64,000 bases of DNA. It comes from Bolinopsis microptera. Taxonomy: Eukaryota; Ctenophora; Tentaculata; Lobata; Bolinopsidae. Below the pieces are notes generated by a model that ran no database searches, was not told where the DNA came from, and worked only from the letters and a program-made list of their open reading frames with translations. Shown here in pieces: positions 1 through 64,000 of this stretch; the stretch's first letter is position 1; every line of letters begins with the position of its first letter. The translations under genes and the position numbers were made by a program. The stretch is taken from positions 186,001 to 250,000 of the forward strand of contig NC_087081.1 in NCBI RefSeq assembly GCF_026151205.1, in the 5' to 3' direction.

Positions 1-412
1 ACCCTAACCCACACTAATATAAGTAACAGCAGAAGCCGTACAATTTATTTTATGTTAAAGTATAAGGTAGTACAATGAAATATCAATCAAGACAATACAG
101 ATCTTAGTAAGTAGAATCAGTGATACAAAATGGAGTGCAGGAAAAAAACTAATTATGTAAATGGTTTTTCAACATCCGCTTGAAACAGTTAGTATCAGTT
201 ATAAATATCTAAACATCAGTGAAAAAGTGTTATATGCAACCGGTGCATGGCTTGAAAAATGTCTAGACTCTAGATAATCAACTTTGGAATTTTTATTCTT
301 TGGTATCTTGAGCATGAGATCGTCACCCGGTTTCTTCAGTCATGGTTTTCTATTTCTACTACATTAACATCCAATAAAGCTTGGAGGTATCCATGAGGTG
401 CAGTACCGTGAA
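1..412. other. AT-rich DNA with no recognised feature
   Basis: No open frame, repeat or RNA signal could be supported here. The first ten bases happen to match vertebrate-type telomere sequence but do not continue as a repeat. Confidence 0.5.
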
Positions 413-415
413 CTG

Positions 416-1659
416 GGGGTCCTTTCCGAAATGAAACTTAAGTTCTTACTTAGTTTAAGTAATCGCCAAGTAAAATCATGTTTGTCCTTACCGAAACACT
501 ACTTAAGTAAAGTGCAGCGTTTCCGAAACTTTTACTTAAAGTGTTTACGAAACGCGTCAAAGTTACAAATTTACACGTGCAAGTAACAAATGCGCGCCTA
601 AAATGCGCGCAAAAACTCTGATGACGTAATTCGTCATGCAATTGCTTGTTGGTGCGATCGATCACGTGCTTGTTGGTGTGCCATGGATTTTGTTATCATG
701 AATATAACCATTCATGTTGAGTTGAATTTGATATCGCAATTTGAATTTGATAATCAATAAATGTTAATTTTATGAGTTTTAATATTCACTATTGAAATTC
801 GAATCTGCACTGTGATTAAATCTGAATCTCCCTAATTTGTTTCCTCGTAGTGTTACCATGAGTGTGGCCGACTTATCGTTCCATTTCTGGATCCAAAATC
901 AGAGGCAGAGAATAGGTTCAATAAGTCCTTGAAACGGTGTAGATGTGTTATAGAACGAACAAATGGGGTGGTCAAATCACGATGGCGATGTCTTGACAGT
1001 AAAAATACGGGTGGTTTGCAATTCAAACCAAAAATTAGTTGCGATATCATTGCTGCATGCGTTGTATTTCATAATTACTGCCGTAATAGGAGAATTCGTG
1101 ATCCAGAAATTTTGCCACACATTCTTCAAGATATGAGAGAAGAGCAAGCTGAACAATCCCGGCGGGCTGCCCCTCCAAGGCAGCCGAACGAGGCGGAAGA
1201 AATCAGAAAAGGAATTAATGTACGGAATAATATTGTTAATGATTACTTTTCTTGATAAATGATAACTTTAAAATCCTTTTTAGAACCTAAACTGTGTATG
1301 ATTCGCCTCTCCAAACAAATCTAAAGAAAATCCTTTTATGAACACTGAATTATTGTTCAAATTGTTCAATTCAATCAACTTGCAATGAAATTTGGGATAT
1401 CAAGTAAAAACTTAGAATTCTAAGGTTGGTCCGAACCAAACTTAAAAAAATTAGCAAAAAATGAAAAATTGGAAGCAACTTAAGCAAAAAATAGGTCTTA
1501 AGTTGAAACTAAGCAAAAATCGAAGTAAAAACTTAATTCAAAAATTTTGCTTGAAAATTTGCTAACTTTGTTACTTAAGTTGGTTTTCGGAACGGATTTT
1601 AGCAAAAAAGGGAAAACTAAGCAATATTTACTACTAAGTTTCATTTCGGAAAGGACCCC
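416..1659 (+). mobile_element. PIF/Harbinger-type DNA transposon, internally deleted
   Basis: The ends are inverted repeats identical over 25 bases, beginning GGGGTCCTTTCCGAAATGAA. They are flanked by a 3-bp direct repeat CTG (413-415 and 1660-1662); a 3-bp target duplication is characteristic of PIF/Harbinger. Subterminal DNA on both sides is rich in ACTTAAGT-like words, which could be transposase-binding repeats. The interior holds only the C-terminal third of a Harbinger transposase and no second Myb-like protein gene. The 1.24-kb copy is therefore a deletion derivative that could only have moved with help from a complete relative. The near-perfect ends suggest a fairly recent insertion. 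Confidence 0.85.
872..1255 (+). pseudogene. Harbinger transposase, C-terminal fragment (DDE_Tnp_4 type)
   Basis: An open frame running through the plus strand reads LIVPFLDPKSEAENRFN, then CRCVIERTNGVVKSRWRCLD, then CDIIAACVVFHNYC. This matches the last part of Harbinger/HARBI1-family DDE nucleases, where the pattern is AE.R.N, R..IER.FG.LK.RFR.L, then I.A..VLHN. The E of the IER motif corresponds to the third catalytic acidic residue of the family. The frame ends naturally in DYFS and a stop. The upstream two thirds, with the first two acidic residues and the N-terminal helix-turn-helix, are absent. No ATG begins this frame, so it is a remnant and not an expressed gene. It lies inside the inverted-repeat element at 416-1659. 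Confidence 0.85.
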
Positions 1660-1662
1660 CTG

Positions 1663-2310
1663 ATTTGTGGGTTAATAGAATACTTTAAAGAAGATGTGTT
1701 GTCCTATAGAGTATAGGGAGTATGTGGGACTTCTTATAGAAGGGAACCAAGTCTGCGGTTCAGTCTTCTATGTTGTAAGGTTGTAGATGAAACGAACATA
1801 AGGGGCAATAGTTTTTAGGTTCATCATTGTCCAGCTACATCTCCTCTTCACGCTATTGATCTGTCTTTCCATTTTAAAAGTTCCATCGAATTCAACACCT
1901 CAACTCCTAATAATAATAATATTGTGATTCTTAAAGGGAACTTTGAAGATATAATGTTAGGTTTTTGTTAACAATATCACTTAATGTCAAGAGGCGCCAC
2001 TCTTGACTACGTCAAAGGTGGGCACTCAGACAAAATTTGAATATTTGTAATTGTACGCCATGCACTCTTCCGTCCGACAACTACACATGAGCTCTAAAAC
2101 GTTTATTGTAAGAAATGTTGAAGTTTTCTAGCGAAAATATACGCCCTCTTATAAAAATTACCTAATCCCAATGGGACGTAATTTGACAGGACGTTGCGTG
2201 AAGGGATATAATTCTGAAAAGACATTATTACGAACGCTAAAAGGCATTTCAAAATCCTTTAAAATGTTTTAATTTTTTAATTTTTGTAACTGAACGAGAA
2301 GCCGAAAAAA
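1663..2310. other. intergenic DNA with one half of a dispersed repeat pair
   Basis: No gene is seen. Bases 1968-2032 share an interrupted match with 3957-4022, including the common core GACTACGTCAAAGGTGGGCA. The pair is probably two fragments of one old repeat family. Confidence 0.4.
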
Positions 2311-2359
2311 GTGATGCCATTATGTGATTTAGGCTTTAGCCAATACTTGCAGACGATAA

Positions 2360-2919
2360 GGACAGTAAATTACATTGCTATGTTGCATGGAAAAGTTATC
2401 CTTAGAAAAAATACCTGTATATTCCAAGTTCCAACAAGACGGGACTCCTCCACATTGCTCGCACGAAAGTTTGGCTTGGCTAATGAAGCATTTTGGAGAA
2501 AGACTGATCTCAAGAAAAGCAGACTTCAGCTGGCCTCCTTACAGGTCTGACCTGAAACTGACTGATTTATTTTTGTGGGGCTATCTTTAAGATCGTGTTT
2601 ATTCAGATCCAGTCCCAAAAACATTAGTTCAGCAGAAAAACAATATCAGAATGGAGGCTAAAAAGTAAAAAGTTGAAACTAGACAGTTTACATGGTAAAA
2701 CGTGAAAATTACAATATGCTTATTCCGAGGGTCCAAAACATTTTATTATTATTATATGCAGAAATGGGGCTTGGTTCGAAACATTGTTAAAATATTAGAG
2801 ATATTTTTGATAAGTAGTAATAATTTTTCTACAATTTAAAACAAAAATTAAACCGTTTGTCTCATTTGTTAGATTTTGAGAGCCATCCAAAATTTTGACA
2901 CGAGTCTTGTAACACCCTG
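2360..2919 (+). mobile_element. mariner-like element relic, 3' part
   Basis: The frame from 2375 reads FQQDGTPPH, then WPPYRSDL, then DLFLWGYL and a stop, followed by DRVYSDP. This is the diagnostic C-terminal part of mariner/Tc1-type transposases (QQDGAPPH, WPPRSPDLTPLDFFLWGYLKDRVY). The first D of QQDG is the second catalytic aspartate; the third acidic position lies in the SPDL-like motif, which is altered here. The 3' terminal sequence at 2893-2919 is the reverse complement of the terminus at 36591-36617, CAGGGTGTTTCAAGACTCGT. Both therefore belong to one family. The N-terminal half and the left terminus are missing, so the copy is dead. Confidence 0.8.
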
Positions 2920-3756
2920 CAGCTGCAGTCTGATAGAAGAAGTACGATTCACTAATCTCTTCTTACTCTATCAAACTATAATGGATCTAATGCTATAGTA
3001 CTTTGACCTCAATGTGGCACAAATTATGATGCTTTATTATGCAAATTTTATTCTGTGATCAGTTCTAGTTAGGGCTCGAGTCAATAAAACCTAGAGATCA
3101 CTAGGTCGCTGTAACCCAATGTACTGGTACAAAACGTCCTGAGGTAACGATGGTTACCCAACTAGGCACTATAGCCCATTGGTTACCTCGCACATGTTGG
3201 CATGAGGTTTACAACAATTATATTTTCAGTGAATGGGGCCATTTAATATAATTATATAATATACATTGCATTAGGACTCGAAGAGAAACACACAATGTTA
3301 GGCTTGAATCCTTCGTAAATAAACTACACTTTTAAAGCCTGTAAAACATTTTAGATAAGCACTCTATCAAGCAAAATTCATATAATCATCAAAATTCGGT
3401 GTGTCCAGTAAGAACTCTTCCTCACGGTATTTCCGACTCTGATCAAGTCGGTAAAGTGGTCCTCCTTTAGTAGCATGTACCAGTCTTGTTGGCGGTACTG
3501 TCTTCCTTTCAAGTTGTTCCTGAGACAGTTTGTGCACCTTGTAGAGTGAATATGCGTATGGTACTGAATAATATATCTATACAGTATACACTATGCACTC
3601 ATTTGTCGCGTTTTTTCACATGACCTTCCTTTCTTTAATTATTTCTGTTAATGACTCCGCGACTTTGACGTCCAATAAATGTCCAATGAAGTATGAACGT
3701 AAATTGTCACTGATATCTCATATGTTGTATAGGGTTACAATAATTTCTTGGACTCA
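2920..3756. other. no recognised feature
   Basis: AT-rich sequence with short scattered open frames and no recognisable protein similarity or repeat structure. Confidence 0.4.
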
Positions 3757-3870
3757 TACTTTTAGTTGCCTAAGTTTTAGATTTTCTACTTTTAATAGCC
3801 TAAGTTTTACATTTTCTACTTTTAATAGCCTAAGTTTTAGATTTTCTACTTTTAGTAGCCTAAGTTTTGG
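3757..3870. repeat. 30-bp tandem repeat, about 3.7 copies
   Basis: Three full units at 3781-3810, 3811-3840 and 3841-3870 follow a partial unit. The unit core is CTACTTTTAATAGCCTAAGT. Units differ by one to three bases, so the array is fairly young. Confidence 0.85.
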
Positions 3871-4022
3871 AATTGTACTCGTATTCTCAATCTCAAGAAA
3901 GAATCACAGTTACTTTAACTAAAACATCCTGGAGATTTAACCAGACTGAAATTGGTCAACAATATCACCCAATATCAGAAATCACCATTTTAAATGACTA
4001 CGTCAAAGGTGGGCAGTATACT

Positions 4023-5562
4023 GAGACATCATCCGAGATATCGACTGGTTTGGCAGATTTTATTTTTAACTTAGTTATAACAGCCACATTTGACTCAGTC
4101 ACGTGTCCAGTAAAACATGGGACATATGATGGAGCGGAGAGGAAGTGACCTCAGAGTCTCAGAGCAATTTGCTACCCTGCAATACCCCCCTCACTATTTA
4201 AAGAGTCCTGCGAGAGAGAACCTCCCAAGAAAGAAATTAAAGGGTTAAGAAGCTGAAAGTAGACTTGCTGACGTAAGTTAAACCGTTTATAGCAACACGC
4301 CGGTATATAGTCAAATATAAGTCTTTAAATTTCGTAGATGCTGCCTCTGTTCGATTTTGTGACCTTTTTTAGTAAAAATTTGTGCTTATCCGAATTTTTC
4401 ATTGATTGGAGCTATTAAACAAGCTTTTATTGGATTCAAATGTGCAAGGTGTCACAAAAGAGAACCAGAATAACCATTTGAGTGGGCAATTTTGGACAGA
4501 ACGATTCAAAAAAGTTTTTAGGGCCCTTTTGATGGTTAGGAAGCGGGACTTAGACCGCTTCCAAAAGATAATGTGTTAGTATAACACTGTTACACAACAA
4601 ACCTAAGAGAGGCACTAATATATCAGCCAATAAGTCTTCCCTTATCATCTTCGTGCACACAATGCATATGCATACTATATGATTACCTGTCCAACCAGAC
4701 GTCGGACCATTGAAACCAATTTGAAGTATAATATGATGTAGTTACAATATATTAATATCTCACATGTTCGCTACAGAGCTTTGAAAGTATTAAGTTGATG
4801 CTGCACAACAGTGCTTCAGAAATACTATTCTACTTTGTCACTCTATGTTATACTTACACACATCAAACTGTGTGGTAGTAACTTTGGAATTGGTTCATGA
4901 CACCCCTTGAAGCAGTAGGATATCAAAAAGTTGTGATAGAACACGATAAATTCAAAACACTCCTACCATATTTGATATGATAAATTAACCGGAACATGTT
5001 ATAACACACGTACAACAGTAGAATCGTGAAGGTCAATATTTGCTTCTTTGATTGATCTCTTCTCCTTAATAATAAAATGATATTTTATCTTTTAAGAGTA
5101 TCATCATTTACTCTCTATTTCTCGAATCGTGGACGCATGTTGAAAGAGAAAGCACAATTTTGTATATATCTGGTCAATGAATTATTTGCAAATAAACGTC
5201 GTTTACCATCGACTAGTTATATTTACAACTGGATTGTAAGTAGTAAGCTGCTACCGTACTATGCTTACTCGCCGTCGGATTTCTATTACTTGCTTCCAAA
5301 CCTAAGAGTAAGGGCTCTGCATATCCGTGCATTCACCGTAAAGATATTGATCGGAAAAAAAAACAGTCGGTATTATGCTTTTGTACTGAATTTAATTCTG
5401 TACAAAAATACGATGAGCTGAATATTCTTGGAAACCCTGGCAATCTTCCATTTTATAAATATCAGTAAGAAAATCATTTAATTTCCAATTCAGTTATTCT
5501 ATAAACACATTTGAATGGTTGATATTATAGAAGTGGTATTCTAATAGCTGTTCTTAATATGG
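4023..5562. other. no recognised feature
   Basis: A 114-codon frame at 5077-5421 has AT-driven composition and no recognisable motif. I do not regard it as a gene. Confidence 0.35.
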
Positions 5563-5639
5563 GTACCATCAACCATGTAGTTTAATGGTTGGAACCACTA
5601 GTTCCAACTATCGGTATCAAAGAACATGGTTGATGGTAC
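5563..5639. repeat. 77-bp hairpin with 16-bp arms
   Basis: GTACCATCAACCATGT at 5563-5578 is the exact reverse complement of 5624-5639. A second internal complementarity (GGTTGGAAC with GTTCCAAC) makes most of the segment fold on itself. It could be a tiny MITE or a cruciform. No target duplication was found. Confidence 0.7.
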
Positions 5640-5783
5640 TAGAAGTATAAGCATTGGCAACGACTTATACCCATGCATCTGTATTCAAGGCAGACCTAAA
5701 TTTCGGTTGTTTCCTAATTCCGAATAAGGTAGTCCCGTTTTGTCTTAATATATCATATAATTTGACGGGCAATCCAAACGTAG

Positions 5784-5850
5784 TTACCATAGTTACACAT
5801 AGTTACACATAGTTACCATAGTTACACTACTAGTTAACATAGTTACATAT
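5784..5850. repeat. CATAGTTAC-type microsatellite
   Basis: Six or so irregular copies of a 10-12-bp unit around CATAGTTACA. A related run occurs at 34851-34888, just upstream of an acceptor of the HNRNPU-like gene. Confidence 0.6.
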
Positions 5851-6541
5851 TTGCAACAGCTTCACGATCCAACTTTCTCCAGAATAAGTGGGAAATAGAT
5901 TTTCAACCATTGCTGTGGATGGCATTTTAAATTTATCCAGGAAATATAAATCATGAAACAAGGAAATAACTGTTAAGCTCATGGTGAAAGGAATAGTCAT
6001 CTTGAAATCTGTTAAGGCATTTGTACTTATCAATAAGGATGTCATGATTGAAGTTTTAGCAAGATAAAAATAGATGGCTGGTAATGTTTCTATTGAATGA
6101 TAATGCTAGACGATCACCTAAATTAATTATTTTAGTATAAAGTTCATGAGTTGGGTTGTAGAAAAAACCGTGCTGTTGACAAAGTTTACTGATTATGGAA
6201 ATGATTTTTTCTTTTCACTAGTGCACTATTTATACAAAACAAATCATTTCTGATTTTGTTTACGACAGGCCACAAGTTTCAGTGCCATTCCTAGATATAA
6301 TGAAAACAAATGATTGTTTAACAAGAGGTTTATCCAATGTATTAATATTTGTATTGACATTTGTGGTGACCAACTGAAAAAGAAAGAGATTACTAGAATC
6401 CTTGATCGATTGGGTTTACATGTCATAGTTCGTCATCGCAATTAAGGGTTAACGATAATTGGACAACTTCTAGATTCAGACCCGGTTATAATTCAGTTCC
6501 CAACATTAATAGATCATAGATGGCTGATGGAGTGGTAAAAG

Positions 6542-6622
6542 CTGACTTATTGCTTGTGACACCACTTATTGCTTGTGACACCAATTATTGCTTGTGACAC
6601 CAATTATTGCTTGTGACACCAC
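6542..6622. repeat. 20-bp tandem repeat, 4 copies
   Basis: Units of the form TTATTGCTTGTGACACCA recur four times with almost no divergence. Confidence 0.85.
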
Positions 6623-6639
6623 GGATCCACTCAATAACC

Positions 6640-8370
6640 TTACTCATTGCCATCTGGAGTTTGGCACATTTTAGTAGACTATCAAATTATCCCGATCAAA
6701 TCATATTTGTACCCCTCAGTGGTTTTGATAATACCACATTTATATCAGAGCACTCTTGGGTACCATCATAAGCAAATTATATTTATAGGTACCATTTAGT
6801 CGCTGAGTCAGGGTTGGGCCTACTTTTAGGGGCCTACTTTTAGGGGCCCGAAAAATGCCCTTATCATTCCAATTTTCCATAAATAATAGCAGTAACTTTG
6901 TCTGCATTCTGATTCATCCTCTCCCTCGCGACCATTACCTATTCCAGGCACTTGTCTTTAAATGGTTGTCTTCAACATATTATATAAGGATATCACGCCC
7001 TACAGTGAATTTCTGCAGTTTATGCACATATAATCTCCCTATACATTTCTGCACCATTTTTAAGTACCAATTACCCCTCTCATGTGCCCAATTTAGTCGT
7101 GCTTTCCCAGAAGCGGTGTAATCAGCTAACTGGGTGCTGGGTTTTAGCAAATCAAATCTTATAAATAAGTTAGTGTGTGGTGACGTTGGAGGCAGTAAGC
7201 GATGGTTAAATCGTACAGCTTAAAGGATCAAGTTGCGTAAAACCCTATTGCAGGACCATATAAAGAACATCTATTGCAAGAGTTCAGCCAGGGGTACAAA
7301 TTGGCGACCCTTTCCCATAAAAGGAAACAAAAACAAAGCCAAATCTGTATCGACTGCCTTAAATAAACCCACGGACCACAGGTCAGAGGTAGCCATTTCA
7401 AATATTCGTTTTCAACTTTGTTTTGACTGTTCAGCATCAGTTATTTTTGGTGAGTTGTAAATCTGTGTAGAATCAATAATTTGGATTGAGATTTGTCGAC
7501 TTAATTGAGGGTAGGGCTTGGACGTCACGACTCCACTTGAGCTCATATCGCTCGATTCTCGAATTCACAGGCCACTCCTACAGCTGAAGTTAATAATGAC
7601 GGCAAAATGGGTGCAATTTCTGAAGTCGTTGCACAAGAGTGGCCCTACCTAAAACTAATAAATCCCGGAGGAATAAATACGTTGTCGCACAACTTTTCTA
7701 TGCAAAAATATCTTGTGTTTGCTTTATGATAAAATGTTAGTTTGTGAGACGTTTAGAGACAACAGGACGAGTGGGAAAATTAAAATGTTAGGGTCGCGAA
7801 ACAGCTTTTGTGGTAAAAGTTTAATCGTTTGTTTTTGATCTACGCAGATGGTAAAGCTCAAAGGATACATTTTGACCGGTATTCACATTTCGGATGTAGA
7901 CTGCAGTAGCTGCAATATGATTAGAAATACTAAGAAATGAACATGGTTGTTCTAAACGTATTGTAGTTATACTGTTACCTTTGCTGCTTCCTTGGCTCAT
8001 TACTAAAATTTAAACATGTATCCAGAATAATTTATTTTTGCAATAATTATGTGGGAATAGGTTCAAATCAATCCTATTTTGGAAATTTGCAACATCTTGT
8101 CTAATAGCTCTTGTCAAACTTAGAACTGGTTCGAGCACTTCGTGGTCGCAATAATAATTAATCATGGAGTTAAAAAGTTCAGAAAACTTAGTGATCGGGC
8201 TGTAAGTATTGAAGCGACAGTACATGTTTAAAATTTAGACTGTTGGGAACTGGGAAGATTTGTACGATTACCATTTATGAGTTTAATCAAGAAACATAAG
8301 CTTTCCTAGAAAAATCTGTCGCATGATGCATTGTTATATTACTGCTCTTTCAAATTCAATGTAAATTTCA
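6640..8370. other. no recognised feature
   Basis: Only a short direct duplication at 6829-6846 (ACTTTTAGGGGCCT type) was noticed. This stretch may hold the promoter and 5' UTR of the PNT gene that begins at 8491, but nothing identifies them. Confidence 0.3.
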
Positions 8371-8490
8371 CAAAGTTTGTTTGTCTTGATTGTTAAAAGT
8401 CTTTGCAAAAACAGTTGGCAAATTTCTCAAACAGATCGATCACTCAGGTTTCTGTGCCTTCTCGTTCTGCATCTCCTACACAAACTGATA

Positions 8491-11400
8491 ATGTCCTACG
8501 GAAACTACAACACACTGCCACATGAGGAGGACCAGCAAATTCCACCAATGGAACGGAGACAGATCTTAGGAGGAGCTGACCAGTTCCCTCATGAAGTATT
8601 AATGAACTACAACCCTTACTTTACAGAACATGTTTGTTAGCATGTTTGTTAGCATGTTTGTTAGCAATTAGCTATATTAGTTAACATGTTTGTTAGCATG
8701 TTTATAAGCATGTTTGTTAGCATGTTTGTTAACATGTTTGTTAGCATGTTCACTAGCATGTTTGTTAGCATGTTTGTTAGCATGTTTATAAGCATGTTTG
8801 TTAACATGTTTGTTAGCATGTTTGTTAGCATGTTTGTTAGCATGTTTGTTAGCATGTTTGTTAGCACGTTTAATTTATTAGCATGTTTGTTAGCATGTTT
8901 GTTAGCATGTTTGTTAGCATGTTTGTTAGCATGTTTGTTAGCATGTTTGTTAGCATGTTTAATTTGTTAACATGTTTGTTAGCATGTTTGTTAGCATGTT
9001 TGTTAGCATGTTTGTTAGCATGTTTGTTAGCATGTTTGTTAGCATGTTTGTTAACATGTTTGTTAGGGCGTATTTTGATTTAAATCATTTTTTCCATCTC
9101 GAATAATAATAAATTAAGAAAATTGTATAGCTGAAATAATATCTGTCCAAAATGAGAGCGATGTGATTTATCAATAAGTTATAACAGGTGGTGGCAGTAC
9201 CAAGAAGCAGTTGCCAAATGGTGAACCCTGGACCAAACAACCCTTGTTTTGTGGCTGAAAACCCAGTCCGAGACCTGACCCGGTCCCCACTCCGCAAGAA
9301 GCCGCACATACAGAAAGAAGAACACGGAGGACCGCAGGGCTGCTTCATAGGACCAGAGTTCAATTCCGTGTCTTGCAACTTCGAGGAGGAGGAGCAGCCC
9401 TCTGGTAGTTCAAGCGACCAAGGGAGAAGGAACATCACCATGGCTGATCGTAAGGATTATTACTTGATTCTTTGTCTTTCTTTGAAGTTAACGAATGTTA
9501 TATCCAGCAATTTTCGCGATCGGATGTTGGTTTTAAATAGTTTCGATAAAGATTACTGTAAAAGTCGTGCTGAGTTACAATCGAGTTTTGCAATTTGTTA
9601 TTATTAGATACTGTTCAACAAAATCAACATAACCCTGTTATCTATTATATCAACATAACCCTATAACATAACATAACCCTGTTTATGCTATTGGTTGCTT
9701 GACACAAATCTATCATTTCCAATCATGTTCTGATGTTACGCGGAATTTATTCTCCTATATTTTATGATCCATATGTTACAGTTTTGCTGTCCGGTGAGAT
9801 CCCCTTCTCCCCCCTTGAGAGACCGAACACAGAAGCAGCTCGGATATTCTACAACGCTCCTGATACTCCCCCAATTCTCCCAATAGGTAATTAGGTGGTA
9901 ACTAGGTGGTAACTAGGTGGTAACTAGGTGGTAACTAGGTAGTTACTCGGTGGTAACTAGGTGGTAACTAGGTGGTAACTAGGTGGTAACTAGGTGGTAA
10001 CTAGGTGGTAACTAGGTGGTACCTAGGTGGTAACTAGGTAGTAACTAAGCTCGGATATTCTACAACTCCCCCAATTCTCCCAATAGGTTTATTTTTACTA
10101 TATTTCAATCCCATCCCACTTGGATGCATTTTGCACAATAATTAAATTGTAGCTTTTAAACTAATTATTTAACTTGTAATCACAAAATAATTTGTCTAAA
10201 TTTGGGGTCGAAGGTATTTAAGTTTAAGATGTTGAAAAATAAAATATCATGTCGTAGGGTATAAATATGTGGTATTTATTATAATGATATTGAATATCTG
10301 TATTGGGTGACAGTCGCGGACAGCGTTACCTCCTGCACATCAGTGATGGTTTTCTGTAAAGTTATTAACGTTACCGGGCGTAGAAGTATAATTAGCTTTC
10401 AACCTTCAGCTAAATAAGAGCAACCAATAAAAATTTTCGTACGTCATGTTTTATTCTTAGTATTATCTCGAGTTTTTTTCTATTTTAGGGGAGTATGTTA
10501 ATAGTTGCCTTCCAACCTGTAAAGGGCAGGAATGTTTTTATGGGGAAACAATAACTCGATTGCCTGCCACTGCCAGTGCCATATATGCGTCACAAATTTG
10601 TAATTACGACATTTAAGGCATCAGGCATCCGTGCCCATGCATACATTAGGCATACATGGGGTATTTTACAAATCAAAATTTAAGTCGGGCAGGGCAACTC
10701 TGTAAATGTAATAAGTCACATACCGTGAAATTCTAGGAATTATGTATGTGGATTCTATTTCTGGTGGGGAATTGAGGCATTTGAACCAATCAGCTTCCAC
10801 TTGGTATGAGGAACCTATGCGATAACAACCTTTATACCCGAGGGTTTCGGGATCAGAGCTTGTTAATTCACGGTTCGGATCGCATTGATCGCATGGATCG
10901 CATGGCCCAACAAGATGGTAGCCATAACACGGTAACATGGATCACGTGGTGAGTATTCGCAGCCCCTCTCACGTGACGCTATGGCAAGAAATCAAAATGC
11001 CTTCGCCTCATCGTAATCGGAATGTTTGATCTAGTCATGTGACGCGATAACAAGAACAACAAAGTCTTGCAATCGTGTTTTTCACTTGTTCGTTAATAAA
11101 TAGATATTAGATATGTGTCTCTGAAAATTATATTGCTCATATATATTATATTGCGATAGTATAATACTAGTATAATACTATCGCAAATATAATTAGGTAA
11201 TAAATGATATCATTGAGGTTAGTAGCCCAGCCATAATTCATTGCCCGAATGACCGTGCCCCAGGTGGTTTTGCCCGAGATGTGCCCCAGGTGTGCCTGAG
11301 ATGTGCCCCAGGTGTGCCCCAGGTGGTTCTGCCCGAGGTGTGCCCGAGGTGTGCCCGAGATGTGCCCGAGATGTGCCCCGGGTGTCCCCAGGTTCTTTTC

Positions 11401-12285
11401 CCAAGGTTCCCCAATTACCATGCCCGAATTGTGCCCGAGATGTGCCCGAGGTGTGCTTTGTGGTTCTGCCCGAGGTGTGCCCGAGGTGTGCTTTGTGCCC
11501 CAGGTGTGCCCCAGGTGTGCCCCAGGTGTGCCCGAGTTTGTGCCCCAGGTGTGCCCGAGGTGTGCCCCAGATGTGCATCGGCAGATTACCGAGTTACCAC
11601 CAACAAATATAAATACTAATAGCAACACATAACAGATCCGTACACATGGAGCGTAGCAGAGGTGATGCTTTGGCTACGATGGTGCTCCAGGAAGTACGAG
11701 ATACCAAACATAGATCCGCACATGTTTGGGTTCAACGGCAAGGCTATCTGCGTGATGACCAAGGCAATGTTCGAGTACAGAGTGCCGCAGGGGAGAGGGG
11801 CCCTAATCTTATACACGGTAACTAGGTGGTAACTAGGTGGTAACTAGGTGGTAACTAGGTGGTAACTAGGTGGTAACTAGGTGGTAACTATCTGCTTGAT
11901 GACCAAGGCAATGTTCGAGTAGAGTACCGCAGGGAAGAGGGGCCCTAATCTTATACACGGTACCTTGCAATATTAGCTTTAAATATTGATATAAAACCCA
12001 GATATTATAAATCTTAGCGTGTTTAGAATAATGCCACATCAGTGTAATTGTATGGTCATGATTACATTTAAGATCGTATCCACGAATTTACTCTATAAAA
12101 TTTAGATTGAAAATAGTCAGAAGTATTATTGTCATACTAATAGTCATAAGTAATGTTCAATGTTGTCTCAGGAGATAAAGAACAGGAAGAAGCACGCAGC
12201 AGTACAGAAGCAGGCAAACGAGCTCAGGCACCGGAGACGAGAGGAACGACAGAGACATCATGAGGAGCACCAGCCGTCCGGGTAG
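8491..12285 (+). CDS. ETS-type pointed (PNT/SAM) domain protein, five exons, no ETS domain seen
   Basis: Predicted exons are 8491-8631, 9188-9449, 9782-9886, 11636-11817 and 12172-12285. They have matching phases (0,1,1,0), GT-AG borders and sum to 804 nt (267 aa). The start is the first ATG, reading MSYGNYNTLPHEEDQQIPPM; an earlier start in another exon is possible. Residues about 170-240 read DPYTWSVAEVMLWLRWCSRK, then FNGKAICVMTKAMFEYR, then GRGALILY. This matches the PNT domain of ETS factors, closest to ETV6/Yan (W..DDVAQWL.W, MNGKALLLLTKEDFRYR, GDVLYE). PNT domains are helical SAM modules that mediate self-association or partner binding. The upstream part is acidic/Ser-Pro rich. The tail is basic and charged (RKKHAAVQKQANELRHRRRE) and ends at TAG. 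No winged-helix ETS DNA-binding domain follows in the window, so the product may be a PNT-only regulator like Drosophila Mae/Edl, or further exons may exist (a donor-like GG|GTAGTG overlaps the stop). Introns 1, 3 and 4 begin with minisatellites. Confidence 0.75.
8632..9065 (+). repeat. 12-bp minisatellite starting at the exon 1 donor of the PNT gene
   Basis: About 36 units of GTTTGTTAGCAT, with a few variants (GTTTATAAGCAT, GTTCACTAGCAT) and two TTTAATTT breaks. The first unit begins at the predicted donor CAT|GTTTGT of exon 1, so every unit carries the same exon-end trinucleotide and donor dinucleotide. Because 12 is divisible by three it creates long open frames on both strands; these are artefacts of the repeat. 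Confidence 0.9.
9887..10047 (+). repeat. 11-bp donor-derived array in intron 3 of the PNT gene
   Basis: About 14 units of GTAACTAGGTG begin directly at the exon 3 donor (AATAG|GTAATTAGGTG). Each unit contains AG|GT in donor context. The array is bounded on its far side by a second, shortened copy of the exon 3 end. The same unit forms the array at 11818. Confidence 0.9.
10048..10086 (+). repeat. truncated duplicate of the 3' end of PNT-gene exon 3
   Basis: This segment repeats the exon 3 sequence from AGCTCGGATATTCTACAAC to the final CCCAATAG. It lacks ten internal bases (GCTCCTGATA) and is followed by its own donor AATAG|GTTTAT. The ten-base loss would change frame if this copy were spliced in place of the original. 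Confidence 0.85.
10088..11257. other. remainder of PNT-gene intron 4 region up to the GTGCCC array
   Basis: Noncoding. Bases 10646-10745 resemble 15146-15215 (shared words around GCATACATGGGG and CGTGAAATTCT), probably fragments of one dispersed repeat. An open frame on the minus strand at 10666-10938 shows no recognised motif. Confidence 0.4.
11258..11577 (+). repeat. GC-rich 10-12-bp minisatellite, TGCCC(C/G)AGGTG
   Basis: About 27 units alternate between GTGCCCGAG and GTGCCCCAG. This is far more GC-rich than its surroundings and lies about 60 bases upstream of the PNT exon. Open frames on both strands through it are repeat artefacts, including Trp/Gly/His-rich and Cys/Pro-rich ones. Each CCCCAG|GTG word is also splice-junction-like, but no flanking exon was found to seed it. 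Confidence 0.85.
11818..11889 (+). repeat. 11-bp donor-derived array in intron 4 of the PNT gene
   Basis: Six to seven units of GTAACTAGGTG start exactly at the donor of the PNT exon (ACACG|GTAACT). The unit is identical to that of the array at 9887. Confidence 0.9.
11888..11959 (+). repeat. truncated duplicate of the 3' end of the PNT exon
   Basis: It repeats exon positions 11744-11817 with about 90 percent identity and a net loss of two bases, and ends with its own donor ACACG|GTACCT. The two-base loss would shift the PNT reading frame, so this copy is unlikely to be used productively. Confidence 0.9.
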
Positions 12286-12489
12286 TGAGGAGGACATATT
12301 ACGTGACATGAACAGTTCATTCGTTAGTTATGTCGAAAATGAGACACCGTTCTCTCAGAAACAGAACTTCATAAGATTTATATTCAACAGAAAACAACCG
12401 AATATATCCAGATGTAAATCCAAACTCCGAAACCATCTTCAAAATGTTGTTAATTTTTGGTTTGCTTTTCTTCAGTATTCACTATCATC

Positions 12490-12556
12490 AGCGCACCAAA
12501 AGTCAACCTTAGACAGGACCCTATGGGTCCTGTCTAAGGTTGACTTTTGGTGCGCT
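12490..12556. repeat. perfect palindrome, 32-bp arms with a 3-base loop
   Basis: The left arm 12490-12521 and right arm 12525-12556 are exact reverse complements around TAT; the arms begin AGCGCACCAAAAGTCAACCT. A diverged relative of the right arm lies at 14811-14830. A perfect hairpin of this size is either very young or selected; it could be a mini foldback element or a small-RNA precursor. Confidence 0.95.
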
Positions 12557-12559
12557 TTT

Positions 12560-13130
12560 ATGACTATGCTTTTCGATCAACATGAAACGTTCGCGTCAAC
12601 TCATAAAACAAAATCAAGTTTTTGGCTTGGCTTGAACTTGAGGTCCAGTAAAATTTAATTTCCGATCGTTTCCTATACTTAGTGTTATCCCGGCCAAATG
12701 CCCAGGTTAAAAAACATTGCTGATTACGTATTAATACAAAATGAGATGTGAACACATCTTCCAATTGTAAAATGGTGCCCCATTAGTTAAGGTTTTCCTG
12801 GTACAATCATGCTTCATTAAAATTTTCAAAAGTTCATTTTGATGGAATGAAACTCGTTCAAAGAATGGCTATATTTATTATTATTTTTGCTTGCTTAAGA
12901 ATTATGTTAAAATTATGTTATTTTATATTGCTACTGCCATGTACTTTGATGTCTTTTAACAAAACATGTATTCACTTTTATATATATTTCAAATACTTAA
13001 TCGAATCCACTACAGACCAAAACAGACCAACCAGTAACCGGACAGCTGATCAATTATACAGACTGTAAGTATCGTGATTCACTCCCTAGTGATCAGCTAA
13101 CATATCTGCATTGGCTTCATGGCGGGTGGC
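12560..13130. other. no recognised feature
   Basis: AT-rich spacer downstream of the PNT gene. No AATAAA poly(A) signal was noticed close to the stop codon. Confidence 0.35.
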
Positions 13131-13911
13131 GTTATGTTGTTATAAACCCCTCCGGGATAGAATAAGATTCTGATAATCCCGGCTCCCGCTAAATAGATTT
13201 TGATAATCCCGGCTCCCGCTGTTAGTTTTTTCCCGCTGAATGAATAACCCCGGCATAGTTTCTATAATCCCGCCCCGCTAATTTGGCTCAACAAGATTTG
13301 TTTTGTTTTGATATTCCATGAGAATTTCAACCGCGCACTGTCACGTGTTTTGATGACGTGTATCACGTGACTAACTACTACGACGCGCATTGGTAAAAAA
13401 TGTCACGTGACCTATGGCTTAACGTAAGAACTATAAATACACTTGATCTACGTATCGGTCTAATTGCAGGCGCTGGCAAAACTCCAGCACACTGCTTACA
13501 TTACTTAAACTCTTACATTAATTGGACCAGTTCCAGAACTTGTCTCGACGGTTACATTTGATTTTGTCCGGTTAATTTTGTCGTGTTTGATATAAGCCAT
13601 GTATTATAGTCGTCTACTTTGATGAACTTCATGACACGATATCATTATTAGCTCCACCTTTTATCGCTTGCCAGGCTTAACTCGACGCCCCTTATCGATA
13701 TTCATTCAACGTTCTGACTGAGGAATAATGTTTAGATATAACGCCAATTTCAAATGTCATAGTACCTTAGTTGTACTTGTATTACTATTTATTTGGTAGT
13801 CCCCAATTCCATTTCATATTTTCCATACTGATCTCATATAGCTAGAATTAAGAGTAAAATGTCAAATTTGTTGGTCCTAGCACTAACCCGGAGGGGTTTA
13901 TAACACATAAC
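13131..13911. mobile_element. non-autonomous DNA element with about 27-bp inverted ends
   Basis: The left end GTTATGTTGTTATAAACCCC and the right end (13885-13911, reverse complement GTTATGTGTTATAAACCCCT) match except for one inserted base; both continue CTCCGGG inward. The left interior has repeats of AATCCCGGCTCCCGCT. No coding capacity is visible and no target duplication could be fixed, so the superfamily is undetermined. Confidence 0.65.
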
Positions 13912-13929
13912 ACCGGCACGCTTAAGTTA

Positions 13930-14043
13930 TATTAAAATAACCCCTCGTGCTAAAGCACGTCGGGGTTATTTTCATAATAATCCCTCGTGCTTCGCACTCG
14001 AAATTATTATAAATTTTTCCCGCGCGTCGCGGGAAAAATTGAA
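13930..14043. repeat. three consecutive short hairpins
   Basis: AATAACCCCTCGTGC pairs with GCACGTCGGGGTTATT, AATAATCCCTCGTGC with a region ending GAAATTATT, and AATTTTTCCCGCG with CGCGGGAAAAATT. All three sit within 115 bases, just outside the element at 13131-13911, and may be part of a larger related element. Confidence 0.7.
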
Positions 14044-14049
14044 ATATAA

Positions 14050-15635
14050 TCCCTGCGCATGCCGGGGTTATGTGTGTTATGATCTTTTGCAGCAGTAACA
14101 GTTTTAATTCACCCAGCTGTCAGCGTAGCACGGTGAATTCTATAATTTGCTTCTTATTATAAATAAAACTGCTCTAGCAACGATGGCCAGTGGACTATAA
14201 GCAACAGTTGCGCCCCTTTGGATCCAGTTCCTACACATTAACAATCACTAATCCTTGACGTGATTTTAATTCATGTTCTAGATTCTGAAACCGACAGATT
14301 GCGCCCCAGGATCACTTAATATCATCTGACCTTGTTGAGGGATGTGATATCGAGTGCAGATAAGGTGCATACAACCTTCCACTAAGACGCTTGTTATCTG
14401 GCCGCAAAAATTATAAATGTGAGCAGTGAAAGGAAATTATTATTTGTTATCAGCAAGCTCCTGACCGTCACACGTGGTTCCCTCCTCGACACAGACGGAT
14501 TTACTTACACCTTCATTTTGACTGTTTTGAAGAATTCATTGAGTGATACATATGAATGTGGTATTACTATTACAATGTTAGATTTGAGCGTGCTTCCATA
14601 AAAGCTTTTACGCTGGTGTTTGATCAGTTCTCACTCATGAACTAGAACCGTTTCCCCGGCCATCTGTGCCAAAGTGTTCAGCGTCGTACTCGTATAACTT
14701 GTAACTTTATATGTCATATGACTCTAAATCTATATGATTTGAAGCTCGCAAAATACAGGATAGTGACGTAATTACGACGTCACAAAATCTAACATCATGT
14801 AAGGACCTGTCTAGGGTGACTGCAGCTGACAAGTGCCTACTTTTAGACTTTATATGTAGCTTATGCTACTGAAGTTGTCCTTATTAGCATACTACACGTC
14901 ACATTAGCTAGCACCCTATAAAGTGTGTTGCTATAATACCAGTTTCTAAATCAAAATATACTAAACATACTAAACTCCTATTTAAGATATTCCTTATTTT
15001 AGAAAAAAAAAAACGTTTTTGGGGAAGCAATTATAAACAGCTGTCAATCAAATAAAACCCGCGACACACGTCAAAAATCTGTAATTAATATTGAAAGATA
15101 GCAGACGCGACAAGCGTCAGTCATCATGATTACATAAGCATGCGTATGGGGCATTTTTAAATTAAAAATTTAGCGGGGCAACCATATAATGTGTCATCTT
15201 ACGTGAAATTCTGATTAAACTCGCTGGTTGTGAAATTGCACTGCACTGTATACTAAATTTAATCGACTGCATCAAACAAAATAACCAACAAAAGAAAATT
15301 ACAGACCCACAAACCTTTTCTTTCTTTCAAAACCATGTAAAATGTTGTATTTCATTGCTAGTGCTACTCTGCCGTTCCCTGAGAAAACGCATTAAGTCCA
15401 TTTTTTCGAAATTTTGAGATATTGGTACCAGAATTTTCAAGATAAGATTATCTATAACTGCTAATGACAATGCTATGTTATTTGATTTCTTCAAACAAAA
15501 TGTTTTAGAATTTGGTTTCATTTTGTTCTCTAATCTAAGTAATCTTGCTCCTTATACTTGTATACATGTTATAATGTACCGTAAAGTCACTGTATGTATA
15601 ATTTGTGTGTCCGCATACAACTTTAAGTTTAACAG
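14050..15635. other. no gene recognised; two small shared repeats
   Basis: GTCAGCGTAGCACGGT at 14121-14136 recurs at 15868-15883, and 15146-15215 resembles 10646-10745. These are likely fragments of old dispersed repeats. Confidence 0.35.
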
Positions 15636-15754
15636 GTAGCGAAATAAATGAAGGGTTCATACAACTCTATGGCATACGGAGGGCGCGAAATGGAGTCTTC
15701 AGCTTCAAGGCCCAGCCGGGTGGTTTGAATTATTATTTTTATGACGGATATACG
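15636..15754 (+). CDS. candidate isolated exon, function unknown
   Basis: The segment is bounded by AACAG| and ACG|GTTAGT and has one clean frame reading EGFIQLYGIRRARNGVFSFK, then GGLNYYFYDGYT. Its composition is less AT-rich than its surroundings and looks coding. I considered an extension of the PNT gene with a diverged ETS domain, because LYGIRRAR and NYYFYDGY faintly recall parts of that fold, but the order and spacing do not fit. I recognise no family. Confidence 0.25.
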
Positions 15755-16400
15755 GTTAGTAATTGTAATGATAATATTACTGTTATGTGTTATATTGACT
15801 AGGAGGTTATAACTTCGCGGGTGGTGGACTTCAAGAGCACTATAACAGTGCAGTTCTAATTGCTTACTTAACTTTGTCAGCGTAGCACGGTAGACAACTA
15901 TTGAATAAATGGTGCAATGTGTGAAAGTGGTGCCGAATATTTATTCTCGCCATAATCGATACTCCTTATATGGGCATCACGTGGGGAATGATCTAACCAG
16001 CCCAGTCTACGAGTCGAGCCTTACTTATTATATTGTCAGTAAATTTTGAATACACAATTATGGGATGTCTTCTTTGTCGGTGTTTGCTTTGTTGTGGCAT
16101 CAAAATCGTTGCAAAGTACTAATAGTAGAGGCTGTTACGGGCAAATATCACGCTTTTTTGCTCGAGACCTGGGACTTCTTTCTTATATGATAGAATGGAG
16201 TGTACTGAACACTCTGACGGTATCGGGAACCTTCTAGAGCCTCCAGAAGCTGTGTTGTGAGCACTTTACTGCCAAAACTTCGGACATCTACAGACACCGG
16301 AATATCGACTAAAAATTTTTTCTGAGTTGTTCCCCTAATTTCTCTTAGGTTGCTTAAGCCCTAGAAAGTGTCAGATCGTCTAAATATTGCTCCATTCCGG
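15755..16400. other. no recognised feature
   Basis: Short open frames without recognisable motifs; apart from the 16-bp shared word at 15868, nothing can be supported. Confidence 0.3.
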
Positions 16401-16402
16401 TG

Positions 16403-17342
16403 TTAGAGACCTCGAAAATTTCGACCTCGTAGAACGTGTTGCGCGTCGTATATAGTGTTTACAATGGAAAAAGTGCACTTAAATCTGATTCGGTTGCGGC
16501 GCGTGACGTATCTAGCACGATATTTGCTTGAAAGCGCATCACTGCGCCAGAAACCTCGTGGTACCGTAACACTGTAGAAATAGATAATCACAAGAGACAC
16601 AATAAACGTATCATCACTATGCAAAGTTAATGTTAAAATGATACAATAGCCCTGCTTTAACAGATTAATCCACATAAACACTATATTTCTACAGTCCGAT
16701 CAGTAAATCGAACATGTTTTTGAAGATAAATCTTCTGATAGAATTCGTTTCTACATTGAAAGATTTCTTTTCTAATCTCCTTTAAGAGTGCTGCCTTTGT
16801 TAAAGTGTTATCATCTCTATCCGCATCTATTGTTGCGGCAAGATTAGATACGATCCTGCTGTCGAAACAAACTCGTCTTACCGATATTGTCTTTCTGAAA
16901 ACTGATGTGATCAGATTAAACATTGCTGGAGTTTGCAGCGTTCTCAGATAAATTAGACGTCACATAGTCATTGTACTTAAGCTTCAGGTCAGACACGAGG
17001 TACAGTTCTGGTAAAACATTCTCCTGCTCCAGTTAAAAGGTCCGTATCAATACCTGCACTCATTAATGCAGCATTGGTGTTGGCGTGCGTGGACACGTGT
17101 CTTTCCATTTTAAAACCTGCCTTAGAGACAGGTTTTAAACTTACAGCTTCAGATAATTTACCCTTCAATTGTTTCACCCTCGAGTTGCTGTACCTCAAAC
17201 GACATGTTTTGTGATATCTACCTAGCTTGCTATAGAGATATTTTCCGAGACTCTCAGGGTTAAGAACAGGGCACTTGTTCATGTGCGAATCAGGATTAAC
17301 ATCGATGTTGCACAGATCCTGACGATTTCTGTAGATGTCCAC
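16403..17342 (-). CDS. uncharacterised minus-strand coding-like segment
   Basis: A 117-codon frame at 16989-17342 has ordinary amino-acid composition with Cys/His spacing (KLGRYHKTCRLRYSNSRVKQ). It is followed by an 80-codon frame (16681-16923) that is basic and charged, and a 92-codon frame (16403-16681). They could be exons of one host gene or pieces of a decayed repeat; YHK.CRLRYS-like strings occur in several uncharacterised invertebrate proteins. I do not recognise the family and joins between frames are not supported. Confidence 0.25.
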
Positions 17343-17905
17343 AGATAGTATGTTGCGAAATCGACGAAGAAACTATTATCTTTTCCTTGAATCAGACTAT
17401 CCTTTTTCGTTTCTAACGTCTAGGGAAATTCGTATTGTTAAAGAAGAATAACCTCTCATACTCTTAAAATTAAATCGAGATAATATGTATAATAATTATA
17501 TTTGCGAGCAAAAGTTTCACACAAACCTGTTCAACCTGGCATATGAAACACAAGTCTCAGTCCATTTCAAACAAATCAACATCTGGTCCACTTGATTTGG
17601 AACTAAATGAAGAAAGTCTCCACATTTTCTTAGTTCTATTCGAGGAGGGTGACAAAGGCGGGACTTTTTCCACTTGGATGGCAATAGCTTCTTCAATCTT
17701 CATCACAAGAGGATTCGTCAATTTCAGAAACAGCACTGTACACCTGCAAATACTTTATTACTTCCCACATTTATATCAACAGTATCATATCACATAAGTT
17801 TGAGATCGTACAAGTGTTATATCATTTTAAAAGTTTGCAAATCCGATAGAAATGGATTAAAAATTACTACTCGCTGTCTATTTACCTTTGAATAATAATG
17901 TTTTT

Positions 17906-18467
17906 CAGGAGGTGACCGGGACATGATTTCAGGCCTGACCGGGACCGGGATACAAAATGTGACTTGACCGGGACCGGGACCGGGATAGCTCAAAATTGAG
18001 ATTATCAATTTACCGGGACCGGGACCGGGATGAAAAATGTGACTTGACCAGGACCGGGACCGGGATAGCTCAAAATTGCCAATCCCGGTACCGGGATTCC
18101 CGGTACCGGGAATTTCGGTCGATTACTGGTTAATTCATGATCATAATTTATTACTCAAACTTGTTAAGCAATTTTAAACATTGTTGTATTTGGCTCAGAG
18201 GATGTTTAAAGATGAAATTCACAATGAATGAAAGGAAAAACTTAAAATCACAGTGAATGAAATTATGTAAAAGATCCCGGTCAAAATCCCGGCAAATTTG
18301 AGTGATTGACCGGGACCAGGACCGGGACCGGGACCAAGAATCCCGAATTAACCGGGACCGGGACTGGGACCGGGATCATAAATAAATAAATCAGCATTTG
18401 ACCGGGACCGGGACCGGGATAGCTCAAAATTGCCAATCCCGGTACCGGGAATCCCGGTCACCTCCTG
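17906..18467. mobile_element. hAT-type non-autonomous element filled with CCGGGA repeats
   Basis: Terminal inverted repeats CAGGAGGTGACCGGGA and its complement TCCCGGTCACCTCCTG bound the element. The 8-bp direct repeat ATGTTTTT flanks it exactly (17898-17905 and 18468-18475). An 8-bp duplication with CAG-type ends is the hAT signature. The interior is runs of GACCGGGACCGGGA separated by AT-rich stretches such as ATAGCTCAAAATTG, and has no coding capacity. The intact duplication suggests a recent insertion. Confidence 0.9.
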
Positions 18468-18847
18468 ATGTTTTTAAATGTTAGTAAAACAGGAGGAAAC
18501 CACTCACCCTGTTATAGTTGTCTTTTACATAGTTAAGACACTGAATACACACAAAAAGAGGTTTGCTTTGGTGAGCACAACCCAGGATTGATCTTCTGCA
18601 GCAGGGCGAGGAATTCTCTAGACTGTTTTGTAATTCGTTCACTTTCAGAGCGGAAGAAAACTGTGTCATTAAAATCCTTTATGTCTATTCGGGTACAGAT
18701 ACAGCACTCTGAAAATTGATGAATGGTCACATTTTTGTATACCCTACGGCAAAGTCTTATGTATGTGGTAAAAGAATGATATTCTTTAAATATATAATAA
18801 CATCTATAAACAAAAGAGCACCCAAAGAGGCTCAGCAAAGTGCTGGC

Positions 18848-19800
18848 CTATTTACGCTTACGAAGACTCATTCGTTCAATATGTCTCAAAGTAAATAAAC
18901 TCCTCCATCCTACTCTATCTCTTGCTATGTTCACTAAGTTGGTAAAATCATCTTCATTTTTCAAATTAATTTGTCTCTTAAATAGGTCATTTTTCACAAT
19001 AATATCATAGAAATTAGTCCTGTGTCTACCCACTCGTCCCTTTAGTGTTTGACATCCTAGTGAAGCAAATAACAGAGACTGGTAGGCAGGCGTGTCGTTG
19101 TCACTGCGTAGAACATGACCTAGCATTGTCCACCGTGCCTTTTCCACTCTCTCGGAAAGGGGCCTGGTCTGGGTACGAGCGTAGAGGGCCTTGTTAGATA
19201 TTGAGCTAGGCCAATAGATGTGTAGGATGCGCTTGAGGTGCTTCCTCTGAACAACATCTACAGACTCTAGAACATGCTGAGGTACGGCCCAGCAGCAGCA
19301 GTTGTACAGGAGCACTGATACTACTAGTGAGTCGTAGAGTTTGATCTTTCTCTTCTCAGTTATCTGACTCCTCTCTGATCCCTGGCACCACAGCTTGTCA
19401 AATGACCAGAGGGCGGTGTTAGCTTTATTCATTCTATTAGTAACATCCTGCTCTGATCCAAGCTTAGTACCAAGAAGCGTCTCGTTTCTCACTCCTCTTT
19501 TCCTCTTAGTTCATTATCCCACTCGTCACATGCGCCAACTTCTTCTAAATACACTCTGGTAAACTTTGTCTGGGTTGTCTTTGTGTCGTCTCTGGAGCAT
19601 CCTGCAGCTTCTAGTAGTCTGATTGTTGTACCTCTGCGGATGGTATTGAAGGCAGCTGACATGTCAATACTCACTTTGTTCCATTCAAACTCCTTCTTCA
19701 TTACTACAGATATGAGCATGCTCTGTGCCCAAACTAGGTCGGCACAGCTCCTGCCAGCTTTGTAGGCAGCTTGGAACGGTCCGGTGAAGTTTTTTATTAA
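18848..19800 (-). mobile_element. LINE remnant: reverse transcriptase and C-terminal domain
   Basis: On the minus strand the 5' part reads VSIDMSAAFNTIRRGTTIRL, matching the D.S.AFDTI block of non-LTR reverse transcriptases. A frame break near 19490 separates it from a 214-codon frame. That frame has LYDSLVVSVLLYNCCCWAV, then VVQRKHLKRIL, then RWTMLGHVLRSDND, typical of the region after the RT active site in LINE ORF2 proteins. The FADD/YADD segment, endonuclease and ORF1 are missing. It is a 5'-truncated, inactivated copy. Clade is uncertain. Confidence 0.8.
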
Positions 19801-20051
19801 AGCCTAAACTTAACTTCTACCAATTCAAAATTGTTTACGTCGGTCTCCCCTCCTTGAGCCACTTTTCACATAGCTATTGAATATAAATCACTCTAGCACA
19901 AGCGATTTCAAACCCCCTCCCCTAGGCTGGATTAGGTTATTATATGTGAACTGTGCTCTAGTGCATGACTGACTTTACATAATGCAGAGCATGCAAAGTT
20001 TTGATGTTTCATAAACTTATGAATAAAGTTTTAAAATCGTGACATAAAAAG

Positions 20052-20218
20052 CAGTGGTCGCCCGGTGCCCCCTGGCCAAAATCACAACCCCCAGCCAAAA
20101 ATTGGCAATTCTCCGGGGGTAAACACTGGCCCCGGCCAATTCTCAGTGGTCAGCCCCGGCCCCGGCTATATTGGGGCTCCCTGGCCCCGGTCAGAATCCT
20201 GCCCCCGGTCGACCACTG
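20052..20218. mobile_element. hAT-like MITE, 167 bp, GC-rich
   Basis: Inverted ends CAGTGGTCG and CGACCACTG enclose CCCCGGCC-type repeats. The flanks (ATAAAAAG and ATACAAAAG) resemble an 8-bp duplication but do not match exactly, so the hAT assignment rests on the CAG ends and the likeness to the elements at 17906 and 22035. Confidence 0.7.
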
Positions 20219-20500
20219 ATACAAAAGCGAGAGATTTGTCCAAAAGCGAGAGAAAGTACTGAGAAAGCACTTATACGTCACCACCAGAGGGCCTAGAGAG
20301 GTTATCTTTGTCTGTTTAATTGAATATTGAGTATATAATATTAGATTTAAGATGAACATGATAGATATAACGTCCAAATTCTAAAGTTCCACCAAAATTG
20401 AGTCACATTAAACTTGGTTATACAACAATTTTAGTTCTTCATTATGGTAGGTGATTTGACATAATGAAGTGTAGACTAAATTATTATTCATAATAATTAC

Positions 20501-20644
20501 CTGTCGGAGGGATTTAAGTGTTCCTTTGAACAGTCCTTTTCTGGAAGGTTGAGAGCTTTCCATACATCCAGAGAGCCAAATTGGATTTGTCCTTCTTTCG
20601 GGCATATGCAATCTTTGATATGATGCCTTGTACATTGTGAAATC
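20501..20644 (-). CDS. candidate isolated exon on the minus strand
   Basis: The segment lies between CTGCAG| and GACAG|GTAATT on the minus strand and is less AT-rich than its flanks. Two frames are open over most of it, one reading FTMYKASYQRLHMPERRTNP and another HNVQGIISKIAYARKKDKSN. I recognise neither. It may be an orphan exon of a host gene or part of a transposon. Confidence 0.25.
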
Positions 20645-20664
20645 CTGCAGTTATCATTATTCAA

Positions 20665-20980
20665 TCTTACTATATATAAAGCGAGACGATATATATATAT
20701 TTATTTATCCGTGCCATTTTACTGACACCACGGCATCAACTTTAACGCGAATTTCCGCAAAAACCGTAAAAGATATACAACTGAAACTTTTTTGACTGGG
20801 TCAAATGCTTTAATGGCCTTCAAATCAGCATGAAAAAATTAAAAATTGGCCAAGGAATAAGAATTTTAGTGCCCAAAATTTGGACTCCCAAGTGGTGTCA
20901 AAAACGCGAATTAAATAGGTAATAATTATTTTATTCTCTCGAGCCTTGACACCACTTTAGGGTAGACGGGTTCCTGCTAG
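20665..20980 (+). mobile_element. possible Helitron-like non-autonomous element
   Basis: The segment begins TCTTACTATATATAAAGCG after an A and ends GGGTTCCTGCTAG before a T. This fits the Helitron rule of TC at the 5' end, CTAG at the 3' end and insertion between A and T without target duplication. The AT-rich 5' terminus is typical of animal Helitrons. I see no convincing hairpin just before the 3' end, so the call is tentative. Confidence 0.45.
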
Positions 20981-21410
20981 TACTTATAGAGCCTTAGATA
21001 AGGGGTTAGGGGTCGTTCACATAATATTGTGTAATTGCAATATAGTAAGGTTACTGTACATTTCCAACCCTTTGTCATGTATATCACAACAGATGATGTT
21101 AAAAGCATAATAATATTATGATACAGTTTTACAGTTTTTTTTTACGTGTTGATAATCTAGCTCATATCTCTATTTTATCGCTACATTACAACTGCCATTT
21201 TGCTGGTACTGTGTTTTTACTTTATACAAGTACAAGTAATCGATGGAGGAAATGGATACTCTTCAAAGATTGTCAGTTTATTCTACCTAGCTACATTACT
21301 GAAGAGTATGAGGTCTATAACGGTTGCTACGAACTGTGACAATAAATCTGAGTTTTCAGTTGAAACGTTCAAAAAGCCAGTGAAGTCAGTTTCAGTAAAA
21401 CATTTATAAT

Positions 21411-22850
21411 TTGTATTCTGCGTATCAGACTACCGATAATCATGTAAGTACGTTTCTGGATAACAAGAAAGATATGGAGGAGTTGAAGAGCGATCTTATC
21501 CGATCGCAAAGTACTGTTATCAAGCTGCAGGCTGAACTTCTGGAAACTAAATCGAAGCAGTTGGAATCCATGCACTCCACCGTCAAGACCGCCGTTCAAG
21601 ACACTGTCCAAGCTGAGATGAAGTCATACAGTCAAGCTGTGACTAAAAATGCACCTGTGCTTGCAGAAGAGAATTTAAAAAAGGTTGTACAGAATGGTGT
21701 ATCGGAAGAGGATCGCAGTAGGAATGTGCTCATCTTTGGTTTGAAGGAGACTGATGAAGAGGAACTGTGCAATAAAGTTACCGTGATTTTTCAGCAGATT
21801 GAAGAAAAACCACGTTTTGAAGCTATCTGGGTTGGGAGAAAATCAGCCAACAAGACTAGACCAGTCAAAGTTTCGCTAGATAATACTAACTTACCGTTCA
21901 TCAGATATTAGTAAATGCCAAAAAGCTGAGACTGTGTGAAGATCATAAGACTGTTTTCATCTTTCCAGATCGATCACCTGAAGATCGAGTTATCCATCAG
22001 CGGTTGGTCTTGGAAATGAAACAGATAGCCAAAGCAGGCATGGCTCCACCGTGTAGGTTCGGGTGGGTGCGCACCCACCCAAAGGGTGTTGCACCCACCC
22101 AAACGATTTGAAAATGTTCACACAAAAATTGTCAAATTTTGTATAAACTAAGGGTCAATTGACTTCTGTAATCAATTGAGACTGTTTTGGAGATATTAAA
22201 ATATGTTTAGGAGAGTAAAATTCCAAAATTTTTCAGGGGGCTTCACCCCCCCCCCCCCCCCCCCCCCCCACCGTGCGCCAAGCTGCACCCACCCAAATAT
22301 TTTGAGCTGGAGCCATGCCTGAGCCAAAGAAGACACAAAAAAACATAATTATATCAGAAGTGGTAATATTTGTAGTGAGGACAAGATGTTAGAGAGTGAT
22401 ACATAATAATGAGTGATATACGTCCATAAGTTCTTAATTTTGATTGTTGATATAAGCGTGATAAAAATAATTTATTTCATTTGTATTGGACGGGACATAC
22501 ACAAAGATGCTACGTATGGTGCTGGGTATCTCATGGAAGGACAAGGTGAGCAATATAACTTTGTATGGTAGTCTACCAAGGCTGTCAAACAAGTTACGAA
22601 GCAGGAGACTAAAAATGGAAGGACACTGCATCAGACATCCTGAGCTACTTGCCAGTGATTTAGTCTTATGGAAACCTATGCATGGTAAAGCACAGCAAGG
22701 CCGACCAAGACAAAGCTACTTGTCTGTGTTACTGAAGGAAATTGGGACAAACTCAAAAGAGGAACTGTGAACTCTGATGAGGGACAGGGATATATGGAGG
22801 GGGTTATCTGGCGTAGATCAGACTTAGTTCCGACAAAGTAGTAGTATTTC
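21411..22850 (+). mobile_element. LINE remnant with ORF1 and the end of ORF2
   Basis: From 21411 a frame reads through a predicted coiled coil (KDMEELKSDLIRSQSTVIKL) into SRNVLIFGLKETDEEELCNK and WVGRKSANKTRPVKVSL. After a frame break it continues as NAKKLRLCEDHKTVFIFPDR. This is the RRM-like ORF1 domain found in many LINEs (RNVIIFGL, RPLKV.L, NAK.LR, PDRTPEER). Most of ORF2 is missing; 22486-22770 encodes only its extreme C-terminal part (MLRMVLGISWKDKVSNITLY, then GRPRQSYL). The 3' end is a TTTCATTTCATTCC-like tail near 22845. A hAT-type MITE has inserted into ORF1 at 22035. Confidence 0.8.
22035..22321. mobile_element. hAT-type MITE inserted in the LINE, 287 bp
   Basis: Inverted ends CAGGCATGGCTCC / GGAGCCATGCCTG are flanked by a perfect 8-bp duplication AGCCAAAG (22027-22034 and 22322-22329). 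Removing the element and one duplication restores the LINE ORF1 sequence context. Interior CACCCACCC words and a run of 24 C at 22246-22269 dominate. Confidence 0.95.
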
Positions 22851-22859
22851 ATTTCATTC

Positions 22860-23555
22860 CATTAATAACCTGCATAGTTGAAAAGTTGATTGATGTAGTT
22901 TCGATAAACAGGGCGTCGTTCAACTCCACTCATTTCGTTTCAAGCTGGAATGTAGTATTGTTTAGTGTATGTTTGTTCATGTACCTCTCATCATCAAAAG
23001 GTTTCAACTTATACAGCATCGATAACATCATCTAACAAAGCTTTTTGAACAGCTTAAGATTCAGTTAAAATTACATAATTCAGATACATTTTGTGAAATG
23101 ATACATTGTCAGCCTGTATTTAATTAATTATAATAATTATGGTAATTTAGCTAAAAATCAAACCATTTTAGTTTTCATTGTTATCAAAATAATGCCGATC
23201 TAAATTCGTCTTAATCTGCAAGCTTCTTTCATCAAGAAGATTCTTGAAGTGATTTGCATGTACACAGAGTCTTAGCTGTCTTAGCTAGTTCTGGGTCCAT
23301 AAACATGTCACCTTCTTTCTAATGGTGATTGTCAAGTTTGTTCAGCAACATAATTCAGAATTGCAGAAATTATTTGAATCTACTAGAGATGAAATGGCTT
23401 AAATAACAAGCAATAGATGTAACTAAACAATACATATTGTAGTTTGACTACTTCTTTGAAACAATCAAAGAATGGGGGAGCTAAGGGAATGATTGCTCAA
23501 AACGAATGTTATCTTCATGAATTCAATGCAGCATCTATACATTTATTCCAAATTA
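22860..23555. other. no recognised feature
   Basis: AT-rich DNA without supported genes or repeats. Confidence 0.35.
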
Positions 23556-23990
23556 GTGATGGATGAGGGGGTTTAAGTCAGGCATTCCTGACATTTACTC
23601 TACTACTATTTATAAATTCAAAATCATGTTAAGAAGATAGCAGCAACTAATCTATATTATTTACAGTGCTCTATTTTATGTGTACTGAAGAGTGCCTTTA
23701 CAATATTCCACTTTTTGGTGTAGATTTCCTCCATATCCAACAGGCAACACTGAATGAGTGATGGATGAGGGGGTTTAAGTCAGGTGTTCCTGACATGTAT
23801 TCAAAATTGCATTGAGAAGATAGCAGTAACTAATCTATATTATTTACAGTGCTCTATTTATGTACTGAAGGGTACCTTTATAATATTTCAGTTTGTGGTA
23901 GGGTTCCTCCACATCCAACAGGTAACACGGAATGAGTGATGGATGAGGGGGTTTAAGTCAGGCATTCCTGTCAAAAGATCTATAATTAAT
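23556..23990. repeat. tandem repeat of about 180-200 bp, 2.3 copies
   Basis: Units begin GTGATGGATGAGGGGGTTTA near 23556, 23757 and 23936. Successive units share TTTACAGTGCTCTATTTTA-like blocks and CTCCA(C/T)ATCCAACAGG(C/T)AACAC. The third copy is cut off before the MITE at 24011. Confidence 0.85.
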
Positions 23991-24010
23991 CTTGTAAGGG
24001 TACCATACAG

Positions 24011-24299
24011 CAGTGGCGTAACGAAAGGCCCTGCTGACCCTGCTGTGCAGGGGGGCGCCGTCTTAGGGGGGCGCCAAATCGTCGTTTGAATGTGGGACAA
24101 TTTCAAAAACTTAACTAAAGTACTAGCAAAACTGCGCGTTTTGCTCTAGATACACACTTTTTTAGAGATTTTACCGGCGTATTCTTTAAAATCACCTAAT
24201 TTGTTCAATTTTAGGGAGGGGCACCAAAAGGGGAGGGGGTGCCAACAGGGGGGCGCTTTTTTCGGCAGGGGGGCGCCAACAGGCAACGTTACGCCACTG
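24011..24299. mobile_element. hAT-type MITE, 289 bp
   Basis: Inverted ends CAGTGGCGTAACG / CGTTACGCCACTG are flanked by an exact 8-bp duplication CCATACAG (24003-24010 and 24300-24307). The interior is rich in GGGGGGCGCC. The stretch 24130-24240 is homologous to 62580-62695 (shared GGGAGGGGCACCA and TTTAAAATCAC/TCTAAAATCCAC blocks), so a second, diverged copy exists near the right end of the window. Confidence 0.95.
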
Positions 24300-24309
24300 C
24301 CATACAGTA

Positions 24310-25363
24310 GACATTTTATTGTTGATTGTGAACCAAAAGTTAATTCATACCCACAATCGATAAATTATAAATCCAAATAGTCATATAAGCAATGCAATAC
24401 TAAATTGGTGAAATTGTATTAACAAAAGGTAATCAGCCAAGTAAAGGTATCTCAACAATATAACATTGAAGTATTAGAAATGGCACTCTACTATTATAAA
24501 ACACTTTACTGTGCTGTTTTAAACAATATTATATGAAATTAAGCCAGAGAAGGGATGAACTTCAGAAAAGGACAGAACACTACCGGTACAAAAAATTGAA
24601 TGAGTTTCAGGGAAGGGTTACTAAAATTTTACGGTAGCGCTCGATTTTATTCAAAAAATTTCAAAGTGCTCAGCACCACGAAAAATATAATTTTTTTCCT
24701 CCGCTTTCAAAACTTTTTTTTACGCTGAAAAACTATCAAATAGTATTATTGGACAGTATTTAAACACTTATTGGGCAAAAATATTTCATTGTGGATGTAT
24801 AAAGAGCCAAAAAAAATTTGCGCGCAAAAAAAATTTTTTTTTGAAGGTTTTTTTAAATTTTGACCGGGTTAACTCTTATGTGCGCTCATGAACTTAATAT
24901 TAGCTAATGCGGCATATTCAAATGTATCAGAAATCGAAATATCTAAGCTTTTCCTTGAAATTAACCTATCGATAATCCTGAAAAACCTCAAAAAATGACC
25001 ATTTTTAGGGCCAAAAATCGGTTTTTTTCAAATAAAACCAGGTTAACCCCATTTTCAACACTTTCCACTATCACCAATCGATTCAAGGGCCAAAAATACG
25101 TCTTTTAAGACATGTCTGATGACCCTGGTGTATCGAGCCGAAAATCCCCGTAACAGCTCTTACTATAAGGATAAAAACAATATCTATTATGCCGCTAACA
25201 AATTTGGTCAGCTCACCCTTGAAGATGATAAAATTAAAACTAAAAGCGACACCACGATAGGAGTTAAAGTTATGATGGATAATTGCAATTGTCCGAGCTT
25301 TTGATCACAGTATTCAGTTTTTCGGCCGGAAAAATTGAAAACAAGACTCAAGTCAAAGAGCTT
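24310..25363. other. no gene recognised
   Basis: Very A/T-rich with homopolymer runs. A 61-codon frame at 25119-25304 has plausible composition but no recognisable motif and no splice context. Confidence 0.35.
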
Positions 25364-25367
25364 TTAA

Positions 25368-26117
25368 CGGGTGATACTCGTAAAATATCTGTTCCAGTCC
25401 AACTCGGCGCGCGTTCTGGTAGGTTGTAAACCTACAAATCATGTCATGTGTGGTATGGTTGCGAAAATAATTATTTGATGCGCGGCGCGGCCTTGCTCTA
25501 ACCAGAGCCCTTTCGCTTGCAGTAGCGCGCGACCGCGTCACGCAGTACGCGTAGACACATGGCTATGTGGAGGCGCGGCCCAGTAGTGCATCGCTTCGCG
25601 CTATAATGCAAATGCTTGTATGGCTGAACAGAAAACTAGCTAACAAGTAATCTTAATGCAATTATGCTTGAACCTACACCGGGATTTTTTTCCATGTGGA
25701 AAAAAATGAACTGTAAATTGTTTTACAAAATTTGATTCGGATCCGCATTTGGACTTGGAGGATTTTGCCGCTTCGACGCGCCGCGCGAACTAGCATTCTT
25801 GCTTCGCATCCGTCGTCGATCGTTGCTTTGCTTCGCAGAGCAACGATCTCGACGGATTGACATCGTCAATCAAGATCCGCATTAATGTGCAATAATGAAT
25901 AACAAATTTTATCATCATTTAATGTGCCTAAAGCTTAAAAATCGTTTTTATTATTTAAGCCGCAAAAATTTAGTGCATTCGATGTGTCAGAAACGAAAAA
26001 AATATAAAAAGGGTTTATAAATCCATTTGTAGGTTTACAACCTACCAGGACGCGCGCCGAGTTGGACTCGTCGACGGTATATAATATATGGAACAAATAT
26101 TTTACGAGTATCACCCG
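25368..26117. mobile_element. piggyBac-like non-autonomous element with TTAA flanks
   Basis: Both ends carry CGGGTGATACTCGTAAAATA-type inverted repeats next to TTAA (25364-25367 and 26118-26121). About 40 bases inward a second block of inverted repeat is found (GTAGGTTGTAAACCTACAAA on the left and its complement at about 26030-26050, with a CpG-rich GGCGCGCG word). The TTAA target is typical of piggyBac. There is no transposase. The CpG-rich centre contains an imperfect hairpin at 25808-25859. A fragment of a sister copy lies at 51255-51333. Confidence 0.8.
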
Positions 26118-26318
26118 TTAAAATTCCATGTACTATTGTACTGTCATGTTCGCTGTTATTAGAACATAGAAGCAAAGAATTAATAATATAAAGTCTCTCC
26201 TACTAAATCGCCCACCCAAATTTTAAGAAAATTCTTGCGAAAAGGCCCTAAAGGTATATATGAATATAATCTTATTGGGTGTATTTTGGACGCTGATTCC
26301 GAGTTACCCCCCCATGAC

Positions 26319-26397
26319 GTAGGGTTGACGGATGTTACTCGTCTAAATTTCTGCGAAGTAACGCGCGCCGGGCCAAACCATTAACAATGGTCAAGAC
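26319..26397 (+). repeat. end fragment of a CpG-rich repeat family (copy 1 of 3)
   Basis: It begins GACGGATGTTACTCGTCTAA and ends ACCATTAACAATGGTCAAGA, with an inner GCGCGCCGGGCC. Two copies in the other orientation lie at 48366-48488 and 49076-49148. The outer part resembles the ends of the element at 25368, so it may be a related TTAA-family terminus. Confidence 0.75.
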
Positions 26398-26616
26398 GTA
26401 GGGTAAAAATGCTTCCCTGGAAAGTTATGGGAAAAAACTGTTTTGGTCACGTGACACGCTAGTAAAAGTAAAACACGACATTGATTGTTTAGGGCTCGGG
26501 TTATATTAGGGTTATGGATATCATTGGGGTTCCGTTTATGGTTAGGGTTCAATAGGGTTGGGATTAGTATAGGGTTTATGTAAAACCGTTTTGTTCGGCT
26601 GCAAAACCATAAAAAC

Positions 26617-26840
26617 CTTGTATCACGTGGTGACCCCCACGGTCGCTTCACTATAACGTATGAACAACAAAAACCAAAGTCACGCGATAATTTTTGGGCG
26701 AGCGAATTAGTAAAAGCCAGGCCATCTAGTTTACTTTTGTCATACGCTGTATGACCCGCCGCGCACGAGTGCGCGGCTCCCCCTGTATCGTCGAAACTCA
26801 CTATAGTGAAGCGACCGTGGGGGTCACCACGTGATACAAG
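26617..26840. mobile_element. MITE with about 40-bp inverted ends
   Basis: CTTGTATCACGTGGTGACCC at the left is the exact reverse complement of the right end. The match continues through CCCACGGTCGCTTCACTATA with at most one difference. The inner side contains CGCGGCTCCCCCTGTATCGTCGAA, which recurs at 51148-51172. The strongly conserved arms indicate youth. Confidence 0.85.
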
Positions 26841-26849
26841 TCTACTTCT

Positions 26850-27170
26850 AGGACGTTCGGAAAATAGGGAGGGGGGGGTGGTTTTGGAATTTCGGACAAA
26901 TCCGACCGGGGGTGAATAGGGAGGAGGTTTCTGAAAATCCGGAAATTTTGGCGGAATTAACGAAAAAGTCCCATTTATTTCAACTCTTTGAATTTTATTA
27001 ACAATTTATTTTAGTTGGTTTTATTTGTACTCTTAAAAGTAACTGCAAGCTGGAAATCCGGACGTCCGGGGGAGGGTTGGTTTTGAAAATTCGGACACAC
27101 CCGGACAGGGGGTGCAGCTGCAGGTGGTCTGAAAATTTGAGATTTTGGTGGACGTATTAAGTATATGGCC
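26850..27170. repeat. two copies of a G-rich segment
   Basis: GGTTTTGGAATTTCGGACAA near 26880 and GGTTTTGAAAATTCGGACAC near 27080 lie in similar surroundings (GGGAGGG before, CCGGGGGTG or CGGACAGGGGGTG after). This suggests an old tandem duplication of about 200 bp. Confidence 0.6.
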
Positions 27171-27508
27171 CCTAAGTCTAACACATATTTGGATATTTGC
27201 CAGGTTTTAGCTCGATTATCAAACTCAGGATACCAACATTGAACATATGGTCATTAGTCTAACAACCTCTGTTTTCTATTCTACTGACGGGTCCCCTATT
27301 ATATATTCATGTAAAGAATGGTCTTTAAACGCCACTAGTGAATGAGTCGGCTGCATACAGACTAGGAACCGACCGGAAATCCGGCTGAATCCGGTTCCGG
27401 CCGGATATCCGGCTTCAAAATCCGGTTCCGGCTCCGGCTCCGGCTGGAAAAAAATTTGCCGGATTTTTGCCGGATTTCAATTTTTTTTACCAACAAAAAA
27501 TCAAAAAA

Positions 27509-28810
27509 ATATTTTCGGCTAATAATGAACAAGGTAGCCTGAATCGTGGAAAAAAGTGGTTTTCAGAAAAACTTTTAAAAATTTTTGACTTAGAAGTTTT
27601 TCGGTCCGAGTCGTTCTCGAGACGTACCTCCTGTATCGAGAGCTCCGATCCCGCTTCCGAGCTCGTGTTGCAAAGGGGAGGCCTGCCTTCCGAGATCGCA
27701 TTACCGGGGGAAACCTTGAGTCCAGAATTGTGTATCGAGAGGTAGGTGGGGACTTCGAAAAACCGAAAAAATATTTTCGGCTAATAATGAACAGGGTAGC
27801 CTGAATCGTGGAAAAAAGTGGTTTTCAGAAAAACTTTAAAAAAATTTTGACTTAGAAGTTTTTCGGTCCGAGTCGTTCTCGAGATGTACCTCTTGTATCG
27901 AGAGCTCCTGCTTCCGAGCTCGTGTTGCAAAGGGGAGGCCTGCCTTCCAAGATCACATTACCGGGGGAAACCTCGAGTCCAGAATTGTGTATCGAGGGGT
28001 AGGTGGGGACTTCGAAAAACCGAAAAAATATTTTCGGCTAATAATGAACAGGGTAGCCTGAATCGTGGAAAAAAGTGGTTTTCAGAAAAAATTCGAAAAA
28101 TTTTAACTTAGAAGTTTTCGGTCCGAGTCGTTCTCGAGACGTACCTCCTGTATCGAGAGCTCCCGCTTCCGAGCTCGTGTTGCAAAGGGGAGGCCTGCCT
28201 TCCAAGATCACATTACCGGGGGAAACCTCGAGTCCAGAATTGTGTATCGAGGGGTAGGTGGGGACTTCGAAAAACCGAAAAAATATTTTCGGCTAATAAT
28301 GAACAGGGTAGCCTGAATCGTGGAAAAAAGTGGTTTTCAGAAAAAATTCGAAAAATTTTAACTTAGAAGTTTTCGGTCCGAGTCGTTCTCGAGACATACC
28401 TCCTGTATCGAGAGCTCCCGCTTCCGAGCTCGTGTTGCAAAGGGGAGGCCTGCCTTTCGAGATCACATTACCAGGGGAAACCTCGAGTCCATAATTGTGT
28501 ATCGAGAGGTAGGTGGGGACTTCGAAAAACCGAAAAAATATTTTCGGCTAATAATGAACAGGGTAGCCTGAATCGTGGAAAAAAGTGGTTTTCAGAAAAA
28601 CTTCGAAAAATTTTAACTTAGAAGTTTTCGGTCCGAGTCGTTCTCGAGACGTACCTCCTGTATCGAGAGCTCCCGCTTCCGAGCTCGTGTTGCAAAGGGG
28701 AGGCCTGCCTTCCGAGATCGCATTACCGGGAGAAACCTTGAGTCCAGAATACAGAATAGTGTATCGAGGGGTAGGTACGTGCGGACTTAGAAAAAACCGG
28801 AAAATATTTT
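27509..28810. repeat. five tandem copies of a 255-262-bp unit
   Basis: Units begin ATATTTTCGGCTAATAATGA at 27509, 27771, 28028, 28283 and 28538. Copies differ mainly by small indels, and the inner three are nearly identical. Each unit contains GTCCGAGTCGTTCTCGAGAC and the GC-rich GCTCGTGTTGCAAAGGGGAG. Open frames on both strands repeat from unit to unit with indel-driven breaks, so I do not call a protein. Confidence 0.95.
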
Positions 28811-29255
28811 GGGCCACCTCCCTGGGCTAGCCCCCGGCTATAATCGCAAAATTGGCAGTATTTAATCTTCTGATTATGAAATACGAAATATGAAGGTCAC
28901 GTGTTCAGGGTCTGGGTAGCTACTTAATTAGCTCATTACCGCAATCATGTGACTCAGCTCTAGACACCAGACGGTGATTAGTACTGTACTAGACAGTGCC
29001 TGCTTACGAACAACCTTATTAAGCACCTCTGGTTGTAAGTCACGTGACCCAATGATACTTAGACTTGCATGAAAAAAGGGAATTCGCACAAACGCGCTCA
29101 ATCAGGGGTCTGGCAGCATATGCCAATTAGATATCATTTCTGATTATTACTCGTCTAGTGTCGTGACTCGTGTCTACTCGTGTTACATTGTGTCTGCTAC
29201 GTACTGCTTGTTTAAGCAATGTCTAGTAGTAGATAGGAAGATTTGGAAAAAAACT

Positions 29256-29420
29256 ATATCTGTTGTCGAGTCGAGTAGTAGTAAATCTAAAACATCGTCC
29301 GTCTGGTTGTTCTACTCAGAAGAAAATGGGATCCCTTATGCAAGCTGCAAGAAGTGCTCGATGAAGATTAGGCGTGGAAAGGAAGGAAATTTTCCGGCAA
29401 CATCCGGCAAAAACCGGCAA
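29256..29420 (+). pseudogene. BED-type zinc finger fragment of a hAT transposase
   Basis: The frame reads SKTSSVWLFYSEENGIPYAS, then CKKCSMKIRRGKEGNFPATS. This matches the BED finger (S.VW.FF, C..C, TSNL..H) at the N terminus of hAT transposases. The zinc-binding cysteine pair is present. The histidine part is replaced by CCGGCAAAAT-type repeat sequence, so the finger is broken by an insertion or rearrangement. No catalytic domain follows. Confidence 0.65.
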
Positions 29421-29771
29421 AATCCGGCAAAATCCGGCTGCCTTTTATTTCACTCTGAAACCACCGGTTCCGGTCCGGCAAAATCCGGCTTGCCGGATTT
29501 GAGATCCAAATCCGGCTGAATCCGGTCCGGCAGCCAAAACCCCGATCCGGTCGCCAGAGTTCAATTGTTAACTCTGGACGTTGGAACACTAGGAACGATT
29601 AAACAGGTTTACCATTGACATTTTTATTTAAAACGCACGATGCTAATGTTCTGGAAATGCCGGGTCCTAATGCTTGTCTCAGTAGTAATGTCGACAACAA
29701 AGAGCAACGATCTACAACATTTAGAGCTTATAGCGCAGCTTTAGGTAGGAAAGAAAATAAAATGTAGGGTC

Positions 29772-29888
29772 AAGGTTATAAAGAGGTTGCATGGTTATAA
29801 AGAGGTTGCAAGGTTATAAAGAGGTTGCAAGGTTATAAAGAGGTTGCAAGGTTATAAAGAGGTTGCAAGGTTATAAAGAGGTTGCAAG
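29772..29888. repeat. 19-bp tandem repeat, about 6 copies
   Basis: Units of AAGGTTATAAAGAGGTTGC, one with an AT variant at its start; otherwise identical. Confidence 0.9.
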
Positions 29889-29889
29889 C

Positions 29890-30950
29890 ACCAAAAATGC
29901 TCCAACACTTGAGGTGTTAGAAACTGGAAAATCTTGAAAAACCGATCTCTGCGTTAGGGTTGATTCTGCCAGGGCGGAATGTTGACAAATGTTCGGGTTC
30001 GATGTGTTGCACAATGCACACAAATAATTAAAACAACTTCTTGTCTTTGATCATAATGTTAATATAAAATTATAATTATAAAATAATTATAATTGAATTT
30101 ATATTAAATTATGTAAAAAAGTAAACTTCATAGGGCTTGGAATAGTTCTCATAGCATATTAGCATATCGCATAGCTTTTTACAAAAATTAAAAATACTAT
30201 ATAACCATAAACAAGGAAATATTTTCAGCCCAACACAATATTAGCGCACAATGTATTAATCATCAATATTAGAAATGTTAGTTAACCAAAATAGCGCTGC
30301 CATTCATAAGCTGCAAAAACATAACAGAACGTTACATAATAATTATTGGAGCTCAGTACCAATGAACTTTAACTAATGACCAATTAGTACAATTAACCAA
30401 TCAACAATCAGTTAAATCAAGCAGTTCTGGGATGCAGTAAGTTAACTCTGTCTGAAGATGAAACTGAAATTAAAGGTCGAATAAAACATCACTGAAATCT
30501 CAAATCTCATTTCATGATAGCTGTAATCACAACACCCACTTTGGCATTCCTATACTTAAAATGAGTTAGGTAAAATGAGTCAACTCCTTAACACGCCTGG
30601 CGCGCGTGGCGGACAGCAATAGTCCACTTGTATATAATCATCGAAGTGCCTCTCAACGAGTGAGAATCCCAAATTCAGTCGGTACATCAAGAGGCAAATC
30701 GGATATTGTAAATATCAGAGCTGAAAAGCCCGAAGGTGCGGCGTTTTTCAGCAGCCGCAAAATTAGCAATATACAATTACTAAACCATAAATACTAGCTG
30801 TAGCACATTTATCAACTTTTCCACATATTTCCACTATTTCCACATACATATTCAATATTCATTGAGCTTCAAAAGATAAAACGCAAACAATCACTTATCA
30901 TGTCCAATTAATCGAGTTTTAGCATAACAACTTAACATCACGACGTTAAA
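29890..30950. other. no recognised gene
   Basis: AT-rich DNA with an imperfect AT palindrome around 30058-30115. No supported coding segment. Confidence 0.35.
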
Positions 30951-30958
30951 CCACGAGA

Positions 30959-31075
30959 TATGACGTCACACCACGTGCAGTGATATGACGTCACACCACG
31001 TGATATGACGTCACACCACGTGATATGACGTCACACCACGTGATATGACGTCACACCACGTGATATGACGTCATA
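30959..31075. promoter_or_regulatory. array of CRE and E-box palindromes, 20-bp period
   Basis: Six copies of TGACGTCA (30961, 30986, 31006, 31026, 31046, 31066) alternate with CACGTG, unit TGACGTCACACCACGTGATA. TGACGTCA is the canonical CREB/ATF palindrome and CACGTG the bHLH-zip E-box. It could be a dense regulatory cluster or simply a minisatellite that happens to have this unit. It lies about 1.3 kb beyond the 3' end of the HNRNPU-like gene. Confidence 0.6.
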
Positions 31076-31079
31076 ACAT

Positions 31080-32350
31080 GCACCCTCACGTCGCAATACA
31101 ACTTAAAATTGTGATATCAGTTAAAAGAAAAGATCTGGGTAGAAAGTAACACAATTAATTAACCGTAAAACAATCATAGCACAGGTCAAATAAAACGTTC
31201 ACCGTGACTTCTCAAAATCGTTATTAAATAAAAATCTCAGTTGTTAGCTTCATCATCAGTTTCAATATCAGTCATTAAGACGCCATGCAGACATCAGCCG
31301 CGCTCAAACTCTACCAGTTACAAATTTAAGGGAGAGTATTTCATGGAATGGATAAAAATTTACCAAAAACTTAAATCAGAAGATTATTAAGTATATTAGC
31401 AGTTCAGAGATTTGTTTGTGTAAATTTTCCGAACTGCTCGTGAACAAAAGTGGCATCTGCTTTATTAATAAGCGTAGTTAAAATGGAAAAATAGTATAAA
31501 ATCAAAAGAATTGAGCAATTTCATAATTGGACAGTTTTTTAAATGATAAATTTACTAGCACGTAACGGTTCTAAATGTAACAAAAAACTTGGAATTAATC
31601 AATTAATAAATCAATTAAATAATTAACTAATTAATTAATTAATTAAAGTAAGCAATTCCTAATTGAGGTGTAGGGATGGTAGAGTGAGCGGGAAGTAGGA
31701 AGTTGGCTAACGTCCAAACTGTTTAGGTTTTTGTAGGTTGTAGCCAGCAGGGTAGCGTAAACCGTGGGATCCTGAAAAGTTAGGAATGTGGCAGTTAAGT
31801 TAGGAATGTTCGTGTTATATTATCAAGGAAAATTCCTAGTTTTTCCGTTTTTTTCCCTAGAAAACACTTTTGTCTATGTTGAACATCATTCATGCTACCC
31901 TGATCATGCTATCATGATGAGCCGAAATTATTGTTCTGATATCCGGCCAAGCGCCTTCTAAGCTACGTACTATTATAGCCAGATATTCGATCAATTTCTA
32001 AATTTTAGAGTGGAATTGAGTGGAATTGAGTGGAATTTGAATGAAAATATTGTCAAATTGTTATTATTCTAGAGGGTAAAAAAGAAAATGTTGATTACGT
32101 AATCAACGACCAAACCCCCTCCCCCTCGGCTGATTACGTAATATGTACGATCTTCATTGAAGTAGTCAGTAAAACAAGGGCATGATACTATGTGTGGGGA
32201 CTACGGACCTGCTACTACATTACACTAATAACCCATTTCAAATATGTGAACGGCAGGGTAGGGTTCGGGCAGGTATAAAACCCACTTTTTCAGTTAAACT
32301 AGATTTACACATGACAAAATCACGTGTTATCAAGACCACGTGAAATGACA
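31080..32350. other. 3' flank of the HNRNPU-like gene
   Basis: No further exon could be supported. On the minus strand AATAAA occurs at about 31461, a possible distant poly(A) signal. A GAGTGGAATT triplet repeat lies at 32012-32040. Confidence 0.35.
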
Positions 32351-35300
32351 TTACGTACCAGAGAGGGTAGCGAAGTGGTCGGGAATGTTGCTCTGCTGAA
32401 GGAGAGGAGTGGAGTGGAGTCCGGAGGTGGAGTGAAGGGCTTGTGGCATCAGCTCGAGACCTGGCATCTGATAGTTCTGCGGCATCATCATCTGAAGGAC
32501 AGCGTGTTATTTTAATTAATAATATCCCATTGTCTTTAACAAATCTTCAATTGAAGAACAATATTATAGCCGGAACCAAAATGCCGAAAAAGGCCGATTT
32601 TAAGTAGGCCTAGGCCGGCCCCCCCCTCCCCCCCCCCCCCCCCCCCCCCCTAGGCCATCACCTGCTGGAAGGGTGTGTTTTGCTGGAGGAGCTGGAATGC
32701 GAGTAACTGTTCCTGGTTTGTCATGTGCCCTGTGATAATTAGCCAATTAACCAATTGAATAGTTATATAATTTATTAATAGATTGAAAGAGAGGAATCTA
32801 ATTATCACTATTCACAAGATCAGAATTTAAAATGACCTCCGCATCTTTGCAAACCTTGCAAACCTTGCAAGCCTTGCAAACCTTGTAACCCTTGCAAACC
32901 TTGCAAACCTTGTAACCTTGCAAACCTTGTAAACCTTGTAAACCTTGTAAACCTTGCAAACCTTGTGTAGTAATGCTACATTACTACTAACCTTGCAAAC
33001 CTTGTGATATGAAGGGGCCTGGCTGGCTGCTCCCAAAATTGCTAGACAAAGTATTCTGATTGAAGTTGGGGGTTGACAAGGACGCTGAAATGTAGTCAGT
33101 CAGTGCTGAAATATAGTCGGTTGAGTTGACTTTCTGCTGATCAATAAGCATGAAATTCCACAGCTCAAATGACCATATCAATTGCTTTTGATTATTATAT
33201 CAATAGTCAAAAATTAAAAGTAAAAGAGAAAGGAAATGGGCATGATAATAGAAAGTTGAAGTAAAACTAACCGAGAGAGTGAAAGTAAAAGCAGAGAGTG
33301 AAAGTGAAACTAACCGAGAGAGTTATAGTTGGAAGAGACAGGAGTTTGAGATCTAGTCTGGAACTGTAAGTTAGCCATGTTCATGGGTAGGGGTCTGTGT
33401 TGCTGTTGGCCCGTGTTGCCTGCACTGTAACGTGCATTACCCGTGTTTGTTAAGTACCTATCATGGAGCGTCCGTGAGATTTAAATTTAAATTTACAACT
33501 GTAACATAAGTTTTGAAATATGATGAAGAGTGCTTAACAACGACATGATAAGAACACATTACTAATTTCTAACTAAAGTATACTATAAATAGTTCTACTA
33601 GTTGAGCTCACCCAGGATGGGACGTAGTAAGGTGGTGGGATCCGAACATAGTGTGGTCGTTTATCTTACTCATTGGGATTATTCCCGGTCTACTGTTGTT
33701 ATCTTTGTCGTTCATACCTGGGAATATTAATTAGAACACCTGGTGTGCACATAGTATTGAGTATTGAATATGATATTTAGCGAATACGGTAAGTAAAAGT
33801 GAAATTAAACTCACAGGAAAAGCGAAAGATTACTCACAGGAAAAGCGAAAGTGAAAGATTACTCACAGGAAAAGCGAAAGTGAAAGTGATTACTCACGTG
33901 GCATGTACATGTGACTGAAAGTGTCTTGAGTAGCCATTATTTGAGGAGGAGGAGGCGGCTGTATCTGCTCCTTTACGTAGTGCATGTTTTGTATCGGGTG
34001 CACTATTTGCTGCGGATTACAAGAAATATTACCTCGAATATATTAATACCTCACACTTTATCATTATGTAAAAATAATGTAATGAAAGGAATTTAATTTT
34101 ACAAATATGCAGGAATTTGTCCCTAAACTCTACTTACCCTTAATTTCTCACGTCTTCCTTATCTACCGTTACATTCGCACATGACAAATCAAACATCTCC
34201 TCTTATTTCCTCACCTAAGGGTTTCTTACCTCCTCCTTAGCCTATTATATCTAACGCAAACCTTATAAGTACATACTACATACCCACGATAAACTGAGCA
34301 CTTAACCAAACTACGATTATAACAATACAGTATAATGAACTAGTTATATACCTATAGTTGTATACAGTATAATGAATAGGAGAGGTACACCGTGTATTTG
34401 TTTGTATAATGAACTATATATTTAATAATTTCACAAACCTCAGGTTTACTCTGAATAGGATGAACTATTTGCTCAGGTTTATCGTCCTTAACGTCTTTGT
34501 TCTCAGCCGGTGCCACTTTTTCCTGTTCCTCTACTGGATGCTTCTTGTACGGTGCTCTGTTTACCTTTCTCATTATCTCTGCTTGGTCTGGCTCTTTCAA
34601 CCTGAAAGTGGAATATTAAAGGAATCGTGGCTGTAGTTCTTATCGCACGTGGACGGATCTATACTTCGTTTTTACTGTGATAAGTAGTAATTAGTGCTGA
34701 TTAATTACCTTATCAGAACTTATGTTTACTACGACCAACCTGATATTGTCAACACTTTTAGCAAGGTGGTCGATATTATCGTCTCTTTTTCCGTTAAACA
34801 TGTCCGGTTGTTTGTACTCGTTCCTCCGCATCGGATACCTGAGCATCACCATAGTCACACTACTAGTTACCATAGTTACACTACATGTAACACCACGTGA
34901 TAAATCACGTGTCACAATCCTTTTTAAGAATCTTGTAACAATGAAACCTATTCTATTGTAAAGCTATCGTTGCGTGTATAACAGCCGTGGTGTGGTGTAA
35001 AGGGTTATGATTTGATTACTTCAAGGGGCAGTTATCACGCAATTAGTGTAAACTAAAGATTGCAGCACCAGGAGTATAAACTGTAAGTGTAGTGGTGTAG
35101 TGTGTGTAGTGTACACTGACCTAGGTGCCTGTTGAATAAAACCAGGAGGTAAGTGTCTAGCTATATAGTGTGATTACTGACCTAGGTGGCTGCTGAATAA
35201 AACCAGGAGGTAAGTGTCTAGCTATATAGTGTGATTACTGACCTAGGTGGCTGCTGAATAAAACCAGGAGGTAAGTGTCTAGCTATATAGTGTGATTACT

Positions 35301-38300
35301 GACCTAGGTGGCTGCTGAATAAACCCAGGAGGTAAGTGTCTAGCTATATAGTGTGATTACTGACCTAGGTGGCTGCTGAATAAAACCAGGAGGTAAGTGT
35401 CTAGCTATATAGTGTGATTACTGACCTAGGTGGCTGCTGAATAAAACCAGGAGGTAAGTGTCTAGCTATATAGTGTGATTACTGACCTAGGTGGCTGCTG
35501 AATAAAACCAGGAGGTAAGTGTCTAGCTATATAGTGTGATTACTGACCTAGGTGGCTGCTGAATAAAACCAGGAGGTAAGTGTCTAGCTATATAGTGTGA
35601 TTACTGACCTAGGTGGCTGCTGAATAAAACCAGGAGGTAAGTGTCTAGCTATATAGTGTGATTACTGACCTAGGTGGCTGCTGAATAAAACCAGGAGGTA
35701 AGTGTCTAGCTATATAGTGTGATTACTGACCTAGGTGCCTGCTGAATAAAACCAGGAGGTAAGTGTCTAGCTATATAGTGTGATTACTGACCTAGGTGGC
35801 TGCTGAATAAAACCAGGAGGTAAGTGTCTAGCTATATAGTGTGATTACTGACCTAGGTGGCTGCTGAATAAAACCAGGAGGTAAGTGTCTAGCTATATAG
35901 TGTGATTACTGACCTAGGTGGCTGCTGAATAAAACCAGGAGGTAAGTGTCTAGCTCCAGGGTGAAGCTGGTAGGAGGGCCTGAATCCCAGCCCAGGAAGT
36001 GAAACTCCTCCTTCAGCCCGCAGGATACCCGGTTTATTGTTCATCTCGCGGGAAGTTTTGTAAGAAGACATTATCGCTTCAGCTATTGTTCGATTCTGCT
36101 CAACATAACTGGGTAATTAATAATTACTAATTATTCAGTTACATAATTATGGGGATTAAATCAACTCGTCTTCAGCCAGAGTGACGCCCCTTCATAACGT
36201 TAATGGAGAAACATTGTAATTGATTTAACGAGAGAATTTGAAAGATTAATCATATCGTATGTTAATGTTCTTGTATAAATTATGACACACACGCCTTCCA
36301 GTTTCCATTACGTCATACCACGCCTCTCACGTGACATTGGGGGGGGGGGGGGTGTCACGTGACATTGGGGGGGGGGGGGGGGGGGGGGGGGGTGTCACGT
36401 GACATCTTCCTCTTACCGTATTTCAGAGAAGAGGCCCTCATCCTCGTGAGGAAGAGTAAAGTTCTTCTTCATCTCGTCTACAGCAGGCAGGGGAATGTGT
36501 TTGGGAGATACTTGTTCACGTTCCTTACACCTGTGATGTACGTGGTCAGGACAAAATGATGTGCTGACAAATTGAGGATGGATGTAAATACAGGGTGTTT
36601 CAAGACTCGTGTCCAAATTTGAAATTATAATTTTTCTGTTATGAAGGAGCAAATTAAATAATAGTTAATAGTTAATAGTACTATGTTTACAGTATGTACT
36701 GAAGGGGTATCCTAGGAAGTTTCTTGAACTTTTAACAGGTACCCCTCCTCATTTTACCCTCAATTAAGTTTCCTATCATTCGGCTGAATCGACCGAGGAG
36801 ATCGCATAGATCCAATGTATCCTTAGCTACTCCCTAGACTAGGACGTGACACTGGGATTCGAACCCTGAACCTTCTGCGCAGAAGGCGGATGCTCTAACC
36901 ACTAGGCCACCTAGTACATTAGATGAAATCGGTTATATGGGAAAGCTTGTTAGGTCTTAAATTTTAGTTATTTCTTGCAAAATTGTGTCAAAACCCATTT
37001 TTTCATTATTTTGCAATCTTTTGAAATTTTTCGAAGAAAATGTCAAAATTTGCCCTATCAAACGTGAAGAGAGTAGACATCGTCAAGCTTCTCTGTGTCA
37101 ACGGAAGCAGTTGGACGGCTGCTAGGAGTGCACTTTCGAAGAAATACGGAAAATCAGGAAAATTCATGTAGTGGCTGCTAAAATCAGCCCATTCTACACA
37201 GTCTAATTTATGTAACATATTCATTATTCACACCTCTTAATAAGCTCGGTATCCGTAACTACGAGAACAGCAGCAATGGCCTTGTAGTTCTCGAATATTC
37301 TCAACTTCTGCCGGCGTGGAGCTGCATAGACGTTTGTCTGGTCGACAATGTAGTTGCGGGATTTGGTGCCAGCTAGTTTCAGCTGCTCTGTTGCAATGTC
37401 TGAGCACAACTTCACTACTCGGTTCCACCTGGAAAAGGGTTAAAAGGGAGATTAGAATGTGAAATATAACGTGGTATTTGTGCAGCGAAATATTGAACTT
37501 GAAAGTGTAGTGCTCAGTTAGAACATTTATTTGCCAAGGGACCCAATACTTACTTGAGTTTGTATCTTTTAACAGCGGCGTTCCTCAGGTGCCCCATGAT
37601 CATATCCTGTCCCAAAAGATAATATCTCTTCTCTGGTTTCTCGCTCATCTGCTTCAGAGCATAAGTTGTTTTACCAGCACCGGGCAATCCTATCATCATT
37701 ATCAGTTCTAAGTCCTGTACATAGATTTGTCAGAAATCTCGTCTTTGGTACGACCAGATAAAATAAAAAACGTTGAAAATACCTTGAATCTGTTTCTTAT
37801 TAAGATAACACAACTCATTACGCAGGAAATAACAAACCGTTGGTTTGTTAGGAGGTCTAAGGGTAGCCACCAAGTTGTTAGGGTGGGTGTGAGAGATGAA
37901 GATGAACCCGTGGGGTGGTTTAAAAGCAGGGGGCTTCTGTCCAAAATTAACAAACACCTGAAAATGCTAGATTAGGATAAGGCCACTGGCTGTTGTGGTC
38001 AACAGAGAATTGAGAAACTGACAAGATACGTATCTTAAATGGTCTAAAGCCGAGAGTACCCTCTTACCTCGGTGTTTTTAACACATATGTGAGGCAGAAA
38101 GGGGCTTTCTTTGGCTCGCTTATCCAACTTGAATGCAGTCCCTGGGTGTTAATTATACATGAAAAGAAGAGAAAATGAATAATATTGAAGATGAGGGGAA
38201 GGTAAATTGTATTGAAAACATCAGAGCTAAAAGAAATCTAATCTACAGACCTAGGAACTCGTCATTTTTCTGGAAAGAAACAAGCCCACAATCAAGATCA

Positions 38301-41300
38301 AGATAACACGTGATGACGTCGTGTAAATGTAACCGTCCTCCGTAAACGTCAAACCTGAAATAAATTTACTTTGAAACTGCTAATGGATGTTTTGTTGATC
38401 AGGAAAAGCTGGTCGAACCGCATGAGATAATTTATACATATTCAAGTTCGAGCGAATATTATAAAATGCATAAAGACTGCCAGCTCAAGCATCAGATAAT
38501 GTTAAAAATGGATTGATGACGGTTGGCAGGTAGAAGACTGGTTTTTTTAAATATCGACAGAACAAGTTTATCCAAAAAAGTGACTTAAAATACTTACTTT
38601 CCATCAAGACTCTTAAAACCAGCTCCATCGTAGCCATAAGAGTTAACATCTTCTCCCAGCAATAAGTTGGTTTGATCGTGTGACCACCCAACTCTTATGT
38701 TACAATCTGCTTTCACGTCACATCCTTCTAAATACTCGTTCAACTGAGGACATGAGTACATCAAAATAGGTCTCAGCTGTGATTAAAACTTAAGGGGGGG
38801 GGTTCAGCCTGAAATTTTTGTGAAACTTAATTCTGACATAGCCAGTTAACCAACAAACTAGGACCCGTAACCAAACTTTTGAAGGGGACCCGGACCCCAA
38901 CCGCCTACCGATGCCCGTATTTGACCCCACTTTGGCCGAGCTAGTCCAAATCACCTTAACATGTCCAAAACCCAGATTTTAGGGTTTTTACGTGTAGCTA
39001 AAAAACCCTAAAACCATATGCCCATATTTTGGTATACGCACCAAATTTGATAGATTTTGGCCCATAAATTGGTCAAATATCAATATTTTTGAATGAAACC
39101 AACATTACATGAAAGGTAACCCTAAACTATACATTCTCTGAGATATATAGCTTAATATTTATAGAAATGTGGACATTTTACAAAGGTCCTGAGACAATTT
39201 CAAACCCATTCTGAAAAATGAAAAAGCCTTAGGCTTTTTGATGAGGTCAATCGCGAACTGAGATATGGGCAGTTTTCTTCATTTTAAATGGTCTTTTGGC
39301 GTTAATTTCCACATTTCTATGAAAATTAAGCTATATATAATCAAGAGGCTTGCATATGAATATATTGACATGGGTGCAGAGTTGAGCCTGTACGGAACCT
39401 AGAAGTTTCAGTTCCTTGTTTAACTTGCCGTACAGCAAGGACATTCACTACTTTAGCCCGGCGAGGCACATAGCTCACTCCACAACTCCGTGTCAAATGT
39501 TTCATATATACTAGCCAAGAACAGAGAATGTATAGTTGAGTCATTTTTTGTCCAATCTAAATGAAAATTCATATACGAGTTCAGGGGATATACTAGTTCA
39601 GGGGACCACTAGCTACACGTAAAAATCCTAAATCTGGGTTTTGGGCATGTTAAGGTGATTTGGCCTAGCTCGGCCAAAGGGGGCCAAATATGGTCGCGGC
39701 TGCACCGCGGGCACCGGAAGGCGGTTGGAGTCCGGGACCCCTCAAAAGCTTGGTTACGGGTCCTGGTTTGTTGGTCAACTGCTATGTCAGAATCAAGTTT
39801 CACAACAATTTCAGGCTGGAACCCCCCCACCCCCCTAAATCAGCTAATTAACTCCAAAAAATTGAAATTTTGCAGAGATTTTAATGCCCAATGTAACCAA
39901 AGGATGAGTCTGGTGTTTTACAATTTAGTAAAACTGTGCTTTTAATATAAGCGACTGTAATTCACTTAATATGCAACGGATCTTCGTAATCGATTCAACT
40001 TCATTTGAGCTTATTACTGAAATATCAAATTTTTTATTTGATAGGCAACAACTTACAACAATGATTAGTAGAACATTTAACTGCAAATTTCGTTGAAAAT
40101 TCGTCGAAAGCGACGGTAATTAACGCGCACGAAATTGTGTGCTTCCACATTGCGAGGGAAATTAATTTTCGACGGTTAAAATGTCACTGCGCGTTACATT
40201 ACACATTTTCTGTAGACCTTCATTTCTATATCCCATCGAGTGGGCCAACGCAGAATGTACTATAATCGATTCACGGGACTGGCGACTTGGTGACTGAAGC
40301 TGATTTATTGCAATTACGATTACCCTAGATGCAAGTAAGCACTATGATGTGATTTAAGATAGTGAATTAGGCAGGTGCAGACTACGGATTAGCTGCAACA
40401 ATGGGACAGACTAGGTGGAAATTGTGTCGGGATTGCAGTTGCTACATTGATAACCCTTACTGGCCACTCCGGTTTGTATTGTCACAATACTTGGGTCTGT
40501 GTGGCTTCTGTTGTTATTTAATCTCAACAAAGTGGCGCTGTAATTATCCTCAAACACGCTAGAGTCATATAATGGGGTACAAGCTTTTAGAGGCTAGCTT
40601 TAAATGTTAACTAGTTCTACTGTATTGGCGTGAATTATCCCGATCAAACTTGTTTGAACTTATCTAAAGTTTAATATTCATGATCAATGGAACTGGAGAT
40701 TTAAAACTTGGTAGTAACCCTGCAAAGTGGTCGGGAGTAAACTGTTGCTTGTATGTGTTAATACTTCCTTTTTATTCTTAAATTGATAAATTCAAACCGT
40801 TAGCACGTAGTTGTTGACAATGTTGAGTTAAACAAGTATATGTCAATACTACAGTTATGGACTGTAATATAATATGCAATATATGACACGAGTTGCAGTG
40901 AAATTGGTATTGGAAGAACCGTGACCGGTGACTCTATGATGAGATCGACACCTCTTTCACTAGCTTACTAGGGTCGTCCCATTCTTTCATTCGATATGCT
41001 ATAATAATAATACCTCATTTAATCTTTTGCCAATATGAGCGCAATATAAATACTCTCCTTCATTTCAGTTCATCTCATTGGATAATATTAGACGTTTTCT
41101 TAATCTCGTTTGAATATTGAATATTTCAATGGTATGTTCGCCTATCTGAGTAGCAGTAATACTTAACTGTTCATGTTTTCCGTAGGCAAGTGTGTGTCTC
41201 AAAAAGGCATTAAAATTTAATTAGACAGTAAACGAAATTTAATTGTCTGTTGAAATTTCAAGTGAATATCGTGTTACATGAACATGCTTGTTAAGATTGA

Positions 41301-42405
41301 AAATACACACGTTCTAGCCAGCTGCTTTGTTGACCCCTTTTCATTTGTCTTAATTCTTAAATTTCTATTTTGATGAAATTCCATTCAACTTTTTAGAATA
41401 GAAATGTGGCTTTGAGTATCTGGTCCCTTAACGATTAAACAGTGCAATAAATATTTGAAGGTGCGGAATGTAAGAAATATGCTATCAGATATTTAAGCCC
41501 AAGTTTAATTCTCTAAGCCCTTCAGAAGCTGAGATACAAATTTGCCACTTATTATGAAGTATGGGTGTGGTCCCACAGGGTTGGGACTAGCGACACAACA
41601 TGCGCACTTAAGTAAATTGAGTAACCTATTTAACCCGATTCAGTAGCAAAAAACTCTATTCACTGAAGTGCACACTCAATACCTCCCCGCTACTAGAAAC
41701 TTTGATGTTTATCAACCTTAAACCTGTTTGTCGGCCTGTATTACAGTATTATTCTCACAGTTAATGTTTAATGTAACAATCGTATTGAAAAATGGCATAC
41801 CTAATATATCAACGTAATATTCTATTGTTATCATATAGTTTACACGTCCACAGTATATATTTTTATATCTATAAATATTTATAAATGGTAGATTTATTTA
41901 GTAATTAACCTGATTTCAGCTGAGTAGATTTTAATTCTACTCAAAATGTTTACCTTATAATGATTGATGACGTGCACCTCGAAGAAGACCTTGCCGCGCA
42001 GGACACCATGCGTGGAGCGTACACCTGCCCACATGTACTGCCAGCCATTGTGCGATAATGAGTGACCTGAGGTGCAAAATAATCTCTTTTTAGTCTCTTT
42101 TAATAATCTCTAATAATGTTAAAATAAGAATATGAACCATTAGAATCTTTTCATAGAGATGATACAGAGCTACGCAATCTTTTAGCACCTGTCTAAACCG
42201 GTTATTTAGCAAAATATAATAATCAAAATAAAAGTTTTAAACTAAATGGGTAAAGGCAAAATGATAGGAGAATATCTAAATTAATCATTGTCTTAATTAT
42301 TTTACAATTAATTATCTGATAGATTACTCACCGGCTAACCCATCAGCTCTTATGTTGAAGTTTAAATCAGCATTGTTATCGTCTAACAGCACGGGGTTCA
42401 TCCTA
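32351..42405 (-). CDS. HNRNPU-like: HNRNPU-like protein (SPRY plus P-loop kinase-like domain), 18 exons
   Basis: Exons, in transcript order: 42401-42332, 42066-41954, 38743-38598, 38354-38251, 38141-38068, 37957-37783, 37707-37554, 37428-37234, 36530-36417, 36108-35914, 34838-34740, 34601-34439, 34009-33898, 33717-33612, 33457-33315, 33084-33001, 32729-32662, 32491-32351. All borders are GT-AG, phases agree, and the total is 2256 nt (751 aa). Residues about 5-200 form a SPRY domain ([40 protein letters not shown]). Residues 230-345 are the P-loop domain with Walker A GLPGAGKT (234-241), YIVDQTNV (305-312) and MKKNFTLP. The tail is rich in Gln, Met, Pro and Asn. Family members bind RNA and chromatin in the nucleus. 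The N-terminal SAP domain and the RGG tail of vertebrate HNRNPU were not found. The 5' end is uncertain: an acceptor (TTTCTGTTTAG) precedes the first ATG with no coding exon visible upstream. The last exon could instead splice at G|GTACGT, just before the stop. Confidence 0.88.
32613..32650. repeat. C/G homopolymer just inside intron 17
   Basis: C8, T, then 23 C on the plus strand, that is a G tract on the transcribed minus strand starting 12 bases after the exon 17 donor CAG|GTGATG. A G run so close to a 5' splice site could act as an intronic splicing enhancer or form a G-quadruplex. Confidence 0.9.
32846..33005 (-). repeat. 9-bp array derived from the exon 16 donor
   Basis: On the minus strand about 16 units of CAAGGTTTG follow exon 16. 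The exon itself ends CACAAG|GTTTGCAAG|GTTAGT, so the unit is the splice junction. Two donors nine bases apart are in frame with each other and differ by three codons. Confidence 0.85.
33083..33126 (-). repeat. 21-bp duplication of the exon 16 acceptor
   Basis: On the minus strand GACTATATTTCAG and GACTACATTTCAG lie 21 bases apart, giving two acceptors (exon start 33105 or 33084) in the same frame. Use of the distal one adds ALTDYIS. Confidence 0.8.
33268..33322 (-). repeat. 43-bp duplication of the exon 15 donor
   Basis: CTCTCTCG|GTTAGTTT occurs at the real donor and again 43 bases into the intron, separated by CACTTTCACTCTCTGC-like sequence. Confidence 0.8.
33811..33900 (-). repeat. 23-30-bp repeats of the exon 13 donor region
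   Basis: The donor context GTGAGTAATC recurs as CTGTGAGTAATC at two further places and as CTGTGAGTTTAA at a third. Each is preceded by CTTTCGCTTTTC on the minus strand. Confidence 0.8.
34839..34890 (-). repeat. 20-bp duplication just upstream of the exon 11 acceptor
   Basis: GTAGTGTAACTATGGTAACT is followed directly by the related AGTAGTGTGACTATGGTGAT and then GCTCAG|. The branch-point and polypyrimidine region has thus been doubled. Confidence 0.7.
35097..35958 (-). repeat. 61-bp array, 14 copies, of the exon 10 end and donor
   Basis: On the minus strand each unit contains the exon 10 end (CACTTACCTCCTGGTTTTAT ... CCACCTAG), the donor GTCAGT and 15 intron bases. The first unit is the true end of exon 10 ([15 protein letters not shown]); the following 13 are in the intron. 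Sixty-one is not a multiple of three, so each unit shifts frame, and a TAG appears if the first donor is skipped. Units are nearly identical. The other strand carries AGGAGGTAAGTG, itself a strong donor consensus. Confidence 0.95.
36334..36400. repeat. GTCACGTGACATT-G(n) units beside the exon 9 donor
   Basis: Three copies of the palindrome TCACGTGA-CAT alternate with runs of 14 G (36339-36352) and 26 G (36367-36392). The last copy lies 8 bases into the intron from donor ACG|GTAAGA on the minus strand. Confidence 0.85.
36591..37200 (+). mobile_element. mariner-like element fragment, N-terminal part, in intron 8
   Basis: It starts with CAGGGTGTTTCAAGACTCGT next to a TA. From 37039 it encodes [20 protein letters not shown] followed by [18 protein letters not shown]. 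This matches the first helix-turn-helix of mariner transposases (VFIVK.Y...GSSWTA..RAFRKKYG). The rest of the transposase is missing. It lies antisense to the HNRNPU-like gene between exons 9 and 8 and is interrupted by a tRNA-like SINE piece. The terminus is shared with the relic ending at 2919. Confidence 0.8.
36710..36917 (-). mobile_element. tRNA-derived SINE (or tRNA pseudogene) inside the mariner fragment
   Basis: On the minus strand TGGCCTAGTGGTTAGAGC is a good polymerase III A box, and GGTTCGAATCCCA, about 35 bases on, is a good B box. An anticodon-arm-like stem CCTTC/GAAGG sits between. The acceptor stem does not pair and the T stem has a mismatch, so it is not a working tRNA. About 130 bases of non-tRNA body follow, as in SINEs. 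Its outer boundary and target duplication were not defined. Confidence 0.6.
38789..39838. mobile_element. foldback element with about 220-bp inverted arms in intron 2
   Basis: The left arm (38789-39005) and right arm (39610-39838) are inverted copies, seen as GTTCAGCCTGAAATTTTTGT versus its counterpart ending AATTTCAGGCTGGAAC, and ACATGTCCAAAACCCAGATT versus AATCTGGGTTTTGGGCATGT. Inner pairs also match (ATACATTCTCTGA with AGAGAATGTAT, and TATAGAAATGTGGA with TCCACATTTCTAT), so almost the whole element can fold. About 175 bases near 39345-39520 appear to be an insertion into the right half. No coding capacity; superfamily unknown. Confidence 0.85.
39850..41950. other. remainder of HNRNPU-like intron 2
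   Basis: AT-rich intron with no exon, repeat or RNA that I can support. Confidence 0.4.
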
Positions 42406-42612
42406 CTAAACAGAAAATATTATAAAGGAGTTAATCTTTAGGGTGCAGAGAGGATTCATCCTACTTAACAGAAAATATTATAAAGGAGTTAACTTCAGGG
42501 TTCAAATAGGGTTCAACCTACTAAACAGAAAATATTATAAAGGAGTTAACTTCAGGGTTCAGAGAGAATTCATCCTACTAAACAGAAAATATTATAAAGG
42601 AGTTAACTTCAG
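42397..42612 (-). repeat. 57-58-bp array, 4 copies, across the first-exon acceptor
   Basis: Copies start at 42397, 42455, 42512 and 42569. On the minus strand each contains TATAATATTTTCTGTTTAG, the polypyrimidine tract and acceptor of the first recognised exon, plus the first exon bases AGGATGAA or a variant. The three upstream copies are decoy acceptors. Confidence 0.9.
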
Positions 42613-43062
42613 TTAGTAACGGGGGAAAATATCAGAGTAACTATGAACATATTTTACATTGATACTGCAAAGTTAATAACAAGCAGATATATTTGGATTT
42701 CTTACATTGGGAGGGGAAATATTTTTCATTATCACGTATTTTGTAAGTTTTATGCATACGAAAGAAAATCTTGAATAAACATCTTTGAAGTGTTAAATAA
42801 TATATAGATTAGAATTCAATATTAAAAACAAAAATTTGTAAATTCTCATATCAATGAAAATTCGATTAAAAGAGGCTGAGCAATAAAATGCTGGCGACAT
42901 ATAATTCCCAAGCTGTTAGATAGTCTGTTAATATATAACTATTGTCAGCAACAGAGCTGTCTTTCAAATAATTTCCGTACGTGATTTAGGATTGTGTAAA
43001 CTGTGGACTTAACATATAGTACTCTGACGTCATACCAGAAAACGATCACGTGTTTGTTTCCC

Positions 43063-44127
43063 TCATTCTATGACTTGAGGTGTATCTGAATCAGTCCCAT
43101 TCTCCGTCACCATCTCCACTACTTCGCTCTCTCCGTTTTCAACGGTCTGCGCTAACTCACTCGTTACCAGTGATGCGCTCTCTTCTGCAACGTCCTTCAG
43201 CGCACGATCTGCAGCATCTTTTTCTTCTTTCTCTTTCTTTTTAGCAGCCTTGCGCTCTTTTACTTGGCCCTGTTCTTTTCTGTATGCCTGATAATTAAGA
43301 ATATCAAACTTTGCCCAATACCAGGTGACGTGATCAGTATGGTCGACGTGACCGATTTAATTTATTATTCTCTCCCCCTAGCCCTATAACTTTAAGAGAC
43401 CACTGATTGTTAAATATTTGTCTATAGTTCTGGCCGAATACCGTTTGGCAAAACTCAGGGTTAGAATAAATGACTAGATACCCAGTCTACTTGTAGAAAC
43501 GATCATTAATTGTTTCATTCATTACCATGGAATTGCACTAAATTTGGTTGTAAAACAGATATTACAAGTTAAAAATACCTCCAAACTGTCTTTTAGTGGA
43601 TCAAGAAAGGTCTCAAACTCCATTTCCTCCATGGCAGTGAAAACATCTGGAGCAGTCAGGGTCTTTCGTTTGCTCTTCTGTGCTACTGTGTTAGCACAAC
43701 TAGTGGCATACAGCACAAATACACTGAAAAATTACCTCTGTTACTTGGTTTAATCGAATATTGATATGAAGAATGTAATGATTTTAATATATAAAAGAGT
43801 GAACAATTAACATTGATGTGATCGAAGTTTTGAACTAGCGATCAAGAAGTTCAATAGAAATAATTTTACAATTACACGTAATGGCCGTAATTTAATTTGC
43901 GGGAACAAAAGACCTTTCTGTTATAAACCGAGCCAAAATTTGAATGTCTCTCAAAGAATCCTCTCCTCAAAGTTGAAACTTATCAAAGCTGTATTTAGAA
44001 ACCTGGCTGCCTTACTCAAGGCTAGTCTGGCTTCTTTGCTGATCATACACCCGTCTGGTAAAGCTTCCTTGGTGATCCTTGTTACTACCGCCATGGGCAG
44101 GTTCAGGTCTTCGGGTCGCTCTGCCAT
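43063..44127 (-). CDS. POLE3: DNA polymerase epsilon subunit 3, histone-fold protein
   Basis: Three exons, 44127-44003, 43723-43579 and 43287-43063, with GT-AG borders and matching phases, encode 164 aa (human POLE3 has 147). The protein begins [20 protein letters not shown]. Its histone fold (about residues 10-90) includes [20 protein letters not shown], then [20 protein letters not shown] and [15 protein letters not shown]. The C-terminal tail is Lys/Glu-rich then acidic, as in the family. POLE3 pairs with POLE4 in the leading-strand polymerase epsilon holoenzyme and also takes part in CHRAC-type chromatin remodelling and histone handling in the nucleus. The gene lies 397 bases downstream of REXO4 and 658 bases upstream of the first HNRNPU-like exon, all in one direction. 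The ATG is the first in frame and matches the family start. Confidence 0.95.
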
Positions 44128-44523
44128 TGCTTTGAGAACAGTCAGTAAGAACTTTAAGAATCTAATTCAGATTGTTGTAATAGATCAGCATAAGAAATAA
44201 GGATTACAATCAGAAGTTTATGATTTTAATTTCTGATAGAACAACAGACAGAGCTATTTTTAGAAGAAGAAAAAATATGCCAGAATTCTTAAAAATAACA
44301 CTTAACAGCAGAAATGGATTCAATGTTACATACATTTTGAACATTCTTGACAAAATAACGTGAGAGCAACAAAATTATCGATATTTCAATAAATTAAATC
44401 ATCTCAGAAAGAAACCCTACCAAATTGACTGATCAATCAATAAACAATCTCAACATCTCAACATGTCACAACATGAAAAGCAGATAGAATTACACCCACT
44501 AAATAGAAATTATCTTCTACAAC
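44128..44523 (-). other. REXO4-POLE3 intergenic spacer
   Basis: Only 397 bases separate the REXO4 stop codon and the POLE3 start. No AATAAA was seen on the minus strand. An acceptor-like TCTGAATTAG| lies 34 bases upstream of the POLE3 ATG, weak but compatible with trans-splicing. Confidence 0.4.
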
Positions 44524-45381
44524 TCAGTCATCTAAAGCATCATCTGAACCTTCCTTTTTCTCACTGTCATCTGCTGAGTCGTTCTTCTGAACTTTCTTCT
44601 TGTACTTCTTAATACTACGCTCCCAAGAAGTCCTGTGCATTCTGTATAACTGCAGTGCACTACGTGCATCCTCAATTGAGTCATGAGCTCCTTCTTGAAC
44701 AGAAATTTTTAAGATTTCACTGCAAAGCTTTTTAAGAGAAGGTGTGTTACCTTTGGATAGTGCCTTGAAAGGCTTATACTTTGCTGTGTCCCTTATCATG
44801 GGTTTTGGATGTGAAAACTCTAGGACTGTAAAATCATGCTTTATATCATGACCAATAACAACTTTATCTTTGACAATGTCTGCTACCTCAGCCTGAACCA
44901 ATTTGAAAGGCACTCCTTTAGCAGTAATAATTTGTTTATTCAACCCAGTGATTAATGATCGATAGTCAGTCACATGTTCTCTAGGTAACACGATCTTATC
45001 ATAAACAGTGTCTCCATAAACATTTACAATAGAAACCCTTGCAAGCTGATTGTCCGAGCCATCTTTACCAGAACCCACCATCTCACAGTCCAATGCTAAT
45101 CGATGTGTAATGTTGTTTGAAATATCTGTGCTTGCTTGTGTTGTGAGAGGCTTGGTTTTCCTCTTCCTCTTGTCCAGACAGGGATTGCTATTCTCTTTTT
45201 CTGTAATATCTTTCACATGGGATGTCAGGTCATCCGGAATGTGGACATTACTTACCTTCTTTGCCCTCTTGGTAACCTTACCAGTCTTTTCAGTATCATG
45301 TTTTTCACAAAACTTCTTCCAATTAGTTGCACCAGGTGATTTTACATGACCGGAGGAGTTGTTTTTACGCCTTCTAGCCAT
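44524..45381 (-). CDS. REXO4: REXO4-type 3'-5' RNA exonuclease, single exon
   Basis: An uninterrupted 285-aa frame. A basic N-terminal region (MARRRKNNSSGHVKSPGATN) with a nuclear-type Lys/Arg cluster precedes a DEDDh exonuclease domain from about residue 92. Exo I is LALDCEMVG with D98 and E100. Exo II is VVIGHDIKHDFTVL with D183. Exo III is HDSIEDAR with H233 and D238. All the DEDDh catalytic residues are present. The tail is Lys-rich then acidic (DSADDSEKKEGSDDALDD). REXO4 and its yeast relative Rex4 act in rRNA processing in the nucleolus. Human REXO4 is longer (422 aa), mostly because of a longer N-terminal region. The start is the first ATG and lies just 6 bases after a splice acceptor, so the 5' UTR is supplied from elsewhere. 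Confidence 0.95.
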   Translation of the reverse strand: MARRRKNNSSGHVKSPGATNWKKFCEKHDTEKTGKVTKRAKKVSNVHIPDDLTSHVKDITEKENSNPCLDKRKRKTKPLTTQASTDISNNITHRLALDCEMVGSGKDGSDNQLARVSIVNVYGDTVYDKIVLPREHVTDYRSLITGLNKQIITAKGVPFKLVQAEVADIVKDKVVIGHDIKHDFTVLEFSHPKPMIRDTAKYKPFKALSKGNTPSLKKLCSEILKISVQEGAHDSIEDARSALQLYRMHRTSWERSIKKYKKKVQKNDSADDSEKKEGSDDALDD

Positions 45382-45402
45382 TGGATTCTGAAACCAAAAA
45401 GA
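45382..45402 (-). promoter_or_regulatory. splice acceptor immediately upstream of the REXO4 start codon
   Basis: On the minus strand CTTTTTGGTTTCAG| precedes AATCCAATGG, giving a strong polypyrimidine tract and AG six bases before ATG. It must accept either a 5' UTR exon or a spliced leader. Confidence 0.7.
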
Positions 45403-46420
45403 AGTTATGTTTTCAGTGACTAAAAAAGCAATTTATCATTGAAGAAAAGTACGATCTTTCTCCTTATAATGCATTGTGAAAACACAGTACATGTATGTCC
45501 GCATTGGACTCAATTTAAGAAGAAGCAAAATCGAGAGATTTTTTAATTGTATCAAGACCAACTTTTATTATCAAAGCTAAACCGTGACTTATAGTCCGTA
45601 GGACAGCATAATTGCACACTAAGTGTAATGTAAAATAATAATTATTAATGGGATAAATCTATAGTTTTTTTTAAATTAGAAAAAAAATTCAAACAGAATA
45701 AGTCAAATCTTATTTTTTCCCTGATAAATGTCATGGGTCAAACTTAGATTTCTTGAAAGTTTCGTCAAATTTAATTATTAACAGTGGGTGTGACACAGCA
45801 CTTCATCTTTTTCGCTATTCTACCATAAAGTGAGAACGCTTTCGGCTAGGAACTTCAAAGTTTCTAGTAAACACATTTATTTGGCTTCATAATTGAAATA
45901 AGCTTCAAAATATTATCAGACTATACATGCAGCATACTATTGGAGTAAATTGTTCGACTTTATACTTGAGTACAAGTCAATTTGACTTTTGGGACATATA
46001 ATCTTACAAAGGATCACGTTTAGGTTCTAAATTATTTTAGGATTGTTGACATTTGTAAGATTGACATGTTTATAATAATAATGCAGCATGAGTAACTGGT
46101 GGATAAGCCTTCGGTAAAAACGGATCCGGAAAAGTCAATGCGGCACTCGTGTTCTTGGTATTGTCGTCGGTATATTGTCCATTATCTACGTTATGCTTTC
46201 ATAGTTTAAACAATAATGAGTTCTAAATATACAGCTTTAAACCGATTAAGTATGAATGAATGAAATACCTGACAATCCGCACTCCTATAATTCAAAAGCA
46301 TGAGTAACTCGTAGTGATGTATGATTTCTAGAAACTTTAAATCAAATTTGGCGCTCACAGGTCCTCGTGATCATGTGATCGCAGCATGAGGTTCTGTAAA
46401 TGCGCAGGGCACCTTCGAGC
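45403..46420. other. upstream flank of the three-gene cluster
   Basis: Expected to hold the promoter, but no TATA box, initiator or leader exon could be assigned. Confidence 0.35.
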
Positions 46421-46424
46421 TTAA

Positions 46425-47954
46425 GGTCAAGTTCGGAGACAACCTGTACATTTTTTACTTTTTTAGAAGTGTGTGGTGGAGCCAGCTCAACACACACTGA
46501 AACTCCCTGATTATATGGCTGACAAGACATTTTTCAGGACTTTCTCTGAGTAAAAAAATAAAATTAAAAGGTTGAACGGTTGAGCAGATACAGGTGGTAT
46601 TAAACAAACCCTTAAAAGGTGGAGATTTAAGGTGGAGACTGGCTCTGGTTGAAGAAACTTTTGATTAAGGTGGAAAAGGTTATTGGTAACACAAACTACA
46701 TCAAATTTGCAATCTGATGGTGTTATCAATATTTTATTCAAGTGCTCAACCGAGGTGGAGAAATTAAATGCACTTTTCAAAACTGCTCAACCGGGGGTGG
46801 AGAAAGGTTTAGAGAGTTCTAGGTTAGCTAGAAAGTTGCGTCTCGGCCTTTTCTACTTCCCGTTAAATTTTGTTTTTTCCATTGACGCTCAACAGGGTGG
46901 AGATCTTTCATTAAGAAACAGTAAAAAGCCTGTCAAACATGCCTAAATTCATTGGTTTTATCACTAATTCTAATCTGCTCTGTTAACTGCTACTGTAGGG
47001 GATCATAAAACTGTTACCCCTTCTGTCTTAAAGCAAAGTGTTCTAGCAAATGAAAAAACTATCAAAGTTGTGAAAAGGTGCTCAACAAGGTGGAGAAATT
47101 GTTGATTAAACAGTAAAACATTAAAAAATGCATTAAAACTGGCCCCACCGGGTTGAGTTGAGCTTTGGCAGTTGATTTCTGGAAGAAATGACATTGGGTG
47201 ACCCTTAAGCATGTATACAACTCATCAAACTAGCCATCAACCACTCAACCGCGGTGGAGAACCTTGACTTCTGAGGTCAAATTTACGCCCAAATTTGCCA
47301 AATTTGAGTCTCCACCTATGTTGAGTGTACTTTTCAGCAAGGATGCCGTGTAATATGAGTTGGTAGATGATTTAGAATCATTGGTATTGCAAATGGACTG
47401 CCACAGTCACTCTACAGCTCCTAAACTACAGAATAACAGATTTTGAACTGCATGTTATGCTGTCTCCACCTCGGTTGAGCCGATTCTGAGGATCCTATTC
47501 TATGAAATATGTTTGGTATAACCCATAATATTAAATATTAGGACTTTGGAGCAATTAAAAAGCATAAGAGGGTTAGTTCTAGGGTTATATTAGCTCATGT
47601 AGTCAGTGAGCTGCTCCACCTGTGTTGAGCAGACAAACCTGCTCAACCGGCACTTTTTGAGTACCCACCTGTCTTACGTAACTTTAAATTGTGAAATTTG
47701 GAGTAAATATTTTTTCATAAGTGATTTACAGCTCCTTTATTTTTGTAATTTTCAGGTGGCCACTGTCTCCACCAAGGTTGAGTTATTTAAATTTTGAACC
47801 CAGATATCATTATAGAAAGGTTAGGAGTATAATATCTGAAGAGCCTGTACCCCTTGGACTGTCAGAGGAATTATAATTAATTTTACCGTTTATGGCAGTG
47901 AAATGAGTGTAATTAGTGACTGATTTTATGTACAGGTTGTCTCCGAACTTGACC
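46425..47954. mobile_element. TTAA-flanked non-autonomous DNA element with mirrored internal motif array
   Basis: The 26-bp perfect inverted ends begin GGTCAAGTTCGGAGACAACC and abut TTAA on both sides (46421-46424 and 47955-47958), as in piggyBac-type insertions. About ten copies of a 16-17-bp motif CTCAACC-NN-GGTGGAG occur inside, at 46744, 46785, 46887, 47079, 47143, 47243, 47310, 47464, 47614 and 47766. Those in the left half read CTCAACC first; nearly all in the right half are reversed (CTCCACC-NN-GGTTGAG). The motif is itself a palindrome with one mismatch. There is no transposase. Perfect ends imply recent activity. Confidence 0.9.
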
Positions 47955-47959
47955 TTAAA

Positions 47960-48365
47960 TTATTCACCTTACTGAGGCAGTCAACCAACGCGCGGCTTTA
48001 TTTTTATGATATAATATGTTTTGATTGTTATTAATAAATACCAAAATTTAAATTTGTTTTCCTAAAATTTGTTTTCCTAAGTGCTTTCCCAAGATTTCAA
48101 GTTGGTTGTTCACAATTTAACCGAGTTATGACCCTTTTAAAATGTTGTAAATGCGTGATCCAGCACTTAATCAGTGATATATTCACTCCATCAATACCCT
48201 GATTGGTTGGAAACTCAGTTAAACAAAAATTTCAGTTAAACAAAAATTTCAATTTTATGCCATTTATTACAGAATAAACAATTTTACAATAAATCATTTG
48301 ATATTTAAAGGAATCCTAATTCAAATAAAAAGGGCTTATGTTAAATAAAGTCGTTTTGAGATTTA
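47960..48365. other. no recognised gene
   Basis: Contains only a short direct duplication CAGTTAAACAAAAATTTC at about 48220-48255. Confidence 0.4.
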
Positions 48366-48488
48366 ATTGACCATTGTTAATGGTCTGACCCGGCGCGCGC
48401 TACTTCGTAGCACTTGCCATCGGGCCATTTCGAGAAGAAAGCGGCGCGCGCTACTTCGAAGAAATTTAGACGAGTAACATCCGTCAAG
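48366..48488 (-). repeat. end fragment of the CpG-rich family (copy 2 of 3)
   Basis: It matches 26319-26397 in reverse: TTGACCATTGTTAATGGTCT, then CCGGCGCGCGCTACTTCG, then GACGAGTAACATCCGTCAA. The GCGCGCTACTTCG block is present twice. Confidence 0.75.
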
Positions 48489-49075
48489 AGATTTAAATGC
48501 ATAAAAACATATTTATGGAAACCTATTTATGGAAACTAACTTTAGTATAAACATTTGAATTTGATTTCTATATGTATCCTAAATGGAAAAATGACTTACC
48601 TACACTTTAAAATGTGAAAATGTTCCTGAAGCTTTTCAATTAATTGAGGTAATTGATCTAATTTTGACATAAATTTTGGCCCATTTAAAACAACATTCGA
48701 TACATAAGCCCCTCTTAATTAATTGAAACCTCTTACATGTGAGAATCGGTACAGGGCGGTTCATAGATCCTTTTAACTTTCAAATTTATTTCTTTGAACA
48801 TCAGATTCCAACAATTTGTTAGAGCATCTGTTGAAAGTAAAATATAATTTTTAAGTAAAATACAATTTTTATTTTCCACAGAAGAATCAATACATATTGA
48901 ATTATAAATATCCGATAATTCCATTAATAATCATTAAAAGTTGCTTTTTCATTTGTAAAATCACGCGCGCGGCATCTTTTCTGCAGCTGCCTAACTTGTA
49001 GCCGCTAACATCAAAGCCGCCGCGCGCCCAAAGTGCTGGGTGCATTCTCATTGACAATTACACTTGGTCAAAGAT

Positions 49076-49148
49076 ATTTTGACCATTGTTCACGGTCTGG
49101 CCCGGCGCGCGCTACTTCGAAGAAAGTAAGACGAGTAACATCCGTCAA
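49076..49148 (-). repeat. end fragment of the CpG-rich family (copy 3 of 3)
   Basis: Same order of blocks as at 48366, with TTGACCATTGTTCACGGTCT at its start and GACGAGTAACATCCGTCAA at its end. A third GCGCG-rich patch lies between copies 2 and 3 at 48961-49030. Confidence 0.75.
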
Positions 49149-49398
49149 AGATATTTATATACAATTCCTAAATTAAATCAATAATCATGTTAATATGAGT
49201 ATTCAACACTACTAGACAACAAATATTTGCCGGCTCATCGACGATTCAGTCGCCGAAACAAAAATCAAATGTTTGCTTTTTCGTTTCGGGAACTGTTTGA
49301 ACTCAGTAATTACACTTATGTAGGAAGTACCTGACCCAAACAACCAAGTTTCGACGTCTTGACCCACTCAGGCCACTCCCAGGAACAATTCACAACTA

Positions 49399-49427
49399 TT
49401 TGTAGGGGATTTAAAATCCCCTACAAA
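49399..49427. repeat. 14-bp-arm hairpin
   Basis: TTTGTAGGGGATTT and AAATCCCCTACAAA are separated by one base, forming a perfect short palindrome. Confidence 0.8.
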
Positions 49428-49429
49428 AT

Positions 49430-51140
49430 TCAGGGAAACGTCTTAATACTGCTTCTCGGAATTGTTACGCGCAATTTAATAATTTGTAGACAAATTAGCG
49501 CGCCGCGAACCACGCGGAATATCAAGAAAACAACAAATTTCAAGAAAACAACAAATTTTTATTTAAATCAATTATAGCAACAATTTGAAAAACTTTAAAG
49601 CTCTTCTATTACCATGGAATATACTACGGGTATGGTGACTTGGGCTATTGAGTTGTTAAGTAGATTAAGATTAGTAAACCTGCACTTGCATTGTATATTT
49701 TATTAAAACTAGAAATTAGGCTTCACGGTAAAATGGAGAAGCAGGCTGATCTTGGAGAGAGCAGACCGTAAAGTTTACGCACCCACCAGGGCTACCTACC
49801 TACCCCAGTTGTTCTTTTTGGTTTATCAGCTTGTATTGTTATATTTATGGACCCCAAGTCACCACACTAAGAAGGCAGTATGGTAAAAACAAAGATAGCT
49901 AATAATCATAAAATAAATTAATGTAGAGGCTCTTACTGAGCATTGTCTGTCGCGACGTTAGGGACCCAGATCACCTTACTAGACGTATTTTAGACCGTAG
50001 AATCGATTGAAGTGGTTTCAAGATGATTGGATGATTGTTCTGGGGTAAATCGCAAAAAACCGATTTTGGGCCAAAAATAGGCCAAAAAAAAACCATGTTT
50101 TTTGATATTTTGAGCAAGTTAATTTTGTTGGCATGTCGGCAAAACTTGCATAAAGATAGCTAAAAGACAGCCGCACAAGATTGTATAAACAATAAAACAA
50201 ATCCCTCTATTTGTTCTGAGGTAAAAATCCAAAAAAGTGGTAAAAATTTAGACTTCTATTTGCTTTAAGTTTGAATAATTTTTTGCAGTTGTATTAAATC
50301 AACCCAAAAACTAGTCACATGTGTTTGCCTAAATTTTTCCTTTCCGAGAAGTACCCACTTCAATACTAATCGAAGATATGAATATTGTCACTCCGCAAGC
50401 GTTTTTGCCAAATTTTCGACGCGCACTACGCGCAAAACGCATTTAGTTGTTATCAATTGGCACCCGCGCGTTCATCATAATTTCAAACAGCTATAACTCA
50501 GCGAGATTAAGTCCGTTCTAGCTCATATTTTACACACTAAATAGAAAATAATGTGCTCTTATTGCTGACAAAATATGGATATAATTACTTTATTTGCCTT
50601 AGAGTAATAGACTGTCCAAGTTTAAACGCGCATTGGTATAGCACGTGACTAATAAGGCCAAAATTTATACTTCTTAACATATTATCGATCCTTAGACATC
50701 ATACTATTGTGTCCAATTAGCGGTTAGGTCTCCTAAACTCTTAGCAGAAACACGTCCTTTTTGCCCGTAAGAGCCTTACTACTATAAGTTAATATCATAT
50801 TCTGTTTAAAACTGTAAAAGTCAGTTGATGTTGGATTTCCTAGTTACTGTAAAGGTTCAACGATTGGGAATATTTAATGTTGGTATTTGTATCTGCTGCA
50901 GCATCTATCGAAAATATCATTTGTTAGAAAATTTTCGCCAACTTCAATTGATATTGGGTCGGCAATTTGGTGAGTGAGTGATGAATGGTTTGGTGTGATG
51001 CGGTGAGGGGCGATGTGAAACGTTGTGGGTAAGTCCAGTGTTAATTATTGTTGATGGATTGAGATCCGGGATGATACTTTTAAGCGTAATTTAACCAACG
51101 ATACAGAAGTAGTGAGGATTTCTTGTCATACGTGGACAAA
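49430..51140. other. no recognised gene
   Basis: AT-rich spacer with no supportable feature. Confidence 0.35.
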
Positions 51141-51142
51141 GA

Positions 51143-51333
51143 AGAGCGCGGTTCCCCCTGTAGCGTCGAAGACGCTCCAGGGTGAAACGACCGTGGGGGG
51201 GTCGCAACGAGAAACGACCCGTGGGGGTCGCAAGACCGTGGCGGGGTCGGCAAGTGATTTGTAGGTTTACAACTACCAGGGCGCGGCGAGTTGACTCGTT
51301 CGACGAGATATTTACGAGTATCACCCGTTAAAA
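51143..51333. mobile_element. composite fragment of two CpG-rich elements
   Basis: Bases 51148-51172 match the interior of the MITE at 26617. The duplicated CGACCGTGGGGG(G)TCGC blocks at 51188-51250 match its arm. Bases 51255-51333 match the right end of the element at 25368, ending GAGTATCACCCG before TTAA. The two families therefore sit side by side here, as they also nearly do at 25.4-26.8 kb. Confidence 0.75.
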
Positions 51334-51949
51334 GTGATACAAAGGTTTTCCCCATTCTCATTTAGAATCCGTTGATGTATGCTATTCCACAATTTGGAGG
51401 CTTATTAAGAAAAAGTGTTGGTTTTTCTTGGGAGGAGTATGACATTGCTAGTATCACGTTTTTGATGAGTCTATGTACAATACAACGAGTAAGGAGTGCG
51501 AAATTTCATATAATTCGATATATCTCAGAATACAGTGGTATTTGTACAAGTTTTTGAACATTAAGCAATTTTAGTGATTCAAAATGGGCTTGGTGTGGCT
51601 CTTTTTCGAAAATAAGCAGCTCCTAACTCTGTTTTGTATAAGGTCTGGTCGTGCACAAGTGGCCTGTTTGTCGAGGTATGCATTTAGGGTCTCCAAAAAG
51701 GATTTCTTATACAACGTTTTGGATTTCTGAACAGTTATCGTTTGGTTGGTCTTTGTTAGAGGAGCTGAGCCCCCCAAACATTATACCGTACGCAAGATGT
51801 GATTCCAATAAGGCAGAGTATTTTTTTGGTAGAGTTTCCCTGGACTGAATGTTTAATCCTGTTAGTGCACCTGTAGTGGATCTAATTTTTTTGTCTTAGA
51901 TATTCTATATGTGGTGCCCCAGTTAAGTGGGGGGGGCTTTTCATCAATA
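51334..51949. other. 3' flank of the LINE
   Basis: No independent gene recognised; it may include the 3' UTR of the minus-strand LINE. Confidence 0.3.
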
Positions 51950-54900
51950 CTACACAAGAAATTTGGTGTTTGCTAACCTTGGACAATTTTGTGTCCATTT
52001 ATAAATATTCTTGTGATTTGTCATGTTCATTGGCATCGGCCTAACCCTGGCGCAGGTTTCATCAGATTCGTATGCAGGTAGAACATGTATGTAGCAGCCG
52101 CATTTAGACATATTTATATGTGAAGAGATACTTCTCATGATTTGCATACGAAACAAGAACTTTATTGGCCTTTTCAAGTATGTTGCTTCTTTGGACGTCC
52201 AGTGATAAAATATGGTGTCATCAGCATAGAGCACAACTTTGCACTCATCGCTTTGTAACAGTTTATTATGTCGTTCATATATAATCAGAAAATTAGAAGG
52301 GCCTAGTATGGAACTTGGGCGAACTCCATATTTTGACATTCCAAAGTCTCTGATGTAGTGTGAAGAGAAAGGAAACATTACTGTTGTCTATCGGATAAAT
52401 AGTTTATAGAAGTTCCTTAGAGCTAGACCTCTAAACCCCATAATTTTCCAGTTTCCTCAGGAGGAATGCATGGTCAAGAGCAAACAGAGTATCAAAAAGC
52501 TTTGCTTAGGTCAATAAGATTCCTCAGAACATGATTTACCACTGGATGTGATGTTGTGATTGATGAACTGATTTGTGGAGTGATGTGAGTTGATTGGCCT
52601 TTTCGAAAACCAAATTGTTCATTACTGAGAATGTCATTAGCAGTGCAAAAGGTTAAAGCCGTTTGTATATTATTTTTTCAAAATATTTTACAAAAGATTG
52701 GCAATATTGACACAGGTCTATAATTTTCAATATTTTTCTTGATTATCTTTTTATGGATAATGAGGTACTTTGCCTATTTTGAATTATGGAAGGGAACGTG
52801 CCTTTTGAATACATGTATTATAACAAATTTGCTAATATGTTGGATAAGAGATGAGTCGGTTTCTTGATAACTGCTATTGGTATATCACTGGCTTTTCCAG
52901 TTAAACGTCTTCCTTGAATTATTTCAAGAATCTCCTCAGGGATGTGTTTCTTCTAGATGTTTGAAACTGTTGACTGATTTCGACATAAACTCAACAAAAG
53001 TGTTCGGATTGGTGGATAGTACAGTTGGTTCTCGGACAAAACCTTCTCATTTAAATTACTAGCAAAAGATGTTAATAGTAACTATTGAATTTGTTTGCAA
53101 AATGTCGCCTAAAATTACTCTAGTTCCATCTATAATGAAGTCTTCTTTTAGCTGGACTTCTTCTTTTATGCCACGAAGCTCGTTTAATTATTTGCCAGGT
53201 TTTTTTGGAGTTAAGGCTATTTTCTCAAACTAGTCAGCATAATACCTGTTTTGCAAGAGTTTTTATGGCAATTTTAAGATATTTTGAAGTAGTCCTTGTA
53301 AAACATTATGTCTTTTCCAGATCCCCATCTGGAATTAAACAATGTATTTGTTTTTTCCATTAAAATAAACGTCTGGCTTTTTTCTCCAAGAGGTTGATAA
53401 GGCCGTTTGTGATCCATGGATTTGTTATATTATTTCGTTTGGTGGTTGGTTTTTTGGTGAAGCCAATTTGCAAGATGTATCTTCCTTTTCTTGAAACCAG
53501 ATCCATGAAGGATCAAAGAGTCACATCTGTAGTTAACTGTATCTATGTCGTTTTCAATTTCTTCACAGAGCTTATCAAGGTTTTGCATTACTATGTTAAC
53601 AAATTATAATATATAGTTGTTTTTTCGGTGATTTATTCATGATTCCGAACTGTATCGAATTCATTACTTGAGGCAGAAAACTGGGCTGGTGATGTTGAAG
53701 ACTCTCCTGAATTACTTCCAGATATAGTTGATGAGTTGAATGTCATTTTAGTGTGTATGTTATCAATGCCCACGTTATTGAGCAGTGGGGCTTTGGTGTT
53801 CGGAATGGATTTGTGGGCTGTGAACCCGTGACTTAAATAAACTTCTTCGAATATATCTTATCTGGGCCTGAAAATTGGTTTGTTGAACATTGAAGTACCC
53901 TAATATGTATGCTTTATTCTTTCAGTGCGAGTAAGTAAGAACTTCTATATTCTGTGCATTGAAGTTAGCAAGTGGATTGCTTGGTGAGCGGTATACAAAC
54001 TCCAACTGTTAACTGGATCTGGAGCATTACTTATGTTACGAATAGGGACTCAATTGTCTGTACACAGATAACTTTTCAATCACACTAAGTTAAAGGAGTT
54101 GTGAATGTAGAGAGAACCTCCACTTCCTTTACTTTTTACTGTTGTGTCTTATTAGAAAACGAAAGCGTTTTTGGTTTAACAGAAGTATAGTCTTTATTTG
54201 GTACAGCGGAATATTACAGGGATCATTGTTTGTTTTGCTCAAACTATCCAGAAAATGTGTGGTCTATGCAGGTAATTTAAGGCCAAATTTGTCAAAGTTT
54301 TAGTACCATAGTACACATTTCCATCAATATTTCGAAAGTAGTGTGAGAATATGCGCTTTGATGTTGTTTGAGGAATCTTGCGTTATGAGGTTGTTGAAGT
54401 TTTTAAGTAGAATATGTGACAGTTCTCAAGAGTTTTTTGAGATAGTCCTATTGGCTCGTCATATATAGTCGTGACGGTTAATTGGTCAAGTAGTCGTTGT
54501 TTGGAGAATGAGGGCTTGATCAGAATGGATTATAACGAGTATATCATGATTGTGAATACAATTTGGCAGTAGTTTTTTCTCTAAAAAGTGGCAATGTTTT
54601 CCTGTGTTTTAAAACTCTTGTGACATGATGCAATCACACTTATTGGCAATTTATAAATGGTGTGGTTCCAGCACGAATTGGTTTGCTGCAGCCGATACAG
54701 TTCTCACATATATTTGTTCTATTTCATGGTTCGGAGCTCTTTGAAACGTGAATGAAACATCACAACTTTACTCCTAGCAATTCACTAATTGGCGCCCATT
54801 ATGGATGCGCTGTATTTTAGCCACATTAGCCTAGACAACTTAAAGATACCAGTAGACCAAGATGGATGCATCACTTTTCACTTGAAACGACCGAAACTGG

Positions 54901-56760
54901 TCAGCTAGTTTACCATCTTCACAACAAAATTCATTAAAATCTAGGAGTTCCCACCATTGGGTTCATGTAACATATTGAAATATAGTTTGTGTAAAGAAAT
55001 ATAATTGCTTTCTCGTTCAACATGCCAAAAACTTAGTGGGTAGTACTGCATTACGGTAACCTTGGGGATATGGACATTTACGACATATCTCCTCACAATT
55101 TTACCTTGAGATCACTGGCGTCACTGCTCGATATTTGAGCTCCGTTTCTTAATATCATTTACTGCACAATGAATAAAATATTTCTGTAACCTTTCACCAC
55201 AAACTTGGGTTAATCATATCAAAGTAAAACATTCTACCCTTTTCCCTGGCATTTCTATGACCGAAAACGTCCTTTCCACTACGACTTTCAAGAATCTGGT
55301 GTTGGAGTCTCCTATTATTATTGTTGCATTTTCGTTGTTAGATGTCACATAAACGAAATGTACACTATATCTTTTCTCACGTGCGGTTGGAGATTGTCTA
55401 TTTGATGTTGCCAAACAGATGGATTGTACTCATAACAATATAGACCTTTTTCCAGTAGCTGATACAGTTTTGTTTCATGATCCTTCGATTTTACTGAATA
55501 GAAACATCACAGGTACTGCCGAGTGTTTAGTGAAGATGTAACTATCAATCATTAGTGAGGTCTTCGTTGTCCGAAGCTTCGGCCAGCTCTGATTTCTCGT
55601 CAAGGTAGCGGATTCATAACACTGATTAAATGACACTTTCAGGGAATTTTGGCCTGGATGAGGAAACAAGAACAGTTAGGGGGTTCAGGATGTTTTTGGA
55701 TATATTTTGCAGCTTTCGTGGGATCACATGGAGTAGTTGTATGCAGCCCGCGTGTAAGCTTCGTTAGCTACACACCATGGTCCCTTTCTGAGTTTGCATA
55801 AAACTGTTCACTGAATGTGTCAAGGTATTCAGTGGTTTTCGAATGTTCTTGGGCAACAAAATTGGTGGGACTGACTTCAAAGTGACCAATGGAGGTGTCT
55901 ATAGGATTTTGCAACTGTATGTAAGTCAATCTTAGGATCTGCGTTTTTTTCGATATTGATATAGGAAGGCCTGATTGGGAAAGAGGAAATGCGTGTTACG
56001 TGGTTACATGGAGTGACATATCTGCTGGTTTCATGTAACTGATCAATGGAGAGAGTCAGGGGTGTTAAGCTGGCAAACTGATTGATTTGAGAGTGTCATT
56101 GGGCACCTTATCTCTCTTAAGAATGCTTTTTGAATAGCTGAAGGGGATCAGGATGGGTCGCATTTCAGAAATGGGTCAGCAGCTACGGAAGATAGCGTAA
56201 TAGATACTGTGCTTCCTCGATGGGGTATGTTCACCGATAGACCAACTTTTACCCCTATTACTGCACTTACTTGTTCTCTGACAGAGAAAGTAGGGACAGA
56301 AAGGCAGTTGCGGGTATATTTGTTAAGTATTGAACAGTTTTTGATGATTGTAGGGGTCAACGTTGCAAATTGGTCTACTTCATACTTGTCAAAAGTAAAT
56401 ACAAAAGTTCAGTTTGATATTGTCTACTTCAGTCGTAAGTTTTTTGAATGGGCCAAAAGAATTGTATCAAAAGGTGTTGAAGCATTGGTACAAAATGAAA
56501 ACAAAATGCATACGTCTGCTTCACAGTCTCAGGGGTTCTGTTCTCTGCAACAGCTTCTGAGGATTCAGGTTGCAGCAGGGCAGTGATGTCTGATGTTTTA
56601 ATCCTGGGACCCAAATCATGCCTTTCTTGTCATTTCCTTTGTTATCTTCCTGAAAAGACATAATTTGAGGTACCGCCCCACTGGTGTGATCGGTTAGACG
56701 GATTCCACATCTCAAAGTGTGATGGGGTTGAGGGCAAGTTCGAGATGAGACTGCTAGCGG
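51950..56760 (-). mobile_element. CR1-like LINE, about 4.8 kb, decayed
   Basis: Read on the minus strand, the order is ORF1, endonuclease, reverse transcriptase. ORF1 begins near 56715; at 55214-55414 it contains ATIIIGDSNTRFLK and MPGKRVECFTL. These resemble the GDSN block of the SGNH/esterase domain known from ORF1 of CR1-type LINEs. At about 53900 AYILGYFNVQ resembles the endonuclease motif (LGDFN). At about 53420 TNPWITNGL matches the linker that precedes RT. RT follows with ILGPSNFLIIYER and VVLYADDTIFY (YADD catalytic block) at 52150-52330. Many stops and frame changes separate these blocks, so the copy is dead. The 5' and 3' limits are approximate. Confidence 0.7.
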
Positions 56761-57150
56761 TTTCGGGTCCTCAAATTATTTGTTATATAGTAGTGTTGAG
56801 TATTAAACTGTCGCTTTTAAGTAGTTTAAACTCTGATGACAAAATAAATTGATTGTGACTTTAATATTGAATAAAAAAAATACGGATAGGGCAATTGTGT
56901 AATAAAAACTGTGATAAACAATATGCTGTAAAACAAAATCGGTCAAAAAAGTTTAAGAAACGATGCCCCGCCCCATTTTCTGAAAAGTGATAATTTTGGG
57001 ACTTTGGCGGGCTTTAACTTTCGTAGTAGGAACAGCCATTAGCCCCAAAACTTGGTACCAAACGACTCTAATTATGAGACCTTTCAATGATGTATAATAT
57101 GTTGGGTTTTGAGACATTAAAAGGTTCACCGCAAGATGACGTTCTTAGTA
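56761..57150. other. no recognised feature
   Basis: Spacer between the LINE and the mariner-type MITE. Confidence 0.35.
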
Positions 57151-57916
57151 CAGGGTGGGCCAAAAGTCAGTGTGCAAACGTTGGGTCTTTTACCCTCCGC
57201 TGAGTTTTATATTTGAGAGCTGTTGCTTTGCAGATGGCATACTGTACTTACTGGTTCGAGGATTCCGTCGTCAAAATTTGAAAATTCGAATATTTTAGAC
57301 TACGCCCATTCAATATTAAAACTCTATATTGTTTTCTCTGAACATGCTGAACGCCTAATTTTTTCAGAGACGGTAGATTATCAAATGTTGCATATGATCT
57401 GAAAACATGAGGCAAAACGGATTAGAAATGACGAAGTTAACAAGCATTTTGTGTATCTCGTTAACAAATTGACTGGGTGATTATGTGACACCGTGACACG
57501 ACACCTTAATTGGGCACCCTTAACAATTCCCATAATGTTTAACGGGGTAGTTAACGAGGGTCACCTTATCACGTGATTAGGCTAAACCAATCACCTGATC
57601 ACACGTAATGAACAAGCTTGTTATGCTTCATATCTCGGTCATCTGAGAAGCTAGACTCTAATTCTTTCAGGACAAACGTAATTCGAATGGCCAAAACAAT
57701 TCAATAACATTTAGCTTGATCCGATTATCCAAACTATCAAAAAATGTGAAAATGAACCTCCATTTGAAAAAAATGAACGCGAATATTTTTCGAGTTGACA
57801 AATTCCTCGAACCAGTGGTGGTACTAATAAGTCATACCAGAAGGAAGTATTTCAATTGGGCACTCAGTGACTGAGCTATTAAGGCCAACGTTTGCACATG
57901 ACTTTTGGCCCACCTG
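57151..57916. mobile_element. mariner-type non-autonomous element, 766 bp
   Basis: The inverted ends CAGGGTGGGCCAAAAGTCAG (left) and its near-complement (right, ending GACTTTTGGCCCACCTG) match over about 32 bases with two or three differences. Both are flanked by TA, the Tc1/mariner target. The first four inward words (GTGCAAACGTT) also match. No transposase frame remains. Confidence 0.9.
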
Positions 57917-57918
57917 TA

Positions 57919-60700
57919 CATACACATGATTATAGAGAGCGACAATGCCTAGCAGCACCAGACAGCGGCCGTGTACCTTTTTCGAGTCCCTGATGACTTT
58001 GTTAATAATCGGACCAACCTTTCTTTCTCGAAACATGTACAATGTATCCTACTGAATTCAATTATAGTATTAAGATAAAGCAACTGTGAATATATAGATC
58101 GCTAACGGAAATATGAATAGATTTATACCAAATTGTTATAGATTTGGGGTAAGAGTTGTCGTACGTCACCTCAAGATTCGGTTGACAGGGGGCTGAACAG
58201 GCCCAGAACCCAAATTGATGGGTCTGAGGTCAGGTGTTTATGAGCCTGAGGTCACGTGACTAATTTTTGTTTTATTGAAAATTCAATTAATAGTTAATGA
58301 ATATATTAAATCTCAAGCGTTGTACATTTCAGCATGCAAAATTTACAATGACTATTTGATACTAAATGATAATTGTACTGCATATAATTTGGCTTAATGT
58401 TTTGGGCGACTGAACCCTAACGAGCGAAAAATAAACTTGATTAAATATAATAATTAATTCGGCTGAACCAACACATAGCTAGAGCCACATTAAACGTTGG
58501 GGCCGTCTACCAAATTTGACTGACAAACTTAACATGAATCAAAATATCATAAATACTTTATAAGGATTTTTTGTTCATTACAAATCGTCAACAACTGATA
58601 AAGAATAAGAAAAGAGACAAGCAGATAGGAAATGGAAGGACAGAATTGTAACCAAACAAAAACAAATTTCTGAGACTATAAGACTGATGAGCTAATTGGC
58701 CAGACAGTTCGGCAGCCCAGAGGTACTTGATCAGTTTGTCCTTAAAAGTAGAAATCCGCTCTGACAGACGAGGATTAAATTTACTGGAGACTCATTCCAA
58801 TTCTAGATAGGTCTATGAAAAAAGCTATTTTCGGAAGGCATCCGAGCAGGGACAGAGGTACTATGTAAGTTGAAGTATCGGACATGACGTCACAGGCTCG
58901 TTCTCCGTTTCGCTCTTTGGACCAGGTGAGCTTGAAGCTTGTGAAAGTGGGTGTGTAAGTACAGCTGTACTTATTACATCCAAATTACCCCATTAGAAAC
59001 GACGAATTTATTTTCTGACAGAAAGCTAGAAATATACCAAATACGACTTTGTTCATAAATTTATTTTGATGACCACTCTGACTAAAATTGCACGAGAAAA
59101 TCGATTAAATCGGTTTCAGATATCAACCAATGCTTCCTTTATGCCTTTAAAATCCATTTTTATCGATACAATAAACATTTTTGATCTGTGGATTGATTAG
59201 TAACAGGTAAACAATGCACAGAAAAAACCACCGCACTTACATTGCATTCTTTTCGTGCACACTTTGAAACCTTTTAATTATTTTTTATAGGATAGATATT
59301 ATGTTTTTATTTGTTTTGGTGTATAACTTTCATTTAACTGATTGGGATCTGACACATGTAATTTTGTAATGCTCTTAGCTAATTTTAATTCTTTTCTAAT
59401 TCTAAAAATTTCTCTAACTGGTCTATTCGATGTGACACATAGTCATCGTGATGATATTTATACGTCATGCGTTCTGATCATCATCAGAATCAGGACAGGA
59501 GCGGCGATTGCTTTAAATCAACGGTTTACGTATTTTGTGAATTCGACGAGGGCCGCAGGAATTATGAGGGACTACAGATCCTGGTGGAACTAATCGATCC
59601 ATAATATCACGACCGGCCCTATTATCTTGTCACTTGAGGTCTGCGAGTGCGTGAGGCTTTCCTTTTACACAAAACATTTACAATTTCGACGTACACATTG
59701 ACACGATATATATTAGAAAGCAAACAGTGAAAAATTCAATGAAACACTAAGATTTATTTTACATTCCTTTCATAAATTAAAATAGAGCATTAAACCACGA
59801 ATTAGTTAACTAGAGTAACAACTTGAGGAAATATTCTTTAGTGGTTGTATATAATTATTTTAAAAACTTTATTTGTTAGTATTTTTAATTATGGAAAGTG
59901 GTTGAATTTATGAGACAAGGTAGTTTCTCTATTGCTCGAAAAATTTCTACTATACAGTAGGCAATGGGCTGAGTGGCAGGAATCGACAGACCAAAACGCT
60001 TGGGGGCTAAAATGGCCCATTTACAAACCCCTTCAGACATGCAATGATCGTCATTTTACATGCTTAATTCGCTGAAACTGACCCTACTGCACCTTCTAAC
60101 ATTCTATAAAAAACTTTCTAAAATAGTATAAATATGCATAAACAAAAACACAAACAATTGTTTATAATCTTTATAATAAAATTTCTATAGAACTTTTAAA
60201 TTTCTATTAACATATTAAACCAATTTTATAACTTCATTTTGCACCAGAGAAAGATGTGATCACAGAGGTAGTTTCGATGTTAATGTTCATGACAAGGTTT
60301 TTTATTGGGGGGGGGGTGCTGCAAGTTATGTTTTGCTAAGAAATTACCGCTTTTTCCAGCTTACAAAAAAATGAAATCTAGGCAAGGTCAATTGTCTAAA
60401 GTTTTTGATTTTGTCGAACGCTGTTTAAGGCTAAGTTCCAGTTCATTTGGTTTCCTTCCTTTTGAGTGTGGAGTGATGGTGATTTTATGGATGATTAGAG
60501 GTGATTGGGCTTATAACAGGCTGAATGTAGTTGCATGAGATTTTGTCGTACTGTATTCATATTGACCTGCTTGTATATGTAGCTGTTGATGGTTTAGGTG
60601 TGAGATGAGTGTCTCTTTGCCAAGTCTGCCAGATGTTTCAAAGAGGGAGTATTAGGATATAGGTGTTCTAATTTCTATATTTCACGACCATAAGATGTCA
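57919..60700. other. no recognised gene or repeat
   Basis: AT-rich DNA. Short open frames at 59342-59593 and 60305-60538 lack motifs; the latter is preceded by a run of nine or ten G at 60309. Confidence 0.35.
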
Positions 60701-60729
60701 TTATACAATGGTAGAAGTACAGATTATGC

Positions 60730-62212
60730 ACATTCATGATTTCATGAGTGTTGAAGAGGGGTTTTGGTATGCTCCTTTCTGTAGAACCCTTGCCCAGGAT
60801 TGATCCCCGTAGGGTCTGCCATCGTGCACTAGTTTTAAATTTATCCAAGTATCGCTTCTTTTATCTCCAAACAATTTGCGGGCACACCATTTCTGTGTTT
60901 GAATGAGGTTCAAGTTTTTTTGTTGAGATCTGGACACCCTCCAGACAGTTATACATATGCACGATAGCTTTCAAACAGAGTGTGATACAGATCTTTATGG
61001 AGTGATGTGGGACTGTTCTCTTTACATTCTATTTAGCATGCCAACAGCAGTGGCTAGTTTTTTTGCTAATTTCCTTCTATGTGCGTTCAGTTAAGGTTCT
61101 GCTCATCGATTGTTACACCTATGATTTAGTTTCATGTACTCTCTCCAAAGTATGCCATTGATATTGATTTCTTGATCAGAGGGTGTTTATCTTCATCTTT
61201 TGTTGGATCGAGAGTTTGAGAATCAAGGGTAACAGCTCTTGCCAGTGTTTATGGAAGTATTATTGGCAAGCATGTAGTGGTGTAACGGAAACTTAGGCCT
61301 TCATTGCTTTTTTGTATGCTAGGGTTTCTACTTTTTGCAGCGACGAAGATATTAGTGTCTCAAGCAATAGAACAAATTTAGAGTTCTTTTCAGATTTTTG
61401 TAAGATCGTTAAGTATATTAAGACGAAGGGGCCCTAAGCAGCTCCTTGTGGCATCAAAAAGCACAGGTTAGAGTATCAGATATTTCATTGAGCACACCAA
61501 CATATTGTTTAAGGACGAAAGATAAACTTTCCAGGAGTTTGTCGTGCCGTCCTCTGGAGACTCGTATGTGTCTAATTTTTTGAGAAGTATTGAGTGTATA
61601 TTGTATCAAATGCTTTTACTTAGGTCGATAAAGATTTCCTAAACAACATGATTACCGGCTTTGAGTGTTTGCTGAATGTGGTTGAATTGAGTAGTTGAGT
61701 GCATGTGATGTTGAATGACCTTTTCTCTGAACCAAACTGGCTATCGCCACAGTATTCCCTGACTTGAGAGAAAACCATAAAGCCGTGAGTAGATAACCTT
61801 TTCAAAAATTTTACCAAAAATTGGGAGAGTTAGAAATTGGACGATAATTTTGGAAGTGTTCTTCATTATCTTTTGTAGATGGGGCTATTTTACCTTCATA
61901 AGGATGGCGGGAAGCATCCTGTTGACATAAGATTGTTGTATTGTATGGAAAGGACTGGGAGAGAATGTGTGAGGCCTTTTTAATCACCACTGATGGGGAA
62001 AATCACTTAGCTTTTGCCATTTTGTAAATCGGAAATATTATGAGATATTTCACCCTCACGTGAGGTCTGATAGTACTCGAATTTGGGTTGTTTTTGAAAA
62101 AATTCAACAAATGAAAATATACGGCATGCGTGGCTTGAGCCGCGCCGCATAACATTTGGGGGATGAGTATAGGGGCTGGCGTTACGTTGTTATGATTAAT
62201 GAATTGTTGCAT
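60730..62212 (-). mobile_element. LINE remnant, minus strand, RT and C-terminal part
   Basis: On the minus strand, 62212-61800 reads a linker ending in SQFLVKFLKRLSTHGFMVFS (compare LPI.SKIFEK). It is followed at about 61640-61600 by IFIDLSKAFDTI, the first aspartate block of RT. Bases 60734-60937 read NLIQTQKWCARKLFG, typical of the region after RT (L..QN...R...G). Several breaks disrupt the frame. It resembles the elements at 51950 and 62745 in motif wording. Confidence 0.75.
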
Positions 62213-62579
62213 TATAAATATTCAGGATTGACGATATAATATGATCTATAGTAAATTTTACAAGCTGGCTTTTGGATTTAGGTAAGATTATCATTTATTT
62301 ATTAAAAACACGGATAGTTTTACATTTATTCCTATTTGTGTATAATAATCATAAAACAAATTTAATTGTTTTTCAAGATCATCCCATGCGGCCGGCTTTT
62401 GGCGGCCCAGTTATCTTGACTTATATCATAAAATTGAATTTTAAATAGAAATTTGAATATATTAATATTTAAAACTTTTCCAAACGGAGGCTTATAAATA
62501 TTAATATATTATGATTGTAAAATAAAGGCTAAAATTTAAAATTTGTTTCACTAAAATTTGTTTCATTACTGAGGGGTAC

Positions 62580-62694
62580 TAGAAAAACTGCCTTTTTCTC
62601 TAGAAAACCACTTTTTTCAAGATTTTATGGGTGTATTCTCTAAAATCCACATATTGTTGTTAATTGTTCACATTTTAGGGAGGGGCACCACACA

Positions 62695-62731
<37 letters not shown>
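62580..62731. mobile_element. fragment of the hAT-type MITE family of 24011, ending in 37 G
   Basis: CTCTAGAAAACCACTTTTTT, then TCTAAAATCCACATA, then TTTTAGGGAGGGGCACCA follow the same order as 24140-24230. The segment then runs into an uninterrupted tract of 37 G (62695-62731). Neither terminus is preserved. Confidence 0.75.
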
Positions 62732-62734
<3 letters not shown>

Positions 62735-62744
62735 CCACCCACTG

Positions 62745-64000
62745 TATGATGACTGGATAGCCTCGAAAACGTCAAAAGAATGTAGTCCAGATGGAAATAT
62801 GATCCTCACACAAAATTTTCAAACTATCGTCGATGTCTTGTCAAAGGTGTTAATAACAAAGTCAAAAAAGGAAATTTTAACTGTACTAAGTTTATGGATC
62901 ATCAAGGAGACGCTGATGATGACGATAAGACAGCTGGGATCGTTATCACAGATTAGAGGAGGAAAATGCAAAAAAACCATTAAGGCCTTAATTCTGTGTC
63001 GACGGAGTACGCATACAGAACGTATTAGACCTCATAGCCAACACCTATTTTAATGAGTACTTTGCTCAATAGCGTCCGAAATTGAATGAACACAGATGAT
63101 GGGGAAATGGAAATGAGCCACATCCTTATTTGTTGAATTTTTACCAAAAATAAACCAAATTCGATGTACTTAACAGACTGCCACTGAGATTGGAAATATC
63201 TCTATCATATCAGAGCTACAAAAATGGGCAAAGCTAGTGGATTTCCCCATCAGTGTTCTTAAAAGGTCCTCACACATTTCTCAGCCCAGTGCTTACATAC
63301 CAATACAACAACCTTATGTCAACAGGGATGCCTTCGCATCTAAGATAGGTAAAATTGCCCATTCTAGCGGTATCAAACCGATACGAAGAAACTTAAAAAA
63401 TTAATCGCAATTTCCTCTCTCCCAATTTTCGTGTAAAATATTTTGAAAGGTTATTACTCACGGCTTTATGTTTTCTTCTCGAGTCAGGAATACTGCCCAC
63501 GATAGCCAGTTGGAGTTCGAAAGGGTCATCAACATTCACATGCACTCAACTACTCTATTCACACCATTCCAGAGTCACTCAAGCCGGTTAATCAAGTTTT
63601 TAGGAATTTTATCGACCTAAGTAAAGCATTTGATACAATAGCTCATCAATACTTCTCAAAAAATTAAACACATACGGATCAGAGGACGGCACACAAAACT
63701 CCTGGCCAGTTATCTTTCCGACGTAGACAATTAATGTTGGTGTGCTCAAAGTAATATCTGATACTTCTACCTGTGCTTTTTGGAGAGCCACAGGGAGCTG
63801 TTAGGGCCCCCTTCTGTTCTTAATCTTACATAAACGATCTTACAAACTCTGAAAAGAACTCTAATTTGTTCTATTTGTGATGACACAAATATTCTTTCGT
63901 CGCTGCAAAAAGGTAAAAACCTAGCATACAAAAAAAGCCAATGAAGCCTAAAATTCCGTACACCGCTACATGCTTGCCAATTAGACTTCACATAAACATG
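62745..64000 (+). mobile_element. LINE remnant, plus strand, running off the window
   Basis: Around 63030 NTYFNEYFA matches the linker before RT (NTFNEYF). Near 63400 the sequence encodes SSLPIFVKYFERLL-like residues (SLLP.FSKIFERL). At 63608 FIDLSKAFDTIAHQYF is the first RT block, and at 63785 GEPQGAV then YINDLTNS matches GVPQGS.LGP.LF.IYINDL. Several breaks are present. It is head-to-head with the LINE at 60730. The 3' part lies outside the window. Confidence 0.8.

Follow-up and report, generated by a model that had tools for sequence, protein, structure and literature searches.

Why should tandem repeats begin at the exon borders of two unrelated genes? The question is raised by a stretch of Bolinopsis microptera DNA (NC_087081.1, positions 186,001 to 250,000), and the window analysed here is the whole of these 64,000 nt, with all coordinates counted from its first base. 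The initial annotation placed minisatellites at roughly ten splice junctions of a PNT gene and an HNRNPU-like gene, and proposed either repeated intron gain or a splice-site hotspot as their origin. We lean modestly towards another reading: local tandem duplications would have spanned the junctions, expanded on the intron side to form minisatellites and been kept as nearly silent changes.

Most exon borders in the two genes are fixed by phase and frame (Table 1). The HNRNPU-like protein carries SPRY (2.4e-15) and AAA_33 (3.6e-22) domains, and, given the model phases, 16 of its 17 donors are stronger than every other in-phase GT ahead of the next stop; its borders are therefore independent of the repeats. 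No relatives of the HNRNPU-like stretches were found in viral contigs with an 81-aa query or in genome contigs with a 118-aa query. The neighbouring PNT gene lies on the plus strand and has five exons with consistent phases and a SAM_PNT domain (1.2e-14), with ETV6, ETV7 and pokkuri among the PDB matches of exon 4. Its assigned exon 1 donor is doubtful. The 12-bp array adjoins CAT/GTTTGT (-0.9 kcal/mol); of 760 sampled GTs, three quarters are stronger than this one. A better in-phase donor, GAA/GTATTA, is present at 8596.

Table 1. Exons, arrays and repeat copies discussed in the text. A slash marks an exon-intron border.
Feature	Position	Strand	Basis and detail
12-bp minisatellite CATGTTTGTTAG x36, assigned PNT exon 1 donor	8629..9066	+	TRF score 625; donor doubtful
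PNT exon 3	9782..9886	+	Gene model; 105 bp, 3' end ..CCCAATAG
11-bp minisatellite GGTAACTAGGT x14.7, from PNT exon 3 donor G/GT	9886..10047	+	TRF score 282
Second exon 3 tail copy + GT, intron 3	10048..10088	+	First copy 9837-9888
PNT exon 4 (PNT/SAM domain)	11636..11817	+	Gene model, SAM_PNT; 3' end ..TATACACG
11-bp minisatellite GGTAACTAGGT x6.7, from PNT exon 4 donor	11817..11890	+	TRF score 148, 100%
Second exon 4 tail copy + GT, intron 4	11890..11961	+	First copy 11746-11819
HNRNPU-like gene	32351..42405	-	18 exons, 761 aa, single open frame, consistent phases
9-bp array (AAGGTTTGC) x13.3, downstream of HNRNPU-like exon 16 donor	32847..32965	-	TRF, distance, units
21-bp two-copy repeat, HNRNPU-like exon 16 acceptor	33077..33118	-	13/21 bases alike
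Period-43 array, HNRNPU-like exon 15 donor	33259..33323	-	TRF; CTCTCTCG/GTTAGT x2
~29-bp array, HNRNPU-like exon 13 donor	33795..33897	-	TRF and unit listing
HNRNPU-like exon 12	34439..34601	-	33-bp coding tandem duplication made up of its end and the start of exon 13 (34009-33898)
61-bp minisatellite x13.8 across HNRNPU-like exon 10 donor	35115..35955	-	TRF score 1654, 99% matches
HNRNPU-like exon 10	35914..36108	-	Gene model; single alternative in-phase GT far weaker
57-bp array x3.8, HNRNPU-like exon 1 acceptor	42397..42612	-	TRF score 367

Not all of the roughly ten junctions held up. Arrays were confirmed at the donors of PNT exons 3 and 4, at the donors of HNRNPU-like exons 10, 13 and 15, and at the acceptor of HNRNPU-like exon 1; the claim that each unit repeats the splice site itself stands for six junctions. 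At exon 10 the unit crosses the border, being made of 42 bp of exon tail and 19 intron bases (GTCAGTAATCACACTATAT), and a 30-base piece of it had no match in genome (prokaryote) contigs. Every unit at the exon 13 donor opens with GTGAGT and continues into a pyrimidine tract. The exon 1 acceptor lies 4 nt upstream of the ATG, and each unit there reads TTTCTGTTTAG/TAGGATGAA or a variant, with the AG and ATG or variants of them; this array and that of the exon 15 donor each overlap nine exon bases. Three further cases stand in part: the PNT exon 1 donor; the HNRNPU-like exon 16 donor, with matching units at the exon end followed by a 21-nt hairpin and, 27 nt out from the junction, the 9-bp array; and the exon 16 acceptor, where two in-phase TTTCAG acceptors are spaced by 21 nt. 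The exon 9 donor was rejected, the edge of its TRF array lying 37 nt and a G-run about 25 nt from the junction, with no splice site in the unit. The exon 11 acceptor is weak and was not confirmed (two copies, 15/21 alike, the AG outside the unit).

The arrays had also been regarded as separate events, which fails for PNT exons 3 and 4. Both donors carry the same 11-bp unit, and the two arrays agree over 60 bp at 100% identity, with 11 of the 14 whole units perfect in the exon 3 array. The unit occurs at two sites in the window, and a 33-base piece of the array was not found in viral contigs. Downstream of each array the exon tail recurs as a second copy. For exon 3 the copies align over 41 bases with no substitutions and 11 gap bases (an 11-bp deletion), and for exon 4 over 72 bases with three substitutions and a 2-bp deletion, so that both second copies are frameshifted. 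At three of the four joins, as read from the alignments, 3 to 4 bases are shared (GGT, GGTA, CTA). Mobile introners and satellite elements are recognised by a short exact target-site duplication. There is none at PNT exons 3 and 4, where the flanking copies are inexact and unequal in length, the first ones being 52 and 74 bp. Judged from these sequences, the pattern resembles the outcome of break repair that brought in a copied insert, rather than of slippage alone.

How could such arrays persist? If a duplication took in the exon tail together with the whole 5' splice site, a working donor would remain beside the exon; the spliceosome would take this exon-proximal donor, and the remaining copies would leave with the intron. 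An in-frame stop lies 3 to 23 nt past the exon-proximal donor at PNT exons 3 and 4 and at HNRNPU-like exons 10, 13, 15 and 16, and for this reason only the exon-proximal copy preserves the protein. Duplicated acceptors would be tolerated only if the extra copy in the mRNA did little harm, either before the start codon or as 21 nt in frame; the position of the single touching acceptor array, just before the ATG, fits this view. In the PNT gene, we infer that break repair copied the array of one donor to the other, the transfer coming with a 52- or 74-bp exon-tail duplication (a tandem duplication plus a templated insert). The exon 4 array is pure, yet the tail copy that flanks it carries its three substitutions, which counts against this history. 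Selection as a filter is not the whole story: birth bias or luck is also needed, because the filter alone predicts about 1.8 touching arrays in 12 and seven are observed.

This count is central to whether the arrays exceed chance, as had been claimed. Arrays inside the two genes with a TRF score of at least 50 and a period above 1 were merged (n=12), and seven of them touch a junction. The P values are all to be taken as nominal, since the window had been picked by a reader already aware of the pattern. Where arrays may overlap at most 10 exon bases, 0.50 touching arrays are expected (P=1.2e-7); at most 45 bases gives 1.75 (P=5e-4), and one-unit seed nulls give 0.79 or 1.08 (P=2e-7 and 6.5e-6). 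When arrays may fall anywhere and exons are not spared, 4.16 are expected and P rises to 0.06. If PNT exon 1 does not count as touching (6/12), P is 0.0039 on the 45-base null, 1.2e-4 on the seed null and 0.18 for placement anywhere; with exon 1 again a miss and exons 3 and 4 counted once (5/11), the corresponding values are 0.015, 0.0013 and 0.36. Stricter TRF thresholds have a small effect (7/11 touching at score 60, 6/9 at score 80). A junction-wise rotation test gave no excess, local copies being found at 7 of 43 junctions and 218 of 399 rotations reaching seven, but its design is weak since the intron interior used as control is itself filled by any anchored array. An excess is seen over the exon-sparing nulls, but falls short in the other two tests. 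Six of the touching arrays are at donors and one at an acceptor (one-sided binomial 0.055), or five and one without PNT exon 1 (0.099). An apparent excess at donors of the HNRNPU-like C-terminal part was rejected because it depends on the treatment of near misses: it is 4/8 vs 0/9 (P=0.029) with exon 16 counted and exon 9 not, 3/8 vs 0/9 (0.082) with touching arrays only, and 4/8 vs 1/9 (0.13) with both near misses.

That splice-site DNA is a mutational hotspot, with recurrent donor breaks or template switching seeding the duplications, is a possible but clearly less likely reading. The excess over exon-sparing nulls suggests it, and one array at two donors, the exon-tail duplications and the short common bases at the joins agree with it; however, only two genes are concerned, the junction-wise test is negative, and no array of score at least 50 lies in the part of the window that carries the POLE3-like and REXO4-like genes, though few junctions are found there. 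Chance is nearly as likely an account. A repeat-rich genome with short introns, selection against exonic repeats and a rich stretch picked by the reader might together leave some arrays touching junctions, as is consistent with placement anywhere, with the rotation test and with the 0.015 of the strictest count on the 45-base null. Arrays that overwrite exons would vanish, however, so that the exon-sparing nulls fit better, and the splice sites within the units at six junctions and the exon-tail copies at two donors speak against chance.

A bolder extension seems unlikely, namely that throughout the lineage the 5' splice-site DNA is a recurrent target of break repair, donor-bearing arrays are copied from intron to intron, and splice sites spread as minisatellites, giving stacks of spare donors and recursive AG/GT sites. 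It is improbable that the arrays are functional, with spare donors raising U1 recruitment or regulating splicing. In favour of such a role, mean strength against U1 is lower for array donors (-6.0 vs -7.6 kcal/mol) and each 61-bp unit at HNRNPU-like exon 10 holds an acceptor-like TTTTATTCAG plus a donor, but the U1 contrast falls short of significance (P=0.20, 7 vs 14) and the weakest of the array donors is the doubtful one of PNT exon 1.

Repeated intron gain through tandem duplications of exon DNA that contains AGGT (the Rogers/Hellsten model), one of the two origins proposed in the initial annotation, is very improbable for these arrays. In the seven introns with arrays on or next to their donors (PNT 1, 3 and 4; HNRNPU-like 10, 13, 15 and 16), the likeness between donor and acceptor regions is not above that of cross-pairs, 12 to 91% of which reach the score, and the exon-tail copies lie mid-intron. 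The only intron that hints at a footprint of gain by duplication is HNRNPU-like intron 12, which falls 9 bp into copy 2 of the 33-bp coding duplication (26/33 identical). Its donor/acceptor score is reached in 0.7% of cross-pairs (21 introns were tested, of which this is one), and a weak further copy at the intron start is reached by 13 and 35 of 1000 shuffles. These likenesses are suggestive of an intron born by duplication, but the intron is without an array, and its last bases match the end of exon 12 no better than shuffles (423 and 398 of 1000). Intron 6 (1% score) was dismissed as an artefact, since the intron is 75 nt long and the compared windows share 15 bases. An assembly artefact, with two haplotypes joined end to end, is the least probable of all: the exon 4 tail copies are a few percent apart, as haplotypes may be, but frameshifting deletions in both second copies make working alleles unlikely, and the arrays themselves would be left unexplained.

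The preferred reading, junction-spanning duplications kept as nearly silent, has parallels in human genes. As described in PMC2630376, the CBS 31-bp VNTR (c.1444_1467+7) has 16-21 copies of a unit that runs across an exon end into the first bases of the intron, and in this it resembles the 61-bp array of HNRNPU-like exon 10. The VNTR concerns one junction with known copy-number variation, whereas here further junctions in two genes are involved and one sequence is at hand. In the same source, CBS c.844_845ins68 is a 68-bp tandem duplication of an intron/exon junction that is spliced around; it is likewise a duplicated junction removed by splicing but, as given there, has two copies and no inner minisatellite. 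Human segmental-duplication genes are reported to contain internal tandem repeats with units of about 30 bp on average, some at exon-intron borders (PMC2812944), as in the present genes. Those repeats alter introns between paralogues and have transcript support, while ours are seen in gene sequence alone. Intron gain by tandem duplication is described for potato RdRp in PMC4974935, which also cites a fission yeast 24-bp case and an ATP2A1 case; these duplications also cross an intron-exon border, but our array cases are without an evident new intron. Small tandem duplications are reported to arise at DNA breaks (PMC8355091, PMC5730883), local as here, and the PNT gene adds an inserted array common to two sites. 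None of the open-licence papers listed by our searches describes several repeats anchored on the splice junctions of a single invertebrate gene.

Splice-site repeats are thus of a kind known from human genes; several of them together are unusual, and the present evidence is of a cluster of this known kind. If the excess holds genome-wide, it would mean that either splicing shelters a class of mutation which selection would normally remove, or donors act as hotspots of repair. It would also provide a natural test of donor choice by a spliceosome faced with 14 consecutive copies of one donor, and of the ways in which duplicated splice sites could contribute to intron change.

The window is eukaryotic and, judged from its genes, animal. 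The HNRNPU-like gene joins 18 exons into a single 761-aa frame with all intron phases consistent and encodes SPRY and AAA_33 domains, the SPRY part having DDX1 as its best match among solved structures; we take HNRNPU to be the family combining SPRY with this kinase-like domain. Together with REXO4-like (RNase_T) and POLE3-like (CBFD_NFYB_HMF) genes, all names that we presume from domains, it lies in a head-to-tail row (45381-32351, minus). An AG stands 2 to 6 nt ahead of each of the three ATGs, and the row is a possible polycistron with spliced-leader trans-splicing. Intron 8 of the HNRNPU-like gene contains a tRNA-like match (36852-36909, minus; 29.8 bits against the Rfam threshold of 29, no call by ARAGORN), perhaps a SINE. 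The PNT gene has a SAM_PNT domain whose closest PDB neighbours are ETV6, ETV7 and pokkuri, with multi-copy ETV6 constructs at the top scores. A perfect palindrome (12491-12555; two 31-bp arms, 3-bp centre) lies about 200 bp downstream of its stop.

Genes and tandem arrays inside them
Feature	Position	Strand	Remarks
PNT gene	8491 to TAG just past 12281	plus	five exons
HNRNPU-like gene	42405 to 32351	minus	18 exons
Touching array, PNT	8629-9066
Touching array, PNT	9886-10047
Touching array, PNT	11817-11890
Touching array, HNRNPU-like	33259-33323
Touching array, HNRNPU-like	33795-33897
Touching array, HNRNPU-like	35115-35955
Touching array, HNRNPU-like	42397-42612		exon 1 acceptor
Non-touching array	10877
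Non-touching array	11255		60 nt away
Non-touching array	32847		27 nt away
Non-touching array	36327		37 nt away
Non-touching array	39571

Exon borders were checked by ranking, for each exon, all GTs in the model's phase up to the next stop by strength against U1. The assigned HNRNPU-like donors were strongest in 16 of 17 cases; that of exon 15 ranked second, and the stronger GT would remove 126 bases. Among the four PNT donors checked, that of exon 2 ranked first and those of exons 3 and 4 second, with rival GTs costing 93 and 156 coding bases. The PNT exon 1 junction is doubtful because its assigned donor scores a poor -0.9 kcal/mol, when -1.3 or lower is reached by three quarters of a sample of 760 GTs, and a better GT is found at 8596 (GAA/GTATTA, -3.7).

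Merged TRF arrays inside both genes (score at least 50, period greater than 1) number 12, and seven reach an exon-intron junction. The initial annotation had described minisatellites anchored on splice junctions in both genes; this holds for these seven, but the PNT exon 1 donor is doubtful and the arrays at 32847 and 36327 fall short of a junction. The clearest case is HNRNPU-like exon 10, where a 61-bp unit of 42 exon-tail and 19 intron bases is repeated 13.8 times at 99%. At exon 13 every unit begins exactly at GTGAGT, and at exon 1 the acceptor is duplicated along with the start-codon region. Other repeats were seen in the window. PNT intron 3 holds another period-11 array (TGCCCGAGGTG, 11255-11576) off the junction with exon 4, a perfect 21-nt hairpin (GTAGTAATG/CATTACTAC, 32967-32987) separates the HNRNPU-like exon 16 donor from a 9-bp array, and a minisatellite at 5777-5846 has 32 bp in common, at 94%, with 34848-34879, directly upstream of the exon 11 acceptor. 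A 255-bp unit is repeated 4.9 times at 95% (27496-28750), and sub-threshold Pfam fragments comprise a DDE_Tnp_4 transposase (851-1255) and two reverse transcriptases (19489-19803, 51950-52387).

The arrays had been read as separate events; those at the donors of PNT exons 3 and 4 instead have one unit, GGTAACTAGGT, in common (60 bp at 100%). Past each lies a repeat copy of its own exon's tail, then GT again. The exon 3 copy aligns over 41 bases with no substitutions and an 11-bp deletion, the exon 4 copy over 72 bases with three substitutions and a 2-bp deletion; since both deletions disrupt the frame, these look like dead copies within introns. By our own reading of the alignment, three of the four joins have 3 or 4 bases in common with the array. 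The simplest account would be that the exon tail underwent tandem duplication in break repair, during which the other intron served as template for the array. The signs for the direction of copying conflict: whole units are perfect in 11 of 14 cases at exon 3 and in 6 of 6 at exon 4, yet the flanking copy at exon 4 has diverged more.

Whether junction arrays exceed chance depends on the null chosen. With arrays placed anywhere, exons included, 4.16 of 12 are expected to touch (P=0.06 for 7/12). Exon-sparing nulls, to which we give more weight, let an array overlap up to 45 exon bases (a limit chosen because the largest overlap observed is 42) or up to 10; the expectation is then 1.75 (P=5e-4) in the first case and 0.50 (P=1.2e-7) in the second. 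Under seed nulls, in which a single unit is duplicated and the array then expands on the spot, it is 0.79 or 1.08 (P=2e-7 and 6.5e-6). A strict count of 5/11, with PNT exon 1 a miss and the exon 3/4 pair taken as one, gives P=0.015 (45-base), 0.0013 (seed) and 0.36 (anywhere). A junction-wise test, requiring 22 or more of 31 matching bases for a local copy, found no excess among 43 junctions (7 with a copy, reached by 218 of 399 rotations); background rates were 21% of 3165 deep-intron, 3.8% of 730 exon and 6.6% of 15984 outside positions. All P values are nominal because the window was selected by eye. The proposed excess is seen, nominally, under exon-sparing and seed nulls, but not under free placement or junction by junction.

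Intron gain by tandem duplication of AGGT-containing exon DNA (the Rogers model), also raised initially, implies that, in a new intron, the sequence around the donor duplicates that around the acceptor. When these were compared in each of 21 introns against cross-pairs, no array-bearing intron stood out, and the model is unsupported at array sites. The one that stood out, HNRNPU-like intron 12, has no array; its score is matched by 0.7% of cross-pairs, with about 0.15 such introns expected by chance among 21. A 33-bp coding sequence is tandemly duplicated here (34601-33898, minus; 26/33 identical), and the intron interrupts copy two 9 bases in but leaves copy one whole, which makes it a candidate young intron. 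A further copy within it is weakly supported (13 and 35 of 1000 shuffles reach the score), and its last bases match the exon end without excess over chance (423 and 398 of 1000).

Excerpts of published reports describe human CBS with a 31-bp repeat, c.1444_1467+7, a name by which it crosses the exon end, and with a 68-bp duplication of intron/exon sequence that splicing bypasses (PMC2630376). They also describe internal tandem repeats at exon-intron boundaries of human genes within segmental duplications (PMC2812944), a potato intron born from duplication across an intron-exon border, cited alongside fission yeast and ATP2A1 cases (PMC4974935), a claim of 213 introns with direct repeats near splice sites (PMC11782384), and small tandem duplications that can arise from break repair (PMC8355091, PMC5730883). 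The arrays here therefore belong to a known kind; what is unusual is their clustering and the array common to two donors.

At PNT exons 3 and 4 and HNRNPU-like exons 10, 13, 15 and 16, read-through meets a stop 3 to 23 nt beyond the exon-proximal donor, the first GT copy next to the exon, so the full-length protein needs that copy. Further donor copies would be removed along with the intron, and such duplications would thus be silent. A duplicated acceptor offers its upstream AG first, and acceptor duplications should therefore be less silent. The sole touching acceptor array sits ahead of the HNRNPU-like start codon; at exon 16, where the acceptor occurs twice, the spacing of 21 nt keeps the frame. 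Touching arrays favour donors over acceptors by 6 to 1 (0.055), or 5 to 1 (0.099) without PNT exon 1, and arrays seem commoner at donors in the C-terminal part (P 0.029 to 0.13 depending on how near misses are counted). A selection filter on splicing does not alone yield seven touching arrays of 12; the donor/acceptor and C-terminal patterns, while no proof of such a filter, are compatible with it.
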